Assembly: GCF_037975245.1 (NCBI RefSeq)
Contig: NC_092562.1
Coordinates: 26,277,054 to 26,341,053, forward strand
Origin: Apostichopus japonicus
Lineage: Eukaryota; Echinodermata; Holothuroidea; Aspidochirotida; Stichopodidae
Length of the DNA stretch: 64,000 bases
Direction of reading: 5' to 3'
Shown here: one piece after another, positions 1 through 64,000 of the stretch
Layout: each line of letters opens with the position of its first letter
Numbering within the stretch: the first letter of the stretch is position 1
Notes under the pieces: generated by a model
Told to the model about the DNA's origin: nothing
What the model saw: only the letters and a program-made list of their open reading frames with translations
Databases searched by the model: none
Made by a program: the position numbers and the translations under genes

Positions 1-3000
1 CTGAATCAATCAATTTCCAATATGAAAACAAAACTCCCCCACCCTCCGATAATACCAAAAGCGTTTTGGCCAACCGTATAAGCTGAAGTTATCAGCATAT
101 TCGTTCGATCGCCGGCGTCCAATGGTATCCGAGTTCAGTTTGTTGGTGGTAAAAACCTGTTTTGTATTTCGTCGCAACATTCCAATCAAGTTTTATACGA
201 GGTTTCTATTATAACATTTCAGGTAATAAATACCCGGTGACTTTTGACACGGTTACAGAACGTGACAGAATGGAGCAATAATCAATGCTGGATGTAATAA
301 CTAACATGAAATAAAAATTTGCCCTACGAATTTATATTCGCAAGTGGCGTCATTAAATAGTTCATTGATAAATCGTATTTTACGAGGATTGCTTAAAAAA
401 ACACTGCCAATTTTGCTCTGTACATTCGGTTAAAACCATGATAAAATTTGTTCTAGGCTATAAAACGGTGAGAATCAAAGCGAAACATTTTTAACTTGAG
501 GTACACTAAACTGAACACTCTCCATACCCGGCCACTTTCCTGCCTTAAACCTATAGGACCAGCGGCGAAACGACAAACTTGGGCAGAGGAGGGGGGTTGG
601 GAGGGGGTGTGTGGAGGGGGAGTAGAGTATGTATGTGAAAAGGAGCAGATGGGTTTCTTTCTTATTATGAGAGCCACTTTGAGTGAGGATAGTTTAATTC
701 ATCTTGTAAGCCGTTTCCCCCTACATCAAACAAGAAGTCCGAAGATAAATTAGACAACATAACATGATGACATTACAACATCAGCAGAATGGGTACAAGT
801 ATTTAGTCTTAGACTCGGACATCTTTGAGGGTCGGGGCACGGGGACTCGACACCTCTCAACCTCATGGCGTTACGTACGCCACTGCTTAACGCCGCTTTA
901 TTATTGCGCACTTTCTCCAGGAGGTAAATATTTACTCCTGACACTGACTCCAAACATCTGCAGTAATATCATCTGGACATCTGTTTTTGTCTTGCGATCT
1001 ATCCTTTGCATTGGTGTCTACTCATAAGGAATCAGTTCTGTTATAGTTTACAGTTAAACAAGCTTGTCGTTCTTGATCATATGCACGTAGAATCGTAGAT
1101 AAATAGCCACAGCCTATACATGTATACGTTACACAGGCAGGATGACTATTTACCACTATTTAGTTCTTCAAATAAGGTTACCCAACCTTTTAATGAATCA
1201 GACGCTCCCCAAATGTTGCTACTGCTGAAGGTCGCCTTGATTCATTGACGTTGTCATGTCGATCATAAATCGCTGTGAGATATGAACTAATGTTTTGGCA
1301 ACTTGAAGATAAATTGGGATTTCTGGATGAAACCCTAGATCTCTCTCGCTCTATGGAGTCGTCTGACCATAATGACACTTGGCCTTATCCTGTCGTAGCC
1401 TACACCTCCCTTGACTTATATAATTTCCCATACGGAAATAAACTGTCGAAAACAAGCAAATACTTATACAACTAAGTATATATTGAGCTTCGAGTGTTTA
1501 GATCTGCCGACGTGCATGATGTTCTTTCACTTATCTTCAGTAACTGTCAAAGTTAGACAGAAATTTAAGTTTGCTTTATCATGCCGTTTAAAACGCTGCT
1601 GGTTGCGTACCATTTCAAAAACTGATCATAAACTGACCATGTAGCCCGTAGTTTAATTAACGCAATATGGAGTATCCTATTTCCCTTTCCAATGCACGTT
1701 CCCTCAAAGAGTTCACGTTGTTGTAAGTTGGCTAACAAACTAATGATTACAACAAATGATTCCGTTCGATTCTTGCACACAGAATTCAATAGGCTATGAT
1801 CTCGTTCTAAGTACGCATGTGATAAATATCGGTGCTTGATTTGAAAGTAACCATACCTGGCACAGTACCGATGGTTGACATACCTTTTGAGACATCAGTG
1901 TAGCAAACCATCAATGTTTTAGACTTAATTTTGACATCAATGTCTTAATTTTGCAATGAAAAATACTGTAACTGAACTCTTAATCAAATTTTCGACTGGT
2001 TTGTCATTATTATTGTACAAACCCGATACAATGAAGTCCTATTAACATTCAAATAATACTACTGAAAATTCTACTGAAAATTTGAGAAAAAAACATATTC
2101 GGTTAGCTTTAACATAAATGAATTATTTCTGGCAAAACAATGTCCGGGTGACGAACAAATGATGACTAATCGGATTCATAAGTACTGCCGACCATTTTAT
2201 CTTTATTTTGTGACAAATACAATTAGTCAATATTGCAGTAGAAGTTTTCGTAAGCAAATATTCAGGAAGTTTGGTCAAACCTGTGGACCAACTAAAATCA
2301 ACTGTCATACTGGCCAAATATCAATGCGCTGTGATAGCCAAAGCTATCTGCTCTCACATGGTTGGTATACCAAACCAGTTAAAAACTATTCTGTCTACGC
2401 TCTGGCTGCCTTTGAAAGCATCAAATTTTGTGTGTAAGTCAATTGAACAATTGATTTTGGTACGTCACCGTTACACTTTTCACGTTGTTATTGCAAATAT
2501 AATGGTTGACTAACTTTAGTGAGGGCAGTATTCACAAATAACCTTCCTTATTTTTTTGAAGGTGTTTTGTGCATCGGTAGGCTACTGCTGATTATACTTG
2601 CATAAGTTTATGTCTTAGTTTTTTACTTATTTCTTTATATCCACCTAGTTTGTCAAGATAGGTGAAATCCATTATAATTAAATTTCATAATGATTAAACC
2701 ACCGAGAGAAAGAATATTGACCTTTTTCCACACGAAACGTCAAGTTGCAACTCTGGAATAATTGTATATCAAGTTATATCTGACTTTGTAAGGCAATAAA
2801 AAGGCTTGACATGGCCAGATTAAATCAAATATAAAGCCAGATCTGGGATTTCGGTGAAAGTGAACATTTACACCATATTTTCTCTGCACCATGAGAATTA
2901 GTATACCTAGATATAAGTAAAGTTTGCCCATGGGAATTAAAGTGAAAACCATTGATATATTGTCATTCACAAAGATTGAAACTCGTTTTCACTCCTCTTA

Positions 3001-3320
3001 CTGAATTTTCTTTTGTGAAAGCAGGCCTATCATTGATTTTAATTGAGGTTAGTGAGTAGGCGAAATTAACAGAGAACAAAGTATGAAAACACTGTATACA
3101 TGATATGTTCAAAAGAATGCTAAAACCATGTATTACAATGATGTATATGTTAATATTTCTTATTGTTTCGACTAAACATTTTCTTTGTTTTTATGTGCCT
3201 CATATTTCAGCATCAAATTAAAGTTGATATGATCCTCCCACGAACTGCACGATGTGTCTGACTTCCTTTTCCAATGACGTGCCGATAGCTGAAAGGGTCA
3301 ATTAGTAGAGGGCTAACGGA
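1..3320. other. Region 3' of the gene, nothing recognised
   Basis: AT-rich sequence with only short unsupported ORFs on both strands and no recognisable domains. A purine-rich patch lies near 580-630. Confidence 0.6.
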
Positions 3321-3330
3321 AGATATATAT

Positions 3331-3378
<48 letters not shown>
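3321..3378. repeat. (AT)n microsatellite
   Basis: A long uninterrupted AT dinucleotide run. Confidence 0.95.
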
Positions 3379-3467
3379 ATAGCAGATAATAGATATGCAT
3401 ATCACTTTAAACAAAGATCAGTATATCAATTTAACTTCCAATATACGGGAGAACAAGACTATACTGC

Positions 3468-4250
3468 TTATCATTCACAGTACAGACAGCAATGAGCAAT
3501 ACTGTTGAAAAACCAGTCAGAGGATTAAAGGAATACCAATCATAAACAGCATTGCCTTTCACCAGTTACTACAAGATAATCACTTTAACTATTTAATTCA
3601 CAAGGGAATGCAAATATGGACAGAAAATAGAACTAAACTTTGAACTGTGTTGGAAAATCCGAATGATTGATTACGAATCAGGTATGATAATGGACTTACG
3701 CAGCAGAGAAAGAAACTTACTCCAAAAGATTGCATGACCTTCTAACCCCTTAAAAGGAAATATCCTATAGAGTTACAAATGCCTACTACACAATGTATGG
3801 ATATAGCAAATAAAACACCATCCAAAGCAAACACTACTTTAAGATGGGGTACTATCTCTGAAGTTGATTAACTTCTTCATTCACGGTACAGACAGCAATG
3901 AGTAATAATGTAGAAAACCAGTCAGGGCCTTATTAAACAACGTTGCCGTTTACCAGTTAATAATACAACAGATATGTAACCCCTTTCACTTTATAATTCA
4001 CAAAATTAATATGGACAGAAAATGCAATTAAACTATCATCTGTGTTGTAAAATCTGAATGATTGCTTACAACAGGGATGTTAATGGTCATATGCAGCAGA
4101 GAGTGAAACTTTTGCCAAAAGATTAATGGAACTTCTACCCCTAATAGGGAGTATCTTAAGAGAGTTACAAATACACACACAGTGTATGGTGACGTAAGTG
4201 CAACACAAAATGTAAGGACCTTTCGTTGTGTTTGGTGTTAAGTTTATTTA
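3468..4250. repeat. Diverged tandem duplication, about 400 bp x 2
   Basis: Segments near 3468-3870 and 3876-4250 share TACAGACAGCAATGAG, AAAACCAGTCAG, ATATGGACAGAAAAT, AATGATTG and GCAGCAGAGA in the same order, with many substitutions. No ORF. Confidence 0.65.
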
Positions 4251-5697
4251 GCCTTCTTCATTAGACAAAATTGAAGGTGATGTTAAGACGCTATTTTTTG
4301 TCAAATAAAGTGAACCACAGAATTATAAACTAAAAACATCCGTCCATTTGTCCGTAACCACACATTTTAAACTGGGTAATAATGTTTGAAATAACTTTGT
4401 TGTTTCAGGAAGGCTGTGGGCACCAACGTTGCCCAATTTGTTAAGGAGAAGCCCCTGAAGTGTACCGAACCTTTCCAAACCTGTTGGGCCTAGGCCCATA
4501 CAGGGGCCAACTCAATTTTTTTCTCATTTGTGATTCAACAAGCTCACCAGTTTGGGACTTCATCACAGTTGCAATTGACAGACTTTTTAGTTTTATTTTG
4601 TTTTTAATTTTCATTTTGCCCTTCTGTTAACAACATTTTAAATTTTTTGTGAAGGGCTAGTATATAAGGTGCATGGTAAGCCCAAGTACGGTAAGTCCAC
4701 AATTAGTTCTCTGAATGTTTCTCTGACAAATGTGTGAGCATTCATAGATTTCAAAGATTCAGAGGATTGTAGACAGGTAGCTACTACTTCAGTTGAAATA
4801 TCATAACCCCCCCCCCCTCCCCCACATAATATCTTAAAGAGAGAGTTTGGACATTTTGGCTATCACATTTTGTAAGCTTAAAATAAAAGTGGATATTACT
4901 TGAAAACTTTGAAAAGTACAGCTGTTATTTTGACTATTCAAAGACCATTTTACTCAGAATTTCATACACTTCTATGAATGGGAAATTTTAAGAAGCAAAT
5001 GAATGTATGTTTTATTCATTACTGCTATGTTAGTAATTAAAAGGTTTAATTTAACCTTTAATCATTTTACATGATTACTTTATATGTTCCCAATGCAACT
5101 GTTTAAAAATTGGACACTTAGACTGTCTTCAGACGCCACCATTATTTTGAACTTATTAAACTCTGTAATGAGTACCCTATCATATGAATTTCTCTTAGGA
5201 GGGGAATTGTTTGCAAAACCAAATTGAATACTTGTGATCCAATTCCCATTGTTAGAAATATACTTACTAGTGCCTTAATATGAATTGATAATACATATGT
5301 ACTTAGTTAATTTCCTTTCAAATGTTTACATAAATTGCTATTCTTAACCTAATAGTTTTGCCACCGAGAGGGTTGACGGGCTTAGATGTACATAGGATGG
5401 AGCGTTTCATTTTCATCTGTCAGGAATTTACCATCGTGCTGCAACTTACCCGTTTAACAGTCATTGACAGTAGTATCCCAGTGTGATTGCTGTTCTTCAT
5501 ATATATGTTTCACAGATTTATAAAGGCACCAAAACGAGTTCGAAAATGATGCATGTTTACATATAGCAAATTGAAATTGTTAGATTGCGTTATTTGCAAA
5601 CACATTTTTTGAGGTATTGCAAGCACACTCTGATACATGTTTCATGGCAATAACTATAATTATTTTAATTATTAGAAAATCACATTTGTATGAGGGG
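4251..5697. other. No gene recognised
   Basis: AT-rich. A GC-richer patch at 4400-4510 (ACCAACGTTGCCC, GGGCCTAGGCCCA) has no ORF worth calling; a C run lies at about 4807. Confidence 0.5.
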
Positions 5698-5705
5698 AAC
5701 ATACA

Positions 5706-6310
5706 CAAGGGCGGCGGAACCGGGGGGGGGGGGCACGTGCCCCCCACTTTTCCTCAGGTTAAAAATGTGCCCTTTTTCTACATAAAAATTGAGGTGTCTC
5801 AAGTTAGCAAGAGGCCAGGGAACCAGAATGAACACTCGGGAAGGGCCGTTTCCGGCCATCTGAGGGCATTGTAAAACCAAAAAATTTCTTGTACGCTCCG
5901 CGCCAACCGATGGTGGCGCTCCGCTCAGATAGTCGTGCATATAACTTTGCAAATCTTGGCTACGCCTCTGACTTTTAATGAATTTCTGTGGGTCAAACTC
6001 AAAGCTATTTCGAATGGAAAAAAATGTGTTCAGATATTAACAAGAAATAAACTCTAATTCGGAAGATTCCTACATTAGCAAATAGCATGATTTCACCTCA
6101 GTTTGTTCCTTGTTTCCCATTGGATATTGCAGTGCTAGTATGCATATTTTCCTTGAGGGGGAGGGGGGGGGGCGTTGATTAAGTGATGTGTATACGCAAA
6201 TATGATAATACAATAAGAGTTATAGAGGCTACATCAGTCCAATCGAATTTCTGCAAAGTGCCCTTTGATGTCGGTGCCCCCCCAGATTAAAAGTGCTTCC
6301 GCCGCCCTTG
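5706..6310. mobile_element. hAT-like MITE A
   Basis: 605 bp bounded by 8-bp direct repeats AACATACA (5698-5705 and 6311-6318) and a perfect 14-bp terminal inverted repeat CAAGGGCGGCGGAA. G/C homopolymer tracts lie near the left end. The interior holds TACGCTCCGCGCCAACC and GGTGGCGCTCCGCT, shared with the element at 41912. No transposase; an 8-bp duplication and CA-start TIR fit hAT. Confidence 0.78.
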
Positions 6311-6318
6311 AACATACA

Positions 6319-7806
6319 CGTGGGGTGAGCGAATCATTCATTGCATATTTTTGTGCCTTATTATTTTGTAATTTTGCTTTTGAAACTTGGCATCATTTTC
6401 ACTGTTTAATATATATATTTAATACCATAAATTGCTGTCTTTGTCCTGCTTTACAAAAGAGTATTCACGAGCTTAGCTGTGGGTCTCAGCTCTGGAGGAC
6501 AGAATTGCACGTCGTTTCATTTATCTGTACATATCTCACCATGTCGAATTTACAGAATCCTAAGAGCAGTGTCAAAATATGAAGTTTAATAACATATCAT
6601 TCATTTTGACGTATATATTATACTCCATATGATAATTATTTGTCATAATTAGATCTAAATGTAAAGAAACTAACTGCAGTTTGCAGAAAGTTTTGCTAAA
6701 ACTACGAGTTGTAGTAAATGATGACGTCAAACAAAACAAGTTTGGCACGGAGCCATTGCCACAACACACGTTTCTGTGCGTATGCATCACGTATAATTCA
6801 TCTCCCGAGTTAACTTTGTTGTGTACGTAATGTCGTATGTCATACGAACCATCAACAGACATCAGCTATTAATACTACTGTACCAACGATGCTATACATA
6901 CTATACCTTTCGAGATTCGGTAAGAGCGTCCAGATGTAAACTCTCACTAATATTTCTTATAAATTCATGAAGTATTTCGCTTTAATGATAGGCGTAGGTT
7001 AAGAACAGAAGTGGCTCTGCGGGACGAAAGCAGTTTGCTTCAAAAACCATGTCTTGACCTTTCGGGGTCTGGAATTTAGGCACAGGTTGTTGGCAATACC
7101 GTGCGAGATTCACGAAAGTATCCTAGCCGTATCGGTACGCAGTAAGACATAACGTTAACCTTACATTGCAATGTGACATAGGCTAAGCTACATGGCAACC
7201 AGTTCGTCACCTAATATGTTTTGGGCGGCACTGAGACAATTGCTCTGACCAGAATCGCCTTACAGAAATTTCGTGGTATTTCTTGTTTAGTCACCTCAAC
7301 TGAGAACATTGGGTTATGAATGAATATAAATGGACCAATGTCACAAATTATGCTAGGCACCTGGTAACTAATTCTTAGTCATCGTAAGCCTACTCAACAT
7401 GTTACTTGTACCTGTTACTGACTAGGCTATATATATGTATAGTAAGTTCTAACTCTGTAAAATTAAAAGTAATAAGCTCAGCCTCAGTTAGGCCTAACCT
7501 AGCTAAACTGGTTTGTGGTGCATCGTGTACACCTAGCAAAATAGCCTAACGTTAGGTAGCCTATAAATTGTATAACCTTTATGTGAGTTGCATGATTTGA
7601 ATCTTTATTATGGCAGTGGTAAACCTGATGTAGACTAGGCCTAATGATATGTTAGGCGTAATAAAATAAGGTGGCACTGAAAAAGTCATGGGACATTTAA
7701 AGTTGGGAAGGGACTTCCTCTAATACTTTCCCAGATTATTTTCATCATCTTGGATTTGGTTTCCTAAATTGAAGAAGAACATACAATGTACATGTTTACA
7801 AGTGAA
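6319..7806. other. No gene recognised
   Basis: Moderately AT-rich sequence between two MITEs. Repeated TAGGCCTA-like words around 7460-7660. No supported ORF. Confidence 0.5.
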
Positions 7807-7814
7807 AAATAAAG

Positions 7815-8182
7815 CAGTGGCGTAGGAAGGTACTTTGGAGTGGGGGGGAGGGGCTGAAGACTGATGGCTGGTCTAAGGGGAGGGGCTGTCCCCCTCCCCT
7901 TTGGAATTTTCTTGAATTTCCAGGTGGCCTCAGATGCAATTTGGTGCAATATAGCACACTTCAACCCACCCACTCCATTTTGTATATAATTTTGCATTTT
8001 CACCTGGCCTTAGATGCAATTTGGTGCTCCAAATGAGATTTTTTTTCTCATTTGGAAATGAAAAAGGGGTTTTCTGACTTGCGAAGCGGGGGGGGGGGGG
8101 GGCGGAATGATACTTCTGCCCCTCCATTTTTTCACTGGGGGGTGGGGCTGGCGCCCCCCAGCCCCCGGTTCCTACGCCCTTG
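7815..8182. mobile_element. hAT-like MITE C
   Basis: 368 bp bounded by 8-bp direct repeats AAATAAAG (7807-7814 and 8183-8190). Left end CAGTGGCGTAGGAA, right end (reverse complement) CAAGGGCGTAGGAA. A palindromic core, AAGGGGAGGGG...CCCCTCCCCTTT, recurs in the element at 25563. Noncoding. Confidence 0.78.
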
Positions 8183-8190
8183 AAATAAAG

Positions 8191-11100
8191 GATATTTCCG
8201 CACCAGATATTTGTGGGCGGAAAGTGATCAGCGGAAAGTATGGGGTGCCGAGAGTAACAGAAACTGCATAAGTCTACCGTGTAGATTCTAATCATAGTAA
8301 AAATACTACTGAAAACTTCATTTGAAGGGTAATAGCACATGAAATCAGTCTCATTTAACTTCTGGCAGCAGCTGTACTTCCCAAACATAATGACGCGTTA
8401 CAGGATTAGCCTAATGCGTAATGGATGTTGCATCTTTTCAAAGTTAATTATTCATGAGCAGCAATACAATTCCTCTTTCTGGGATATGAAATTTGTGAAA
8501 ATAAAGTTAGCCACCTACAACATTTTCCATATTCTGTCCTGTAGACATTGGTTAATTGAGATTTTGCCATCACCCCAGGTTGCCATCACCTATTCACTGT
8601 TTACAGACACAATACAATTTTCACATTGTATACATTTGGATGGGTTTTATGGGAGTGCAGAATTTGTACTGAAAATTGAAAAGAAAAAGGAAAACCCATG
8701 CACATACACATCAGAAATCATTGAAGATAGCTTTCAGTGTAAACACTTTTAAAGTATATATAATTACAACGTGAGTAGAAACACAACACTTTCAAAGATT
8801 TGTCCAGAACAAACATTGTTTCTAACTACATGCACTGTAAATGAACTTAAGTAGCAATGTCGTTGGTATACATTTGGCTAAAGTTCGTAATAGAATTCAG
8901 TTGTAGGAAATGCATTAAGACACAAGTCTGCGTGCATGCTTGTGTGTGGACAAAAGTGTGTTGCAAATTTCTAAACAGTAACATCAATTGACTTCAAACT
9001 AGGTGGGTGTGTGCTAGAGGATGGGATGAAAGTGCTCAGGACTTATGTAGTCATATGATAAAAATTATCAATGCAGCATGTTTTGATATTATGTGTACTT
9101 TTCCAAACCAAAAATGAACGACAATGTCAAACTAACGTAGGATTGCAAACGCTCAAAGTAACTTAAAACGTGAGGTCACCTACTGAATTGGAGTTATAGT
9201 CATCCACAACCGAATTGGTCTCCGTGCATGATTAACATGAATAATAATGAGACCATGGGTCAAATGCCACTGTAACAAAATATACTCCAATGATTTATAA
9301 CACGCATGTAAATTAACATGAAATGACAAAGGTTATCAAGTCTATGAAGTTCAAAGATTCTAAAACTTGTTACATGTATGACAATGTACTTCCAGCATGA
9401 TGATCTTATATTCACATTCATCACATGAAACAGCATTGCGACTTTTAAAGAAATTCCTGTTTTGCTAAATATATTTCAACATTAAGAAAAACATACTAAT
9501 AACTGGAATTGATGGGGTTGTGATTTTGTTAAAACTTTCTGGTTAGAGTCTTATAACCTTTGCCCGAAGAGTAACTTTTTATCACCTTATCATCACGTAA
9601 AGTTTGGTTATATCGACGAAGATAAACATCCGATCAACTTTTAACTTATACATGCAAAGTATGATGTCTTCAGTTGCAAATTAAAGGCTACGCAGCCAGA
9701 TGCTATTGCATTTTACCACAGTTTAAGTATTATTTACAGGTAGAGTATTACATACTATAACTAATAGGGAATGCCGTATAGTATACTCTTAAATGACATG
9801 TCCAATAATTTAATGTATCAATTACTTTCTCAAAACCAAAGAAGACATTTATTTATTATGGGATATACGAATTTCTTTTCCATTAATTCTGTTTGTTGCT
9901 TTATACTGTTTTTGAGAATAAGTGTCCTTTTTTTGTGTCGTAAATGTAATCGTTTATATAATTTGTAAGTAATCCGAATAAAAGTTTGAAATTGATTGTT
10001 CATTTGAAACGAAAGATAGCAATAGTACATAAAACAAAACTGGAATTTATTACCACAGAGTTTATTGTTTCCTGTGTAAAACTACCCAGCGTTAAATATA
10101 AATGTCTGTCAATGTAAAGAAAATAATGAATTAAGCAAATTACGGCGACAAAGAATAAGAAGAAATTACTAAATATATTAAAACAAATCTTTTTCCCTGA
10201 CAGAATGTAGGAATAGTAAACTGTCACATCACTTTGAAGGCTTCACGTGTGTTCACGTCGAACTGCTGCACATCGCGGCTGGTGTTTCTCTCATGTAAAG
10301 TCATCTCAGACTTTGGAGGACACACACAACAAGTAACCTTTATAGCAAAACCATCAGTAATACCTCCATTTCTGAATGACTGATTTCATATGATACTTTA
10401 AAGTACTAATATTTTTGAAGGTTTCATTTTCTTTAGAACAATTCTAACTGAGATGTTTAAGGGGATTGAGCAAATTCTCATTTACAACTTTTAGCTTCTT
10501 CTTTGGGTATCCATAATTTTTGTTTGCTGTGTGTGTGCAAGTTTTACCACATCATAACATCATATTAGAAATAATGGAAAATAATTTGTTGCAAATACCA
10601 AAGTAATATTAACATTACAAAGCAGATAGGTTAATATAGAAATGCACAAATGAAAATATATTTTTTGATGTTAATATAAGTGACGCTATTAAACTCTAAA
10701 AATTAGATTGACTTTAATATCTTACACGCTTTAAATTTAATTACAATTATGCAATATAGGAAACCTTTCCGAAATGTGTTCTCAAATTTGTTTGTACCTT
10801 TAATCAGTTTCATTAAATAATAGAATTCCTAAAATATCAGCTACTTTTGGCCGTGCAGAGTAGCAATGGACAAGCCATCACCTGCGAATTTAATACTTAA
10901 TATGTTCATTCTATACTTTGTATCAGCTTTGCATCTCTGAGCCAAACCCGACATTTTACGAAGGTATTTTAATTCTACATTTGTTCAGATATTCTGATTA
11001 GGTTCATGGAGTTCACATACAAGCACAAGAACAAACATGACAAAACTTCGTCTTACCGTAAGAATCAATATGGTGAAGTAAAGAACCAATTGAAATATTT

Positions 11101-11545
11101 AAATGAGAGATAAATTGTATTACCTAGTAATATATTACAGAGAAAACTACTTTGACTAAATTCTTCGGCAACATTGTGGAGAGATATACAGAAATTGACA
11201 TCATCTACCCAAGTGCAAACAATACAGCCTAGTGTGTACTGGTATAGTTGTGTTCTCCTATTTAGAAGAACCAGCACAGTGTGACAAATTTGCTTTGAGT
11301 CCTGTATTGTGAAGTACATTGTCTCTGAAGGCTCTATCCATTGTTGCTTAAAGTGGCATGCCAATTTACCCCTAAATAATTCAGTAGTAAATATAAAAAG
11401 TAGTAGATAAAATTATTCTTTTCTTCCATGTAAAATAACCATATAAAGAGACACTACAAAAAAAAAATGTTGACTTTTGTTTACATCCAAAGATAAAAGA
11501 GAAAATGGGACAGTTTGAAATTAATAAAAACAAAGGTAAATCTGT
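8191..11545. other. Downstream flank and probable 3' UTR of the receptor gene
   Basis: The part nearest 11545 should hold the 3' UTR, but no convincing AATAAA with a GT-rich element was identified on the minus strand. The 137-codon + strand ORF at 8339-8752 has no recognisable domain. Confidence 0.4.
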
Positions 11546-11620
11546 TCAATAGATCACAGAATAGTCATCTTGGTTGTTCAAGTAACACCTCAGTAACTTC
11601 AGACACAGAGTGTAATTATC
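11546..11620 (-). CDS. Exon 28: last exon, PTP D2 C-terminal helix and stop
   Basis: Acceptor TTTTTTTATTTCAG; 25 codons including TGA. DNYTLCLKLLRCYLNN matches the closing PTP helix (QYxLCYxxxLEYL), followed by QDDYSVIY and the stop, so the protein ends almost immediately after D2. No strong polyadenylation signal was identified just downstream. Confidence 0.83.
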   Translation of the reverse strand, partial: DNYTLCLKLLRCYLNNQDDYSVIY

Positions 11621-14600
11621 CTGAAATAAAAAAAAGGAAAATTCAAAAGAAGAAAAATTAACACTCCTTGTTTGTTGTAGGTCCTAACCTGACTGAATTT
11701 ATCGTGTTTAAACTCAATCTTCAAACGTATCAATCATAACGAGAAGAATAATCAGTAAGAATAAAAAAAACATGAATGTTCTCTAGGTTTCCAACAATAT
11801 ATGTATGCTTCAATGTCATGTTTCTTAAGTAGTTTAACATGTATGCTAAACATAACTCAATGATAGCAAGCTACACATTAAAATACTAACCTGTGATAGC
11901 ATGAAGTTTACATTTTTCCTTCTCAATTTCTGCACAGCCAGGTATACATCACAAGCGCCTTCTTTCTCCAGACATTGAATTTGAGTTTTAGCTGTAACAT
12001 ACACAGCACTGACACCAACTCCATTTCTGAAATGAGATTTACAAAAGACCAATTTGTTCTCCTGACTGTCTACGCATTTTGCAGTGGTGAGGAATCCTTT
12101 AAATTATGAATTACTGCTAAATAATTTTGTATGCATTCTAAACATTCAGTGTCCAAACCTGTTTATTAAAACACCACTAAACATATCATTTATTAGCATC
12201 TTGTGCAATGCAGTGCTGTAAAGTTGTGCATTTTCAACTTTCAACATGTTCAATTATTAAATTTGCCATTTATCCAAATAATATTAGCTTTTATATATAT
12301 CTTCCAGCAAATTAATATGCAAATAAGTAAAGATACATACAGACAGTGGATAAGTGTAGGACCAGATGTTACGTTTCTAGTTGACTGTATGAAATCTACC
12401 ATCTTAGGGAGAGCTTCATCATCACCAAGCAATGCTTCAAAAGTCAAGTGATTCACAGTAACTGGATCCTGAGAAAATGAACAAGTAAATAATATACAAA
12501 TTAGAGATATTTTCAATGCAAGATGAAATCAGTAAGGTAAACTATTTAAGTAGAAAGCAATGAGAACCATTTAAGAATACTTAAAGTAAACCTGATTTGA
12601 ACAAAGATGATCAAGGATGTTCATAAATTAGTCTTGTTTCATTGATTTCACAGATGTACCTCATTCTCATAGTCTTGGTGATTGACTTCAAATGTCTGTG
12701 TTTTCAACAGATCTTGACGTTCAGTGTTAACACACTTCACTGTGATGGATCCAAAAGTGATCAACCCAGAATCTGGCCAATACTTTGCAGCAGTCTGTAG
12801 AATAACACAATGAAGATAGAAATACAATACAAATACCTAACCATCTTATGAGTTCCCTGCTATTCATAAAAAGAACTATTAAAATTAAAAAAGTGTTTTA
12901 TGGACAACAAGATGCATTACTAGGTTTAATTTTATTGCAAACCAGATCCTCAGATGACACATCTAGATCTGCACATCAAAAATGAAAAAAACAAAATAAA
13001 ACACAAATATTGTTGAGATGCCATAGTAAATACCAAATTTTTTTTTTAAAGCATTTTTAGATGACTCAAACACTTCTCAGACTCCATTCTCTCATAGCTC
13101 CTGACCACTCCAATCAGCAATTATAGCATTGGAGAACTATTTGTGGTTACAAAACCAGATATAACCAGATAGAAACTAAACTATGAGCACCCAGTTCTGT
13201 GTTTTAAAAGATAAGAAGATGCTAGTTGGACAGGAGGCATAAAGCATTAGATCTTATTAGATCAGTCTGGTATGGTGAGATCATTGATCGCTGATCTTAC
13301 ACAATGCAAGTTGATTTAATTTTTATGGATAAGACTGGGCTGTAAGCCTTTGCCTTCGCTGATGATAACAATCATAAATGAAGGTCCAATTTTGTCTCAT
13401 TCCAAAATATGCAAAAGTTTGCAAACAAGCGGATATATACAATAAACATTATCAAGTAATTTGGGCATTAGAACATGACAGGGTTGTTGAATTTGTCATT
13501 CTTTGGAGAAACACAAAATCTTTTCATACTCATTCTGCTCAGAACTTGTCTGATTTCTCAAGACATTTTATCTTTAGGGTTCAGGTTACAACAGGCTTGT
13601 AGATGGTCATGATCAATCAGTTTCTTAATTGTTAACCATCATGGAACATCCAACTTGTCTAATTTAGCACATTATCCCAGATAATTTGGAGCAAATGATG
13701 TGAGGTATATGCATGGGTTGTGAGAGATTTAATGATGCAGACAGATAAAGTGACATATCTTAACAAAGCTAACTTGCTTGCATTACATTTCTTGCAAAAG
13801 TATTTCATGTGTTTTTACAAACCTTGTTAGCTGTGCTCATGTCTTTCAGCATGATAATGGTACTGCATTTGTAATCATAGACAAGTCTCCAAAAATCTTC
13901 CAAGATTGAAGCCAGAGGATGTTGCGTCAAAATAATTGAACCATCATCCTATATTAAACATAAAAATCATTATATTTTGTACAAGAAAGTAAGGCACACA
14001 AAAAGCAAAAGATTTCAAACAAGCATTTTCAAATAGAAAAAAAAAAAAACACCTACAGATTTTTCTTAACAAACATATGTTGACTGGGTTAAGAAATTCT
14101 GGTAGTTCTCCTGCGTTGTTTTAAATTCAACTCTTGAATCAGATCTTTTCATCGAAACCACATCCATAGAACATTTTGTATTATGGGTCTATACATTTTC
14201 AAATTATTTTGCAGAGTTTAAAGTATTAACCTACTGATAAATGGTATATTCTTGCAAAGAAGTTGCATAATATTAAATGCAGAAAATATTGATATCCAAG
14301 CAAAAGTCCCAAGGATATATTGCTGTAAGTAATATGAAAGTTGAACTTGAAGAATATATACCATTATGAAATCATGGACGACCTCCTACTTACAGGTAAA
14401 CATAGTTGACACTGATACAACAGTATCAATAATTAAAGTTTAAGGGCACTGACTTGATGCTGATATATTGTATGCACGCAAAAAACCATTGTACTCCAGG
14501 TTGTATTTGTATACCACTGTTTATCTGTCAGATTGTATATAAATACCACTGTTTATCTTTCAAAAACGATCTTCGAAGCATCTGAGGCACCTAATTTTAA

Positions 14601-17600
14601 ATGACTGGACTACTCAGTCTATCACACATAACTTGTAGTCAGTTTCTCAGATGTGACACAAAACTCAATAGTAAACTATGAGACTTTTATGGCATCATAT
14701 CAAAATTTTATTGAGCATAAACATTTTGTCAGGTACTAATACATTGTTGAATGTACCCAGAGGGTGTTGTGTTATCATACAACAGTTTTGGTTGTATTCT
14801 TTACACTGATAAAAAGAACAATGAGTTTAACTTTAAGATAAACTTTAAGGACAGCTGATTTCATCATCCATTTGAAAGTATATCACATGATTGAATTAAG
14901 GATATCTGAATATCTTGAAATTCTGAATACCTGTTAAAGCACTTGTCTTCAAAACTACAATCAAATCCTGCTAAATCATCTAGCTTAAATGATATACAAG
15001 ATATTGAGATTCGGTTTTCAATTAAACTTGCAGAATATTTTCTCTGCCATGGAAGTGAAACCTTTTCTACTAGGGTAAATGATTAAATATACATCTTAAA
15101 ACCCCATCAATATACAGCGACATGAACTAACCGATCTGTACTCTACTATCGTATTTGGTACTATATTCACACAAAGGACGCATGGTGCAAACATCACGTG
15201 AGTCTTGAGCTGCTTGCCTTAATTATAAAATAGAGTTTACTGTGCAGGCCACTGTGTAGGCTCAAATGCAATGCTTTCTGCTTACATGCGGGATCTTAAC
15301 CTAGAATACCATCAAAATTTACAAGAATTTAGAAAACCACTAGTTTAGGCAAAGCTTGTTAATAAATCTTCATGTATACAAATACCAACCTGCAACTTGG
15401 TAGCATTAATATAATCATTGCTGCCAAGAGAAACACCATTTGACTTTAAGACTGGTCTGTAGGAGTCCACTGTAAAGAATTCAATAAATCATCTAAGACA
15501 AAATTTGAGCAAATTCTGAATTTGCTGGATACTTTTATGATGGCAAATCAGTCTGAATAAACAAATATGTTTTCCATTGTCATTGTAAACAAAGTTTGAA
15601 GCAAATTTAATAATTTAATCCCGTATTCATTGATTTTATATCTATTTAAACATTTGATGACAACAATATAACAGCTATGTACAAAACTATTGTGCTACAA
15701 TAAACACAAACCAAATTGGCCAAAAAAATAAAGTGTAGTAAGAAAAACAACGATTTTGATCATACCAGTAAATATAAAGAAAAATTTGGAATGAAGCATT
15801 TTGTATAGTTTTCTTAATAAAGTGCCTAAGACAATTAAAAGGCAAAAACTGAATTAAGAGGCATATTTAGACTGTAATTACGATTTGTATAAGGAGCTTA
15901 AAACGGAAGTTTGTGCTAATAAATAATAATCAACTAAAAATTTCCAGTACTTAATAGGTAAGGGGACTGACCCTTAACGGGGGAGCCAGCAGAGAATGAA
16001 GGATTTTATGAAAGAGACAGTGTGGCTTTTAGGTCACTGAAGCGGACTTATTTGTAGGGGTGGAGGTCCTCCTCCGGAAGCAAATGAGACGTTATATAGT
16101 GCATATAAGTTAGGTCTTTTGAAGTAGCCATAAATGCAAGGTTTTACTAATAAATACTGTTTATGATGCTAAAAGGAAGAGAGGGGTCCTATTCTCCCTC
16201 AGCAAAATAAAAAAAGTTCCCTGACTAAATTTTCCCAACAACAGACAATCGGAGGAGGAACCAAAGTCCCCCTGGCCTTCCCCTTTGCGCATGCCATTGA
16301 TTGAAGGCTTTGTACATACAAGGAATGATCCCAGGAAATCTGTTTTTGTAGGCATTCTCTTGGGCTTCTCCGATCTGCTGCTGCTGTGGCATGGTAAGTT
16401 TTTGGATCTTTGTCAGTGCCTGAGGGAGAAAGTAAGAAAAATATTGATATTGATAATATCTATATTGATAATAAAAACAAACATGACATTCACAAGTCAG
16501 TAAGCTAAAAATGTATTTGATGATTAATCTACAAATTAACAACCTCAGCTAAGACATTATTAGTGTCCATTGGTTTAACTATAAGATGTTTCTTACAATG
16601 TTTCTTATGATTGTACAGGAAGAATGTAAGGGAATAATGCTATGAACTTGTCTTTAGTGAGATGTTTGTAACTGTACTGTAAGTGTACTGTACTGAATCA
16701 CACGTAACCACTGATGACAGGTGAATGTGTTAATATAAGTTACAGTAAATCCGTCCGTCCGTCCGTCCGTCCATCCATCCATCTATCTAACAAAGATTCA
16801 AAAAACAACATAAATAAGTTGGAAAATACCAAAGTATATCAGCAGAGTATATTTAAGATGAGGAAACCATATTACAATGCTCAATTACTTTTCATTCTCC
16901 TCATGCATGCTGATTAAATACTCAATGGAGCCTTGTTACAGATTAATGGAGTAACTAAGCATTGGACCCTAAATGCTTTAAACAAACATAAATACTTTTA
17001 GATGTATAGAAATGAAAAAAACAACAAATTTGGAGGATTATCAGCAATTCATGCTATGTTCTAATTAGGTCCCTTTTTGAATTACTGATGATTTTAAATT
17101 ACATTAAAGTGAATAAATTAAAGTATATCTTTAACATCATTTCATAGAAACAGAAAACTTCAAGTTACATTTAGTGCATTGCAGCAGTGAAACACATTTA
17201 CCCAATAGCAAGTCTCACTAAATTTTAAGAAAACATATTTTCTCAAACACAAAAACTGCAAATTTATTACTTTAGTAAATTTGAATTTATTACTAAATCA
17301 CAAACCCGGGTAAGGACCATGTCCATTCTGTCTTCTCTCATATTTCTGATGACATTATAGATGCTGATTGTGCTATTAGATCTAAGGACATCCACCAGTT
17401 GGTACAGGGCTAGAAAAGTACCTGTTGATCCACTCCCATCTCTGTTAAAAAACCATTGCCGAATTATTTACTGAAAATTCACTTCTATGTAAGCATTCAT
17501 GATAAACATCTTTATAATCTATCTTCACTTCACTGTTTCAAATACTAGTTATTGTCTGTTTTGCTACGATGGAAATGTAGCTTTTAGTCAACCATGTAAA

Positions 17601-20600
17601 GATATCAATTGCAACAAGAAATAGTATCTGCTTTTTTATATTTATTAATCATATTTGTTATGTTTACTAATATCTGTAAGTGATGAAAGATTGTAAAACA
17701 CAAGGAGTGTTCCTAATATTATACCATATAAAAGAATTTGACAATGCAAATTGTAGTATGAAAATTTACATATTAGTTTCATGTAGGTCTGAATCCTAAA
17801 CTTTCAAGTACATTAGCAGAAAACTTGTTACCTGCAGTGGATGAGCATAGGTGACATCTTTGTCTGCTCTTGCTTCATCTTCACCTGTTTAATGAAGTCA
17901 ATCAGGTTTGTGTAATCTTCCGGAACTCCTCCTTGAGGCCAACCGTGAAATTGAAGCTGGTGGACATTTAGAATTTTGTCATCATGTATCTAGAGAAAAA
18001 AACACACATTGTAATGATAAGTGTTACATAACAGAGCTAAAGGTTGGATTTCAAAATAGATAATCCAACTACATATTACAAAAACTAATGACTAATGTAA
18101 ACAAAGAAACATGGATTAATGTTTGTGTGTAAAGCATGTATCACATCCACTATATGGTAGCATGCATCTGTATTAATTTGTTGTTTGAGGACAAACTTCA
18201 TGATAACAAGAATGATGCATATCACAAAGAAGGGATAGGACTGCCAAAACAGGCCTCAATTGTTTAGTAACAACGTTTGAGCTTTTATATGAAGTACGTA
18301 ACCTCTGCCATGATATATAAACACCTGTGGAATCCTTTAACTACCTGCAGCTGTGTTTATCACAGTGTAAAACACTCACAAAAAAGAAAAAAAACATGAT
18401 CATGTGTGAAAAACATGAATTTGTGGAACAAAATTTAGATCTAAAATGGCAAGTCATTGTGTTTCTTTGTGTAATTCATGTAAAAATGAATGGAAAATGG
18501 ATCTTGACACATTAAACAAAATGATAAAATGTACGTTTTGACATATAGCAAATCTAATGCAACTTAACTGAAGCGTAAGGTAGTGTTTGCAACTGCGTAA
18601 TTCCTGTACACTATTAAAAAACCAGAATAATCTGTCTACTTTACAATGGCTCACTGAAAGTAGACATAAGGGATATGTACATCAACACAATATGAATATT
18701 TCACTCACGTCACTGATTATCTTCAGCTTTCTGTTCGTGTATGTTTGATGATTGGTTGTCTCCTGCAAAAACACGTTCAACTCACCGAACGCCTCAGAAG
18801 TTTTCACTTTCTTAGGCCAATAGCTATAAACATCTTCATCCTTAGACAAGACAAAGGATATACAAAATGAAACATAATATAAAGATTCTCTGGAGTATAC
18901 TAGGTGAATTCCTACTGCAATGTTTTAATTTGTTTTAAGTCTGTATCAGCACAAGGAAATAATGTTCTTCACACGCCCTTAATAAATCTAGTATTAAATC
19001 GTAGTAATATTAAGAAAACTTGAAACTGAAAATTCAAAGTGCATGTGATTGAGACTATGCTGGAATTTTGAGCACATGGAGGAAGTTGATTGGATGTGAA
19101 GTTAATTTCAGATTAATTAGCCGCTTTTCAACCTAAGAATTATGAAAATGCTAAAAATAAAATTGACAGTACGTTGCTCATGATACAGTGTAGTCCAGCC
19201 TATGTTAGTTGCAAACAAATAACTGTAATTGATTGTCATATATATCTAACAATATTTTCATGAAATGACATATTCAATCAGGTGTTTATATGTATCCAGT
19301 TCATATTATATCAAGGCATTTGTTAAATGAATTTGATTAAAAGTCTAAACATATCAATGACTTATGTTGCAATCTAAAATTAAACATTTTACCGAACTGT
19401 CAACCAGCATGACTAATGTCCTGACATCTTGTTGCCAAATTATTCTCCAAAATTGTTCTGAAAGACTTTTACTTTGAGGTCCTAGGAATAAATGAAGAAG
19501 TATTGATAACGAAAGGCATTGAATGTTATTATTTCAAAAAACACAGCAACTTAACTATTTGTAAATAATATGCTCACAATTGTTTCCAGAAGAATATGCT
19601 TAGTACTAAATGGTCAACTGTTCTGCAACATGTTTTCATGTCATATCTTCAGAAGTTAACATCTGGTTATGTTATAGTGTCAGATGTACACAATGACATT
19701 GTCCATTATTAGTATTGGTACCACCCATCTATATTGTGGTGGCATTTATTAACATTTTAGTTCTGATTGCTCCACCAAAGACTAACGGCACAAGATAGTT
19801 TTGAAAGTAAGGTTCATGGGCTACTAAGTGTTGGCTAAAATGAAAGTCAAAGTACTTTGTTGATTAAATCACCTTAAAGTAACATATTCAACTAATATAG
19901 GGGTCCATAGTTCACTTAAAACTCCAAAACTTACTGGTTTGGATATTTATGAGTGATAAGCTTACCTGTCTCCCCACAACCTTAGCACACTCATTCTACC
20001 GCGCCTAGAATGTCTTGGTAATCTTTTAACACTATGCACCCTCTGTGACCTGGCTTCACAGGTCTCTGCCCTTCCTTCTCATGAGACCAAAGCCCCTCCA
20101 AAGTGGTCTCTGCCTTGGAGTCGAGTAGTAGTCCTTCCCGACAAAATGGCTACCCCCCCAACTCCTAGCCTAACATCAAATTTCTGAAGCTTCCGATGAG
20201 AGGGGTAGTACTCTCCGCCCTGTGGGGAGGGGGGGGGGACTACCCTCTACAACCCTGTACACGCCTGTACCCCTTAGCTCTAACAAAGGAGACCTAGCAG
20301 AAGATACTCTACAAGTCAAGTCAGTGCGAATGCTTCTCCGTCCGGCTGTGTTCCAACCCCCTCGGGGAGGGAGGCGGGAATGGAGACGGGTAAGCTCGTC
20401 ACTCGTAAATATCCAAACCAGTAAGTTTTGGAATATTTACTTCGCTCCTCGCTTACCTGTCTCCCCACAACCTTAGCACTGAGTGGCACTGCCCAATGGT
20501 GGGAGGCCCAAAGGTGGAACCTAGTACCCGCCGGACCTCGCATCACCGCGCTAAAAATGCCGCCTCGGCTTGTAATGAGTCTGAAAGGTAACAGGCGACG

Positions 20601-23600
20601 AACATCGTTGGTGTCCGCCAAGCTGCTGCCTTAAGGATGTCCTCTATTGGGACTCCTGCAAAGAGAGATGTCGAGGCCCCTACTCCTCTAATGTCGTGGG
20701 CTCTCTGTGTAGTCGTGCCAACTGCGAAGGGGCGAATAATCTCTGTCAGCCACCGAGAAAGGATGTCCTTAGAGGCATCTGAATAAGGTGCTCTGGGTAG
20801 TCTGAACAAGGATGTGGTTGTTCCTCTCAGGGGTTGAGCCTTGTTTAAGTACCACTTGAGAGCCCTGACTGGGCACCACAGTTTGTCCCCCGGCAGGAAG
20901 GATAGGACCTAGTTCTTGGCTATGAAGGACGAATTGGGAACCATTCTCACCCCTTGGTTCTCAAACATGATATGGTTCTGTTTCGTAGACAGAGCATGGA
21001 GACAGCTCCTTCTTCTTGCTGACGCGAGGGCGATCAGGAAAAGGGTTTTCTCAGTAAGGGCTGCCAGCGAGGCTGAAGCCAATGGTTCGTACGATGATTT
21101 AGTGAGTGCCTGCAGTACTGCTGATAGACTCCACGAAGGTTGATCTTTCTGATCCGAGGACACTTGTTTGCCATCCCCCTGATGAGCTGGGCGATGTTCC
21201 CGTTGTTGCCTGGGGTTGACCCATCTGCAAAGCCGTGGTGGATAGGGGTAATTGCCGACCTGTAGTTCTTGATGGTTGACACTTGCTTGCCCTCCTCAAA
21301 GAGGGAGTAAAGGAAGTTTACCACTTGTGCCAAAGAGGTCTCAGCTGGCAGTACCTGTCTGTTCTGGCACCATTCCCTGAATTTTCGTAGTCGGGAGTCG
21401 TAAGTTGCCACGGTTGATGTTCTCCTGGCGTCAGCTGCCACAGCGGCAGCCGCCTCCGAAAAACCCCTCTGTCGGAGGGAAGTCCTGACGACTTCCAAGC
21501 AACTAATTGAAGACCCTTGATGTCTGGGTGGTTGAGGGTCCCCCATCTTTGGGACAGCAGATGGGGTGTGTCCGGTAGGATCGCTGGGGTGTCCATTAGG
21601 GGTTGTTGGATATCCTCTGCCCCCTCTGGCTGGCCTGGTTTCTCTCGGACGGTATGGTCTTGTTCTGAATCTATCTGATGAATGGAATTCAGGTTTAGCC
21701 AGAGTTCCTCTACGTGAGACTTCTTCCTGTAACTTCTGTTGGAAGTTGCCAGCGAACAGATCATCTCCAAGGGAGGGTAAGGCTAACATCCTTACCTTGG
21801 CTTCCACCAATGGCCAGCGGATGGAGGATACAACATTCTCCCTTCTGGCCTTCACTGAACGTGTGGCGACTCGAGCGAACTGGTCGAACGCCAGTCTCAC
21901 AAGAGGCCCCAGGAGGAGCAGTACCTGACCAGCTTCGTTTCTGGACACATGGTTGTCGACCAAGGGGAGCTGCTGGTGGTGTCTCATCAGTACCTCCGCG
22001 GTGAGCATGAGGAAGGAGGTAAACTTCATCCCGGAGCATGCAGCTACGTCCACGTCGACCAGTAGCTCATCTAACTTCTTCTGGTTAGGGTTTCTGAAGA
22101 TACGTGCAAATGAGGATCCTTGTTCCGACCTCAGCTTTTCTTCAGCCTCCTATGGAAAGGATGGCGTTTGAAGAGGGCTTTCCAAGCGTCATCTGGAACC
22201 CTCATGGATCGTTCTGATTTGGCTGGAAACGCAGTCCATCTCTTCATATCTGCAATTGCCTCGAACCTATCATAGCACGCATGGCATGGTGGATCTTGGT
22301 CGGTTTGTGACCTCCCCTAGCCGTCAGGTTTGAGACCCGAGTTGGTTTGGGTGGCATGTCAGGTGACTGTTCGAAACTGGGTGTTTCCGGAAGATGTCTG
22401 CCACCCGCATCGTGAGTTTCGGATGCAATGTACCTCCTGCCATGGGGATTTCCTCCTCCTCGAGGCTACCTGTGAATTCGTCCTCTAGGGACTCGAACTC
22501 CAGGGCATCATTGGTTTCGTCTTCCAATCCCGAGAGGTTTACAGAGGCTCTGCAGTCAAGAGTGTCCTCACCGAGAATGACTGCCTCCGGTTCCTGGGTC
22601 GGTGTTGGCACCGGGACCGCACTGGTCGTGGTTGCTACCCTCTGGCTCCCAACTTCTGTCTACGCTCCGGCTCTCTGTTGCTCTCTCTCCAAGAGCGGTT
22701 TCAGGAGGCCTGTTAGTTGGGCCAGCCACGCTGGTTCTTCCTCGTGGCGTTGTTTGTGGGGCCGATGCTTCCTCTTTGCCCTTCGGTAGCCATCGTCGAA
22801 AGAGTCAGATGATTGATCTGAGGCTGGTGACCATCTCCTCCTAGTGCCTCTCCTGGGAGATCGGGACCATGATCTGGTGCATTCCCGTCTGGCTGGTTTG
22901 TGTGTGGTATCTCTTTCTCTGCTGTCATGGTCTGGGATCCAAGCAGGGGGTCGTATTGGCTGTCGCTCTCATTCCTCGCTCCGGGACCGGCCCTGGTTTT
23001 CAGCGACCCTCCGACCGCAGGTTCTCTGTTGTGCATCCCGGACTGGGCTTTCCGGTGCCTGTGGCACCTGCCTCTCCATAGGAGTGCTCCTTTGCGACCC
23101 GGCTTGGGAAGCTCTCTCGGGGCGGGCGGTGCCGGACTTCTTCCTGGGCAATTTTTTCTTGGTCGGAGCCTTGCCCTTTTCCTTGCCTTTCCTAGGAACC
23201 AAAAGTGGACGAAATCCAATGGAAAAAATCCGCTCGAAAATTTGCGATCTAGACTCTTTGTGACCCGTGAAACTGGGTCTCAGAGGGTGCAGGGTGTTAA
23301 AAGGTTACCAGGACATTGTGGGAGACAGGTAAGCGAGGAGCAAAGTAATTTAGCTAGTTTGCAATTTAATGTAGCTAAATTTATCATTTTCAAATATGAT
23401 AGTATTCACAAACTTCATAGTTCTAATTTTTATGTGTTTTCTTTGACTATTTGATAATTTAATGTAATAGGATGCACTCTATCATTCTGTAGACAATGTT
23501 CATCTTATGGTGACAGATCATATTCTACACATTATAAGTTGGTAAATTCTCACTCTCTCAGTATGGTAATAAGAGTTCAAGAATGACACTGGAATGTGTT

Positions 23601-26600
23601 ACAATCAGCAACAAACATGCTATGAAGTACTGTACAAATAGATTGATCAAAGTCATGTTATGACTTGTCAAAATCTCTTTGAAGTAAATTAAGAAACAAA
23701 TAAGTTAGGGTATGAACAGAAAGAGAGTTATCTTATGCAAATGTGTGGAGAATAACAGTAAAACATTTTCAACAAGAATGGTTTACCTCTTGCAGCTATG
23801 AACCGTGCTTTCCCATTGCGAGCCTGAAAATGAAGTACAGTACTTATAATCATTCATATCTTACTTCTATTTCCACAAATAGTTCAATTTCATTATAATA
23901 ATATTATAAAAGATGTTATTTGACAAAAGCCATCATGCATGAATTCCAAAAGGTGTGAAAACAACTTGTGGTTCATATGTTGGCTAATCATCCTACAATA
24001 AGAAACTAATAAAAAGATATGGATAGCAACCGTAAGTTAAACCATTTATCTGTACTGCTAAAAAATGTTAAGTATTTGAATTGCATATTATTGATAAATA
24101 TGGGAAACTAGCAACTACAATGTATTTTCTAGCACAACTATTATGACATAATTTAATCATTATCTGCCCTTAAAGGTGTAGTCATTTTTCAAATTACTTA
24201 TAGTGATGGATACTTTACAGCCAACAAAAAAGTCATAGAAAAAATAAAGTGTCTACTGTGAAACAGTAAAATTTATAAAAGAATTTTCCACTTAAGCACA
24301 AAAGATGTAGAAGCTCAGAAATAATACAAACCAACTACCATTTTTTGATGGATTAAATACAATTTGAATGGAGTCCAACACACCTTAACCATATTGCCAT
24401 TTTGAACCCTCATAACCACAATTTATCACAAGTAACATATATTTGTCAATAGGAGATTTTTTATCACCAAATGAGATTCATATTATGGTAGCATTTCTAA
24501 TCAATATGACACAATGATGTCATTGGTCTAATTTGGTATTAAGCTTGACAGATTCATAGGCAACAATATTGTTAAACTGTTTAGCACTCAATTAAGTAAG
24601 TGAAACCCTCTTTTGTAGCTGTAATTATTTGCTCAGTATCAACAGTAAATGTCACACTGTTTGCCAGTATATACTGTAATGGAAAGCAAGGTGCCAGTAA
24701 CAAAAAAATTGCAATGGATGAGAATCTACTGGATTGATTGATAAAAACCATCAGCCCTATGCAATTACATGCATACTATTTCTAACCCATACCACTGACG
24801 CCACAGCAATAGTACATCACTAGATATAAATGTCACTCATGCAACATGAGAGCTAGTAATATTAAAACCAAAACGAAAAGGAAAGTTAAGCAAGAAAGAA
24901 GCAAGAAAGAGGCTTAGTTGACTATTTAAAATGCTATATACATATAGTTAGCATGTTCTCACACCATCTACCATCAGTGGAACCAGTTGAATAAGAAAAA
25001 GTGATATGATGTTGCATTGTAGCAAGACACATGGAAAACATGTACAGTAATATGTCAAAAGAACCCTTTACTCATATCCAATTGCACAAGCTTGCAATGA
25101 AGATTCTTCTTCAGCTAGCAAATTACTCAGTTTCAAGTGCTCGGCAGTTTAACTGATATATACCTTTATCATGCTGGCATTGTAATAATCTGACTCTCCT
25201 GTGTTCCCAGATACCTGTAACTTTACTCTTGTATGATCATCTTGTAAAATTACAAGATTCAAAAGGAAAAACATCAACACAGTTGGATGAGCTGTTACGG
25301 GAAACATATCTTTAAACGTTGAACAATGTTTATGTCTAAAGATATGTTTAGAATATGTAGCAAATAATGGGAACTGAAACCATGACATTAAAACTAGGTG
25401 TAATTTAACAGAATTACATTCATGCAATATGTTTGAACAGGCTACCAACATGCACAATACTAAAACAAGCTGAGAAGACATAAAAAACTGGATGTACAGT
25501 AATACATATTATACACTTTTTAAGTATTCGTCAGAATACAATTAAGCACAATGTGTTACATGCAGGGATGAGACTGAGCCGGGGGAAAAAATCTGAAATT
25601 TATTGATCCCCGTCCTGGGGGAGGGGTTTAAGGGGAGGGGGTGTCCCCCTCCCCTTTAGAATTTTTTTGTCAGGTAAGGAGGGCTTAAATGCAAAATGGT
25701 GGACTCTAGATGGAATCTATCACATCACGTAACTCGCCAAAAAAATGTGGAATTTCTGCTTGTATAATTTATCCATTAGCTTTTTTGAACCAAAAAAAGG
25801 CTTTTTTGCTTGCTTTGTGCTATTTGATTCCACAAATTCGGTGTTCCTTCCCTTCACAGTCCAGCATGTTCAGCCCAAAAAAAAAAAAAAAAATTAAATA
25901 AAAAAAATTAAATAAAAAAATAAGAAAAAACGCGAATTACGAGAAAAAAAGCGAAAATGAAAAAAAAAAAAAATCGGAAATCCGCGTTTCCGCGGAAGAG
26001 TCTCATGCCTGTACATGTGTTTCGTTTAAGTAGGTATAGCACTAAGAGCTGTGATAAATTTGGAAGATCACATTCCAAGTGATAGAATTTGAAGTTGGAG
26101 TAACTTTTCTTCAACCTATCTTCATCAGTTTTCAATCAGAACCAATGTACTGCAAATGTTTTCTGCAGGATGCATAAAGTATATGTTTTATGATGACAAA
26201 TCAAATGGTTATATAATGTTGCATTGCTTCAATTTATACTATTGCTGTGGAATCTTAACAATTCTCTCCTAATGAGGAATAAACTAGTCAGTAAATTCAA
26301 CAGCAACATAATGGAATGATGCTTGCACAATACCACTTTGCATCTTACATTATTTGAATGGTATACATTATTTCACTGATGAGAAAACACTAAACAAGTA
26401 TTCAAATTTGAATGGTCTCTAAATCTTATCATGTAACAATAAACAAAAGGTATGGTCATTTGGTGTAGGTTGCATGTTTGCCATCATGCACGTACAAGAA
26501 GAATATCTGTCACAATGCAAATTGATTCTTAATACAGGCAATAGATTCATCAAGAAAACGGCATTCGTAAGCAGAGGTACTTACATGGAATGATCTTAGA

Positions 26601-29600
26601 CAAGCTGTTCTTTGACTTCAATCTTTCATGCTGAAGCGCTTCGGAACACGGATGTTGCCGACCTCTCGGAAGAACCTGGTTAAAAGACAAAAGGTGGCGA
26701 TCTAATTTCTCCACAGCTGAGACAGTATATGAATTACAATGTACAGTTAACAGTATTAGTTAGTATGATTTTATCATTACGAAATATATCTCAAAGTTTA
26801 CCCTTTACTTGATAACTGAAGATAATTTTTGCACATCTTGAAAATAAATTTATTAATAACAGATATTCACCATAAACTCCTTGACAACATCCTCAATGAC
26901 AATTCTTCTGTCTCTGCTCATGTAGTCTTGAAGTCCGGACACTTTCATTGGTTTTGGTGGTGTTGTCTTTTTGGCAGTGTCTACATTGATGTAGACACCT
27001 GCATATTGTTTAATATCAACAGGGTCCTCATAATCATTGTCTTGTTTCAACTCTCTTTCTGTAGATGCCTTTGATACCACTGTGGATCCAACAGCCTCAT
27101 ACGTTGAACCAGATTCCACCAAGCTGGTAATTTTGTCTTGAGGTATTTCATATCCTTCAGACTGGTCTCCACTGACTGGTTGATTAGGATTTTGATACTG
27201 ATCTGGTGATTTTAGCATTTCATTTTTGTCAAGGGGTATATACTCAGTTTTGTCTTTGACTTCTGTTGGCAAATCTATAGGAACGTAAGAAATAGAAACT
27301 TATTGCCTCAATATACAATTGAAATACTGAATGGATAATTTACCTGTACAATGTTATCAACTGGTTAACTATATACATAATATTAGAACCAGGAGTTTAC
27401 ATTCCGTCAATGAACATCTACTGGAATCAAGATGCTCAAGCTACGTACGTTTGCAATTATATAATATGGATATTGTATAACAAGATACATACATGTCTCT
27501 GTATGAAGTGGCCAAAATAAAGGATTCATATCATAGGGTAAACGTAAATAGCAAACTGCACTTAAAATCACACTAAAAAGATTTATATATATATTACATC
27601 GTGAAAGAATCATTCCCAAATTATTTCTTAGAAATTCTTGACACCCTTCTCTAGAAAAAGGAACTTCGTTTATTAAGTATAGATATCTGTCAAGAGATCT
27701 TTCCTGCCAATCACCTGTACGTAGAAACTAGGCCTGGTAGCAACAAATTGGAACCGGGAACCTGTTATCATTACCCGGTCGGGTGACGGGTACCCGAAAC
27801 CTCGAGGAACTAGCCAAGCACAATGTACAAAGTACATAAATGGCAGATCACAATGCCACCTTACATTATCTCTCCAAAATATACGTTTTCAATGGACACT
27901 CCTGTTGTTGTGAATAACCAATTTTTTTTTTAAAAACACACTGAGTCAATGAGGATATCTGGCCTAACCATCTGTTTATTCGCTCAAATTGTGACGCAGT
28001 TAGCTTGAACTAAAATATCCATGTACTACTTTCATTATTGCTGTTATCTTTGACCACATGGTAGCATAACACCACATTCATTCAATGGGAAATTCTTGCC
28101 TAACCATTGGTTTGCAAGAAAAAAAATGGAACCCACTTTGCGTAACCTCGTTTACAACTTTCAAATAGCTGGAAATTGGCAGTTGTTTGGAAGGTACAGT
28201 ATGTGCTCAGTTTTTAGTATTTTACGTACACTGTTACTGCTGCGATGGATTGAAGGTTTCAATTTTGACTGGTTTTCACCGTTATCATATTTTCGTTTTC
28301 GGGGGTGAGTGATTTTATCCACACACGAAATAGAATCATCAAGAATGGTTAAAACTTGAAACAGTGAGTAATTTAAACAACCATCTACACTACAAGAAAG
28401 TTATTTCATAAAACTAATCTTCCATATTCGTTTGTCTTGCTTAATAAACACATGCAGACCTACGAAATTATTGAAATCATAAAAGCACTTGCGTAGCAGT
28501 TACACGATACCCACCCTCACACCCCCCACCCACAGAGAACTGTTACCCATTTTGTGGGTTTTGGATTTGGTACCCAAATGTTTGTATGGGTACCTGACTC
28601 AGGCCTATTAGTAACTGATTGCATTAAATTTAAAACAAAATCAAAGAGAAAATATGACGTGTCTATTCTAATCAGCTGAAAAATACCTTGATCTTCTTTG
28701 TCGATTGCAACATTATTAGTAAAGGATGTTGGATCGGATGTAGATGGAGATGCTTTTCTGGATCTTTTCCTGAAAATAATTCAAAGAGTGAAAGTAACTA
28801 TTTAGTGAGGGTGAAATTAACCATTAACATTTATACAAACTAATTCCTATAGATACATATAATTGGTATTAATACTAGAAATACATTGTTTACTATACTT
28901 GAATCTGGTTGAAGGAGAGCTAATGGTAATAACGTGATGAGGTATAACATTACCAATGAAATGTAATCAGCTCTTTTATGTAATAACAACATTTATCTTA
29001 CTTAAACTACAATGTTTGTAGTCAGAGTAGATGTACTAATTCTACTCACTTGTATTTACACAGTCATGCATTCTTGATGGTGGCTACACAAAATGGGAGA
29101 ACATGAAGTCACATTCTTTGTAATTAAATTACAAATGAATCTTATGGATATTAAAGTGATACTTATTGTTTATTCATACTTGAATACTCTCTGAGTATGT
29201 AAACACTAGTCTGCTTACCTGTAAATTAACACAAATGTAATGATGATGATGAGCGATGCTATAGCAAAGACTGCAGGGATGACAATAAATACTGCAAAGC
29301 TTTTGTCACCATCTGAAAAAAAGGAAAACAATCTCTATCCTATAAATGGACATAAGCTCCCCTAATTAACTCTTTAAGGTGATTTAAATAATGTGCCTAA
29401 TGTATGAGAGAAGCATGTATGGAAGCAACACAATTAGACCTGATTGGACCTTTCTGATCGCTTTTTTTACAACAGGTCTCTCCATTTCCGTCGTCTACCA
29501 TTGGTCTGGGTCGGAAGCAACTCTGGTGTGGCATACTAGTTGCTAGACAACGGAGGGTTGGAGGTAAACTCTATGGAGTAGGTAATGTTGACGACTTCCA

Positions 29601-32600
29601 GCACCTACGGACCTGGATTCAACAGGTCCCAATTGTGGGATAACCTTGTGAGCACTCCTCCCCCACCAGCAAAGAATTCTGGTCGGATGGGCATCCCGAG
29701 GTGCCTTGCTGTTGGTGGTAACCTATGAAGGAGCCCTTGGTGGGTCCTTGTGCTTGTTATAATGTTGCTTGTCATTTCTCTGTCTGCCCTTACGACTATC
29801 AAAACGATAAAAATTTGACCAATTTTGCATAACTTTCATATTAATGATCATAAAAAGGAAGGAGAAGTCAGGGCCTGGATGGATGGTAGCCACACCCCCT
29901 GCTTAAAGACTTGACCAATTTAGATAGTAGTATTAGAGGATACTGCTTATGTATGTGAGGTAAATAAGTGTGTGTAATAAATTGGATGTGTTCACATAAC
30001 CGGTTGTTTTTCAATGATCAGATTTGTAAAAAAATACTTTTCTTCTGATAATTTCAAAGGTTTGAAACTATGAAACAACTAAACTTTGTTGGACCTTTTA
30101 CTATAGGCACTACATCATTATTTATGTTAAAACTCAGCAAACTCTACACATTCCTAGTCTTGAATTTTGCCACTCGTTTCCTAATATACCTAAAATGCAG
30201 TAACAGTACTCTCAGCCCATCCTTTGAGGTTACTTACAGAAAAAATATCTTGGTATCCCTTGGTAAATTAAGAAAGGGATGTGGAAAATCATAACATGTA
30301 CTGGTTCAAACTAACCTTCCTGGGGTTTTGGAGTAGATGACATTGGAAATGTTACTGTCATAGATGCTTCACTGAGAGGGCTTTCCTGATCTGTTGAAAG
30401 GGAAACCATGAAGGTGTAACTCTCTCCAGGCTCAAGTCCTTCGATAATAGTGTACATTACACTTCCAGAGACTGTTGTTACTCTCTGTGGATCATCACTA
30501 CTATCATCCACCTTGTAGTAGATAGTATAAGCAGTAATTCCAGTGCTGCAAGTGATATCATTATCAACAACCTATTGATCAAAGATGAACATTTTTATTG
30601 TTTTTATATTATAGTATAGAAGACACTGCATCATCTATGTAATAATTTAGTATTTATTACAACTGTATAGTGCATCAATGTATAGGCTAGATGAGTCAAT
30701 AAGAGAGGAAGCTGAAAGCAGTTAAAAAAAAAGAGATGAAGTGTGATGGGAAGGTTAGGTAAGCCAAATGCTTGAACTAAAATGGAAGGGAGAGGAAGGA
30801 TAGGGTATAATTTATCTTTCTTCAGAATTTTCCGTCAGAAAAGGATGACATCTTTGATTCAGCTATTTTCCTTATATTGTATTCTGCATCCTTCACTGAG
30901 TAGCTCAGTTATACATGACTGGTTTCTCACTAGACTTTTAAACATATTGTGTAGTATATCTATATACTGTAGTCACTTTTAATATTTGTATTCATTTACA
31001 GCGTTTTCATATATTTTTAACATACCTGCCAAGTAACATTCAGTTGGTTCAAGTCTGTTACTTTTACCATCACAGCTGTAGGAGTAATTGGTACTGTAAA
31101 TAACAGAAATAAAAAACAAACAAGGTGAGAACATTACAGTAAGATAAAAATGTGGGCTTTCCTATCATCAGAATGTTTCCCTTAAAGGATAAGAAAATGT
31201 TGCAACTTCTCTGTAATTACTCAAAACTGTCCAGAATGCTATAAAAATATTCCTTTATTTGTACAATCTTCTAAGCATGGAATTTCCTGTTACATATCCT
31301 TCACGAGACAGTGTTAGAACTGCTGTTGGTATTTGTGTATGATTCCTAACTGTTGATTCGCATTGATTGATCCGTGTTTGTAACCTTATCAACTGGTTAC
31401 TATATTGGCTGTCACTGAAACTGCATGGCATATGTTAAGTGAATTGTTGTAGTTTCATATGCTAATTTATACCTTTTGTTTCCGTCTCCCTTTCAGCTGT
31501 CCAGCTCTCGTGACAATAGTCTGGTCCCTCCGTAGCTATGTGGAATGTTCGAGCCACGCGAAGTTCCAATGTTTCGTTTTTGTGTTAAGTTAGGGCACTT
31601 GCTATTTTGGGTTCTAAGAGTGTGTTCCATTTTTTGGTGTTTGCTGCTGCCTAGTGAGGTCCGTTGGTCAGTTCGTTAAGGAAGTTAAATGATCTTTTAT
31701 AGTTTAGGCAAGTCCGAGTCCTATTTCTTATAATATTGTGGGCGTATTTCCCCGTTTGTCAGAATCCCTTTAAATTATAACATCTAAATTTACTAAAAGG
31801 TTGGGAACACGGTCGATATTATCGCCGCACCCTGCGGGGTTATTCTTATGTTTGTGGCGCGGGGGTGACTTTAATTCGGGTTGAATTTTCCCCGAGGCAA
31901 CGCCTACGTATTGTAAATTTAGGACTCGTAATAATACGTTTGGCCACTGACTTCGCAGGTACGTATCGTTATCATTTATGTAAATTATAAGCTGGAATTT
32001 GTGGATTTGTATGTTATTAACTGAATATTGGTCCTAATTTATCACCTTACTACCTTATTTTTGGAGGTCACTGCGTTGACCTCCTGTATTATTTAATTTG
32101 GTTTTTATAGACACTTGCCCAAGTGGAGAAGGCAAAGGTTTTTGTATTAAATGTATTAGAAGCTTAAAAAGCAATTCATTTGTTCGTGTTTTATTGGTTC
32201 AGTGTGTCTTAACTTGTAGTTGCCCCACATTCATCCTGACATAGGGTGGCCGACAGCGGCCCTATCGAACCCACGGCCGCTCGGCAAGTTAAAACCCTGT
32301 TGGGGGCGCTACAATATACATGTACAGCAGAACATAAGTTTAGCAAACTGCAAATATCGAAATCATTATGCTGTTTGAACATTTGCCATTTCAAACCAAC
32401 GAATATAAGAAACTGCATTTCAAATTGGTTCAGCTCAGTTACATTACGATCATGGTGACCTCCTTAGAACTGCAAACAACCAAGAAATGAAACAACATCT
32501 GAATATTAACAAAATATATTAGATCAATTGTAATAACTCACCCTCACACAATGTCTTGACAGTCATAAGTGGACCCATTGGACCCTCACCCATGTGCCCT

Positions 32601-35600
32601 TCCCTAACAGCTGATACACTGAATGCATAAATAGTATCCTCTTCTAGATTGGTCTGTGTGTACTGTAGCAGTTGACTGGCTTCTATGATAGTATCAGTAC
32701 TCCAGCTATCAGTTGCATTCTTCCTGTAGTACACAATATAACCAACCACAGGTGGATCCCCGACATCAGTTTGTTCACCCCAGGCTCTCCATTTAATGGT
32801 TACAGAGGTCTGAGAAATATCAACTATTTCAGGCAATTCACTAATGATAGGAAGATCTGAATAGAAATGAGAACATAAAATTAAACCACACTAGAAGTGG
32901 AGTGTGCAAGCCACTGCATGACAGCCCCCCCCCCCCCCCATTTTGTAAAATTTAGATACTGCTGAGTGTCACAACTTCCGTGGGATAATACAAAATGGCA
33001 CCCTCTAGCGCCCCCTCTGTTGCGACCCCGGGTTTTTCCTTTGGCCTTCAAAGCCGATAAAAATAAAATTTTAGATAGATTCAGGGAAGTAAACTCAAAG
33101 GACCAAAAGACTACTGAGAGGTTTCTGAAAGTTAACAAAAACGATATATTTACAATGATATGATCTCTACTGATTTGTAGAAGGATTATTGGTACTAGGA
33201 ATCTGGAATATTACAGACAGATTTTACAATATTATACGGCCGTTAAATTTTTAAAAGATTACTTAACTTATCTTACGCGGCGCGTGCCGGCTCTCGGTTC
33301 CTTTCGTAGCTGTTCTGACCTCCTTGCGTCACCAACAACGATGTCGGGATTCTCCCTCGTAGGCTGGTATCCCGTGACTTGGTCAGGAGCAAAACCGTTC
33401 CCCGCTGGTCCAATTCGACTCAACGTTTGTATCCCAAGGATGGCTTCCTCCTGGGTGAACTCCGAAAAACTCTGCCGAAGTCACGCCTGTCCCGGTTAAA
33501 CGACGCACCAATCTAATAAACAAACAGTCCACCGGTTCCTCCGTCCGTCCCCTCGATTATTAATCTTTTATCTCAGATGAATTTCTTTTCACAATAGGTC
33601 GGAAAACTAAACTAAACTCTTCATCACCGAAAATATCTCTTCTTATATATAGCCGGGTTTAATCTCCCGAAAGTTCTTTTCCAGGAATCCTGACGGAAAA
33701 ACATCGAGAATCATCCATGTCTCGAAGATACGACTGATAGTGCATCGTTCATTGGTCGACGATATCCGGCCACCTGCTAAAAATTACTTCCCGTATGTTC
33801 TGGAAATTTGCACTCGTTAATACCGAATAGCGCCATCATTTCTCGTAGCTTCCAGAAAAAACGCACAAGTTGTCAGTCACGACGAGTGACCTACTGATCA
33901 CCCTGACCAGCATATACTGAATACACGTACAATGAATAAAGTCGTTCGTGACAATTACTCCCCCTTTAAGATAAATATTTTTAATATTTCATCTATAAAT
34001 GGACGTGTATGCAACTTTAAATTAAACATAACTAATGAATATTGATAACCATCTTAAAATACTCAAACTAACAATTCCATAAATGTCAAATTCTATAAAC
34101 TACAAACAATTCTATAATCCGACAAAACTATAAATGTCAATCATAAATGTATGATAGCATAACAACAATCAATAGTGTTACAATCAACACATCTACATCT
34201 GATTAAATGAATGAATAACCCGCTTACATTCGGCTCATATAATCTGCACCAACATTGTACTTTCCCTTGATTGATTCTAGTCTGAATCTATACTCTTGTA
34301 GTACTAATGCCCATCTCATAATTCTTGAGTTTAGCAACTTCGCTCTATTTAAATAAGTGAGTGGTTCGTGATCAGTCTGTAAGACTAACTCACTTCCGTA
34401 CAGATATACATGGAATTTCTGTACTGCCCAAACTAATCCCAGGCATTCTCTCTCAATCACTGAATAATTTCTTTCCCTCTCCAATAACTTTCTACTAGCA
34501 TACGCTACAGGAAATAATTCTCCTTCATGTTCCTGTAGTAGGACTGCACCAATCCCTACATCGGATGCATCGGTCCTCAGAACAAATTGCTTATTTACAT
34601 CAGGAAGCCTGAGAAAGGGTGGACTAATAAGCGCTCGCTTCAGATCATTGAACGCCTTGTCCTGGGCGCTTCCCCAAATCACTCTATTGGGTGAACCCTT
34701 CCTCGTCAGGTCGGACAGTGGGGCAACTAGTGCAGAGTAGTTTGGTATATAGTCTCTGTAATACCCCGTGAGACCAAGAAACGACCTGACTTGGGTTTTC
34801 GTCTCGGGTTTTGGAGCGTTTTTGATTTTATCAAGGGTACTCTGTTTCGGGCCCAACTTCCCGTTTCCAACTGTGTGGCCCAAGAACTCTAATTTAGTGA
34901 ACCCTATTTCACACTTACTCGGACGAGCTGTCAGTCCGCTCTCTCTCAACATCTGAAACAACAACTCCAAACACTCTACATGCTCATCCCATGTCTCGGT
35001 ATGAATCAAAATATCATCCAGATAATTGACAACATTTGGCACATCCCTCAAAATGGTTCTCATCAACCTAGTGAAAACTGCCGGTGCCCCAACCAATCCA
35101 AAGGGCATCGTTTTAAATTGCCATAACCCATCTGGTGTCACAAAGGCAGTCTTCTCTTTTGCTGACTGTGTCATTTCAACCTGCCAATATCCCTTCGTTA
35201 GATCGATTCGACTGAAGTACTTGTCATTCGACAATTCCGAGAATATCTCTGTCATGGTTTGTATAGGTTCAGCTTCATACGTGGTTACTTTATTGAGCTT
35301 CCTATAATCCACGCAGAATCTCTTCGTGCCATCAGGTTTAGGTACCAACACCACAGGTGAACTATAAGGTGAGTTTGAAGGTTCAATGACTCCCATGTCA
35401 ATCATTTTCCTAACTTCCTCTTGTAACGAATCTTGCATCGAGAGTGGTACTGGGTAAGGCTTTGCTTTGATTGGCTTATCAGTAGTTAACTTGATATCAC
35501 ATTTGAGAACATCAGTTTTGCCAGGTACATCAGTCAGGACATCAGTGAACTTGGATAACACTCGTTTAACCTCGTGTGATTGGCCTACCCCTAATTCGTC

Positions 35601-38600
35601 ATTTACGACAACATCCGATGCCGATTCACTCTGATTAGTCTGCAGCGCAGGTAGTTCGAAACAACTTTCCTGCTCCTCATCCTCAGACATTGAAATGACT
35701 GTAGTCCCAACCACATTTGACTTGTCCCTACTTATGTACTCTTTCAGCAGGTTTGCATGAAAACTTTTCGACTTCCCATTGACATTGATTGAATAGCTCG
35801 ATTCGCCAATTTCACTCAATACGGTGAATGGCCCCTTCCACTGCATCAACAGCTTGTTTTGATCAGTAGGCAAGAGTATCAACACCAAATCACCTGGTTT
35901 GAACTTGCGACTTTTAGCCTTCCGGTTATAGTACTTCTTGTACCTCTCCGACGATTCCTGTAACTCTGATCTAGCCAGAGCGCAAATCTACTCTAGCCGT
36001 TCTCTCAAATCTAGGACATACTGATATGTTGACCTAGTTTCAGGGTTGTCCACTTCAGATGTCCACATCTCTTTCAAAATGGCCATAGGACCTCTCACTG
36101 TCCTACCATAGAGTAACTCGAACGGTGCGACACCTGTGCTGGCTTGCGGAGCCTCCCTATACGCAAATAGTAGTGGTCCTATATAGCGGTCCCAGTCTGA
36201 CGGTCTCTCCTCACACATGCGCTTTAGCATCCTCTTCAATGTACCATTGAATTTCTCAACTAGACCGTTGCAGATCGGGTGGTAGGGGGTAGTGGTGAGT
36301 TGTCGCAGTGACAGTAATCGACTCACCTCCTTCATCACATCTGAGGTAAACTGTGACCCCCTGTCAGTCAGGATCTCAGATGGGACTCCCACTCTTGAAA
36401 ATATGTCCACCAAAGCTTCTGCCACTCTCTCAGTATCTATGTTACGCAATGGAACTGCCTCGGGAAACCTCGTTGCATAATCGACAAGTGTTAGGATATA
36501 CCGATTCCCATGCTTGGAAGTAGGACTGATCGGTCCGACAATGTCTACCGCCACCCTCTTGAATGGTGTGTCAATCAAGGGCATGTGACCCAATGGGACC
36601 TTGGTGACCCTTCCTTTATCACATGTTCTCTGGCAAATATCGCATGACTTGCAATAACGCATTACGTCGGATCCTACACCTGGCCAGTAGAACTGAGACT
36701 GAACTTTGTCAGTTGTCTTGGCTATCCCTAGGTGACCCGCCATAATACTGTCATGAGCCAGTTTCATCACTTGATTTCTGAACTTTTCGGGTACAACCAA
36801 TTGATCACTAGGCTTGTCATTCCCCGAAACTTTGCGATATAGAATATCATTCCTTAAAATGAATTCGGAGATCCCCTCTTTACCTTTCAGTGGTCTGGGA
36901 TTCCCAACATGCTTGAAGCAATTTTTGAGGGTTGAATCCTCCTTCTGAGCTTGTCTCAATTGCTCAGGTGTTACGTCATCCATAGGAACATTAGCCGTTT
37001 TAGGGGTTTCAGATTTTCATTTCGTTTTTGCTTTTGTGCACGTGTCTCTACGGCACCTCCAATATCTGAATCATCGCCTACGTCATCACTTGGAATCATT
37101 TGATCCGCAGCGACTTCCGGTTCATCACGTGACTCAACACTGGTTCCTATTTCAACACTAGCTGTTTCTTCCACATTGTGAGGTTCACACTGCTCACTTG
37201 GAACTTCTTTCACACTCCAATCTGGGTCGGGATTCTCAGGACCTCGAACACCAGGAACATTCCCAATTATTAAGTCATACACTGGCCTCTTCATACAGAG
37301 AGCCTTGAGGGATCCTGTGAAAAAGGGCGTGTCCACCACCACGATAGCTTCTGGAATCTTCCTCACTGTACCGTCAATCAGTACACACAGTTGATCTACA
37401 CCGGTCAACTGATCATTGGAGATCAAATTTCTCCTAACGATGACACCAGAACACCCGCTATCGCGTAACACTGACACCTTCCTCCCTTTAAGATAGCCCT
37501 CAACCACCGGCATGCGCTCCTTAACATCTGACAAAATTTTCTCAGTAATGTCGGTAGGCTCCTCACACGCCGCACTGACTATTGGGATCTCGTGACCACA
37601 CGCTAAATTAATTGAATAGCTGTCACTTTCCTTGATTTGTTTCATCAAACACAGATTCGCGGTTTGTCCGCTACGATGATCTTTTTGCGACCTATCGCTC
37701 GATCCTAGTTTGTCGGGTTTGGCATTTTCAGTCGCAACCGCCGATTGCGCTTTAAACCTCTGCCTGCAATCGTTTGCCTTAAGCCCCAATTTCCCGCAAA
37801 CAAAGCATTTTATGGCTGAACGCGTGTTTCTGTTTTCACCCGCGTCCACAATTTTGGTTTTGTATTCCTGACTGTTGGGGTTACCGTCAGGTTTTTTCCC
37901 ATTTCCCTGATTTGTTTGGAAGGATTTCACACATTTTTCAAGATCCCTGTGATGCGCTTCTAAGTATTTGTCAGCCAGCTCTGACAGCGCTTTAGAAGTC
38001 TTGCAGTCATGTTCTCTCAGGAATAATGCCAATTCCTTGCTGCATACATTTAGGAACTGCTCCCGCAACATGAGATCTGAAAATTCCTCAAACGTTTTGT
38101 TAATTCCGCCCATTTCCAACCATCTGGCCATATAATTTTCCAACCTTGCCATGTATTGAATTGATGTTTCTCCCTTTTTGGGCCTTTCTCGTCTGAATTT
38201 CTGACGGAAGCCTTCCTCTGTGAATTGAAATCGTTTCAACAGGGCTTTCTTTAGCTTTTGATAATCTTGTGAGTCATCGGGTGGCAGCCTAGAGTAAACA
38301 CGGAGACTTTCTCCCTTTAGACACAGACTCAAATTTAATGCCCATTGTTCCTCTGGCCACTCTTGCGCTGTTGCGAATCGCTCGAAGCGCAGCAAGTATG
38401 CGTCGAGGTCTTCCTTCTCATCAAAGTGAGGCATTTTGGGCGTTGGGATTCTATTTGGCTCGCGGCTTGAAGTGGAGCTACGGGAGGAATTCAAATCGGC
38501 ATCGCCATTGCTATTTTGCTGCAACTCAGCTTGCTTTTCAAGCTTAGCCAATTCAAACATTCTTTGTTTTACCGCCTCAGCCCTTTCCTTTTCCGCCTCA

Positions 38601-41600
38601 GCCCTTTGCTTTTCCGCCTCAGCCCTTTGCTTTTCCGCCTCAGCCCTTTGCTTTTCCGCCTCAGCCCTTTGCTTTTCCGCCTCAGCCCTTTCTTGTTGCC
38701 TTTCGTCATGAGCGATCTGCTGCTGCTCTTTGACGAAGTTTAAGAGTTCGCCACCCGTAAGACCCATTTTAGCCCCCAACTCAGTTAATTCTCTAATATC
38801 CATCATTCAGTCAGGCAAACACATGTACCAATAACAATATATCAAATATATATGGTTTCAGAAACTTCTCAGTTTGTAAGTCACTTCGGGATATACTCCT
38901 TTCTGGTGTTTTACACTTTTCCCGTTTTGTTTCTATTTTTTTAAACACTTCCCCGGTTTGTTTCTATCTTTTAAACAATTCCCCGTTTTGTTTCTCTCTT
39001 TTAAACAATTCCCATTTTGTTTCTATCTTTTAAACAATTCCCGGATAAGCCCCAATTAATTGTCACAACTTCCGTGGGATAATACAAAATGGCACCCTCT
39101 AGCGCCCCCTCTGTTGCGACCCCGGGTTTTTCCTTTGGCCTTCAAAGCCGATAAAAATAAAATTTTAGATAGATTCAGGGAAGTAAACTCAAAGGACCAA
39201 AAGACTACTGAGAGGTTTCTGAAAGTTAACAAAAACGATATATTTACAATGATATGATCTCTACTGATTTGTAGAAGGATTATTGGTACTAGGAATCTGG
39301 AATATTACAGACAGATTTTACAATATTATACGGCCGTTAAATTTTTAAAAGATTACTTAACTTATCTTACGCGGCGCGTGCCGGCTCTCGGTTCCTTTCG
39401 TAGCTGTTCTGACCTCCTTGCGTCACCAACAACGATGTCGGGATTCTCCCTCGTAGGCTGGTATCCCGTGACTTGGTCAGGAGCAAAACCGTTCCCCGCT
39501 GGTCCAATTCGACTTAACGTTTGTATCCCAAGGATGGCTTCCTCCTGGGTGAACTCCGAAAAACTCTGCCGAAGTCACGCCTGTCCCGGTTAAACGACGC
39601 ACCAATCTAATAAACAAACAGTCCACCGGTTCCTCCGTCCGTCCCCTCGATTATTAATCTTTTATCTCAGATGAATTTCTTTTCACAATAGGTCGGAAAA
39701 CTAAACTAAACTCCTCATCACCGAAAATATCTCTTCTTATATATAGCCGGGTTTAATCTCCCGAAAGTTCTTTTCCAGGAATCCTGACGGAAAAACATCG
39801 AGAATCATCCATGTCTCGAAGATACGACTGAAAGTGCATCGTTCATTGGTCGACGATATCCGGTCACCTGCTAAAAATTACTTCCCGCATGTTCTGGAAA
39901 TTTGCACTCGTTAATACCGAATAGCGCCATCATTTCTCGTAGCTTCCAGAAAAAACGCACAAGTTGTCAGTCACGACGAGTGACCTACTGATCACCCTGA
40001 CCAGCATATACTGAATACACGTACAATGAATAAAGTCGTTCGTGACACTGAGCAACATGCTTTATTATTGGCTATATAAATACTGAAAAAAATATTGAAC
40101 AAGAAATTTAAAGACTTGGTAGTAGTAAAGCACAGATTGTTTACATCTGATCAAATGGTCTCTTCATATCTGATTTCCAATGAAACGATCCAGGAAATAC
40201 TAGGCTAGACGGCCTGTCCCTTCTATTATTTATTTTTATTTATTATTGATATTTTGTTGTAGCTATCAGTGTTGCCAGTGAAAGATTATATTACATGATA
40301 CTTGCAGAGCTGCTCTTCAATAGTAACAACTAGAGAACATATGTAGTTGAGGAGAATGATAGCAACTGATTCCAAGAGATATTAGTATAGTTATTGTAGT
40401 AAAAATGCACTAATATGTGTATTTGGCAACTAATATAACACAGAATGTTCTACATTACTATTTAGAAGTACGGTAAGAACTTTGATGATGAAAAATTCAG
40501 CAAACCCAGACAAGATTTTCTATAAATAAATTGACCTATTTTAGCAACACATTTCCTAAAGAGCAAGGTTAGTTAATGCATTAACTCTTTTAGTTCAAGT
40601 TCTCCATGTTTTGGGCTGTTAGCATTTGTGAAGACCTATACAACATAAGAAGATATCAAATGTTAAAGTAAAACTGATGACATAGGCAGTACCAAACCTA
40701 CATAAAGGTTACACGTGTCAAAGACATAATGTTAAGCTCAGAGCCAATGACTAATTGATTATCTCTGAATACAATCAATTCACCAGTGTTTACAGCTTGC
40801 ATGAACCAATAGTATTCCCCAATTGTCCATCCCAGAAACAAATTTTCAGAATTGTTGCAATCAATTTCCTGGTTATTTATGTATACCATTATTACCTACA
40901 GGGTATTACTTGTCAAGCCCCATAATACAAGAAGAAAAATCAAAGAAAGTTATTTGATCAAGGCATCACCAGACCTGCTCAATTCAAATTCTAAAAGATA
41001 CCCTACAGTTACTACCCAATTATAGATATTTTAGAATGATTTGAAAACTTTTGAGGTTCTTTACAAAATATATTACAGTATTATCATGTTTATCCTGCAG
41101 TGAGAAAATTAACTAAGAAGAACAGAAGTCTCATAGCCCTGTCCCTGTTTGGTATTCGATAGAAATATTGTTTGACATATTTAATCGCTTTAATAAACCA
41201 AATAGTCAGCAGGAGAAGCACATAAAAAATGTTTGAAAATGTTCACAATTCAGCAACAATATGAAATCAAAACTCAACAGCGTTTAGCTACACGGTAAGC
41301 CATTATAAAGTATCATAGTATTTGTTTGCCACCTTCAGAGTGTTTGTTAGTAATATATAATATCATTTGAAAATGGCAAGAGTTGTAAGTTCACTTTAAA
41401 AAACGTAAAAAAATTTAAGTTTGATATTAGGAGTTTCAATGTGAACATGTACTAATGTAATCAATGTAAAACATATAACAGTTATCTTACCATAATGAGA
41501 CAAGGTTGTGTTTAGCCAGGCAAACCCTGGTATTATCACACAATAGTATGTATCCCCAGCTTGTGCATCAGTGGTTGTAAATGTTGATCCTCTTTGAATG

Positions 41601-44600
41601 AAACCAGCCCTATTGCTAGCTGCGGTGAGGCTACTTGGTGCCTGCAAGAACGGAGAACTGAGATCCATAGTTTGGGACAGGACAACTGTGTACTTTGGAG
41701 AGATCTGCTGTAACTCCTCAACCCAACATGTAACTGACCACTGTGTACCAGGATTGGATTTATTGCCAGTAACATTAATAATTCCTGTAATGTAAAGAGA
41801 ATAAGGCTGTTAATTTTTTTTATTGTATTAATATCCGTAAAGTAAATGAAATCGATGATTAGTTGCTACCATAACTGTTTCATTGCCAAGTTGTGGTATG
41901 AGTCAAATGGTCAGTGGCGGAGCATCCATACAGTCAGGGGGGGGGGCGGATGCCCCCCCCTGACGGACTCAAATGGACTGCTGGCGCCCTTTTCAGCTTT
42001 TTACCACATTTTACTTATTAGCGATTATTGACAATTTAATGCGCTCTCATCTACCTATTGACATTTGTCACATTTTTTTGGTGTAATTTTCTGAAAAAAA
42101 AGCTCTAACGGCTATTTATTCTTCGTTTATCTGCAAATTAGCAAAACCCGGAAAGGGTCATTTCTGGCGATCTAGGGAGTATCTTTACTCAAAATAATTC
42201 TGTACGCTCCGCGCCAACCTGTGGTGGCGCTCCGCTTAGATAGTGTCGAAAGCGCCCCTACAGACCATTCTCGCCCTCTCTGACCAATACCCCTAGCTCC
42301 GCCACTGCAAATGGTGTGACCTGAGATACCATTTCCAAACAACACTATCTTTGACGTTATTTATGTGTATTGTGTATTTGTATACAAACACGTGTCGTAG
42401 TGCGTGATGAAGGTGAAAATTAGTGATATTCAATGGAGAGGTCTTTGTTACTGCAACACTTTTGAAGTTATTTCGGTCATGAAGAAAAAACTATGGCGTT
42501 TGGTCCTATAATGTAGACCAAAGCTAGGTAATATTGTGTAATGTTTATAAACAGTACTCTAGCTAACATTTGCCTGCAATATAAACAAAGCAATGATGAC
42601 TAAAACAATCACATCTGATTCGAACCAAGCTGTCAATCACAAATCACACCTGTTTCGGATGTGACAGAGAATACACAGAGTCCTGGACACTGATTGGTCA
42701 AATTGGACAACCTTTTAACGTTACTGTATCCTCACCTAGTTACCTAAATTTTACAAACATACGGAATATCCGAAGGCCCAATGGACGATTAATCTAACAA
42801 ATACACGTAGTGACGTAAGCCTATAGTCTATCATTGCAAATTTAACACCCTCTGGTCGATTTCCTGGCCCTGGTGTATCGTCATCCAAAACACGTAATGT
42901 ATGCCATACACGGCCGTAGTATGTAATGCAATGCCACATTAATAACATTACAAGTGCCTATGTTGCAAGAGCTGAAGTAATACAGATAACGCCGGGTCGT
43001 TGCAAATAATACAATTAACATAATTTCTAGCTTGTAACTTTTTTTGCAGGATGTAATTGTTAACTCAAATTAGTTCAAACGTTACCTGTCTTGTTCAATT
43101 CGAGAATAACGAACCAAAGTAGAGAAGTTTACATAGAGAAGTTTACATATTGTTTCGAAGAAGTATGCTACGCAAGGAGATCTTTTTTATTGATGTGTGC
43201 AGAATTAACTGTTCCCCGCCACAATTTTTGTAAATCTGAATCTGGATTATTTCCTGCGTAGCCATCCTGTGAATTTGAGATTGTTGTGAAGAGTGTATGT
43301 TAAGCTGGCATTCAGCAGCCAGGCATGTTAATGATGTAGCGGGCTAGTAATCCCAATATTGTAGCGTGCAATGCGCACTACAATAATTACTGTACAGAAT
43401 TTTCACTATTTGGCAATGTGTGCAATGCACTTAATGCCTACCCATTGCCTTGCAGGGCAAAAAATTGTGGAATATTTAAATTATCAATACTAGCAAATGT
43501 ACTACTGCAAGGGGAAATTCATTCATAATGAGTGGTGTCCTTCAAGATGCTACACACCATCAACAAATTACCTTCTTGACATCTGGATGGAGGTAAATCA
43601 ATCCACTGATGCTTGCAGCATCCAACACATTCTCCTGTTACTCTATCACATGCATCAGAGTCACAGTGACACACCTCTGTGCAGTTATCACCGAAGAAGC
43701 CGGCTTGACATTCTGAAATGAGAGAAGAGCAGTAATACTGAGGTAAAAAGGGTCTAAGTTACCTTGATCATTTATCTGGGATGAAAGAAAGCTTCTATAA
43801 CAGCTGGGCTTAAATCAAATCAGGCATGTTACAAAAGAAGATGGGTGATTGGTATTCTGGGATGACCCATCTGCAAATGGTTCAAATGAATTAGTGCATG
43901 GGACAGTCCAGACTACTCAAAACCATTTATACCTAACCCACCACCAACACATGGTTGAACTAGAGGACATGGTATGAACTATGTAAGTTCTATCAAAACT
44001 GAGCAGTTAATTTTTAAACGCAATATGAAAACTAGTGTATTTTGTTTAGACGTCTGATATTTATTTGTCTATCTTTTTGCCGTCCTTTTTGTGCTTTTGG
44101 ATGTTTACCGTTTTTCTACTACATTATATTGAATATGTATTTTGTATTGAGGGCTCCTCTGGAAAGCAGTGCGTCTGCGCTGAGCAGGACTGCCCACAAT
44201 AAAGATGACAATAATAAAAAAAATGGGGGGGGATCCACCTTTTTTATTCTTGTTATGCCTTCACTCCTTCTAAAGTCTAACAAAGACCTATTGGCTACTA
44301 TCATTAGCTGTTAGTTTCAAGATGACATCTACATTCCTTAATCTCTAATAGTATGTACAGTTTCAGTGACAAAAAGGCCAACAATTTCTACAAATCTTTG
44401 CATGAATCCAACTTTAGGCCAGTCATTTGTAAAAAGTGTGACCTCCAATTTCCACAAATCTTTGCATGAATCCAACTTTAGGCCAGTCATTTGTAAAAAG
44501 TGTGACCTCCAATTCATGTTAAAGTAACGTCATTGGTTATTATTACTATACTATTATTCACACCAATTTATATAAAGTTATTCATTTTAAAGATAAAGTA

Positions 44601-47600
44601 AAAATAGAAACCTGACTGTAGCTATATATAGTTAATATACACAACATGATATATGAGAGACAAAGCTAATTAATAAATGTCTTTTTAGGAAAGTTTCTGA
44701 TGCTTTATCTGCTGACTGCATCTTGAAGACATCCAGTATGAATGCTAAAACAAATGGCCTCTGTTTCAAAGTAAACATCACAAATAACTAGAGAAAGGAA
44801 AATGTTAAAATTAATTGAACAGATGGCCTTTGCTTGAAAGTAAACATCACAAATAAGTAGAGAATAAAACATGTAAACATTAATTGAAAATGTATGAGTA
44901 TAGACTAGTGCACTAAGAAATTACCTAGACAGGACTGGCCATTTGGATCCAAAACTGAACCTGGAGCACAACTGGTATCTTCACATCTTCCTGAAAGCTT
45001 ATGACAAATAGCACCATCAAGACACAGACATTTCTCTGTACATTGGTTACCATAGTAACCCATTGGACAAACATCAGGAACTATGGACAAATAATATCAT
45101 CATATCAGTATCAAGCTGCATGATTTACACATGTTTGTTTTTGTTATATTATCTGACTGTTTGGATGATACCATAAGTCATAACATGATACTGATTCTTC
45201 ATCTGCATGTAAATGTTTCTAAACAAGATCTGAAAGTATTAACCAGAATGCAAAAATGCATTGTGGTTTCGATGATGAAACATGATCAGTTTTCTTCATG
45301 AATCTGATGTAATGTATAGTGAGAGTGTACAACATACTTGATATTAGTCGTACAGTGAAAAGCAGTGTGATCTGACAAACAATATGTTCACAACGACACA
45401 GACTGTCCTGAAATGACCATTCTCCTCAACAACTGGCTTCTTGTACTAAATGTGATACATCAACATACTAAATATAACATCTGTCCTTGTTGAAATATTG
45501 ACCCTTGGTGAATTTAAACAACCATTTACCTCCGCGCACAACATTAGGCTACTTGTACTCAATGTAGTACAATTACATACCAAACATGCGGCTGTCCAAG
45601 CAGTTCTTGCGATATAATGTTTAAGAAGGTGCATTAGTGTACAGAGACAGTTAAGAGGGGAGTGAAGTAAATATTTGGTGTTTGCTGACTTCAAATGACC
45701 TTTGACCTCCACCTAAAACAGCAAGATTCTTGACTCAATGTGGTACTTCTACACACCAAATTTGAGGTCTGCTTAAAGATGAACGATAGTGATTTTTCAC
45801 CATCGACGAAAAAATACGATTTTATTCAAGAGTATTCTAGTTGGTTTCCATTTTACACATGTGAAAATTCAAGTCAATCCGATGTTGGGAAAGGCTTAAA
45901 AAAAATTCCTAAACTCGTTGATTTTTTAAACAAAAATTGGGCTTTTCGCGAAAAGCGATATGATGATCACGTGATCTACAGTGACATGTGACGTCATTAT
46001 GATGATAACAACGTGAGCTCGGTGTAGTGTACCGTGCTTCAGCAGTGTGCACTTAGTGTGTAAGTTTAGTTGCAACCTACTCTATATTGGACTCGACAAA
46101 CAACGTAAACCACTAGCAAAATCCAAGAAATTGCGTTGTAGGGGGATGCAACAGAACGAATGTGGACTCTACAATAAGTTTTTTCAATTTTCCAAGCGGA
46201 AAAAGTAGTGAGAGATATCGGAAACTCTGGATACGATTTGTGAGGAGAACCAGGAAAGACTTCATCGCACCAGGAGATTCTCATGGCAAGAATGTGAAAG
46301 TTTGTTCTGCCCACTTCACAGAAGATGATTCTCGGGCCCAATTGAAATTTGCGTGTGGCAAGGTCACTAAAGTAATAAAAGTTTGAAAGATTGATGCTTT
46401 TATGCCGCATTATTTATATATATCCCGATAAATGCAACAGTAAGTGTTGGAACTGGAAGACATGTCAGACGTGAACAACCTAATGACAATGTGAGGAGAG
46501 AATCCACATGCAAATTTCAATTGGGGCATGGACGTCGCTTAGGCAGAGTTTTTTGGGGCAGAGATGTGTTCATAACCTCCAAACCACTTTAAATGTAATA
46601 CAAATAGGAAAGTGTGTATGCTCGAGCGAAACAAAACATCGTGTAAGTATTACTTACGGTAGCTCACACTGTCACTTATGTTTGCACAGTGTGAAAGTAC
46701 CGTTTGCGGACCTACGTGAAGTTGGGCTAGAATACGATTCCTCCTGAAGCCCAAACCACGAGGCATGCATGTGAATAAACGCAATAGGCATTGCATGTAG
46801 TGAGAAAATTGTTCGAGCTAGACTAACAACTCGATTGAGTTCAAATGCGGTTGTATATCAAGCTCAATGAAACCTTTCTGTTGGATTTAATGACGCACGG
46901 AACAAGGAACGTTTATGTTTTACAGAAGGCCTAGTGCATACAAGCGAATCTACTTTGTTTAGAACTTTGGATTTTCTTTCGGATGTTATACTAATCTACG
47001 TTTGAGACTATCATCACTATTGTTATTGTGCCAGTTTGAATGGTAAGTGAGCACATTCATACATCACTCTGTATAAAACCCGCCAAAAACGTGATCTTGA
47101 GATTTACGTTACTTTGGGTCAGCTTGCGAGTTACTTCTTCAGATATTGGGAAATCGTTGCGAAATCGCCGCAAATTTCGTAAAAAAAAACTTGTAAACAC
47201 GTGGTGAAGAAATCAAGAAACACTATGATATTCATTATCTATTTATGTCTTGAACATTACGCCGGAAAATAACAGTTATGCTGAGACGAAATGCACGCAC
47301 AGCTCCGTACTGAACAGTTCACAACAGAAAAGATCATCACAGTGACGTCATTCACTGACCTGAGGGCTGTTCAAGGTCGTTGCAGTGTTTGCAAATTCCT
47401 AAATTACGGAGACGAAAAAACGATGTTTTAATTCCCTTTTTTATAACTTTCCGGTGTGCTATTTGGAAAATTAAAAAAAAAATGTTGCTTGGTAACATAT
47501 AAACTACATTATATATGAAAATGAGAGATTTTTTTTCTGTCACTGTCGTTCTACTTTAAGCTTCCCTTCTTGAGATATTGTGCTTCCAAGGTTTTCACAA

Positions 47601-50600
47601 TTTGACCCCTGATGACCCCAAATGACCATTAACCTCCACAAAAGACAATAGCCTTCTTTTAGTAAATATGAGGTCTGCCAAAGTTTCCCTTCTTGAGATA
47701 TCGTTTTTACAAGGTTTTTATAATTTGGCCCATGGTGGTCCCTTAATTTGACCTCCACATAAAAAAAAATGCTTCTAGTGCTCAATATCGTGCTTCTACA
47801 CACATACAATTAAATTGGTCCGACCTTCCCTTCTTCAGATATCGTGTTTACAAGCTGGGAGTTACAAATGCACACACACATACACCAGGGGTACACATAC
47901 GCCGTCATGATTCCAAAGGTTACGATTATCATCGAAACCAAAAACAAGAATGTTGTAATGTCAACACTGACACACCAACATATACTCTTCTTCCAGTGAA
48001 TTTTGATGAGTCTCATGTGCCTAGCAAGTTTAGCACCATCACATGATGTCATCAACATACTCTGCCATACAAATGGTAGTACAGTAGTTTGCATTAACAT
48101 GTTGGCAGCTGATATTTATCTGCTACAACAGAGTAAAAAAAAACCAAACGTAATCCAAAGTCACACGTCTACGGTATGTCATCACTGTTAATTATAAACT
48201 AAATTTTGTTGATGGTTTGCAACTCTCTATAAATCCTTTGTTCTGAGGATATAAAATGATGTGAAAGCTATACAAGTAAATATGTGCAAAACTTACAAAA
48301 GAGGGTAAAGTTTGATGTTAAGAGAGTTAAAACTCTGACTACCAAGTAGAGCCCCCACCCCCACACTAATAAAAACAAATCATAAGGAGGACGACGATAG
48401 TGACAGACGGACGGATAAATAATCAACATACAATTTCATGTGTGCCCCCTTCCATAGCAGCTAAGCAACAGAAATTTACAAAACTGAAGTGTTTCTATGT
48501 TTCATGTCATTACTTTCAAAATTAAGAAAAAAGAAGAAAAGAGAAATTCTGTAGTTAAATTTGTGATTTCTTGTCATAAATTCTTCATGTGTTTGAATTG
48601 ATGAACAGCAACTGCGATAAATGTAAGGAAGAACAAACCAGTCTGAGTTCCACATCCTGTTTCAATGACAGACACATATATGGTCAAATTCACTAAATGG
48701 ACTTAACAAACCATCAATACACAGATATGGATTGCTTAGTACATGTATACAAGTTATCAGGTCTTGTGAACAAATTCTTTGAAATCACTCAATGTAAAAT
48801 GGCTAGCACAGCAACAAATCTGTTCACCAACGAGACTTACACTGACTACAATTGACAATGCTTATTTAATCTTGGTACTTTGCTGTAGTACAGAATCTGA
48901 TAGACAAGTAATCTAACTTTACATGCTATATAGCAGGAAATACAGGCAATGGTGTCTAAATGTCCCTAATAAAATGATCTTTCTGTGCAATATACTCAAA
49001 CTGTATACACTAAAAGAAGAGAAAATAAAATTAAGTGAAATATGTCACAAAATTATCATAATCATGCATGATAACTGCCCCTATCTATTTGTATCAAATA
49101 ATGTCCAACCTATAATTGGCATTGAACTTGACTCTACTATGCAGGGTATAAAGATGTTACTCCAGACCTGCTTTGGATTTTCTCTTTATACTGTCTTCAC
49201 TGCAAAATAATGTGCTAAAGCTCCACTAGTTGTTACTTCCCTACAAACTTTGTGCCCATATCTAGCCATTCTTTTACACATTGTAAATCTTTGATTGAGA
49301 AGGAATTCTGAAATCTTTGGAAACATGATTACAAGAGGACAGCAAACATCTTTCAAATTATTGTGTCGCAGGCGCAATGCCACAATGGCACTAGACAAAT
49401 TTGGCCGAGCCTATTATGAGATGACCAAGAAACTTTTTAAACTGGCTATTCAGAACCCCTAACTCAAAGAGCACGCACCACTTTTTCTTGAATAAACCTA
49501 AATCTCATTACATGACAAACTCCTCATGTTAAATTCTCGGTTAAGACCTCCAGCAGCTCTTCAAAACAATAAAGGTTGTTTTAATAGTTGTAAATGAAAA
49601 AATAAAGACCACTAAAGGCTTCAAACATGAAAATACAGGATTGTAAAGGTCCAAAATAAAGTTAATTTGTAACATTCTCACCCATTTTAACATCATCTGT
49701 GGCTCGTATTTAAAATTCCTGACTCACATTAACTGTTGTTTGTGAGTCTGATGTTTGTGAGTCTGTTTTGTATCAATGAAAGAATCTTGCCTGGCTGTCC
49801 ACAAAAATTTAATGGCCAATGGTAAGCATGACTGAACACAATATATCATCTCTAAAATGAATCTTTAAAGCAAAAATTTAAAGTCAAAATAAAAATAAAT
49901 GTTTAAAATATATTTAAAAAAAATAAAGATCCAATTTTCAAACAAATTTTTTGAATGGTCTCAACCTTTAACAAAAAAAATTGCAAGTTAAAAAAAAATT
50001 AAAGATTATTTAATATAATAAAGAGCTGTTTCTTAAATATAGGTTTATAAAGATTTTGAAGGTTTCAAAGGGAGGTCTGTTGGTTGCAAAGTGCAATTCC
50101 TTTATTAATTATTTTTTTAAATGGGAATTAAATTCTTTGTGAAGTTTTCAAAACAGCAATTAAGTGAAAGAAAAAATCCCATATCCTATGAGTGAAACAT
50201 TTTCTACAGTTTATTACCATTTAGATCTATCTAGGTAGTTTAAAGATAGCCAAAAAAAAATGTTTACGCTATGATCATCTTCATGTTGAGTTACTCTGAA
50301 AATGTTGTACATTTGGAATGTTTACTGTAAATATTGTCTGTTAAATTAACTGAATAATTCAATTTTTGTGGAAATATTGTTTTCCTCTATGGAATGGATA
50401 AGTGACTAAATATTATTCATCCCAATTGACATGCTGACATTCATTCTACATTGAAAAAATATCACCGACTTAAAATAATTGAAAATATTCAACATACAAG
50501 CTGCTATGATGATGCGGTTTTAATTGAAAGGTGCAGACAATGATTGTCTGGTATTTTTTGTTAAGCATGCAATCACCTTGGCCTTTGGAACATCCCATGA

Positions 50601-53600
50601 TTAACTATCGTATTGTATAAATTTATATTTACCTTTGTAAGTTTCTGACAAAAAGCTATTGTGAGTGAACTTTCTTTTATTCAATTTGGGGTCAAATTCA
50701 TTCAATGTAATCACCATACCATGAAAAGGGTTTTAAATGAATGCACAGATTAACTATAGTGTGTACACTTCTAAAGTGTGTGCTTGAACTGTATAAAAAT
50801 GCTACATTGAAGTGAAGGAGGAAATACAAGTTTCAAATGTTTGTACTCAGTCTGAGTAAAAGCAAAACAAAGCGATTAGGTATACATTTAAATATACATT
50901 TAAATCCTCCTTAATGAAATTTGTAAAGGTATATAACTACACAGATATAAACTTGCAGGTGGATAATTCTACAACAGCTCGCTTGATATACCTAAAAATG
51001 TGTAATACTTGCTCTATATAGACATGAATACCATGAAATAGTTGTATAAATCATGTACCTTATAAAAACATAACCTAACTGATTCAACTTACTCTGACAG
51101 TTATTCCCACTCCATGCAGCTTGGCAGCCTCCTGTGTAACATTCACCTGTAAATCTGTTACAGCTGCCTTGATTCTGACAGTGACAATCTTGTAAACAGC
51201 CAGCCCCATATTTACCTGGTTCACACACTGTAAACAAAACATTATAAGACTTGAGTGTTAACTTTTTTACACTTTATTAGATTTTGCTCATAGAAATTAT
51301 TGGTATGATCACAAAAATAGATTGTCTGTTCCAATAGGAGAGAGAACTATAGCAAAACACAATATGATATTATTATGATTATAGTTACATGACTTAGATT
51401 ATAGCCCTATCCATTACAATGCAATGATATATGCTATCCCGTCAATTGTATCAATTTCACATTTGCTTGACAAAAATTGAATTTCATGATGGAATAAAAT
51501 TATGTCACAATTATAATTAGAAACAGCTAGATGAAGTAAATCAAGCTGTATTTTGAAGGAATATATCTTTAAAATCCAGCTATTGGTTAAAACAAGACCA
51601 GAATTCGAAACAGGTATCAAGACTAAGATTTAAGCTATCATAAAGACTCTTCATATCCCGCAATCGATTTCATCCAACCATTTATATTATCGTATCATAC
51701 TTTACACTTAAATACTAATACTTTTAATGGTAGCCAGAAAATTGTCTTCATTTTTGTTTCTTTGAAACTTCCTCCCTGGTTTCCTTTCATGCAGTGACAA
51801 TGACAACGCTTTATCATACATGTTACACTTGTTATAATGATTATATGAATTCTGTTAATATACTCTAAATTTTCTCATCATGTGGTTTCATACTGCACCA
51901 CTGAGTTGATAGGCAAAGGAAATGAATTGAATAATGTTAAAGCACAAAATTGTATACATGAATAAGTGTACATGCTGAAACACTATGCAGTACACTATAC
52001 TGTACTTATTTCACATACTTAAACATGTACTGAACTATTAACTATCTGCATGTTGAAAATCAAATTTTACATCCAGATAGCCTAACCTCTAATTTCGACA
52101 AATGGTGAAAATTAAAGGTTCAAGCTGGGCATGGCTCAAAACAAATTAGGTCATACTTTCTCAATCTTACTAAAATGGCTAACATTTGCAGCCTCTAGAT
52201 TGGTTGAAAATCACTTCCAAGAACAAAAAAAGCATCAACAAAATATTCACCCACTGAACAACTAAGATCTTTGAATCCAGAGTTACATCTGCATCCAAAA
52301 GGATCTATTAGGCAAAACAGTCTCCCTAGGCAACCATCATCAGTCGCTCCATTTCCAATAGTACACTCAAACTCACAAGAATAGCCAAACTTGTCAGGAC
52401 CACACCCTAAAAGAAAATATTTGTTTGCAGTGTTTTACATTCAATGCAAAATTAATCAGCATTTTCAGACTGAAATAGAGAAAAACCACACTTGATAGTT
52501 TAAAAAATGTATTCTATGTTGTTCCACTGTATGCTAAGAGAGATCTTCATCAACTCTAATGTGCTACCTGTGACACCACCATGGATATACACAGCCACAT
52601 GTTTAGTTTCAGCATAAGTGATTGGAACGGCAGTGTATTAGCCAATATTCATATACTGCTTCCTCTGACATGAATAATGTGAGAAAATGTTGGCTATTTC
52701 AGCATCTAGTTTGTTTCCAAAGATAAAATGTAGCTCCTGTTTCTCTCATTCATATCCATATATCAGCAGCGTCTATTTAGTAAAATGTGGTTAAAGTTAA
52801 GCTAAGTTCTGGGCTTGTCTAGCTATGCCTTTAAACATTGATTTGGGCATAAAAGATGATAAATGAAAGGTGCTACAGTACAAGTTTAAGGACTACAGTA
52901 AGTCAATAACAAGATTACTTGGGAACGAAACTTACGTTAACTTTCACACTGAAATGGTTAATGGATGGTCTCTTGGGAACACTATGATCAAAAGCTAGGG
53001 AGAAGAACTCCCAAGTTGGTGGATACTTTTCATGAATATTAAAAGCTCAATAGTCTTCCTTGGAGGAAGGGGAAGAGGAATTCCCATATAGTGTCCCATA
53101 TGGCCCCTCACTGTCATGCAAAGAAAACCTCAAAAGAAGAAGTTCACAGACATCTGTACAAACCTGTCAGACAGTTTTGTCCCATGAATCCCGGAGCACA
53201 GATACATCTCCCAGTTTCATCATCACAAACTCCTCCATTGTAACAATTATCACAGATAGCGGTACATCCTGGTGGACCCCATCTACCAGAGCTACAAGCT
53301 ATTAATAGAAAGGAAAACCAAGGAGAACATAGTTAAGAAAATTATACAATGGTGGTAGCATGTGATAATTTATAATGGTTCCTTTCTTTGGGGGGGGGGG
53401 GATGGTGAATGGAGGGAGGAAGTGGAAGAGAAAGGAAACAATTGTGGTATTTTCTTTTACTTATTGATTTACAGTATTAATCATTACAGGCATATACAGT
53501 CAGAGCAACTCAAAAAGGCTATTGCCCATTCACATTTCTTTGATTATCCCTATTGTATGTATGTACAGTAGGTGTTGCCAAATTGGCAAAACATGAACAG

Positions 53601-56600
53601 ACACTATTTTGCCAATTCTCCTCCTTTGAGACATCTGGGAACATATCATTTCAACATCAGCCATACTGTACCTGGACCCTGCATGCCTTTGTTCATTTGA
53701 CATGGATTGACACATGTTCATGAATATTTTGGTGACAAAGAATGACATATTTCAGATTTAAGTTGTAGGCACCTTCAAGTACTTTTTAAACCTACCAAGA
53801 AATTACAAATGCTTAAGCTCAGCAGAAAAAAATATTACATAGCATTATGACACTTGGGTCAACTAATAACATGGGAGACAAGATTATCTTTTTTTCTGAT
53901 TTTTGTCCTGTGTTAACACCAACAGCAGGATTCATGTTAATTGTTGCCACACTAGGATAACTAAATAGCGCAACTAACTTGCAATGTAAGCATCAGTTTG
54001 TTTAATAAGTTATCAGACTTCAACCAATGTTGATGACTATGACATAATATGCTTTGTCCTTAGAAGGCACTTTACATTCACGTATTACATCTTTTGTTGG
54101 GTTACAGCTACACAGTGGCATCTCAAATGTAGGCAAGTGCTCTCCAAATGTTTGGTGCACCCCTCAATGATTTGAGTTTACCATGTTCCGAAAGAAAAGG
54201 AAGACCTTTTTTTCCTTCTACCTAAAAACTATGATTTACTTATGTATACCTTAACAAGTCTGCTGATATTAAGCTCTGGAAAGGATGAAAACCTCTGGTG
54301 CCAGTCTGTATTACCAGCATGCCCCCCCCCATTGCTGCTCTGATGTTACTGTGCCACCTCCCCCTCCACCCCTACTTCCAAACATCTAATGAAGTCACTG
54401 CAGCTAAACTAAATGATGCACAATACTGTAGGTATGTTACACCAGTTGCATTATAATACTCATTTAGAATGATAAATAGCTGTCTAGGCCAAAATGACAA
54501 ATGCACACAGGGTATAAACTTTTGCACTATATTTATACATAAATGGTCAATTCCATGGTGACTCGCGTGACATTTTTACTCAAATTCCTCTCTATTTGAT
54601 ATCATTTAACAAATAAAGAAGTTACCTGGGAGAAAAGCATTAATGTAGCAGTGAATGTACGCCTTAATGCTTACAACAGTAGAGAAAAAATATTTATACC
54701 TCAAGTATTGGGGGTGAAATTGGAGAAAAACTAAACGTGACTCGCGTGACAGTTACTATTAGCAAAAATCAGAATGCACACACAAATGTTCGATTTCTTA
54801 TGTCTTATTAAAAATTTTCCAATCACTTTTTATAATCATACCGAAGTTGAAAAATACCTCTACCTCAATTGCTATGCAACTTTGAAAAAAAGTTGTAATG
54901 AATGAAAATAACGATGAAGATGTATTGTGACTCGCGTGACAAGAAAACGTGACTCGCGTGACAAGTTCACTTTTCGGATAGTTCTAGACCAAATGCAGTA
55001 GTGAATTGAGGGTACAGATCTTGCATAGTGAAATATAACATTCATTGGTCTAGAAAGTGTCCAAAAGGTACTTCCCTTGGGAATGTCCAGATGATATTAA
55101 TGTCCCCGAGTTACCTTCATGACTGCAGACAGTAGGTAATATACTGTACGGGTAGTACAGTTGTTCAGGCAATATATTTTGTCAATTAATATTTATAACA
55201 ATATTTAGTCTGTTGAAGTCACTCATTTGAAAGTTATAGAAGAAACAGATCTATCAAAATGTGATTCAAATTACCTTTCTCATTAGTCATATTTGAATAA
55301 ACCAAAAGTGTAATATTTGAGAAGATACATTTGCTCATAGGATTTTTGGAATGATTGAGCAGTTAAGACCTTAAGGTTGTCAAGTCATAGCACATGGCAT
55401 TGCCAGATACAAATGTAGATTATGTTTTAGTATAATACTAAAAAATCAATGACATGTGCTAACTTTCCAAATGTGGTGATAAAATAGGCATTATATTGCG
55501 AATAAATGTTCATGATTTTAAATTCTGATGTTTCAAATGAAATTATGATAATTAGTTGCATTATGTGTGCCCATATTATTCAAGTTGCCTAATTAAAGGG
55601 GAATGCATATATGATATCTTTAATCAGTGATTCATTCATCAAACTAGATAACATCCCTGTAATTTTCACACAGTAAATAGGCAGAAACACTATCTTGATT
55701 TGACGTGACTCGCGTGACGTGACTCGCGTGACATTCGTAAAGGGTGATTTTCTGCAAAATTTGAATATCTCCTGAAAAGGAAAATTCAGTAATCCTTTTG
55801 GTATCTATGTGAAGACTTGATATTCATTATTTTGGAGTAAAACTATTGTGCAGGCAAGGAGAAAAAAAGCAAAAACAGTCAATTTTGTGACTCTGTGACA
55901 GTAAATCGAGGGTGTTTATTGTTTTCCATATACCACTGTTGTCTAATGCCTTGATATCAAAATAAAATTGAAGCTATTAAGTGAGCACTATGCTATAGCA
56001 AATATAATTAGTCCAACACACAGTAAATAGGTAGAAACACTATCTTGATTTGACGTGACTCGCGTGACGTGACTCGCGTGACATTCATAAAGGGTGATTT
56101 TCCGCAAAATTTGAATATCTTCTGGAAAGGAAAATTCAGTAATCCTTTTGGTATCTATGTGAAGACTTGATATTCATTATTTGGGGTAAAACTATTGTGC
56201 AGGCAAGGAGAAAAAAAACAAAAACAGTAAATTTTGTGACTCGCGTGACAATAAATGGAGGGTGTTTTCAATTCACCACTACTGTCTAATGCCTTGATGT
56301 CGAAAAAAAATTGAAGCTATTAGGTGAGCACTATGCTATAGCAAATATAATTAGTCCAAAAAACTGATGATATCTATGATTACTATGTACAAATCTGCAC
56401 AAAATGAAATTTCACTGTATTTTTCATAATTTACTTACAACGGGAACCATTTGTTATAACTGACCCCATAATCAAACAAATGATGCTTCGGGGGTGAAAA
56501 AATTATTTTTAGTAACTACAAGTATTCTATTTATTGGAAACTTATACAATTTTAATGTACAATGATTTAAATTTTTTGGTATGATGTTGACCTTATCATG

Positions 56601-59600
56601 GAATTGACCATATACATATTATATCTTTATTAATATTAAAGATCTGTGGTATATTGAAATACAATGTCTGGTGCTTTGCTTAAAACAGTCAGACTACTGA
56701 ATGACATGCTCTACAGCCACCCTGAATATTTGGGTCATGACAGAATGAAGAATAATCAGTATGTAGGCCACCAGTTTGGTAAACACTGAGCACAGCTCCA
56801 TTATAGGCATAATGCCCATAGTGGATTAAAATAGTATGATTTGAGATTAGATGAGAAATTGACAGTATGAAACAAACTACATTCCTAACTGGATACACAC
56901 AGCAGGCAAAACATTGTTGAAGAGCTATTATTGTATGCGTTGTGGAAAATTTTGAAACATTTCCAGCTAAGTGGATGTATCTCATTGTGAATACTCATTA
57001 ATGAATAAGTTGTGTTTATAATAAAGCAAGTATAAACTGATTTATATTCCTTGAGCTTTGACCTCCAGCTGTTGCCATTGTAGAGTAGGTTTTATAGTTT
57101 TTTAATTCTTAATTTTTGAGGTTTGCCTTCTATTCAAACTGTCTCCCTTGTATTTATATCAAAAAGCTGCTTTCTACAACATTCAACTTTTGACCTCTGA
57201 ACTATTATCATGCAGAAGGTCTTTAAAGAATAAGTCCCTATCATAGGGCAATTCTTTGTACCAAATTTGAAAGTTATCGGTTGAGTTGCTGAGGAGAGGT
57301 TTACTTTAAGTACTACTAATATTATACAAAGTTCTTTGACTTCAATTGCCATGAAAACCTGTGAAAGCAAAAGTTGCCTTTTGCTTAATTTGACCTTTGA
57401 CGCTTTTGTTGCCAGTCGATCTCAGTAACAATGGTAAGCACATATTTTGGTAGTAGTTGACATTCCTATTATACCTGTGTAGATTGAAAGTCAGTGCTTC
57501 CCCTAAATTTGGGTTAAATAGCAGAAAATCATTGTTTCATTCTGAAGATCTCTCAGACAGAAGATACTGTCATGGGGTACTTTCCTACCAAGTTTGGAGA
57601 AAATTAGAAGGGCTGTTGAGAAAAGGTGTTTTGATACAAAATTTGAATTAAAATTATACATTTGACCTTTAACCCTTTGACTTAAATATTTGATAGAACT
57701 TGAAATACACATGTGAAGGCTGCATGTCGATTCAATGTTCCCACTTGGATCTATTATGAAAGAATATATTCACCTCTTACTTAATTTGACTCAATTTGCT
57801 CTTTTAGAAACATATGTTCCCATCATGGGAGACCTGTCTACCAAGCTTGAAGAAATGGGTCCAGCTGATTGATGCAACTGGCAGATATCACAAACACACT
57901 CACAGATGGCTAACTTTTGACCCCCTTCCAGATAATGGACTTCAAGTCACGCATCAGTCACCATATCATGGGTGACTTCTCAAGACTTGCTACTCCAAAA
58001 CATGCACTGTTATGAATATCATCCTTAACTATATCAACTGAAATAGCCTCAATAAGCTCCAATGACATCCAAAGTCTACAAATTTCATACTTCATAGATA
58101 CATTGATACAATTATTGGGATAAGGTAAGAAAAAAAAATCTATCAAACTTAAATTTCATTCATTAACGTTAGTTTACATGCTATCTATAACCTTCATGCA
58201 ACATTGTGAAGACTTGTCACAGATAATATCTTCCAAAATGCTAGTGGAACCAAGTGGATTAGCTATTCAGATGAATAACTATAGCTACAATGCAAACATT
58301 AGTTAAAACTGATTCACTGTTACAGTAAGTATAGGAATCACATTATTCTTACCACGAACAATCAATCTATTCAATCCATGGAGAGCTTCATCTCTTCGAA
58401 AGGCAATATGACACTCATAGAGACCATTATCACCAGTAGCAGCTTCTCTGTCTATGATGATATCTTCAGTCCTCATAGCAAATACATCTGAACCATTGAT
58501 TCTCCAGCTGTACCGAGGCATACCAGCAGGCCAATCCATGTCTATGACGACACCAGTATCTCCTGCATTAACAGTTTGAGTAAACTGTCCATTGACTGGA
58601 ACAACATAAGCTGTAAACATAAAGATTTTGACAATAACATACAGAACACACTTTACATATTTTACATTTTCTGGTTTGTATACATTTATATGCTATATTA
58701 TTCTGTGTTCCAAATTTCATGTCATAACAGATTGGTTGTAATCATGTTTCAGGTTCATGTCATGTTTACTGTAAATACAGTAATTATCAGGTAATTGTCA
58801 GCAAACCAAACAAAGTTAAATGAGAATTTAAACCCTAGGGTGTTGTAGTGTTCACATTTTTTATAATAAATCAAATAAATAATAATAGCTATATCAGGGA
58901 ATAATTTAACTGGTATCGAATCACAAAATCCTAAGCAACATTTGGGGGGAAATTCAAGTGATACACAAAAAGTGAACAGCAGTCTTTGTACACATGAACA
59001 TTGGAATATTCTATATTATACACAAGATTCAGAGCATTCAAAACTAGAACACAAACTTTGAACACTGATATATTCCCTGCATGTTAACAGCTCTATCATT
59101 ACTACTGTCTGCAGCAACTTACAGGGTCACTTAAATTGGATATAAACTTAATTTAGAAGCTCTCCATGTCTACGGATTGTTTGGAAAAAGAAGATATTGA
59201 TACCTTTGTATTTAGAATTGTATTGTTGGAACCAGAAATAAAATAAAACGTTAAAGAGAACAAACAGAAATACTGTACTCACAAAGGGTTCACCTCGGTC
59301 AATGGTTGCATTGACTCTGTACATAACATACATGTACTACTGCGGACACTGTTTAAAATGCTTAGGTGACTTTGACTGATGTCTTTCCAATCAGCCAGAA
59401 TATAAGTTGTGTTAGCAGCCATGAAATATTATTTAATAATTTGTGGGAGTATTTGAGGTACAAGGAAGAGGAACTACTGTAAGTGCTGGGCATATGACAA
59501 ACAGGCAGGAGTGTATGTTGCATAGCCTGACAGTAGCAGTTAATAATCAATGTGGTTCACGTAAATGTAACTTTTGTAGAACCCTCTGTTTTGAAATTAG

Positions 59601-62600
59601 TAACAGTACTGTATGAACACTCCCATAGTGCACTTGAAAAATAATTTGAAAAATCCTAATATCTCAGGGAAATGTTTTATCTCACAAATGGTACATAATA
59701 GAATACTATTCTGTACTAACGTTTTCATGCAAACCCTAGTGTTAAATACTCTTCCAAAACAAATAATCATGTTGCAGCTCAGTTAGTACAGAAGCAGCCA
59801 CCTTATGGCTCAATATAATTGTACCACCATATGGCACCATTCCGTATGTTGGTGAAATATTTTTCATATTCTGGATAAAACACTTTTAAGATACAGTTGT
59901 GATTAATCCCAATATTCAATATTAATTTTTGATTGGTTAAAGGTATCTACAGTAGTCTATTATCTAAGGAGCAATAGCAAGCAACCTTGCAAGCATGCAG
60001 CTCCCTTTGATTAACTCAGAATTCTCAGGAATGCACGATCAGTTTATACTGTGCTTATGTTGCAACCTACATTCCTGCACTTTAATGACTACACATTACT
60101 TGTGATATCTTGTGAATGCCAAATGAGACCAAATGAGACACTTCAGCTCAGTAATATGATGTTAATAAACATTTAATAACATGATACAAAACCACTATTC
60201 CTACTAAGCCTTAAATCAAGATAAACAATTTTATCTATAAATATGGACATTAACTGCGAGCATAAACTATTTTGAGTATTCACGTTCTGTTTATAACTAA
60301 TTTTTTTATGAAACACCTAAGAGACTGTAACTAGGCCATTTTAGTTGTTCTTATATTCTGGACATTAATGTCACTTGATGAACAGAATAAATGACACACT
60401 GTCAAATTCCGACTGAAACGAAGCCATGTGTGTAAATATTGTCGAAATAATTGTTAGATTGCTGACTTTTGTACACTGTAGAAACAAATCCTGAAGTGAT
60501 AGTTTGTGGTACTGTTTGTGGGATAAGGGGGTTACCCCAATAATTTGCTAAAGACAAGAAAGACTTTCAGTTATTCCTCATCAAGATTATTTTGGCTTTA
60601 AAATCACTATGATGGTATATCTGAAAGTGGGACAGCACTCAGGGGTGCATGTAGGTCATATTCAACCCATTTTAATCTTAGCCCCCTCAATCCATATCCC
60701 CAGTTGATTCTGGTAAAACAAAACCAACGTTTCACCACCTGAGAGACCCCCTATTGTACAATATTGTCTGCTTCGATGACCCCAGGGTAGGCAGCATCCC
60801 ACCTTGCAAAGGTTCAGGCCCTTCCTTAATCAGTAGGGAAAATTTATTCCCCCACCCCCTCTGGGCCCATAAACACACACTTGAGGTTATACTAAATTCT
60901 GAACTCCCAAACTTTAAGACCGTCCTAAGTCTATCTTTTTCTTTTCAAGGGGCAATTTTTGTGCTTGAACATTTATAGGCAAATTAATGCTAGACCTATA
61001 TCTGAAAAGGCTCCAACTTCCAGAGGCTTTTGGCTCATAACCCCCATCACTTTCCAGTCCAGTGTTACTTACATTACAGTGTTTCATAATAATTCCTCTA
61101 TCTCATTGGTATACATTTGAGCTAATAAATCACTCTAAGTACCTTCCCCAACCCTAACTACCCCCATTAGAAACAGTCAAGTCTTATACACCTGTGACAG
61201 AGGGCGTGAAAGCCAATTGGCTAAGGTGTCGGACTCGTGATCATTGGGCGCAGTATATACTGCTGCCGACTGGAGGGATTCTTTCTGGGACAGGTTATCA
61301 TTGACCTGCAGGGGAAATATATTTATTTTTGAGCAATGTACCCATTTAATGAAATTTTATGTAGAGTAATGAAAGTAATGAGAGTGATGAAAGAGTGACT
61401 GAAAGTTGAAGCGGTTCTACATTTGACTTTCAAAGTTTCCATGGCAACTTTCTGAGATTCTATCAATATGTTGAGAGTGTTTATTACAAATTCTGCACAT
61501 TTTGCACAACTAGCAAGTTACTAGAAAGTTACTACAAATTGCATTGACCATGCATATGAACTTGGGAAGCCCAATTGAAAGCCACGAATGCTCCCAAGAA
61601 ACGGGAATTTAGTATTGCTACATAATTTATATATGCAGTTGAATTAACAAATAAACAAAATTGATCTAACAAATTTTGTTTGAGCAAGTTTTGTCGTATG
61701 TATATATCCACATTAAACGATGGAGATCCATGTATACAAAGGACTCATGTAGTTTACAGCATTGGCCTACCATAGGTATTTCACTTGCGTGTATGCATAT
61801 AGAACTGACGTAGGGCAACTCATCGGTGGATTTGCTTAGCTCATGATATCCCAAATACACTGTAGGGCTCTTGCATGTGTCATCATGCTATAGGGAGAGT
61901 GATTTTCGATGAATAATTCGTAGTGTGAGATGTTGATGTTTGATTTATTTTTGCTATACAATAAATTAAATTGGGCTTAGTAGACATGCTGAGCAACAAC
62001 AGTCACACAAAAAGATATAATTGTTGTTTGTTCAGGCTTCGTCATCGGCACTGGTAACTGAGTAAGTTATCAACTTTGAACACTACTGAGTGTTTCTTTA
62101 GTTTATTCTGATATGTGGGTGTTATAAACAGTTATATATTTAGTAGTATTTTTGTTTACTGTAGTTCAATGTAGACAATGATGTGTACGAAGTCGGTCAA
62201 ACCATCCAGAGTGCTCGTAGTTTGAATGGGAGATATTGTATTGACAGATAATGCACAGCTGGTGCTAATAAGAATGGCTTCCAGATGAACCTATTGGCAG
62301 CTCTTGCGAACACACCGTGCCTCTGCAAGATCACGTATCAAAAAGGAATTGGCTATTGCTGATGCATAAGTTTCCATATTTCTTTATAGTACCTTGTTAC
62401 TATACTATTTATGGAAACTAATTTTGCCCAATATTTTTTAACCTATTCCATCAATGCATTGCTTCTGCACTCCATGAATTAGCTATGATGCTATACATGA
62501 GTGTGATATATCTGTGTTGTTTACTTTAGACTTGTTTTAATAGGTTGCATAATTATTGTACGGTACACATAAACACTTACATACAGAGGATAGAAACAAT

Positions 62601-63000
62601 TTCATTGTTACAAAACACAGTCAATTTTGAACAGATTTTGTATATTTGAGCTTAAATTCAGTAAACTCACCATTAGCATGCAGGAACATAGTCATGATGG
62701 TAGTATCCTCTCTATCATCCTTCTTTGCTGTACAATTGAAAACACCAAATGCATTGCTATTAGCAGGGGTAATGGAAAAGGTATATCCAGCTGTGTTTGC
62801 AGGAAGGTCTGGGATCATGGTGCCACTCACTGTGGAGACAGGATGCGGACCATTAGGTCTTGTGTCATAAGCTCTAATTGAAGTCACAGCTGCATCATCA
62901 TCTCCTGCTCCAAGATAACACTCAAAGTGAGGAAGAGGCCGAGTAGAAACAGATCCAGCATCTTTTGACTTGAATGACATCACACTCATCTGAACCTTAT
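11546..63000 (-). CDS. Tie-like receptor pseudophosphatase: Ig-Ig-EGFx5-Ig-FN3x2-TM-PTP-PTP, 28 exons, 5' incomplete
   Basis: Full span of the host gene; exons are listed separately. Twenty-eight exons chain from 63000 down to the TGA at 11546-11548 with compatible phases throughout, about 1,440 residues. Seen: Ig1 (~1-110), Ig2 (~111-196), five EGF modules (~197-437), Ig3 (~438-535), FN3 (~536-640), FN3 (~641-748), one transmembrane helix (~755-778), a Tyr-rich juxtamembrane segment (~807-941), PTP D1 (~942-1190), PTP D2 (~1200-1440). The ectodomain resembles Tie1/Tie2 but the cytoplasmic part is a tandem receptor-type PTP. Both catalytic P-loops lack Arg, so no phosphatase activity is expected. 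Sequons for N-glycosylation lie in Ig1, Ig2, Ig3, an EGF and both FN3 domains. The signal peptide exon was not found and probably lies beyond the window. The alternative, two neighbouring genes, is unlikely because the phase chain runs unbroken through the TM. Confidence 0.88.
11891..12026 (-). CDS. Exon 27: PTP D2, P-loop without catalytic Arg
   Basis: Acceptor CTCATTTCAG; donor TCACAG|GTTAGT; phase 2 in, 0 out. The junction gives HCLNGVGVSAVYVTAKTQIQ; Val stands where HCx5R needs Arg. HCLNG is typical of D2 domains of type IIB receptor PTPs. Ends NVNFMLSQ. Confidence 0.84.
12341..12468 (-). CDS. Exon 26: PTP D2, lost WPD loop and P-loop Cys
   Basis: Acceptor TTTTCTCAG; donor CACTGTCT|GTATGT; phase 0 in, 2 out. 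VNHLTFEALLGDDEALP occupies the place of FTxWPDxGVP, so the WPD loop is lost. Ends GPTLIHC, with the P-loop Cys retained. Confidence 0.84.
12660..12794 (-). CDS. Exon 25: PTP D2, YWP segment
   Basis: Acceptor CTGTAG-type CTACAG; donor AATGAG|GTACAT; phase 0-0, 45 codons. KYWPDSGLITFGSITVKC, then TQTFEVNHQDYE, the normal strand order before the WPD loop. Confidence 0.83.
13823..13948 (-). CDS. Exon 24: PTP D2, FW segment
   Basis: Acceptor TTTAATATAG; donor AACAAG|GTTTGT; phase 0-0, 42 codons. SIILTQHPLASILEDFWRLV, then STIIMLKDM, equivalent to the conserved ATQGPL...DFWRMVW...IVML block. Confidence 0.84.
15390..15469 (-). CDS. Exon 23: PTP D2, RPxL and DYINA segment
   Basis: Acceptor TTCTTTACAG; donor TTGCAG|GTTGGT; phase 1 in, 0 out. 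Gives LDSYRPVLKSNG and GSNDYINATKLQ, the D2 counterpart of the PYDHxR...DYINA block. Confidence 0.83.
16320..16419 (-). CDS. Exon 22: D1-D2 linker and start of PTP D2
   Basis: Acceptor TTTCTCCCTCAG; donor ATTCCTT|GTATGT; phase 0 in, 1 out. ALTKIQKLTMPQQQQIGEAQ, then YKNRFPGIIP, the KNRY-type motif opening D2 (KNRF here). Confidence 0.82.
16751..16790. repeat. (CCGT)n(CCAT)n(CTAT)n microsatellite
   Basis: Compound tetranucleotide repeat in intron 21, the region where a missing D1 micro-exon might lie. Confidence 0.9.
17306..17441 (-). CDS. Exon 21: PTP D1, P-loop without catalytic Arg
   Basis: Acceptor TTTTTTAACAG; donor likely ACCCGG|GTTTGT; phase 2 in, 0 out. Joined to exon 20, the signature reads HCRDGSGSTGTFLALYQLVD. 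In the HCx5R motif the invariant Arg is Ser. RMDMVLT replaces RxxMVQT, so the Q-loop Gln is also gone. The QYxFI helix usual after this point is not encoded here. Confidence 0.84.
17832..17989 (-). CDS. Exon 20: PTP D1, degenerate WPD loop and P-loop Cys
   Basis: Acceptor TTTTTCTCTAG; donor CACTGCAG|GTAACA; phase 0 in, 2 out. VHQLQFHGWPQGGVPEDY: the general-acid Asp of WPD is Gln. Ends PMLIHC, the start of the P-loop with the nucleophilic Cys retained. Confidence 0.86.
18709..18840 (-). CDS. Exon 19: PTP D1, YWP segment
   Basis: Acceptor GTCTTGTCTAAG; donor AGTGAC|GTGAGT; phase 0-0, 44 codons. Has SYWPKKV (conserved YWP), a beta-strand block FGELNVFLQETT and YTNRKLKIISD, typical of the PTP core before the WPD loop. 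Confidence 0.83.
19393..19481 (-). CDS. Exon 18: PTP D1, FW-W segment
   Basis: Acceptor TTTATTCCTAG; donor AGTTCG|GTAAAA; phase 1 in, 0 out. Encodes GPQSKSLSEQFWRIIWQQDV, then RTLVMLVDSS, equivalent to the conserved DFWRMIWEQ...IVMLT block. Confidence 0.83.
20390..20470. repeat. DIRS internal complementary region
   Basis: Bases 20390-20431 are the reverse complement of the left end 19924-19965 (about 40 of 42 match). Bases 20432-20470 are the reverse complement of the right end near 23312-23348. Juxtaposed copies of both element ends are the hallmark of the DIRS circular intermediate template. Confidence 0.82.
20543..21499 (-). pseudogene. DIRS tyrosine recombinase, frameshifted
   Basis: The N-terminal core-binding part (STVATYDSRLRKFREWC, VSTIKNYRSAITPIHHGF) continues the gag frame. 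Near 21150 the frame shifts, and the catalytic part lies in another frame with one further in-frame TAG near 20905. Catalytic residues are still visible: an Arg in LIALASARRRSCLHALS, HxxR in AHDIRGVGAS, then AAAWRTPTMFVACYL with the Tyr nucleophile. It would have cut and rejoined circular element DNA during integration; now inactive. Confidence 0.7.
21500..23202 (-). pseudogene. DIRS gag-like gene, degraded
   Basis: Same-frame open segments at 22969-23202 (MVPRKGKEKGKAPTKKK, strongly basic), 22324-22611 (acidic, LEDEFTGSLEEEEIPM) and 21500-22053 (FTSFLMLTAEVLMRHHQQL, LGDDLFAGNFQQKLQEE, then an RG/RP-rich tail) are separated by stop codons. LFxGxFxxxLxE near the end is typical of DIRS Gag. Not expected to be functional. 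Other-frame ORFs on both strands here are shadows. Confidence 0.6.
23787..23823 (-). CDS. Exon 17: PTP D1, 37-base micro-exon
   Basis: Acceptor TTTTCAG; donor GCAAGAG|GTAAAC; phase 0 in, 1 out. Encodes ARNGKARFIAAR and joins to GPQ in exon 18, matching the family's FIAxQGP strand. The DIRS-type element lies in the intron that follows. Confidence 0.8.
25164..25240 (-). CDS. Exon 16: PTP D1, phosphotyrosine-loop region
   Basis: Acceptor GTAAAATTACAAG; donor GATAAAG|GTATAT; phase 1 in, 0 out. Joins to give PYDHTRVKLQVSGN and SDYYNASMIK, the standard PYDHxRVxL and DYINA motifs, which confirms a PTP fold. Confidence 0.84.
25563..26011. mobile_element. hAT-like MITE D
   Basis: 449 bp in intron 15. 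Ends CAGGGATGAGACT and (reverse complement) CAGGCATGAGACT, flanked by TACATG on both sides. Shares the AAGGGGAGGGG/CCCCTCCCCTTT palindrome with MITE C. Long A-rich runs near 25877-25980. The short direct repeat (6 bp) makes superfamily assignment less certain. Confidence 0.65.
26585..26675 (-). CDS. Exon 15: PTP D1, N-terminal helix
   Basis: Acceptor TTTAACCAG; donor ATTCCAT|GTAAGT; phase 0 in, 1 out. VLPRGRQHPCSEAL, then KSKNSLSKIIPY where active PTPs have KNRYxNILPY. The substrate-recognition KNRY motif is changed to KNSL; the tyrosine that normally packs on phosphotyrosine is absent. Confidence 0.82.
26871..27274 (-). CDS. Exon 14: Tyr-rich juxtamembrane segment and start of PTP D1
   Basis: Acceptor GTTCCTATAG; donor GAGTTTATG|GTGAAT; phase 1 in, 0 out. 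A low-complexity acidic segment carries eight tyrosines in short motifs: EYIPL, QYQNP, GYEIP, TYEAV, DYEDP, QYAGV, VYINV, DYMSR. Several fit SH2-binding types (YxxP; YINV as a Grb2-type YxN). It ends RRIVIEDVVKEFM, the helix that opens a PTP domain. Confidence 0.86.
27729..28607. mobile_element. Possible hAT-like element
   Basis: 879 bp in intron 13. Ends TAGGCCTG and CAGGCCTA, with imperfect flanking repeats GTAGAAAC and TTAGTAAC (6 of 8). Repeated (T/G)ACCCG and GGTACCC words near both ends. No transposase ORF. Boundaries are tentative. Confidence 0.4.
28687..28769 (-). CDS. Exon 13: basic stop-transfer and juxtamembrane start
   Basis: Acceptor TTATTTTCAG; donor GATCAAG|GTATTT; phase 2 in, 1 out. 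Encodes RKRSRKASPSTSDPTSF and an acidic end. The RKRSRK cluster sits directly after the helix; SRKAS and the serines are possible kinase sites (inference). Confidence 0.84.
29219..29312 (-). CDS. Exon 12: transmembrane helix
   Basis: Acceptor CCTTTTTTTCAG; donor TTACAG|GTAAGC; phase 1 in, 2 out. About 24 uninterrupted hydrophobic residues from SFAVFIVIP to TFVLIY, followed across the junction by RKRSRK, a stop-transfer signal. This gives type I topology with the PTP domains in the cytoplasm. Confidence 0.9.
29420..29880. other. GC-richer unclassified segment in intron 11
   Basis: Stands out from the AT-rich intron in composition and ends CAGGGCCTGG. It could be an old SINE or LINE tail. No TIR or protein match seen. 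Confidence 0.3.
30316..30571 (-). CDS. Exon 11: FN3 domain 2, second part
   Basis: Acceptor GATCAATAG; donor CAGGAAG|GTTAGT; phase 0 in, 1 out. ITAYTIYYKVDD, LEPGESYTFMVSLSTD and an S/T/P-rich stalk (PMSSTPKPQEG) leading to the membrane. Confidence 0.86.
31026..31093 (-). CDS. Exon 10: FN3 domain 2, first part
   Basis: Acceptor TTATTTACAG; donor TTGGCAG|GTATGT; phase 1 in, 0 out. It encodes VPITPTAVMVKV and ends LNVTWQ, the strand-B tryptophan region where FN3 domains are often split by an intron. Confidence 0.83.
31406..32313 (-). mobile_element. Possible solo LTR
   Basis: In intron 9, a GC-richer block ends (on minus) with TGTAGCGCCCCCAACAGGG, a common LTR start. If the other end is TGGCTGTCAC at 31406, the ends are TG...CA with 4-bp flanks ATAT. 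No internal retroviral genes. The inner boundary is a guess. Confidence 0.4.
32542..32856 (-). CDS. Exon 9: fibronectin type III domain 1
   Basis: Acceptor TTTCTATTCAG; donor TGTGAGG|GTGAGT; phase 1-1. Clear FN3: ISQTSVTIKWRAWGE, VVGYIVYYRKNATDSW, LEEDTIYAFSVSAVRE. The acceptor is only 110 bp from the LTR end at 32967. Confidence 0.88.
32925..32939. repeat. C homopolymer beside exon 9
   Basis: A run of about 15 C between the LTR end and the acceptor of exon 9; on the gene strand a G run some 70 bases upstream of the splice site. Confidence 0.9.
32967..33953 (-). repeat. 3' LTR of the Gmr1-type element
   Basis: 987 bp, matching 39061-40047 at all but about five positions. Short ORFs inside it are duplicated in the other LTR and are not genes. 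Its distal end is 110 bp upstream of host exon 9. Confidence 0.95.
33954..33973 (-). promoter_or_regulatory. Polypurine tract
   Basis: On the minus strand, AAAGGGGGAGT lies directly before the 3' LTR, the expected plus-strand primer site. The last bases before the LTR (AAT) are not purine-only. Confidence 0.7.
34224..36983 (-). CDS. pol: Retrotransposon Pol: integrase then RT-RNase H, one internal stop
   Basis: One reading frame from 36983 to 34224 with a single TAG at 35985-35987. Integrase comes first: HDSIMAGHLG...CKSCDIC zinc-binding motif, then catalytic DDE residues in VAVDIVGP, LTDRGSQFTS and NGLVEKFNGT. After the stop comes a C-terminal integrase tail (LLMQWKGPFTVL). Reverse transcriptase follows with FCVDYRKLNKV, RIDLTKGYWQVEM, MPFGLVGAPAVF and the catalytic NYLDDIL. 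RNase H has LRTDASDVGIGAVLL, ERECLGLVWA and LQTDHEPLTYLN. All catalytic motifs look intact. The IN-RT-RH order marks a Gmr1-type element. The TAG is probably a point mutation; readthrough cannot be excluded. Confidence 0.9.
36971..38806 (-). CDS. gag: Retrotransposon Gag-protease polyprotein (611 aa)
   Basis: Starts MMDIRELTELGAKMGL and passes through a coiled coil of tandem heptads (AEKQRAE; residues ~40-85). A capsid-like helical region follows (~130-290; YSRLPPDDSQDYQKLKKALL, QFLNVCSKELALFL), resembling the SCAN domain, which is thought to derive from Gmr1-like Gag. A zinc-knuckle-like CFVCGKLGLKANDC lies near 340, with Leu where CCHC has His. An aspartic protease motif LRDSGCSGVIV lies near 455. 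The ORF stop overlaps the start of the pol ORF, which is in the -1 frame, so pol may be made by -1 frameshifting or reinitiation; no classical slippery heptamer was recognised. ORF intact. Confidence 0.88.
   Translation of the reverse strand: MMDIRELTELGAKMGLTGGELLNFVKEQQQIAHDERQQERAEAEKQRAEAEKQRAEAEKQRAEAEKQRAEAEKERAEAVKQRMFELAKLEKQAELQQNSNGDADLNSSRSSTSSREPNRIPTPKMPHFDEKEDLDAYLLRFERFATAQEWPEEQWALNLSLCLKGESLRVYSRLPPDDSQDYQKLKKALLKRFQFTEEGFRQKFRRERPKKGETSIQYMARLENYMARWLEMGGINKTFEEFSDLMLREQFLNVCSKELALFLREHDCKTSKALSELADKYLEAHHRDLEKCVKSFQTNQGNGKKPDGNPNSQEYKTKIVDAGENRNTRSAIKCFVCGKLGLKANDCRQRFKAQSAVATENAKPDKLGSSDRSQKDHRSGQTANLCLMKQIKESDSYSINLACGHEIPIVSAACEEPTDITEKILSDVKERMPVVEGYLKGRKVSVLRDSGCSGVIVRRNLISNDQLTGVDQLCVLIDGTVRKIPEAIVVVDTPFFTGSLKALCMKRPVYDLIIGNVPGVRGPENPDPDWSVKEVPSEQCEPHNVEETASVEIGTSVESRDEPEVAADQMIPSDDVGDDSDIGGAVETRAQKQKRNENLKPLKRLMFLWMT
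38577..38690 (-). repeat. 21-bp tandem repeat within gag
   Basis: Five to six copies of a 21-bp unit (TTTCCGCCTCAGCCCTTTGC on +, 20 of its 21 bases) encode repeated AEKQRAE heptads. Nearly perfect copies suggest recent expansion and a length-variable coiled coil. Confidence 0.85.
38914..39042 (-). repeat. Leader tandem repeat, about 35 bp x 4
   Basis: Between the 5' LTR and gag, four degenerate copies of a unit around TTTTAAACAATTCCC(C)GTTTTGTTTCTATC are seen on the + strand. Noncoding leader of the retrotransposon. Confidence 0.65.
39040..39054 (-). promoter_or_regulatory. Candidate primer-binding site
   Basis: On the minus strand, six bases inside the 5' LTR, TGGGGCTTATCCGGG begins with the TGG expected from pairing to a tRNA CCA end. 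The tRNA was not identified. Confidence 0.45.
39061..40047 (-). repeat. 5' LTR of the Gmr1-type element
   Basis: 987 bp, TGTCAC...GTGACA at the ends. Contains a TATA-like CTATATATAAG on the minus strand near 39735-39746, a plausible core promoter. Nearly identical to 32967-33953; differences seen at the CGACT(T/C)AAC, CT(C/T)CATCACC, CTGA(A/T)AGTG, CCGG(T/C)CACC and CCCG(C/T)ATG positions. Confidence 0.95.
40702..40895 (-). other. Possible orphan Ig-like exon in intron 8
   Basis: An open stretch on the gene's strand between acceptor-like CCCTGTAG and donor-like TTTAT|GTAGGT. It encodes QEIDCNNSENLFLGWTIGE, YYWFMQAVN and LIVFRDNQLVIGSELNIMSL, reminiscent of an Ig half-domain. Its phases (0 in, 2 out) do not fit between exons 8 and 9, both phase 1, and the next candidate exon (from 40632) stops quickly. 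It could be a relic exon, an alternative terminal exon for a secreted form, or chance. Confidence 0.25.
41491..41784 (-). CDS. Exon 8: Ig-like domain 3
   Basis: Acceptor TTTACATTACAG; donor CATTATG|GTAAGA; phase 1-1. One Ig fold: the B-strand Cys is in QWSVTCWVEEL and the F-strand in AGDTYYCVIIPG. Sequons NVT and NTT. Placed after the EGF block and before FN3, as in Tie. It joins in frame to exon 9, skipping the Gmr1-type element. Confidence 0.83.
41912..42307. mobile_element. hAT-like MITE B
   Basis: 396 bp in intron 7, bounded by 8-bp direct repeats CAAATGGT (41904-41911 and 42308-42315) and a perfect TIR CAGTGGCGGAGC. The interior shares TGTACGCTCCGCGCCAACC and GGTGGCGCTCCGCT with MITE A, so both belong to one family. 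Confidence 0.8.
43572..43712 (-). CDS. Exon 7: EGF-like module 5
   Basis: Acceptor CTCATTTCAG; donor CAAGAAG|GTAATT; phase 1-1. ECQAGFFGDNCTEVC, then HCDSDACDRVTGEC and a Cys-Cys pair before a proline-containing end (DLPPSRCQE). One sequon (NCT). Confidence 0.84.
44383..44514. repeat. Recent 64-bp tandem duplication
   Basis: The 64-bp unit starting AATTTC(T/C)ACAAATCTTTGC is repeated almost perfectly (44383-44446, 44447-44510), followed by the start of a third copy. Lies in intron 6. Confidence 0.85.
44757..44892. repeat. Short tandem duplication, about 70 bp x 2
   Basis: GGCCT(C/T)TG(T/C)TT...AAAGTAAACATCACAAATAA(C/G)TAGAGAA occurs twice in succession in intron 6, with moderate divergence. 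Confidence 0.65.
44925..45080 (-). CDS. Exon 6: EGF-like module 4
   Basis: Acceptor TTGTCCATAG; donor TGTCTAG|GTAATT; phase 1-1. CPMGYYGNQCTEKC, CLDGAICHKLSGRC, CAPGSVLDPNGQSC. Vertebrate Tie receptors have three EGF modules, so this and the next are extra. Confidence 0.85.
   Translation of the reverse strand, partial: FLMFVQWVTMVTNVQRNVCVLMVLFVISFQEDVKIPVVLQVQFWIQMASPV
45435..45772. repeat. Decayed tandem repeat, left part
   Basis: Degenerate units of about 115-125 bp built on TGACCTTTGACCTCCAC, ACTCAATGTGGTAC, TACACACCAAATTTGAGGTC and TTCCCTTCTTGAGATAT. The array is split by the TTAA element and continues after 47560. Confidence 0.6.
45777..47555 (+). mobile_element. TTAA-flanked DNA transposon relic encoding a THAP domain
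   Basis: 1,779 bp in intron 5 bounded by TTAA on both sides (45773-45776 and 47556-47559). Imperfect terminal inverted repeats: AGATGAACGATAGTGA against AGTAGAACGACAGTGA. The flanks rejoin to restore a local repeat motif (GAGGTCTGCTTAAAGCTTCCCTT-like), which supports clean insertion. It encodes a THAP zinc finger but no recognisable catalytic domain. TTAA duplications plus THAP suggest Kolobok; piggyBac also uses TTAA but normally has other TIRs. Confidence 0.65.
46117..46386 (+). pseudogene. THAP domain coding fragment
   Basis: An open frame directly after an acceptor-like CACTAG reads NCVVGGCNRTNVDSTISFF, then FPSGKSSERYRKLWIRFVRR and KVCSAHFTEDD. It has all four zinc ligands of THAP (C-x4-C near the start, C-x2-H in CSAHF) and the conserved FP and W. 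There is no ATG ahead of it, and it stops soon after HFTEDD, before the usual AVPTIF-type box, so it is an exon or a truncated relic of a transposase. Confidence 0.65.
47560..47870. repeat. Decayed tandem repeat, right part
   Basis: Continuation of the array at 45435. CTTCCCTTCTTGAGATAT recurs at about 47561, 47684 and 47826, with TTTGACC and ACCTCCAC words between. Short ORFs here reflect the repeat, not genes. Confidence 0.6.
48000..51092. other. Intron 5 remainder, nothing recognised
   Basis: Very AT-rich intron sequence without supported exons or identifiable mobile elements. Confidence 0.5.
51093..51227 (-). CDS. Exon 5: EGF-like module 3
   Basis: Acceptor TTTGTTTACAG; donor TGTCAGA|GTAAGT; phase 1-1. 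Laminin-type EGF: VCEPGKYGAGCLQDC, HCQNQGSCNRFTGEC, WSGNNC. Matches Tie EGF3 in position and spacing. Confidence 0.87.
52251..52406 (-). CDS. Exon 4: EGF-like module 2 (Tie-type)
   Basis: Acceptor TTCTTTTAG; donor AGTGG|GTGAAT; phase 1-1. It has GCGPDKFGYSCEFEC followed by the unusual block LFCLIDPFGCRCNSGF. This corresponds to the Tie-specific FCLPDPYGCSC block of the second Tie EGF module and is the most diagnostic single match in the gene. Confidence 0.88.
53164..53298 (-). CDS. Exon 3: EGF-like module 1 (Tie-type)
   Basis: Acceptor TTAATAG; donor CTGACAG|GTTTGT; phase 1-1. Eight-cysteine laminin-type EGF: ACSSGRWGPPGC, then CDNCYNGGVCDDETG, then CICAPGFMGQNC. The CxPGFMGxxC ending is very close to Tie2 EGF1. 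Confidence 0.88.
54558..56249 (+). repeat. GTGACTCGCGTGAC motif array, nine perfect copies
   Basis: Perfect copies start at 54558, 54737, 54927, 54949, 55705, 55719, 56055, 56069 and 56236; a decayed copy is at about 55887. Structure: GTGAC-TCGC-GTGAC. All point the same way, and three pairs are adjacent or nearly so. CpG-rich words in AT-rich surroundings suggest a conserved protein-binding site rather than drift. Confidence 0.85.
55671..56360 (+). repeat. Tandem duplication, about 350 bp x 2
   Basis: 55671-56020 and 56021-56360 are near-identical, both starting CAGTAAATAGG and ending TAATTAGTCCAA, each carrying a doubled GTGACTCGCGTGAC. In the first copy the third motif has decayed to GTGACTCTGTGAC; in the second it is intact. 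Confidence 0.85.
57050..57960. repeat. Diverged repeat with TTTGACCT words
   Basis: An irregular repeat with phrases such as TTTGACCTCCA, ACCAAATTTGAAAGTTATCGGTTGAG, ACCTTTGACGCT and CTACCAAGCTTGAAGAAAT. It resembles a widespread invertebrate repeat type and has lost clear periodicity. Noncoding. Confidence 0.4.
58353..58610 (-). CDS. Exon 2: Ig-like domain 2
   Basis: Acceptor ATGTTTACAG; donor TTCGTG|GTAAGA; phase 1-1. It encodes one Ig fold with MPRYSWRINGSDV and TGDNGLYECHIAF, ending GLNRLIVR. The F-strand Cys is present but its B-strand partner is missing (VVIDMDW), so the canonical disulfide cannot form. The ending FxRLIVR and the position straight before the EGF modules match Tie2. Confidence 0.85.
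59000..61200. other. Intron 1 part, nothing recognised
   Basis: AT-rich; a C/G-richer stretch at 60640-60900 has no bounded repeat structure or ORF homology visible. Confidence 0.5.
61202..61320 (+). repeat. tRNA-derived SINE head (decayed)
   Basis: TTGGCTAAGGTGTCGGACTC fits a Pol III box A and continues CGTGATCATTGG as in many tRNA-derived SINE heads. The box B region (GGAGGGATTCTTTC) is degraded and the cloverleaf does not close, so this is not a working tRNA gene. Confidence 0.45.
62671..63000 (-). CDS. Exon 1 of those visible: Ig-like domain 1
   Basis: Acceptor TTTTTTTCAG ends at 63001; donor AATG|GTGAGT. Phase 1 in and out. Two Ig cysteines are visible, in PHFECYLGAG and FGVFNCTAKK, and the domain ends TTIMTMFLHAN, resembling the end of the first Tie2 Ig domain. 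A sequon (NCT) is present. This is not the true first exon: it starts in phase 1 with no signal peptide. Confidence 0.85.
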
Positions 63001-64000
63001 CTGAAAAAAATAACAATATGATCATAATGAAATATAAATCGCAGATATCTCTATATTCAGATTCTTCTTAACACAGAAATTTCACACTGAGTTTTCATCC
63101 ATGTATACATATTGCTTAGCTTTTTGTCATGCTGGATGTAACTTAAGGTTTCCAGATGCAAGTAAAATAAATTATGTTAACAGTAGCATAACCAGACCTC
63201 TTCATTTGGAGGTGGGAGGGGGCAAGGAGAAAGGTGTTGAGTGGCTTTTTCCACACATCTAAAACTTTGTGTGATATCTCTCCCACGTCTTTCTCCAAAT
63301 TCTCCCGCTCAAGGTCCCCCTTATCTCTTGTTTTTTTTTTTAGGGATGGGTTAGCTACCCCATTGCCTGCCTGCCCACCCCCCCCCCGTGGTATGAGAAA
63401 GTTACAATAATCGAAGCTGATAACTATGTGTGCTCTATTATCAGACTGCCTTTAGATACTGCCTTTAGATGACCTTACACTAATCCTATACAAGTACACT
63501 TCAAGACTGGAAATTACACTTGTTATATGTTTATAAAGTAAAAACCATGTAATGAATGAACGCCATCTAGTGAAAAAGTGTAATTTGCATGCATGTAAAC
63601 TGTGTTTATTGCAGTTATTATCGCATTTTTGTTTTCTTCTAAAAGTATGGTAGTGTAAATTAAGACGTTAGAGTTAAAGATATGGAAATTTGTACAATCT
63701 ACAAAGGGTTACATATATACTGTCCTCAGTCTTCTAGATTATTCTTGGTAACAATGACTGTCTCAAAGACTCATACGATGTTCAGAGATCTCTATAACTA
63801 ACAAAACAATATGCAAAGTAACTCATTAATATTCATAAACTAAAGGGACTGCATCAAGGAAGCATGTGCAAATGTAAACTCTACAGCCAATTACCTGGAA
63901 ACGCAACTGAGTGTGCCCTTGTTAGCAGGGTCATGTAATGAAATCCTCAAGAAATAAGAACGTTTCATATATTTTCTATCCTCAAGTCACTTCAGCTTTG
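63001..64000. other. Upstream intron, first exon not identified
   Basis: Should contain intron and possibly the first coding exon. C- and G-rich patches near 63210-63390. A phase-compatible but weak start candidate lies at 63895-63934. Confidence 0.4.

Follow-up and report, generated by a model that had tools for sequence, protein, structure and literature searches.

Can a single gene place the extracellular part of a Tie-like receptor on the tail of a receptor tyrosine phosphatase, and what would such a receptor do? The question is raised by a 64,000-nucleotide stretch of the Apostichopus japonicus genome (C2:26277054-26341053; this whole stretch is the window, and feature coordinates are window positions unless given in Mb), for which a preliminary description had proposed an angiopoietin-receptor-like head on a phosphatase tail. 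The best explanation as a whole, to which we give about an even chance, is an echinoderm family of receptors with a Tie-like head and tandem protein tyrosine phosphatase (PTP) domains, in which matched heads on active and dead tails form a paired-receptor-like set.

The gene was rebuilt on the minus strand from 63000 to a stop codon at 11546. Its 28 exons encode 1440 residues (plus one codon split with the preceding exon) without an internal stop; AG acceptors and GT donors are used throughout, and the chain of 27 phase-compatible junctions on one strand that had first been described was recovered in full (27/27). The domain order is Ig1, Ig2, EGF1 to EGF5, a third Ig-like domain, two FN3 domains, a transmembrane (TM) helix, a juxtamembrane region, and PTP domains D1 and D2. 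In the head, Ig1 is encoded at 62671..63000 (identical in NCBI protein P0001), Ig2 at 58353..58610, EGF1 at 53164..53298, EGF2 at 52251..52406, EGF3 at 51093..51227, EGF4 at 44925..45080, EGF5 at 43572..43712, the third Ig-like domain at 41491..41784 (no Pfam match), FN3 domain 1 at 32542..32856 (recognized by Pfam), and the first and second halves of FN3 domain 2 at 31026..31093 and 30316..30571, all on the minus strand. The Tie motifs on which the preliminary description relied are all present: LNRLIVR at the end of Ig2, CAPGFMGQNC in EGF1, and FCLIDPFGCRC in EGF2. The intron between the third Ig-like domain and FN3 holds a retrotransposon (32881-39593) with gag-like and pol ORFs (34224-38806, minus strand) and repeated flanks, in which the ORFs at 33164-33499 and 39258-39593 translate identically.

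P0001 (A. japonicus, uncharacterized protein isoform X3) matches the window model exactly at residues 4-240 and 293-1181. The EGF2 exon is left out of P0001, which ends (MVLTR) in the intron behind the D1 active-site exon and does not cover D2. Since P0001 is identical to the model, the exons belong to one annotated gene and are not a chance chain, and P0001 and its siblings run the head into PTP sequence, which bears out the proposal of a Tie-like head and a tandem PTP tail in a single gene. That two adjacent genes, one for a Tie-like ectodomain and one for a phosphatase, had been wrongly joined has hardly any chance of being right: head proteins without a precomputed PTP domain exist (P0010, P0021, P0023, P0026, and P0027) and the retrotransposon does sit in the Ig3-FN3 intron, but a fusion artefact is ruled out by P0001, which runs from Ig1 through the TM helix into D1 with residues identical to the window, and by siblings P0002, P0003, and P0006, which extend through D2, and PTP domains under such heads recur in echinoids and a crinoid.

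The ectodomain had been expected to match Tie best, and the best solved relatives of the head are indeed Tie2. By sequence, the best PDB match of the window head is Tie2 (4.3e-36), starting near the end of the Ig2 exon and reaching EGF3. By fold, the model predicted for P0010, a Holothuria relative (mean pLDDT, 81.6), gave Tie2 as the top two PDB entries in Foldseek (4k0v, 1.3e-32; 2gy5, 9.0e-26). Pfam recognized FN3 (1.1e-15), Y_phosphatase twice (PF00102; 1.3e-57 and 1.3e-42), and, weakly, the EGFs in the window protein. Because it recognized no Ig domain at E values up to 1, the assignment of Ig1 and Ig2 rests on the Tie2 fold match of P0010. The Ig-Ig-EGF1-3 module of the Tie family is present in the window protein by these matches, and Tie1, Tie2 (TEK), and the echinoderm Tie proteins P0069 and P0074 share with the window head this module, RLIVR, PGFMG, and FCLxDPxGCxC. 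Tie receptors have three membrane-proximal FN3 domains and a cytoplasmic tyrosine kinase. The window protein differs in having five EGFs, two FN3 domains, and tandem PTP domains instead of the kinase, of which the Pfam scan found none. A head tree of 62 rows was built without MEGF rows (P0067, P0070, P0072, and P0079, with no detected module, were dropped, and 15 of the 57 homologues were not entered); in it, PTP-tailed heads stood apart from 14 of 18 kinase-tailed rows, with a weakly supported deep split (72/46). An origin of the ectodomain among MEGF proteins is made less likely by its two Ig domains and by the match to the Tie2 fold. "Tie-like" is a safe label for the head and "Tie" is not.

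The tail has the layout of a receptor PTP, a TM helix (29219..29312) followed by tandem PTP domains. Two juxtamembrane exons (28687..28769 and 26871..27274) lie between them, the second carrying YIPL, YQNP, YEIP, YEAV, YEDP, YAGV, and YINV and the start of D1. D1 continues at 26585..26675, with KNSL at the KNRY position of the phosphotyrosine loop; a start of this exon at 26716 was rejected because the phase does not fit. Further D1 exons lie at 25164..25240 (YDHTRV and SDYYNA), 23787..23823, 19393..19481 (FWRIIW), and 18709..18840 (YWP). The exon at 17832..17989 begins the active-site loop and reads WPQGGVP, so that the WPD aspartate is lost, and the exon at 17306..17441 reads HCRDGSGSTG where active siblings have HCSAGVGRTG, with serine at the position of the catalytic HCX5R arginine. 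The D1-D2 linker and the start of D2 (KNRF) are encoded at 16320..16419, and D2 continues at 15390..15469, 13823..13948, 12660..12794 (YWP), and 12341..12468 (no WPD motif; start of the active-site loop). The exon at 11891..12026 reads HCLNGVGVSA, with valine for the catalytic arginine, and the exon at 11546..11620 holds the D2 C terminus and the stop codon; all tail exons are on the minus strand. One D1 intron contains a GC-rich element (20174-23304) with a tyrosine-recombinase-like ORF (DIRS-like by eye), and similar sequence is fused, again by eye, into the A. japonicus models P0020 and P0034.

Both PTP domains of the window copy are thus predicted to be catalytically dead, a feature absent from the preliminary description. 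With the HCX5R arginine missing from D1 and D2 and the WPD aspartate missing from D1, a working phosphatase in this copy is unsupported; of the angiopoietin-receptor-like head on a phosphatase tail, the Tie-like head and the tandem PTP domains stand, and the working enzyme does not. The preliminary description had read the gene as an active receptor phosphatase that uses an angiopoietin-receptor head to oppose Tie kinase signalling. Siblings P0005, P0009, and P0011, which have close heads, keep intact HCSAGVGRTG and WPD motifs in D1, and Tie kinases are encoded in the same genomes, both of which favor an active enzyme; the catalytic residues lost from the window copy make this reading very improbable. 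An active tail hidden downstream in the window was also considered and rejected: whole-window tblastn with active tails matched the dead exons (11.8-25.3 kb) and, apart from these, just one stretch of the plus strand in the 20-kb element, weakly (E 0.68). In the 10 kb beyond the window on the downstream side, active-tail or leader queries gave nothing below E 0.1.

Loss of the catalytic residues has not been accompanied by free drift of the domains. Between the window and a dead-tail sibling, gene A, dN/dS (counting method, bootstrap over codons, values from this one gene pair) was 0.28 in D1 (95% CI, 0.16-0.49; 235 codons) and 0.31 in D2 (95% CI, 0.19-0.52; 255 codons), and values of about 0.3 indicate that the dead domains have been under constraint. 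For the dead sibling P0044, structure prediction (mean pLDDT, 76.9) gave a fold that matches RPTP alpha D1-D2 (2.6e-45). Loss of the HCX5R arginine with retention of the fold is known from CD45 D2 and other inactive RPTP domains. The D1 loop of the window protein is similar to that of CD45 D2; in CD45 the dead domain is D2 alone, while in the window protein both domains are predicted to be dead. PTPRU is an RPTP reported to be inactive in both domains.

The closest vertebrate tails were sought with D1 of the active relative P0033 and with the P0016 tail. Among single-domain PDB entries, P0033 D1 scored highest with the R2B receptors PTPRT (260.9 bits), PTPRK (251.4), and PTPRM (248.6), against 238.3 for alpha D1 and 184.9 for PTPRB, and the tandem entries of LAR and alpha scored highest overall; with the P0016 tail, PTPRA supplied the named vertebrate proteins among the best 120 listed. 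The R2B group (PTPRK/M/T/U) has a MAM-Ig-FN3 head; the Pfam scan found no MAM domain in the window protein, whose head is Tie-like. VE-PTP (PTPRB) is a receptor phosphatase functionally linked to Tie2, and it had been offered as the comparison for this gene. Since P0033 D1 scores 184.9 bits with PTPRB and 260.9 with PTPRT, that comparison was not borne out. R3 receptors are described in PMC5336234 as having FN3-only heads and a single PTP domain; compared with R3 receptors and VE-PTP, the window protein has two PTP domains and Ig and EGF domains in its head.

Relatives of the window protein were found in other echinoderms, among which the preliminary description had proposed to search. Residues 1-800 matched 57 homologues at E 1e-3 or better, of which 31 carry PF00102, 7 a kinase domain, and 2, which hardly differ from one another, a 7TM/GPS tail (tails from precomputed Pfam; the full head is not kept in all 31 PTP-tailed proteins). 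The PTP-tailed members of named species belong to holothurians, echinoids, and one crinoid (P0049). None is from a sea star or brittle star, which is weak evidence for absence because the candidates were limited by shared words. P0021 has the head without a PTP tail, and P0203, read by eye, has a dead tail under a head without the Tie module. P0043 (2082 aa) combines a Tie-like head with extra EGFs, several FN3 domains, and tandem PTP domains and forms a long branch in both head and tail trees. In A. japonicus, P0038 and P0042 place a Tie-like head on a GPS and 7TM tail of the adhesion-GPCR type (precomputed Pfam). The amphioxus PTPs P0227 and P0268 were considered as instances of the same fusion and rejected, the Tie Ig-EGF module being absent on reading. 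P0227 and P0237 (Branchiostoma lanceolatum) are receptor PTPs with a precomputed fibrinogen domain (PF00147), the fold of the angiopoietin ligand.

Separate Tie kinases also exist. The true Tie kinase gene that the preliminary description had suggested looking for is represented in A. japonicus by P0074 (C2:2.54-2.57 Mb), with more P0074-like exons at C2:2.46-2.48 Mb and C12:6.99-7.02 Mb, and in Holothuria by P0073. A Tie kinase gene adjoining the receptor cluster was ruled out, since the two lie on the same contig, C2, but >20 Mb apart. The literature searched contained no account of a Tie-like head on a PTP tail; the likeliest earlier source, Byrum et al. 2006 on sea urchin phosphatases, lay outside its reach, so an earlier description is possible. 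Among automatically annotated proteins, about 30 from echinoderms are already of this type, named as RPTP or as Tie. The claim that no receptor of this architecture had been described fits the literature searched, and the architecture is not unique to this gene.

In the predicted proteins, identity between siblings breaks at the FN3/TM border, directly after the exon at 30316..30571. Between the window protein and active-tail P0005, identity per 60 residues is 61-97% as far as FN3 and drops to 25-44% beyond it; Holothuria P0008 (dead) and P0009 (active) are 73-98% identical to residue 780 and then 15-59% identical past the TM block. In a tree of 43 tails (some near-duplicates left out; PTPRA the only vertebrate rows), 10 of 11 arginine-less tails formed one clade spanning both holothurian genera (100/98), and the eleventh, P0187, which has lysine, fell outside it. 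The active tails P0005, P0046, P0009, and P0011 formed another clade (100/100). The heads, in contrast, sort by species: Holothuria P0008 (dead), P0009 (active), P0010 (no PTP), and P0011 (active) group together, and A. japonicus P0005 (active) groups with the window and its dead siblings. Topology tests rejected a single clade for the dead-tail heads (p-AU, 2.7e-65), for the active-tail heads (3.0e-58), and for the tested A. japonicus tails taken together (2.1e-44); these values are model-dependent and come with several long branches and with groups chosen after the first trees. The reverse of the holothurian pattern was observed in Lytechinus pictus, where the tails of P0033 and P0191 are nearly identical (up to 382 identical residues running) and the heads fall to 67% in one block. 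The holothurian head pattern shows in the DNA as well: at synonymous sites the head differs from that of the window by 0.118 in dead-tail gene A and by 0.128, about as little, in an active-tail gene, gene B. For window versus gene B, dN/dS was 1.77 in Ig2 (95% CI, 0.90-4.21), which is no more than suggestive of positive selection, and 0.28 in the EGFs.

Six-frame searches of the assembly placed these genes in tandem clusters. Among 50 matches for Ig1, 13 were window-type exons; for the juxtamembrane exons, 9 of 61 matches were dead-type and 4 of 57 were active-type. All three are minimum counts, and apart from the window and gene A, whose active sites were read, units were assigned a type from the similarity of their exons. 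When heads and tails were paired by position, active and dead units were interleaved on the plus strand of C2 at 23.3-23.8 Mb (23.30 active, 23.37 dead, 23.44 active, 23.53 active, 23.60 dead, and 23.74 active), with dead-tail gene A followed by active-tail gene B at 23.61-23.81 Mb. The window's own cluster, on the minus strand at C2:26.3-26.6 Mb, has dead-type tails in 5 of 5 units found (26.61, 26.55, 26.49, 26.43, and 26.34 Mb, the last being the window), and two dead-type units lie on C19 (8.02 and 8.10 Mb). Similar heads on tails of opposite predicted activity within one cluster are a feature of paired receptors of the KIR, SIRP, and PIR type, which likewise form tandem clusters with like heads that are closer within than between species. 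The difference is that the opposition here would be between active and dead phosphatase domains.

Shared heads might also arise mainly by alternative splicing across tandem units rather than by gene conversion or crossing-over. The NCBI isoforms P0044 (X2, dead tail) and P0046 (X3, active tail) are identical over their first 116 residues, and P0044 maps to gene A (C2:23.660-23.723 Mb). P0046 uses the FN3 exons of gene A, and the closest match to its tail, including the exon edges, is gene B (91-100% per stretch), with a TM exon about 112 kb farther downstream; P0005 could be a product of the same kind. P0046 is, however, a predicted model that could be a chaining artefact, and gene B has its own head, close to that of the window, before its active tail, for which splicing gives no account. 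P0005 and P0009 are known as annotation models, not as genomic units. We consider splicing unlikely as the main source of the shared heads. A tentative and rather doubtful account is that both tail types are older than the split between Apostichopus and Holothuria and that heads have been homogenized per lineage by exchange within one intron, possibly with cross-gene splicing, so that a quickly changing Tie-like head over active and dead tyrosine-bearing tails serves as a paired-receptor system.

The alternative that survives best concerns the window copy itself, which could be a young pseudogene, a unit of a real family that no longer makes a membrane receptor. Its leader exon lies about 1.8 kb past position 64000 (window coordinates 65764-65868; C2:26342817-26342921), in frame, and starts with TTG where gene B has ATG, with no in-frame ATG upstream before a stop. 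Between 17306 and 16419 the window copy lacks a 44-residue exon (VQYLYIYDTLQQ...) with which P0002, P0003, and P0006 complete D1, and the intron at this place (16420..17305) is shorter than its counterpart in gene A. Neither of the NCBI models P0001 and P0002 has a leader; both start within Ig1, and P0001 runs out in an intron after MVLTR. Against decay, the 1440 codons over 28 exons contain zero stops or frameshifts, the exons flanking the missing D1 exon join in phase 0, so that its loss keeps the frame, and the exon-skipping isoform P0001 suggests transcript support. The TTG is a single base that could be an allele or an assembly error, and an alternative leader could be used. Lacking an initiator ATG and one D1 exon, the window copy may not make a surface receptor; we regard a pseudogene as a serious contender, at somewhat less than even chances. 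The existence of the receptor family is independent of the answer.

For the family with matched heads, the juxtamembrane regions offer a possible role for the dead tails. Among the 22 of 25 tails that could be measured, 8 dead tails have 6-13 juxtamembrane tyrosines and 5 active tails with sister heads have 3-4, and YINV or YINI occurs in 7 of the 8 dead juxtamembranes. More distant active tails have 2-8, with P0033 and P0012 reaching 7-8. The contrast partly reflects juxtamembrane length, which is 104-144 residues in dead tails and 81-129 in active sisters; the density in P0005 (4 in 81) is nearly that of the window (8 in 144).

The arrangement of matched heads on active and dead tails is the most interesting part of the finding. 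By analogy, we infer scaffolding and competition by the dead tails. The head would bind a secreted fibrinogen-domain ligand (FREP or angiopoietin-like). With D1 intact in active siblings and tyrosines in the juxtamembranes of dead tails, a shared ligand would reach either a phosphatase or a phosphotyrosine scaffold: active-tail siblings would dephosphorylate phosphotyrosines near the engaged receptor, and dead-tail receptors would compete with them for the same ligand and substrates and would serve as scaffolds through their juxtamembrane tyrosines. One ligand would thereby give opposite outputs depending on the tail. Exchange between tandem units, with the FN3/TM border as its breakpoint, would keep the matched heads alike, possibly together with cross-unit splicing.

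Angiopoietins have a fibrinogen fold. Fibrinogen-related proteins are given as the most expanded family in the A. japonicus genome paper (PMC5638244). On both grounds, fibrinogen-domain proteins are candidate ligands, and the expansion offers a testable ligand class. The same paper names "tyrosine-protein kinase receptor" among five expanded families (PMC5638244). The A. japonicus proteins P0028, P0034, and P0042 are named "tyrosine-protein kinase" and carry a Tie-like head and no precomputed kinase domain, so part of the published expansion may consist of the receptors described here. "TIE1" is listed among the top genes of an immune-gene-rich coelomocyte cluster of a regenerating sea cucumber in PMC11925454, and the label could denote any of several such receptors. 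In sea cucumbers, the receptors may sense these expanded fibrinogen-related proteins in immunity or during regeneration. More broadly, the Tie ligand-binding head emerges as a module that moves between deuterostome receptors: it occurs on kinase tails, on both active and dead PTP tails, and, in P0038, on a GPS-7TM tail. If matched heads feed opposite tails, paired-receptor logic would here be built from phosphatase and pseudophosphatase domains and not from ITAM and ITIM motifs.
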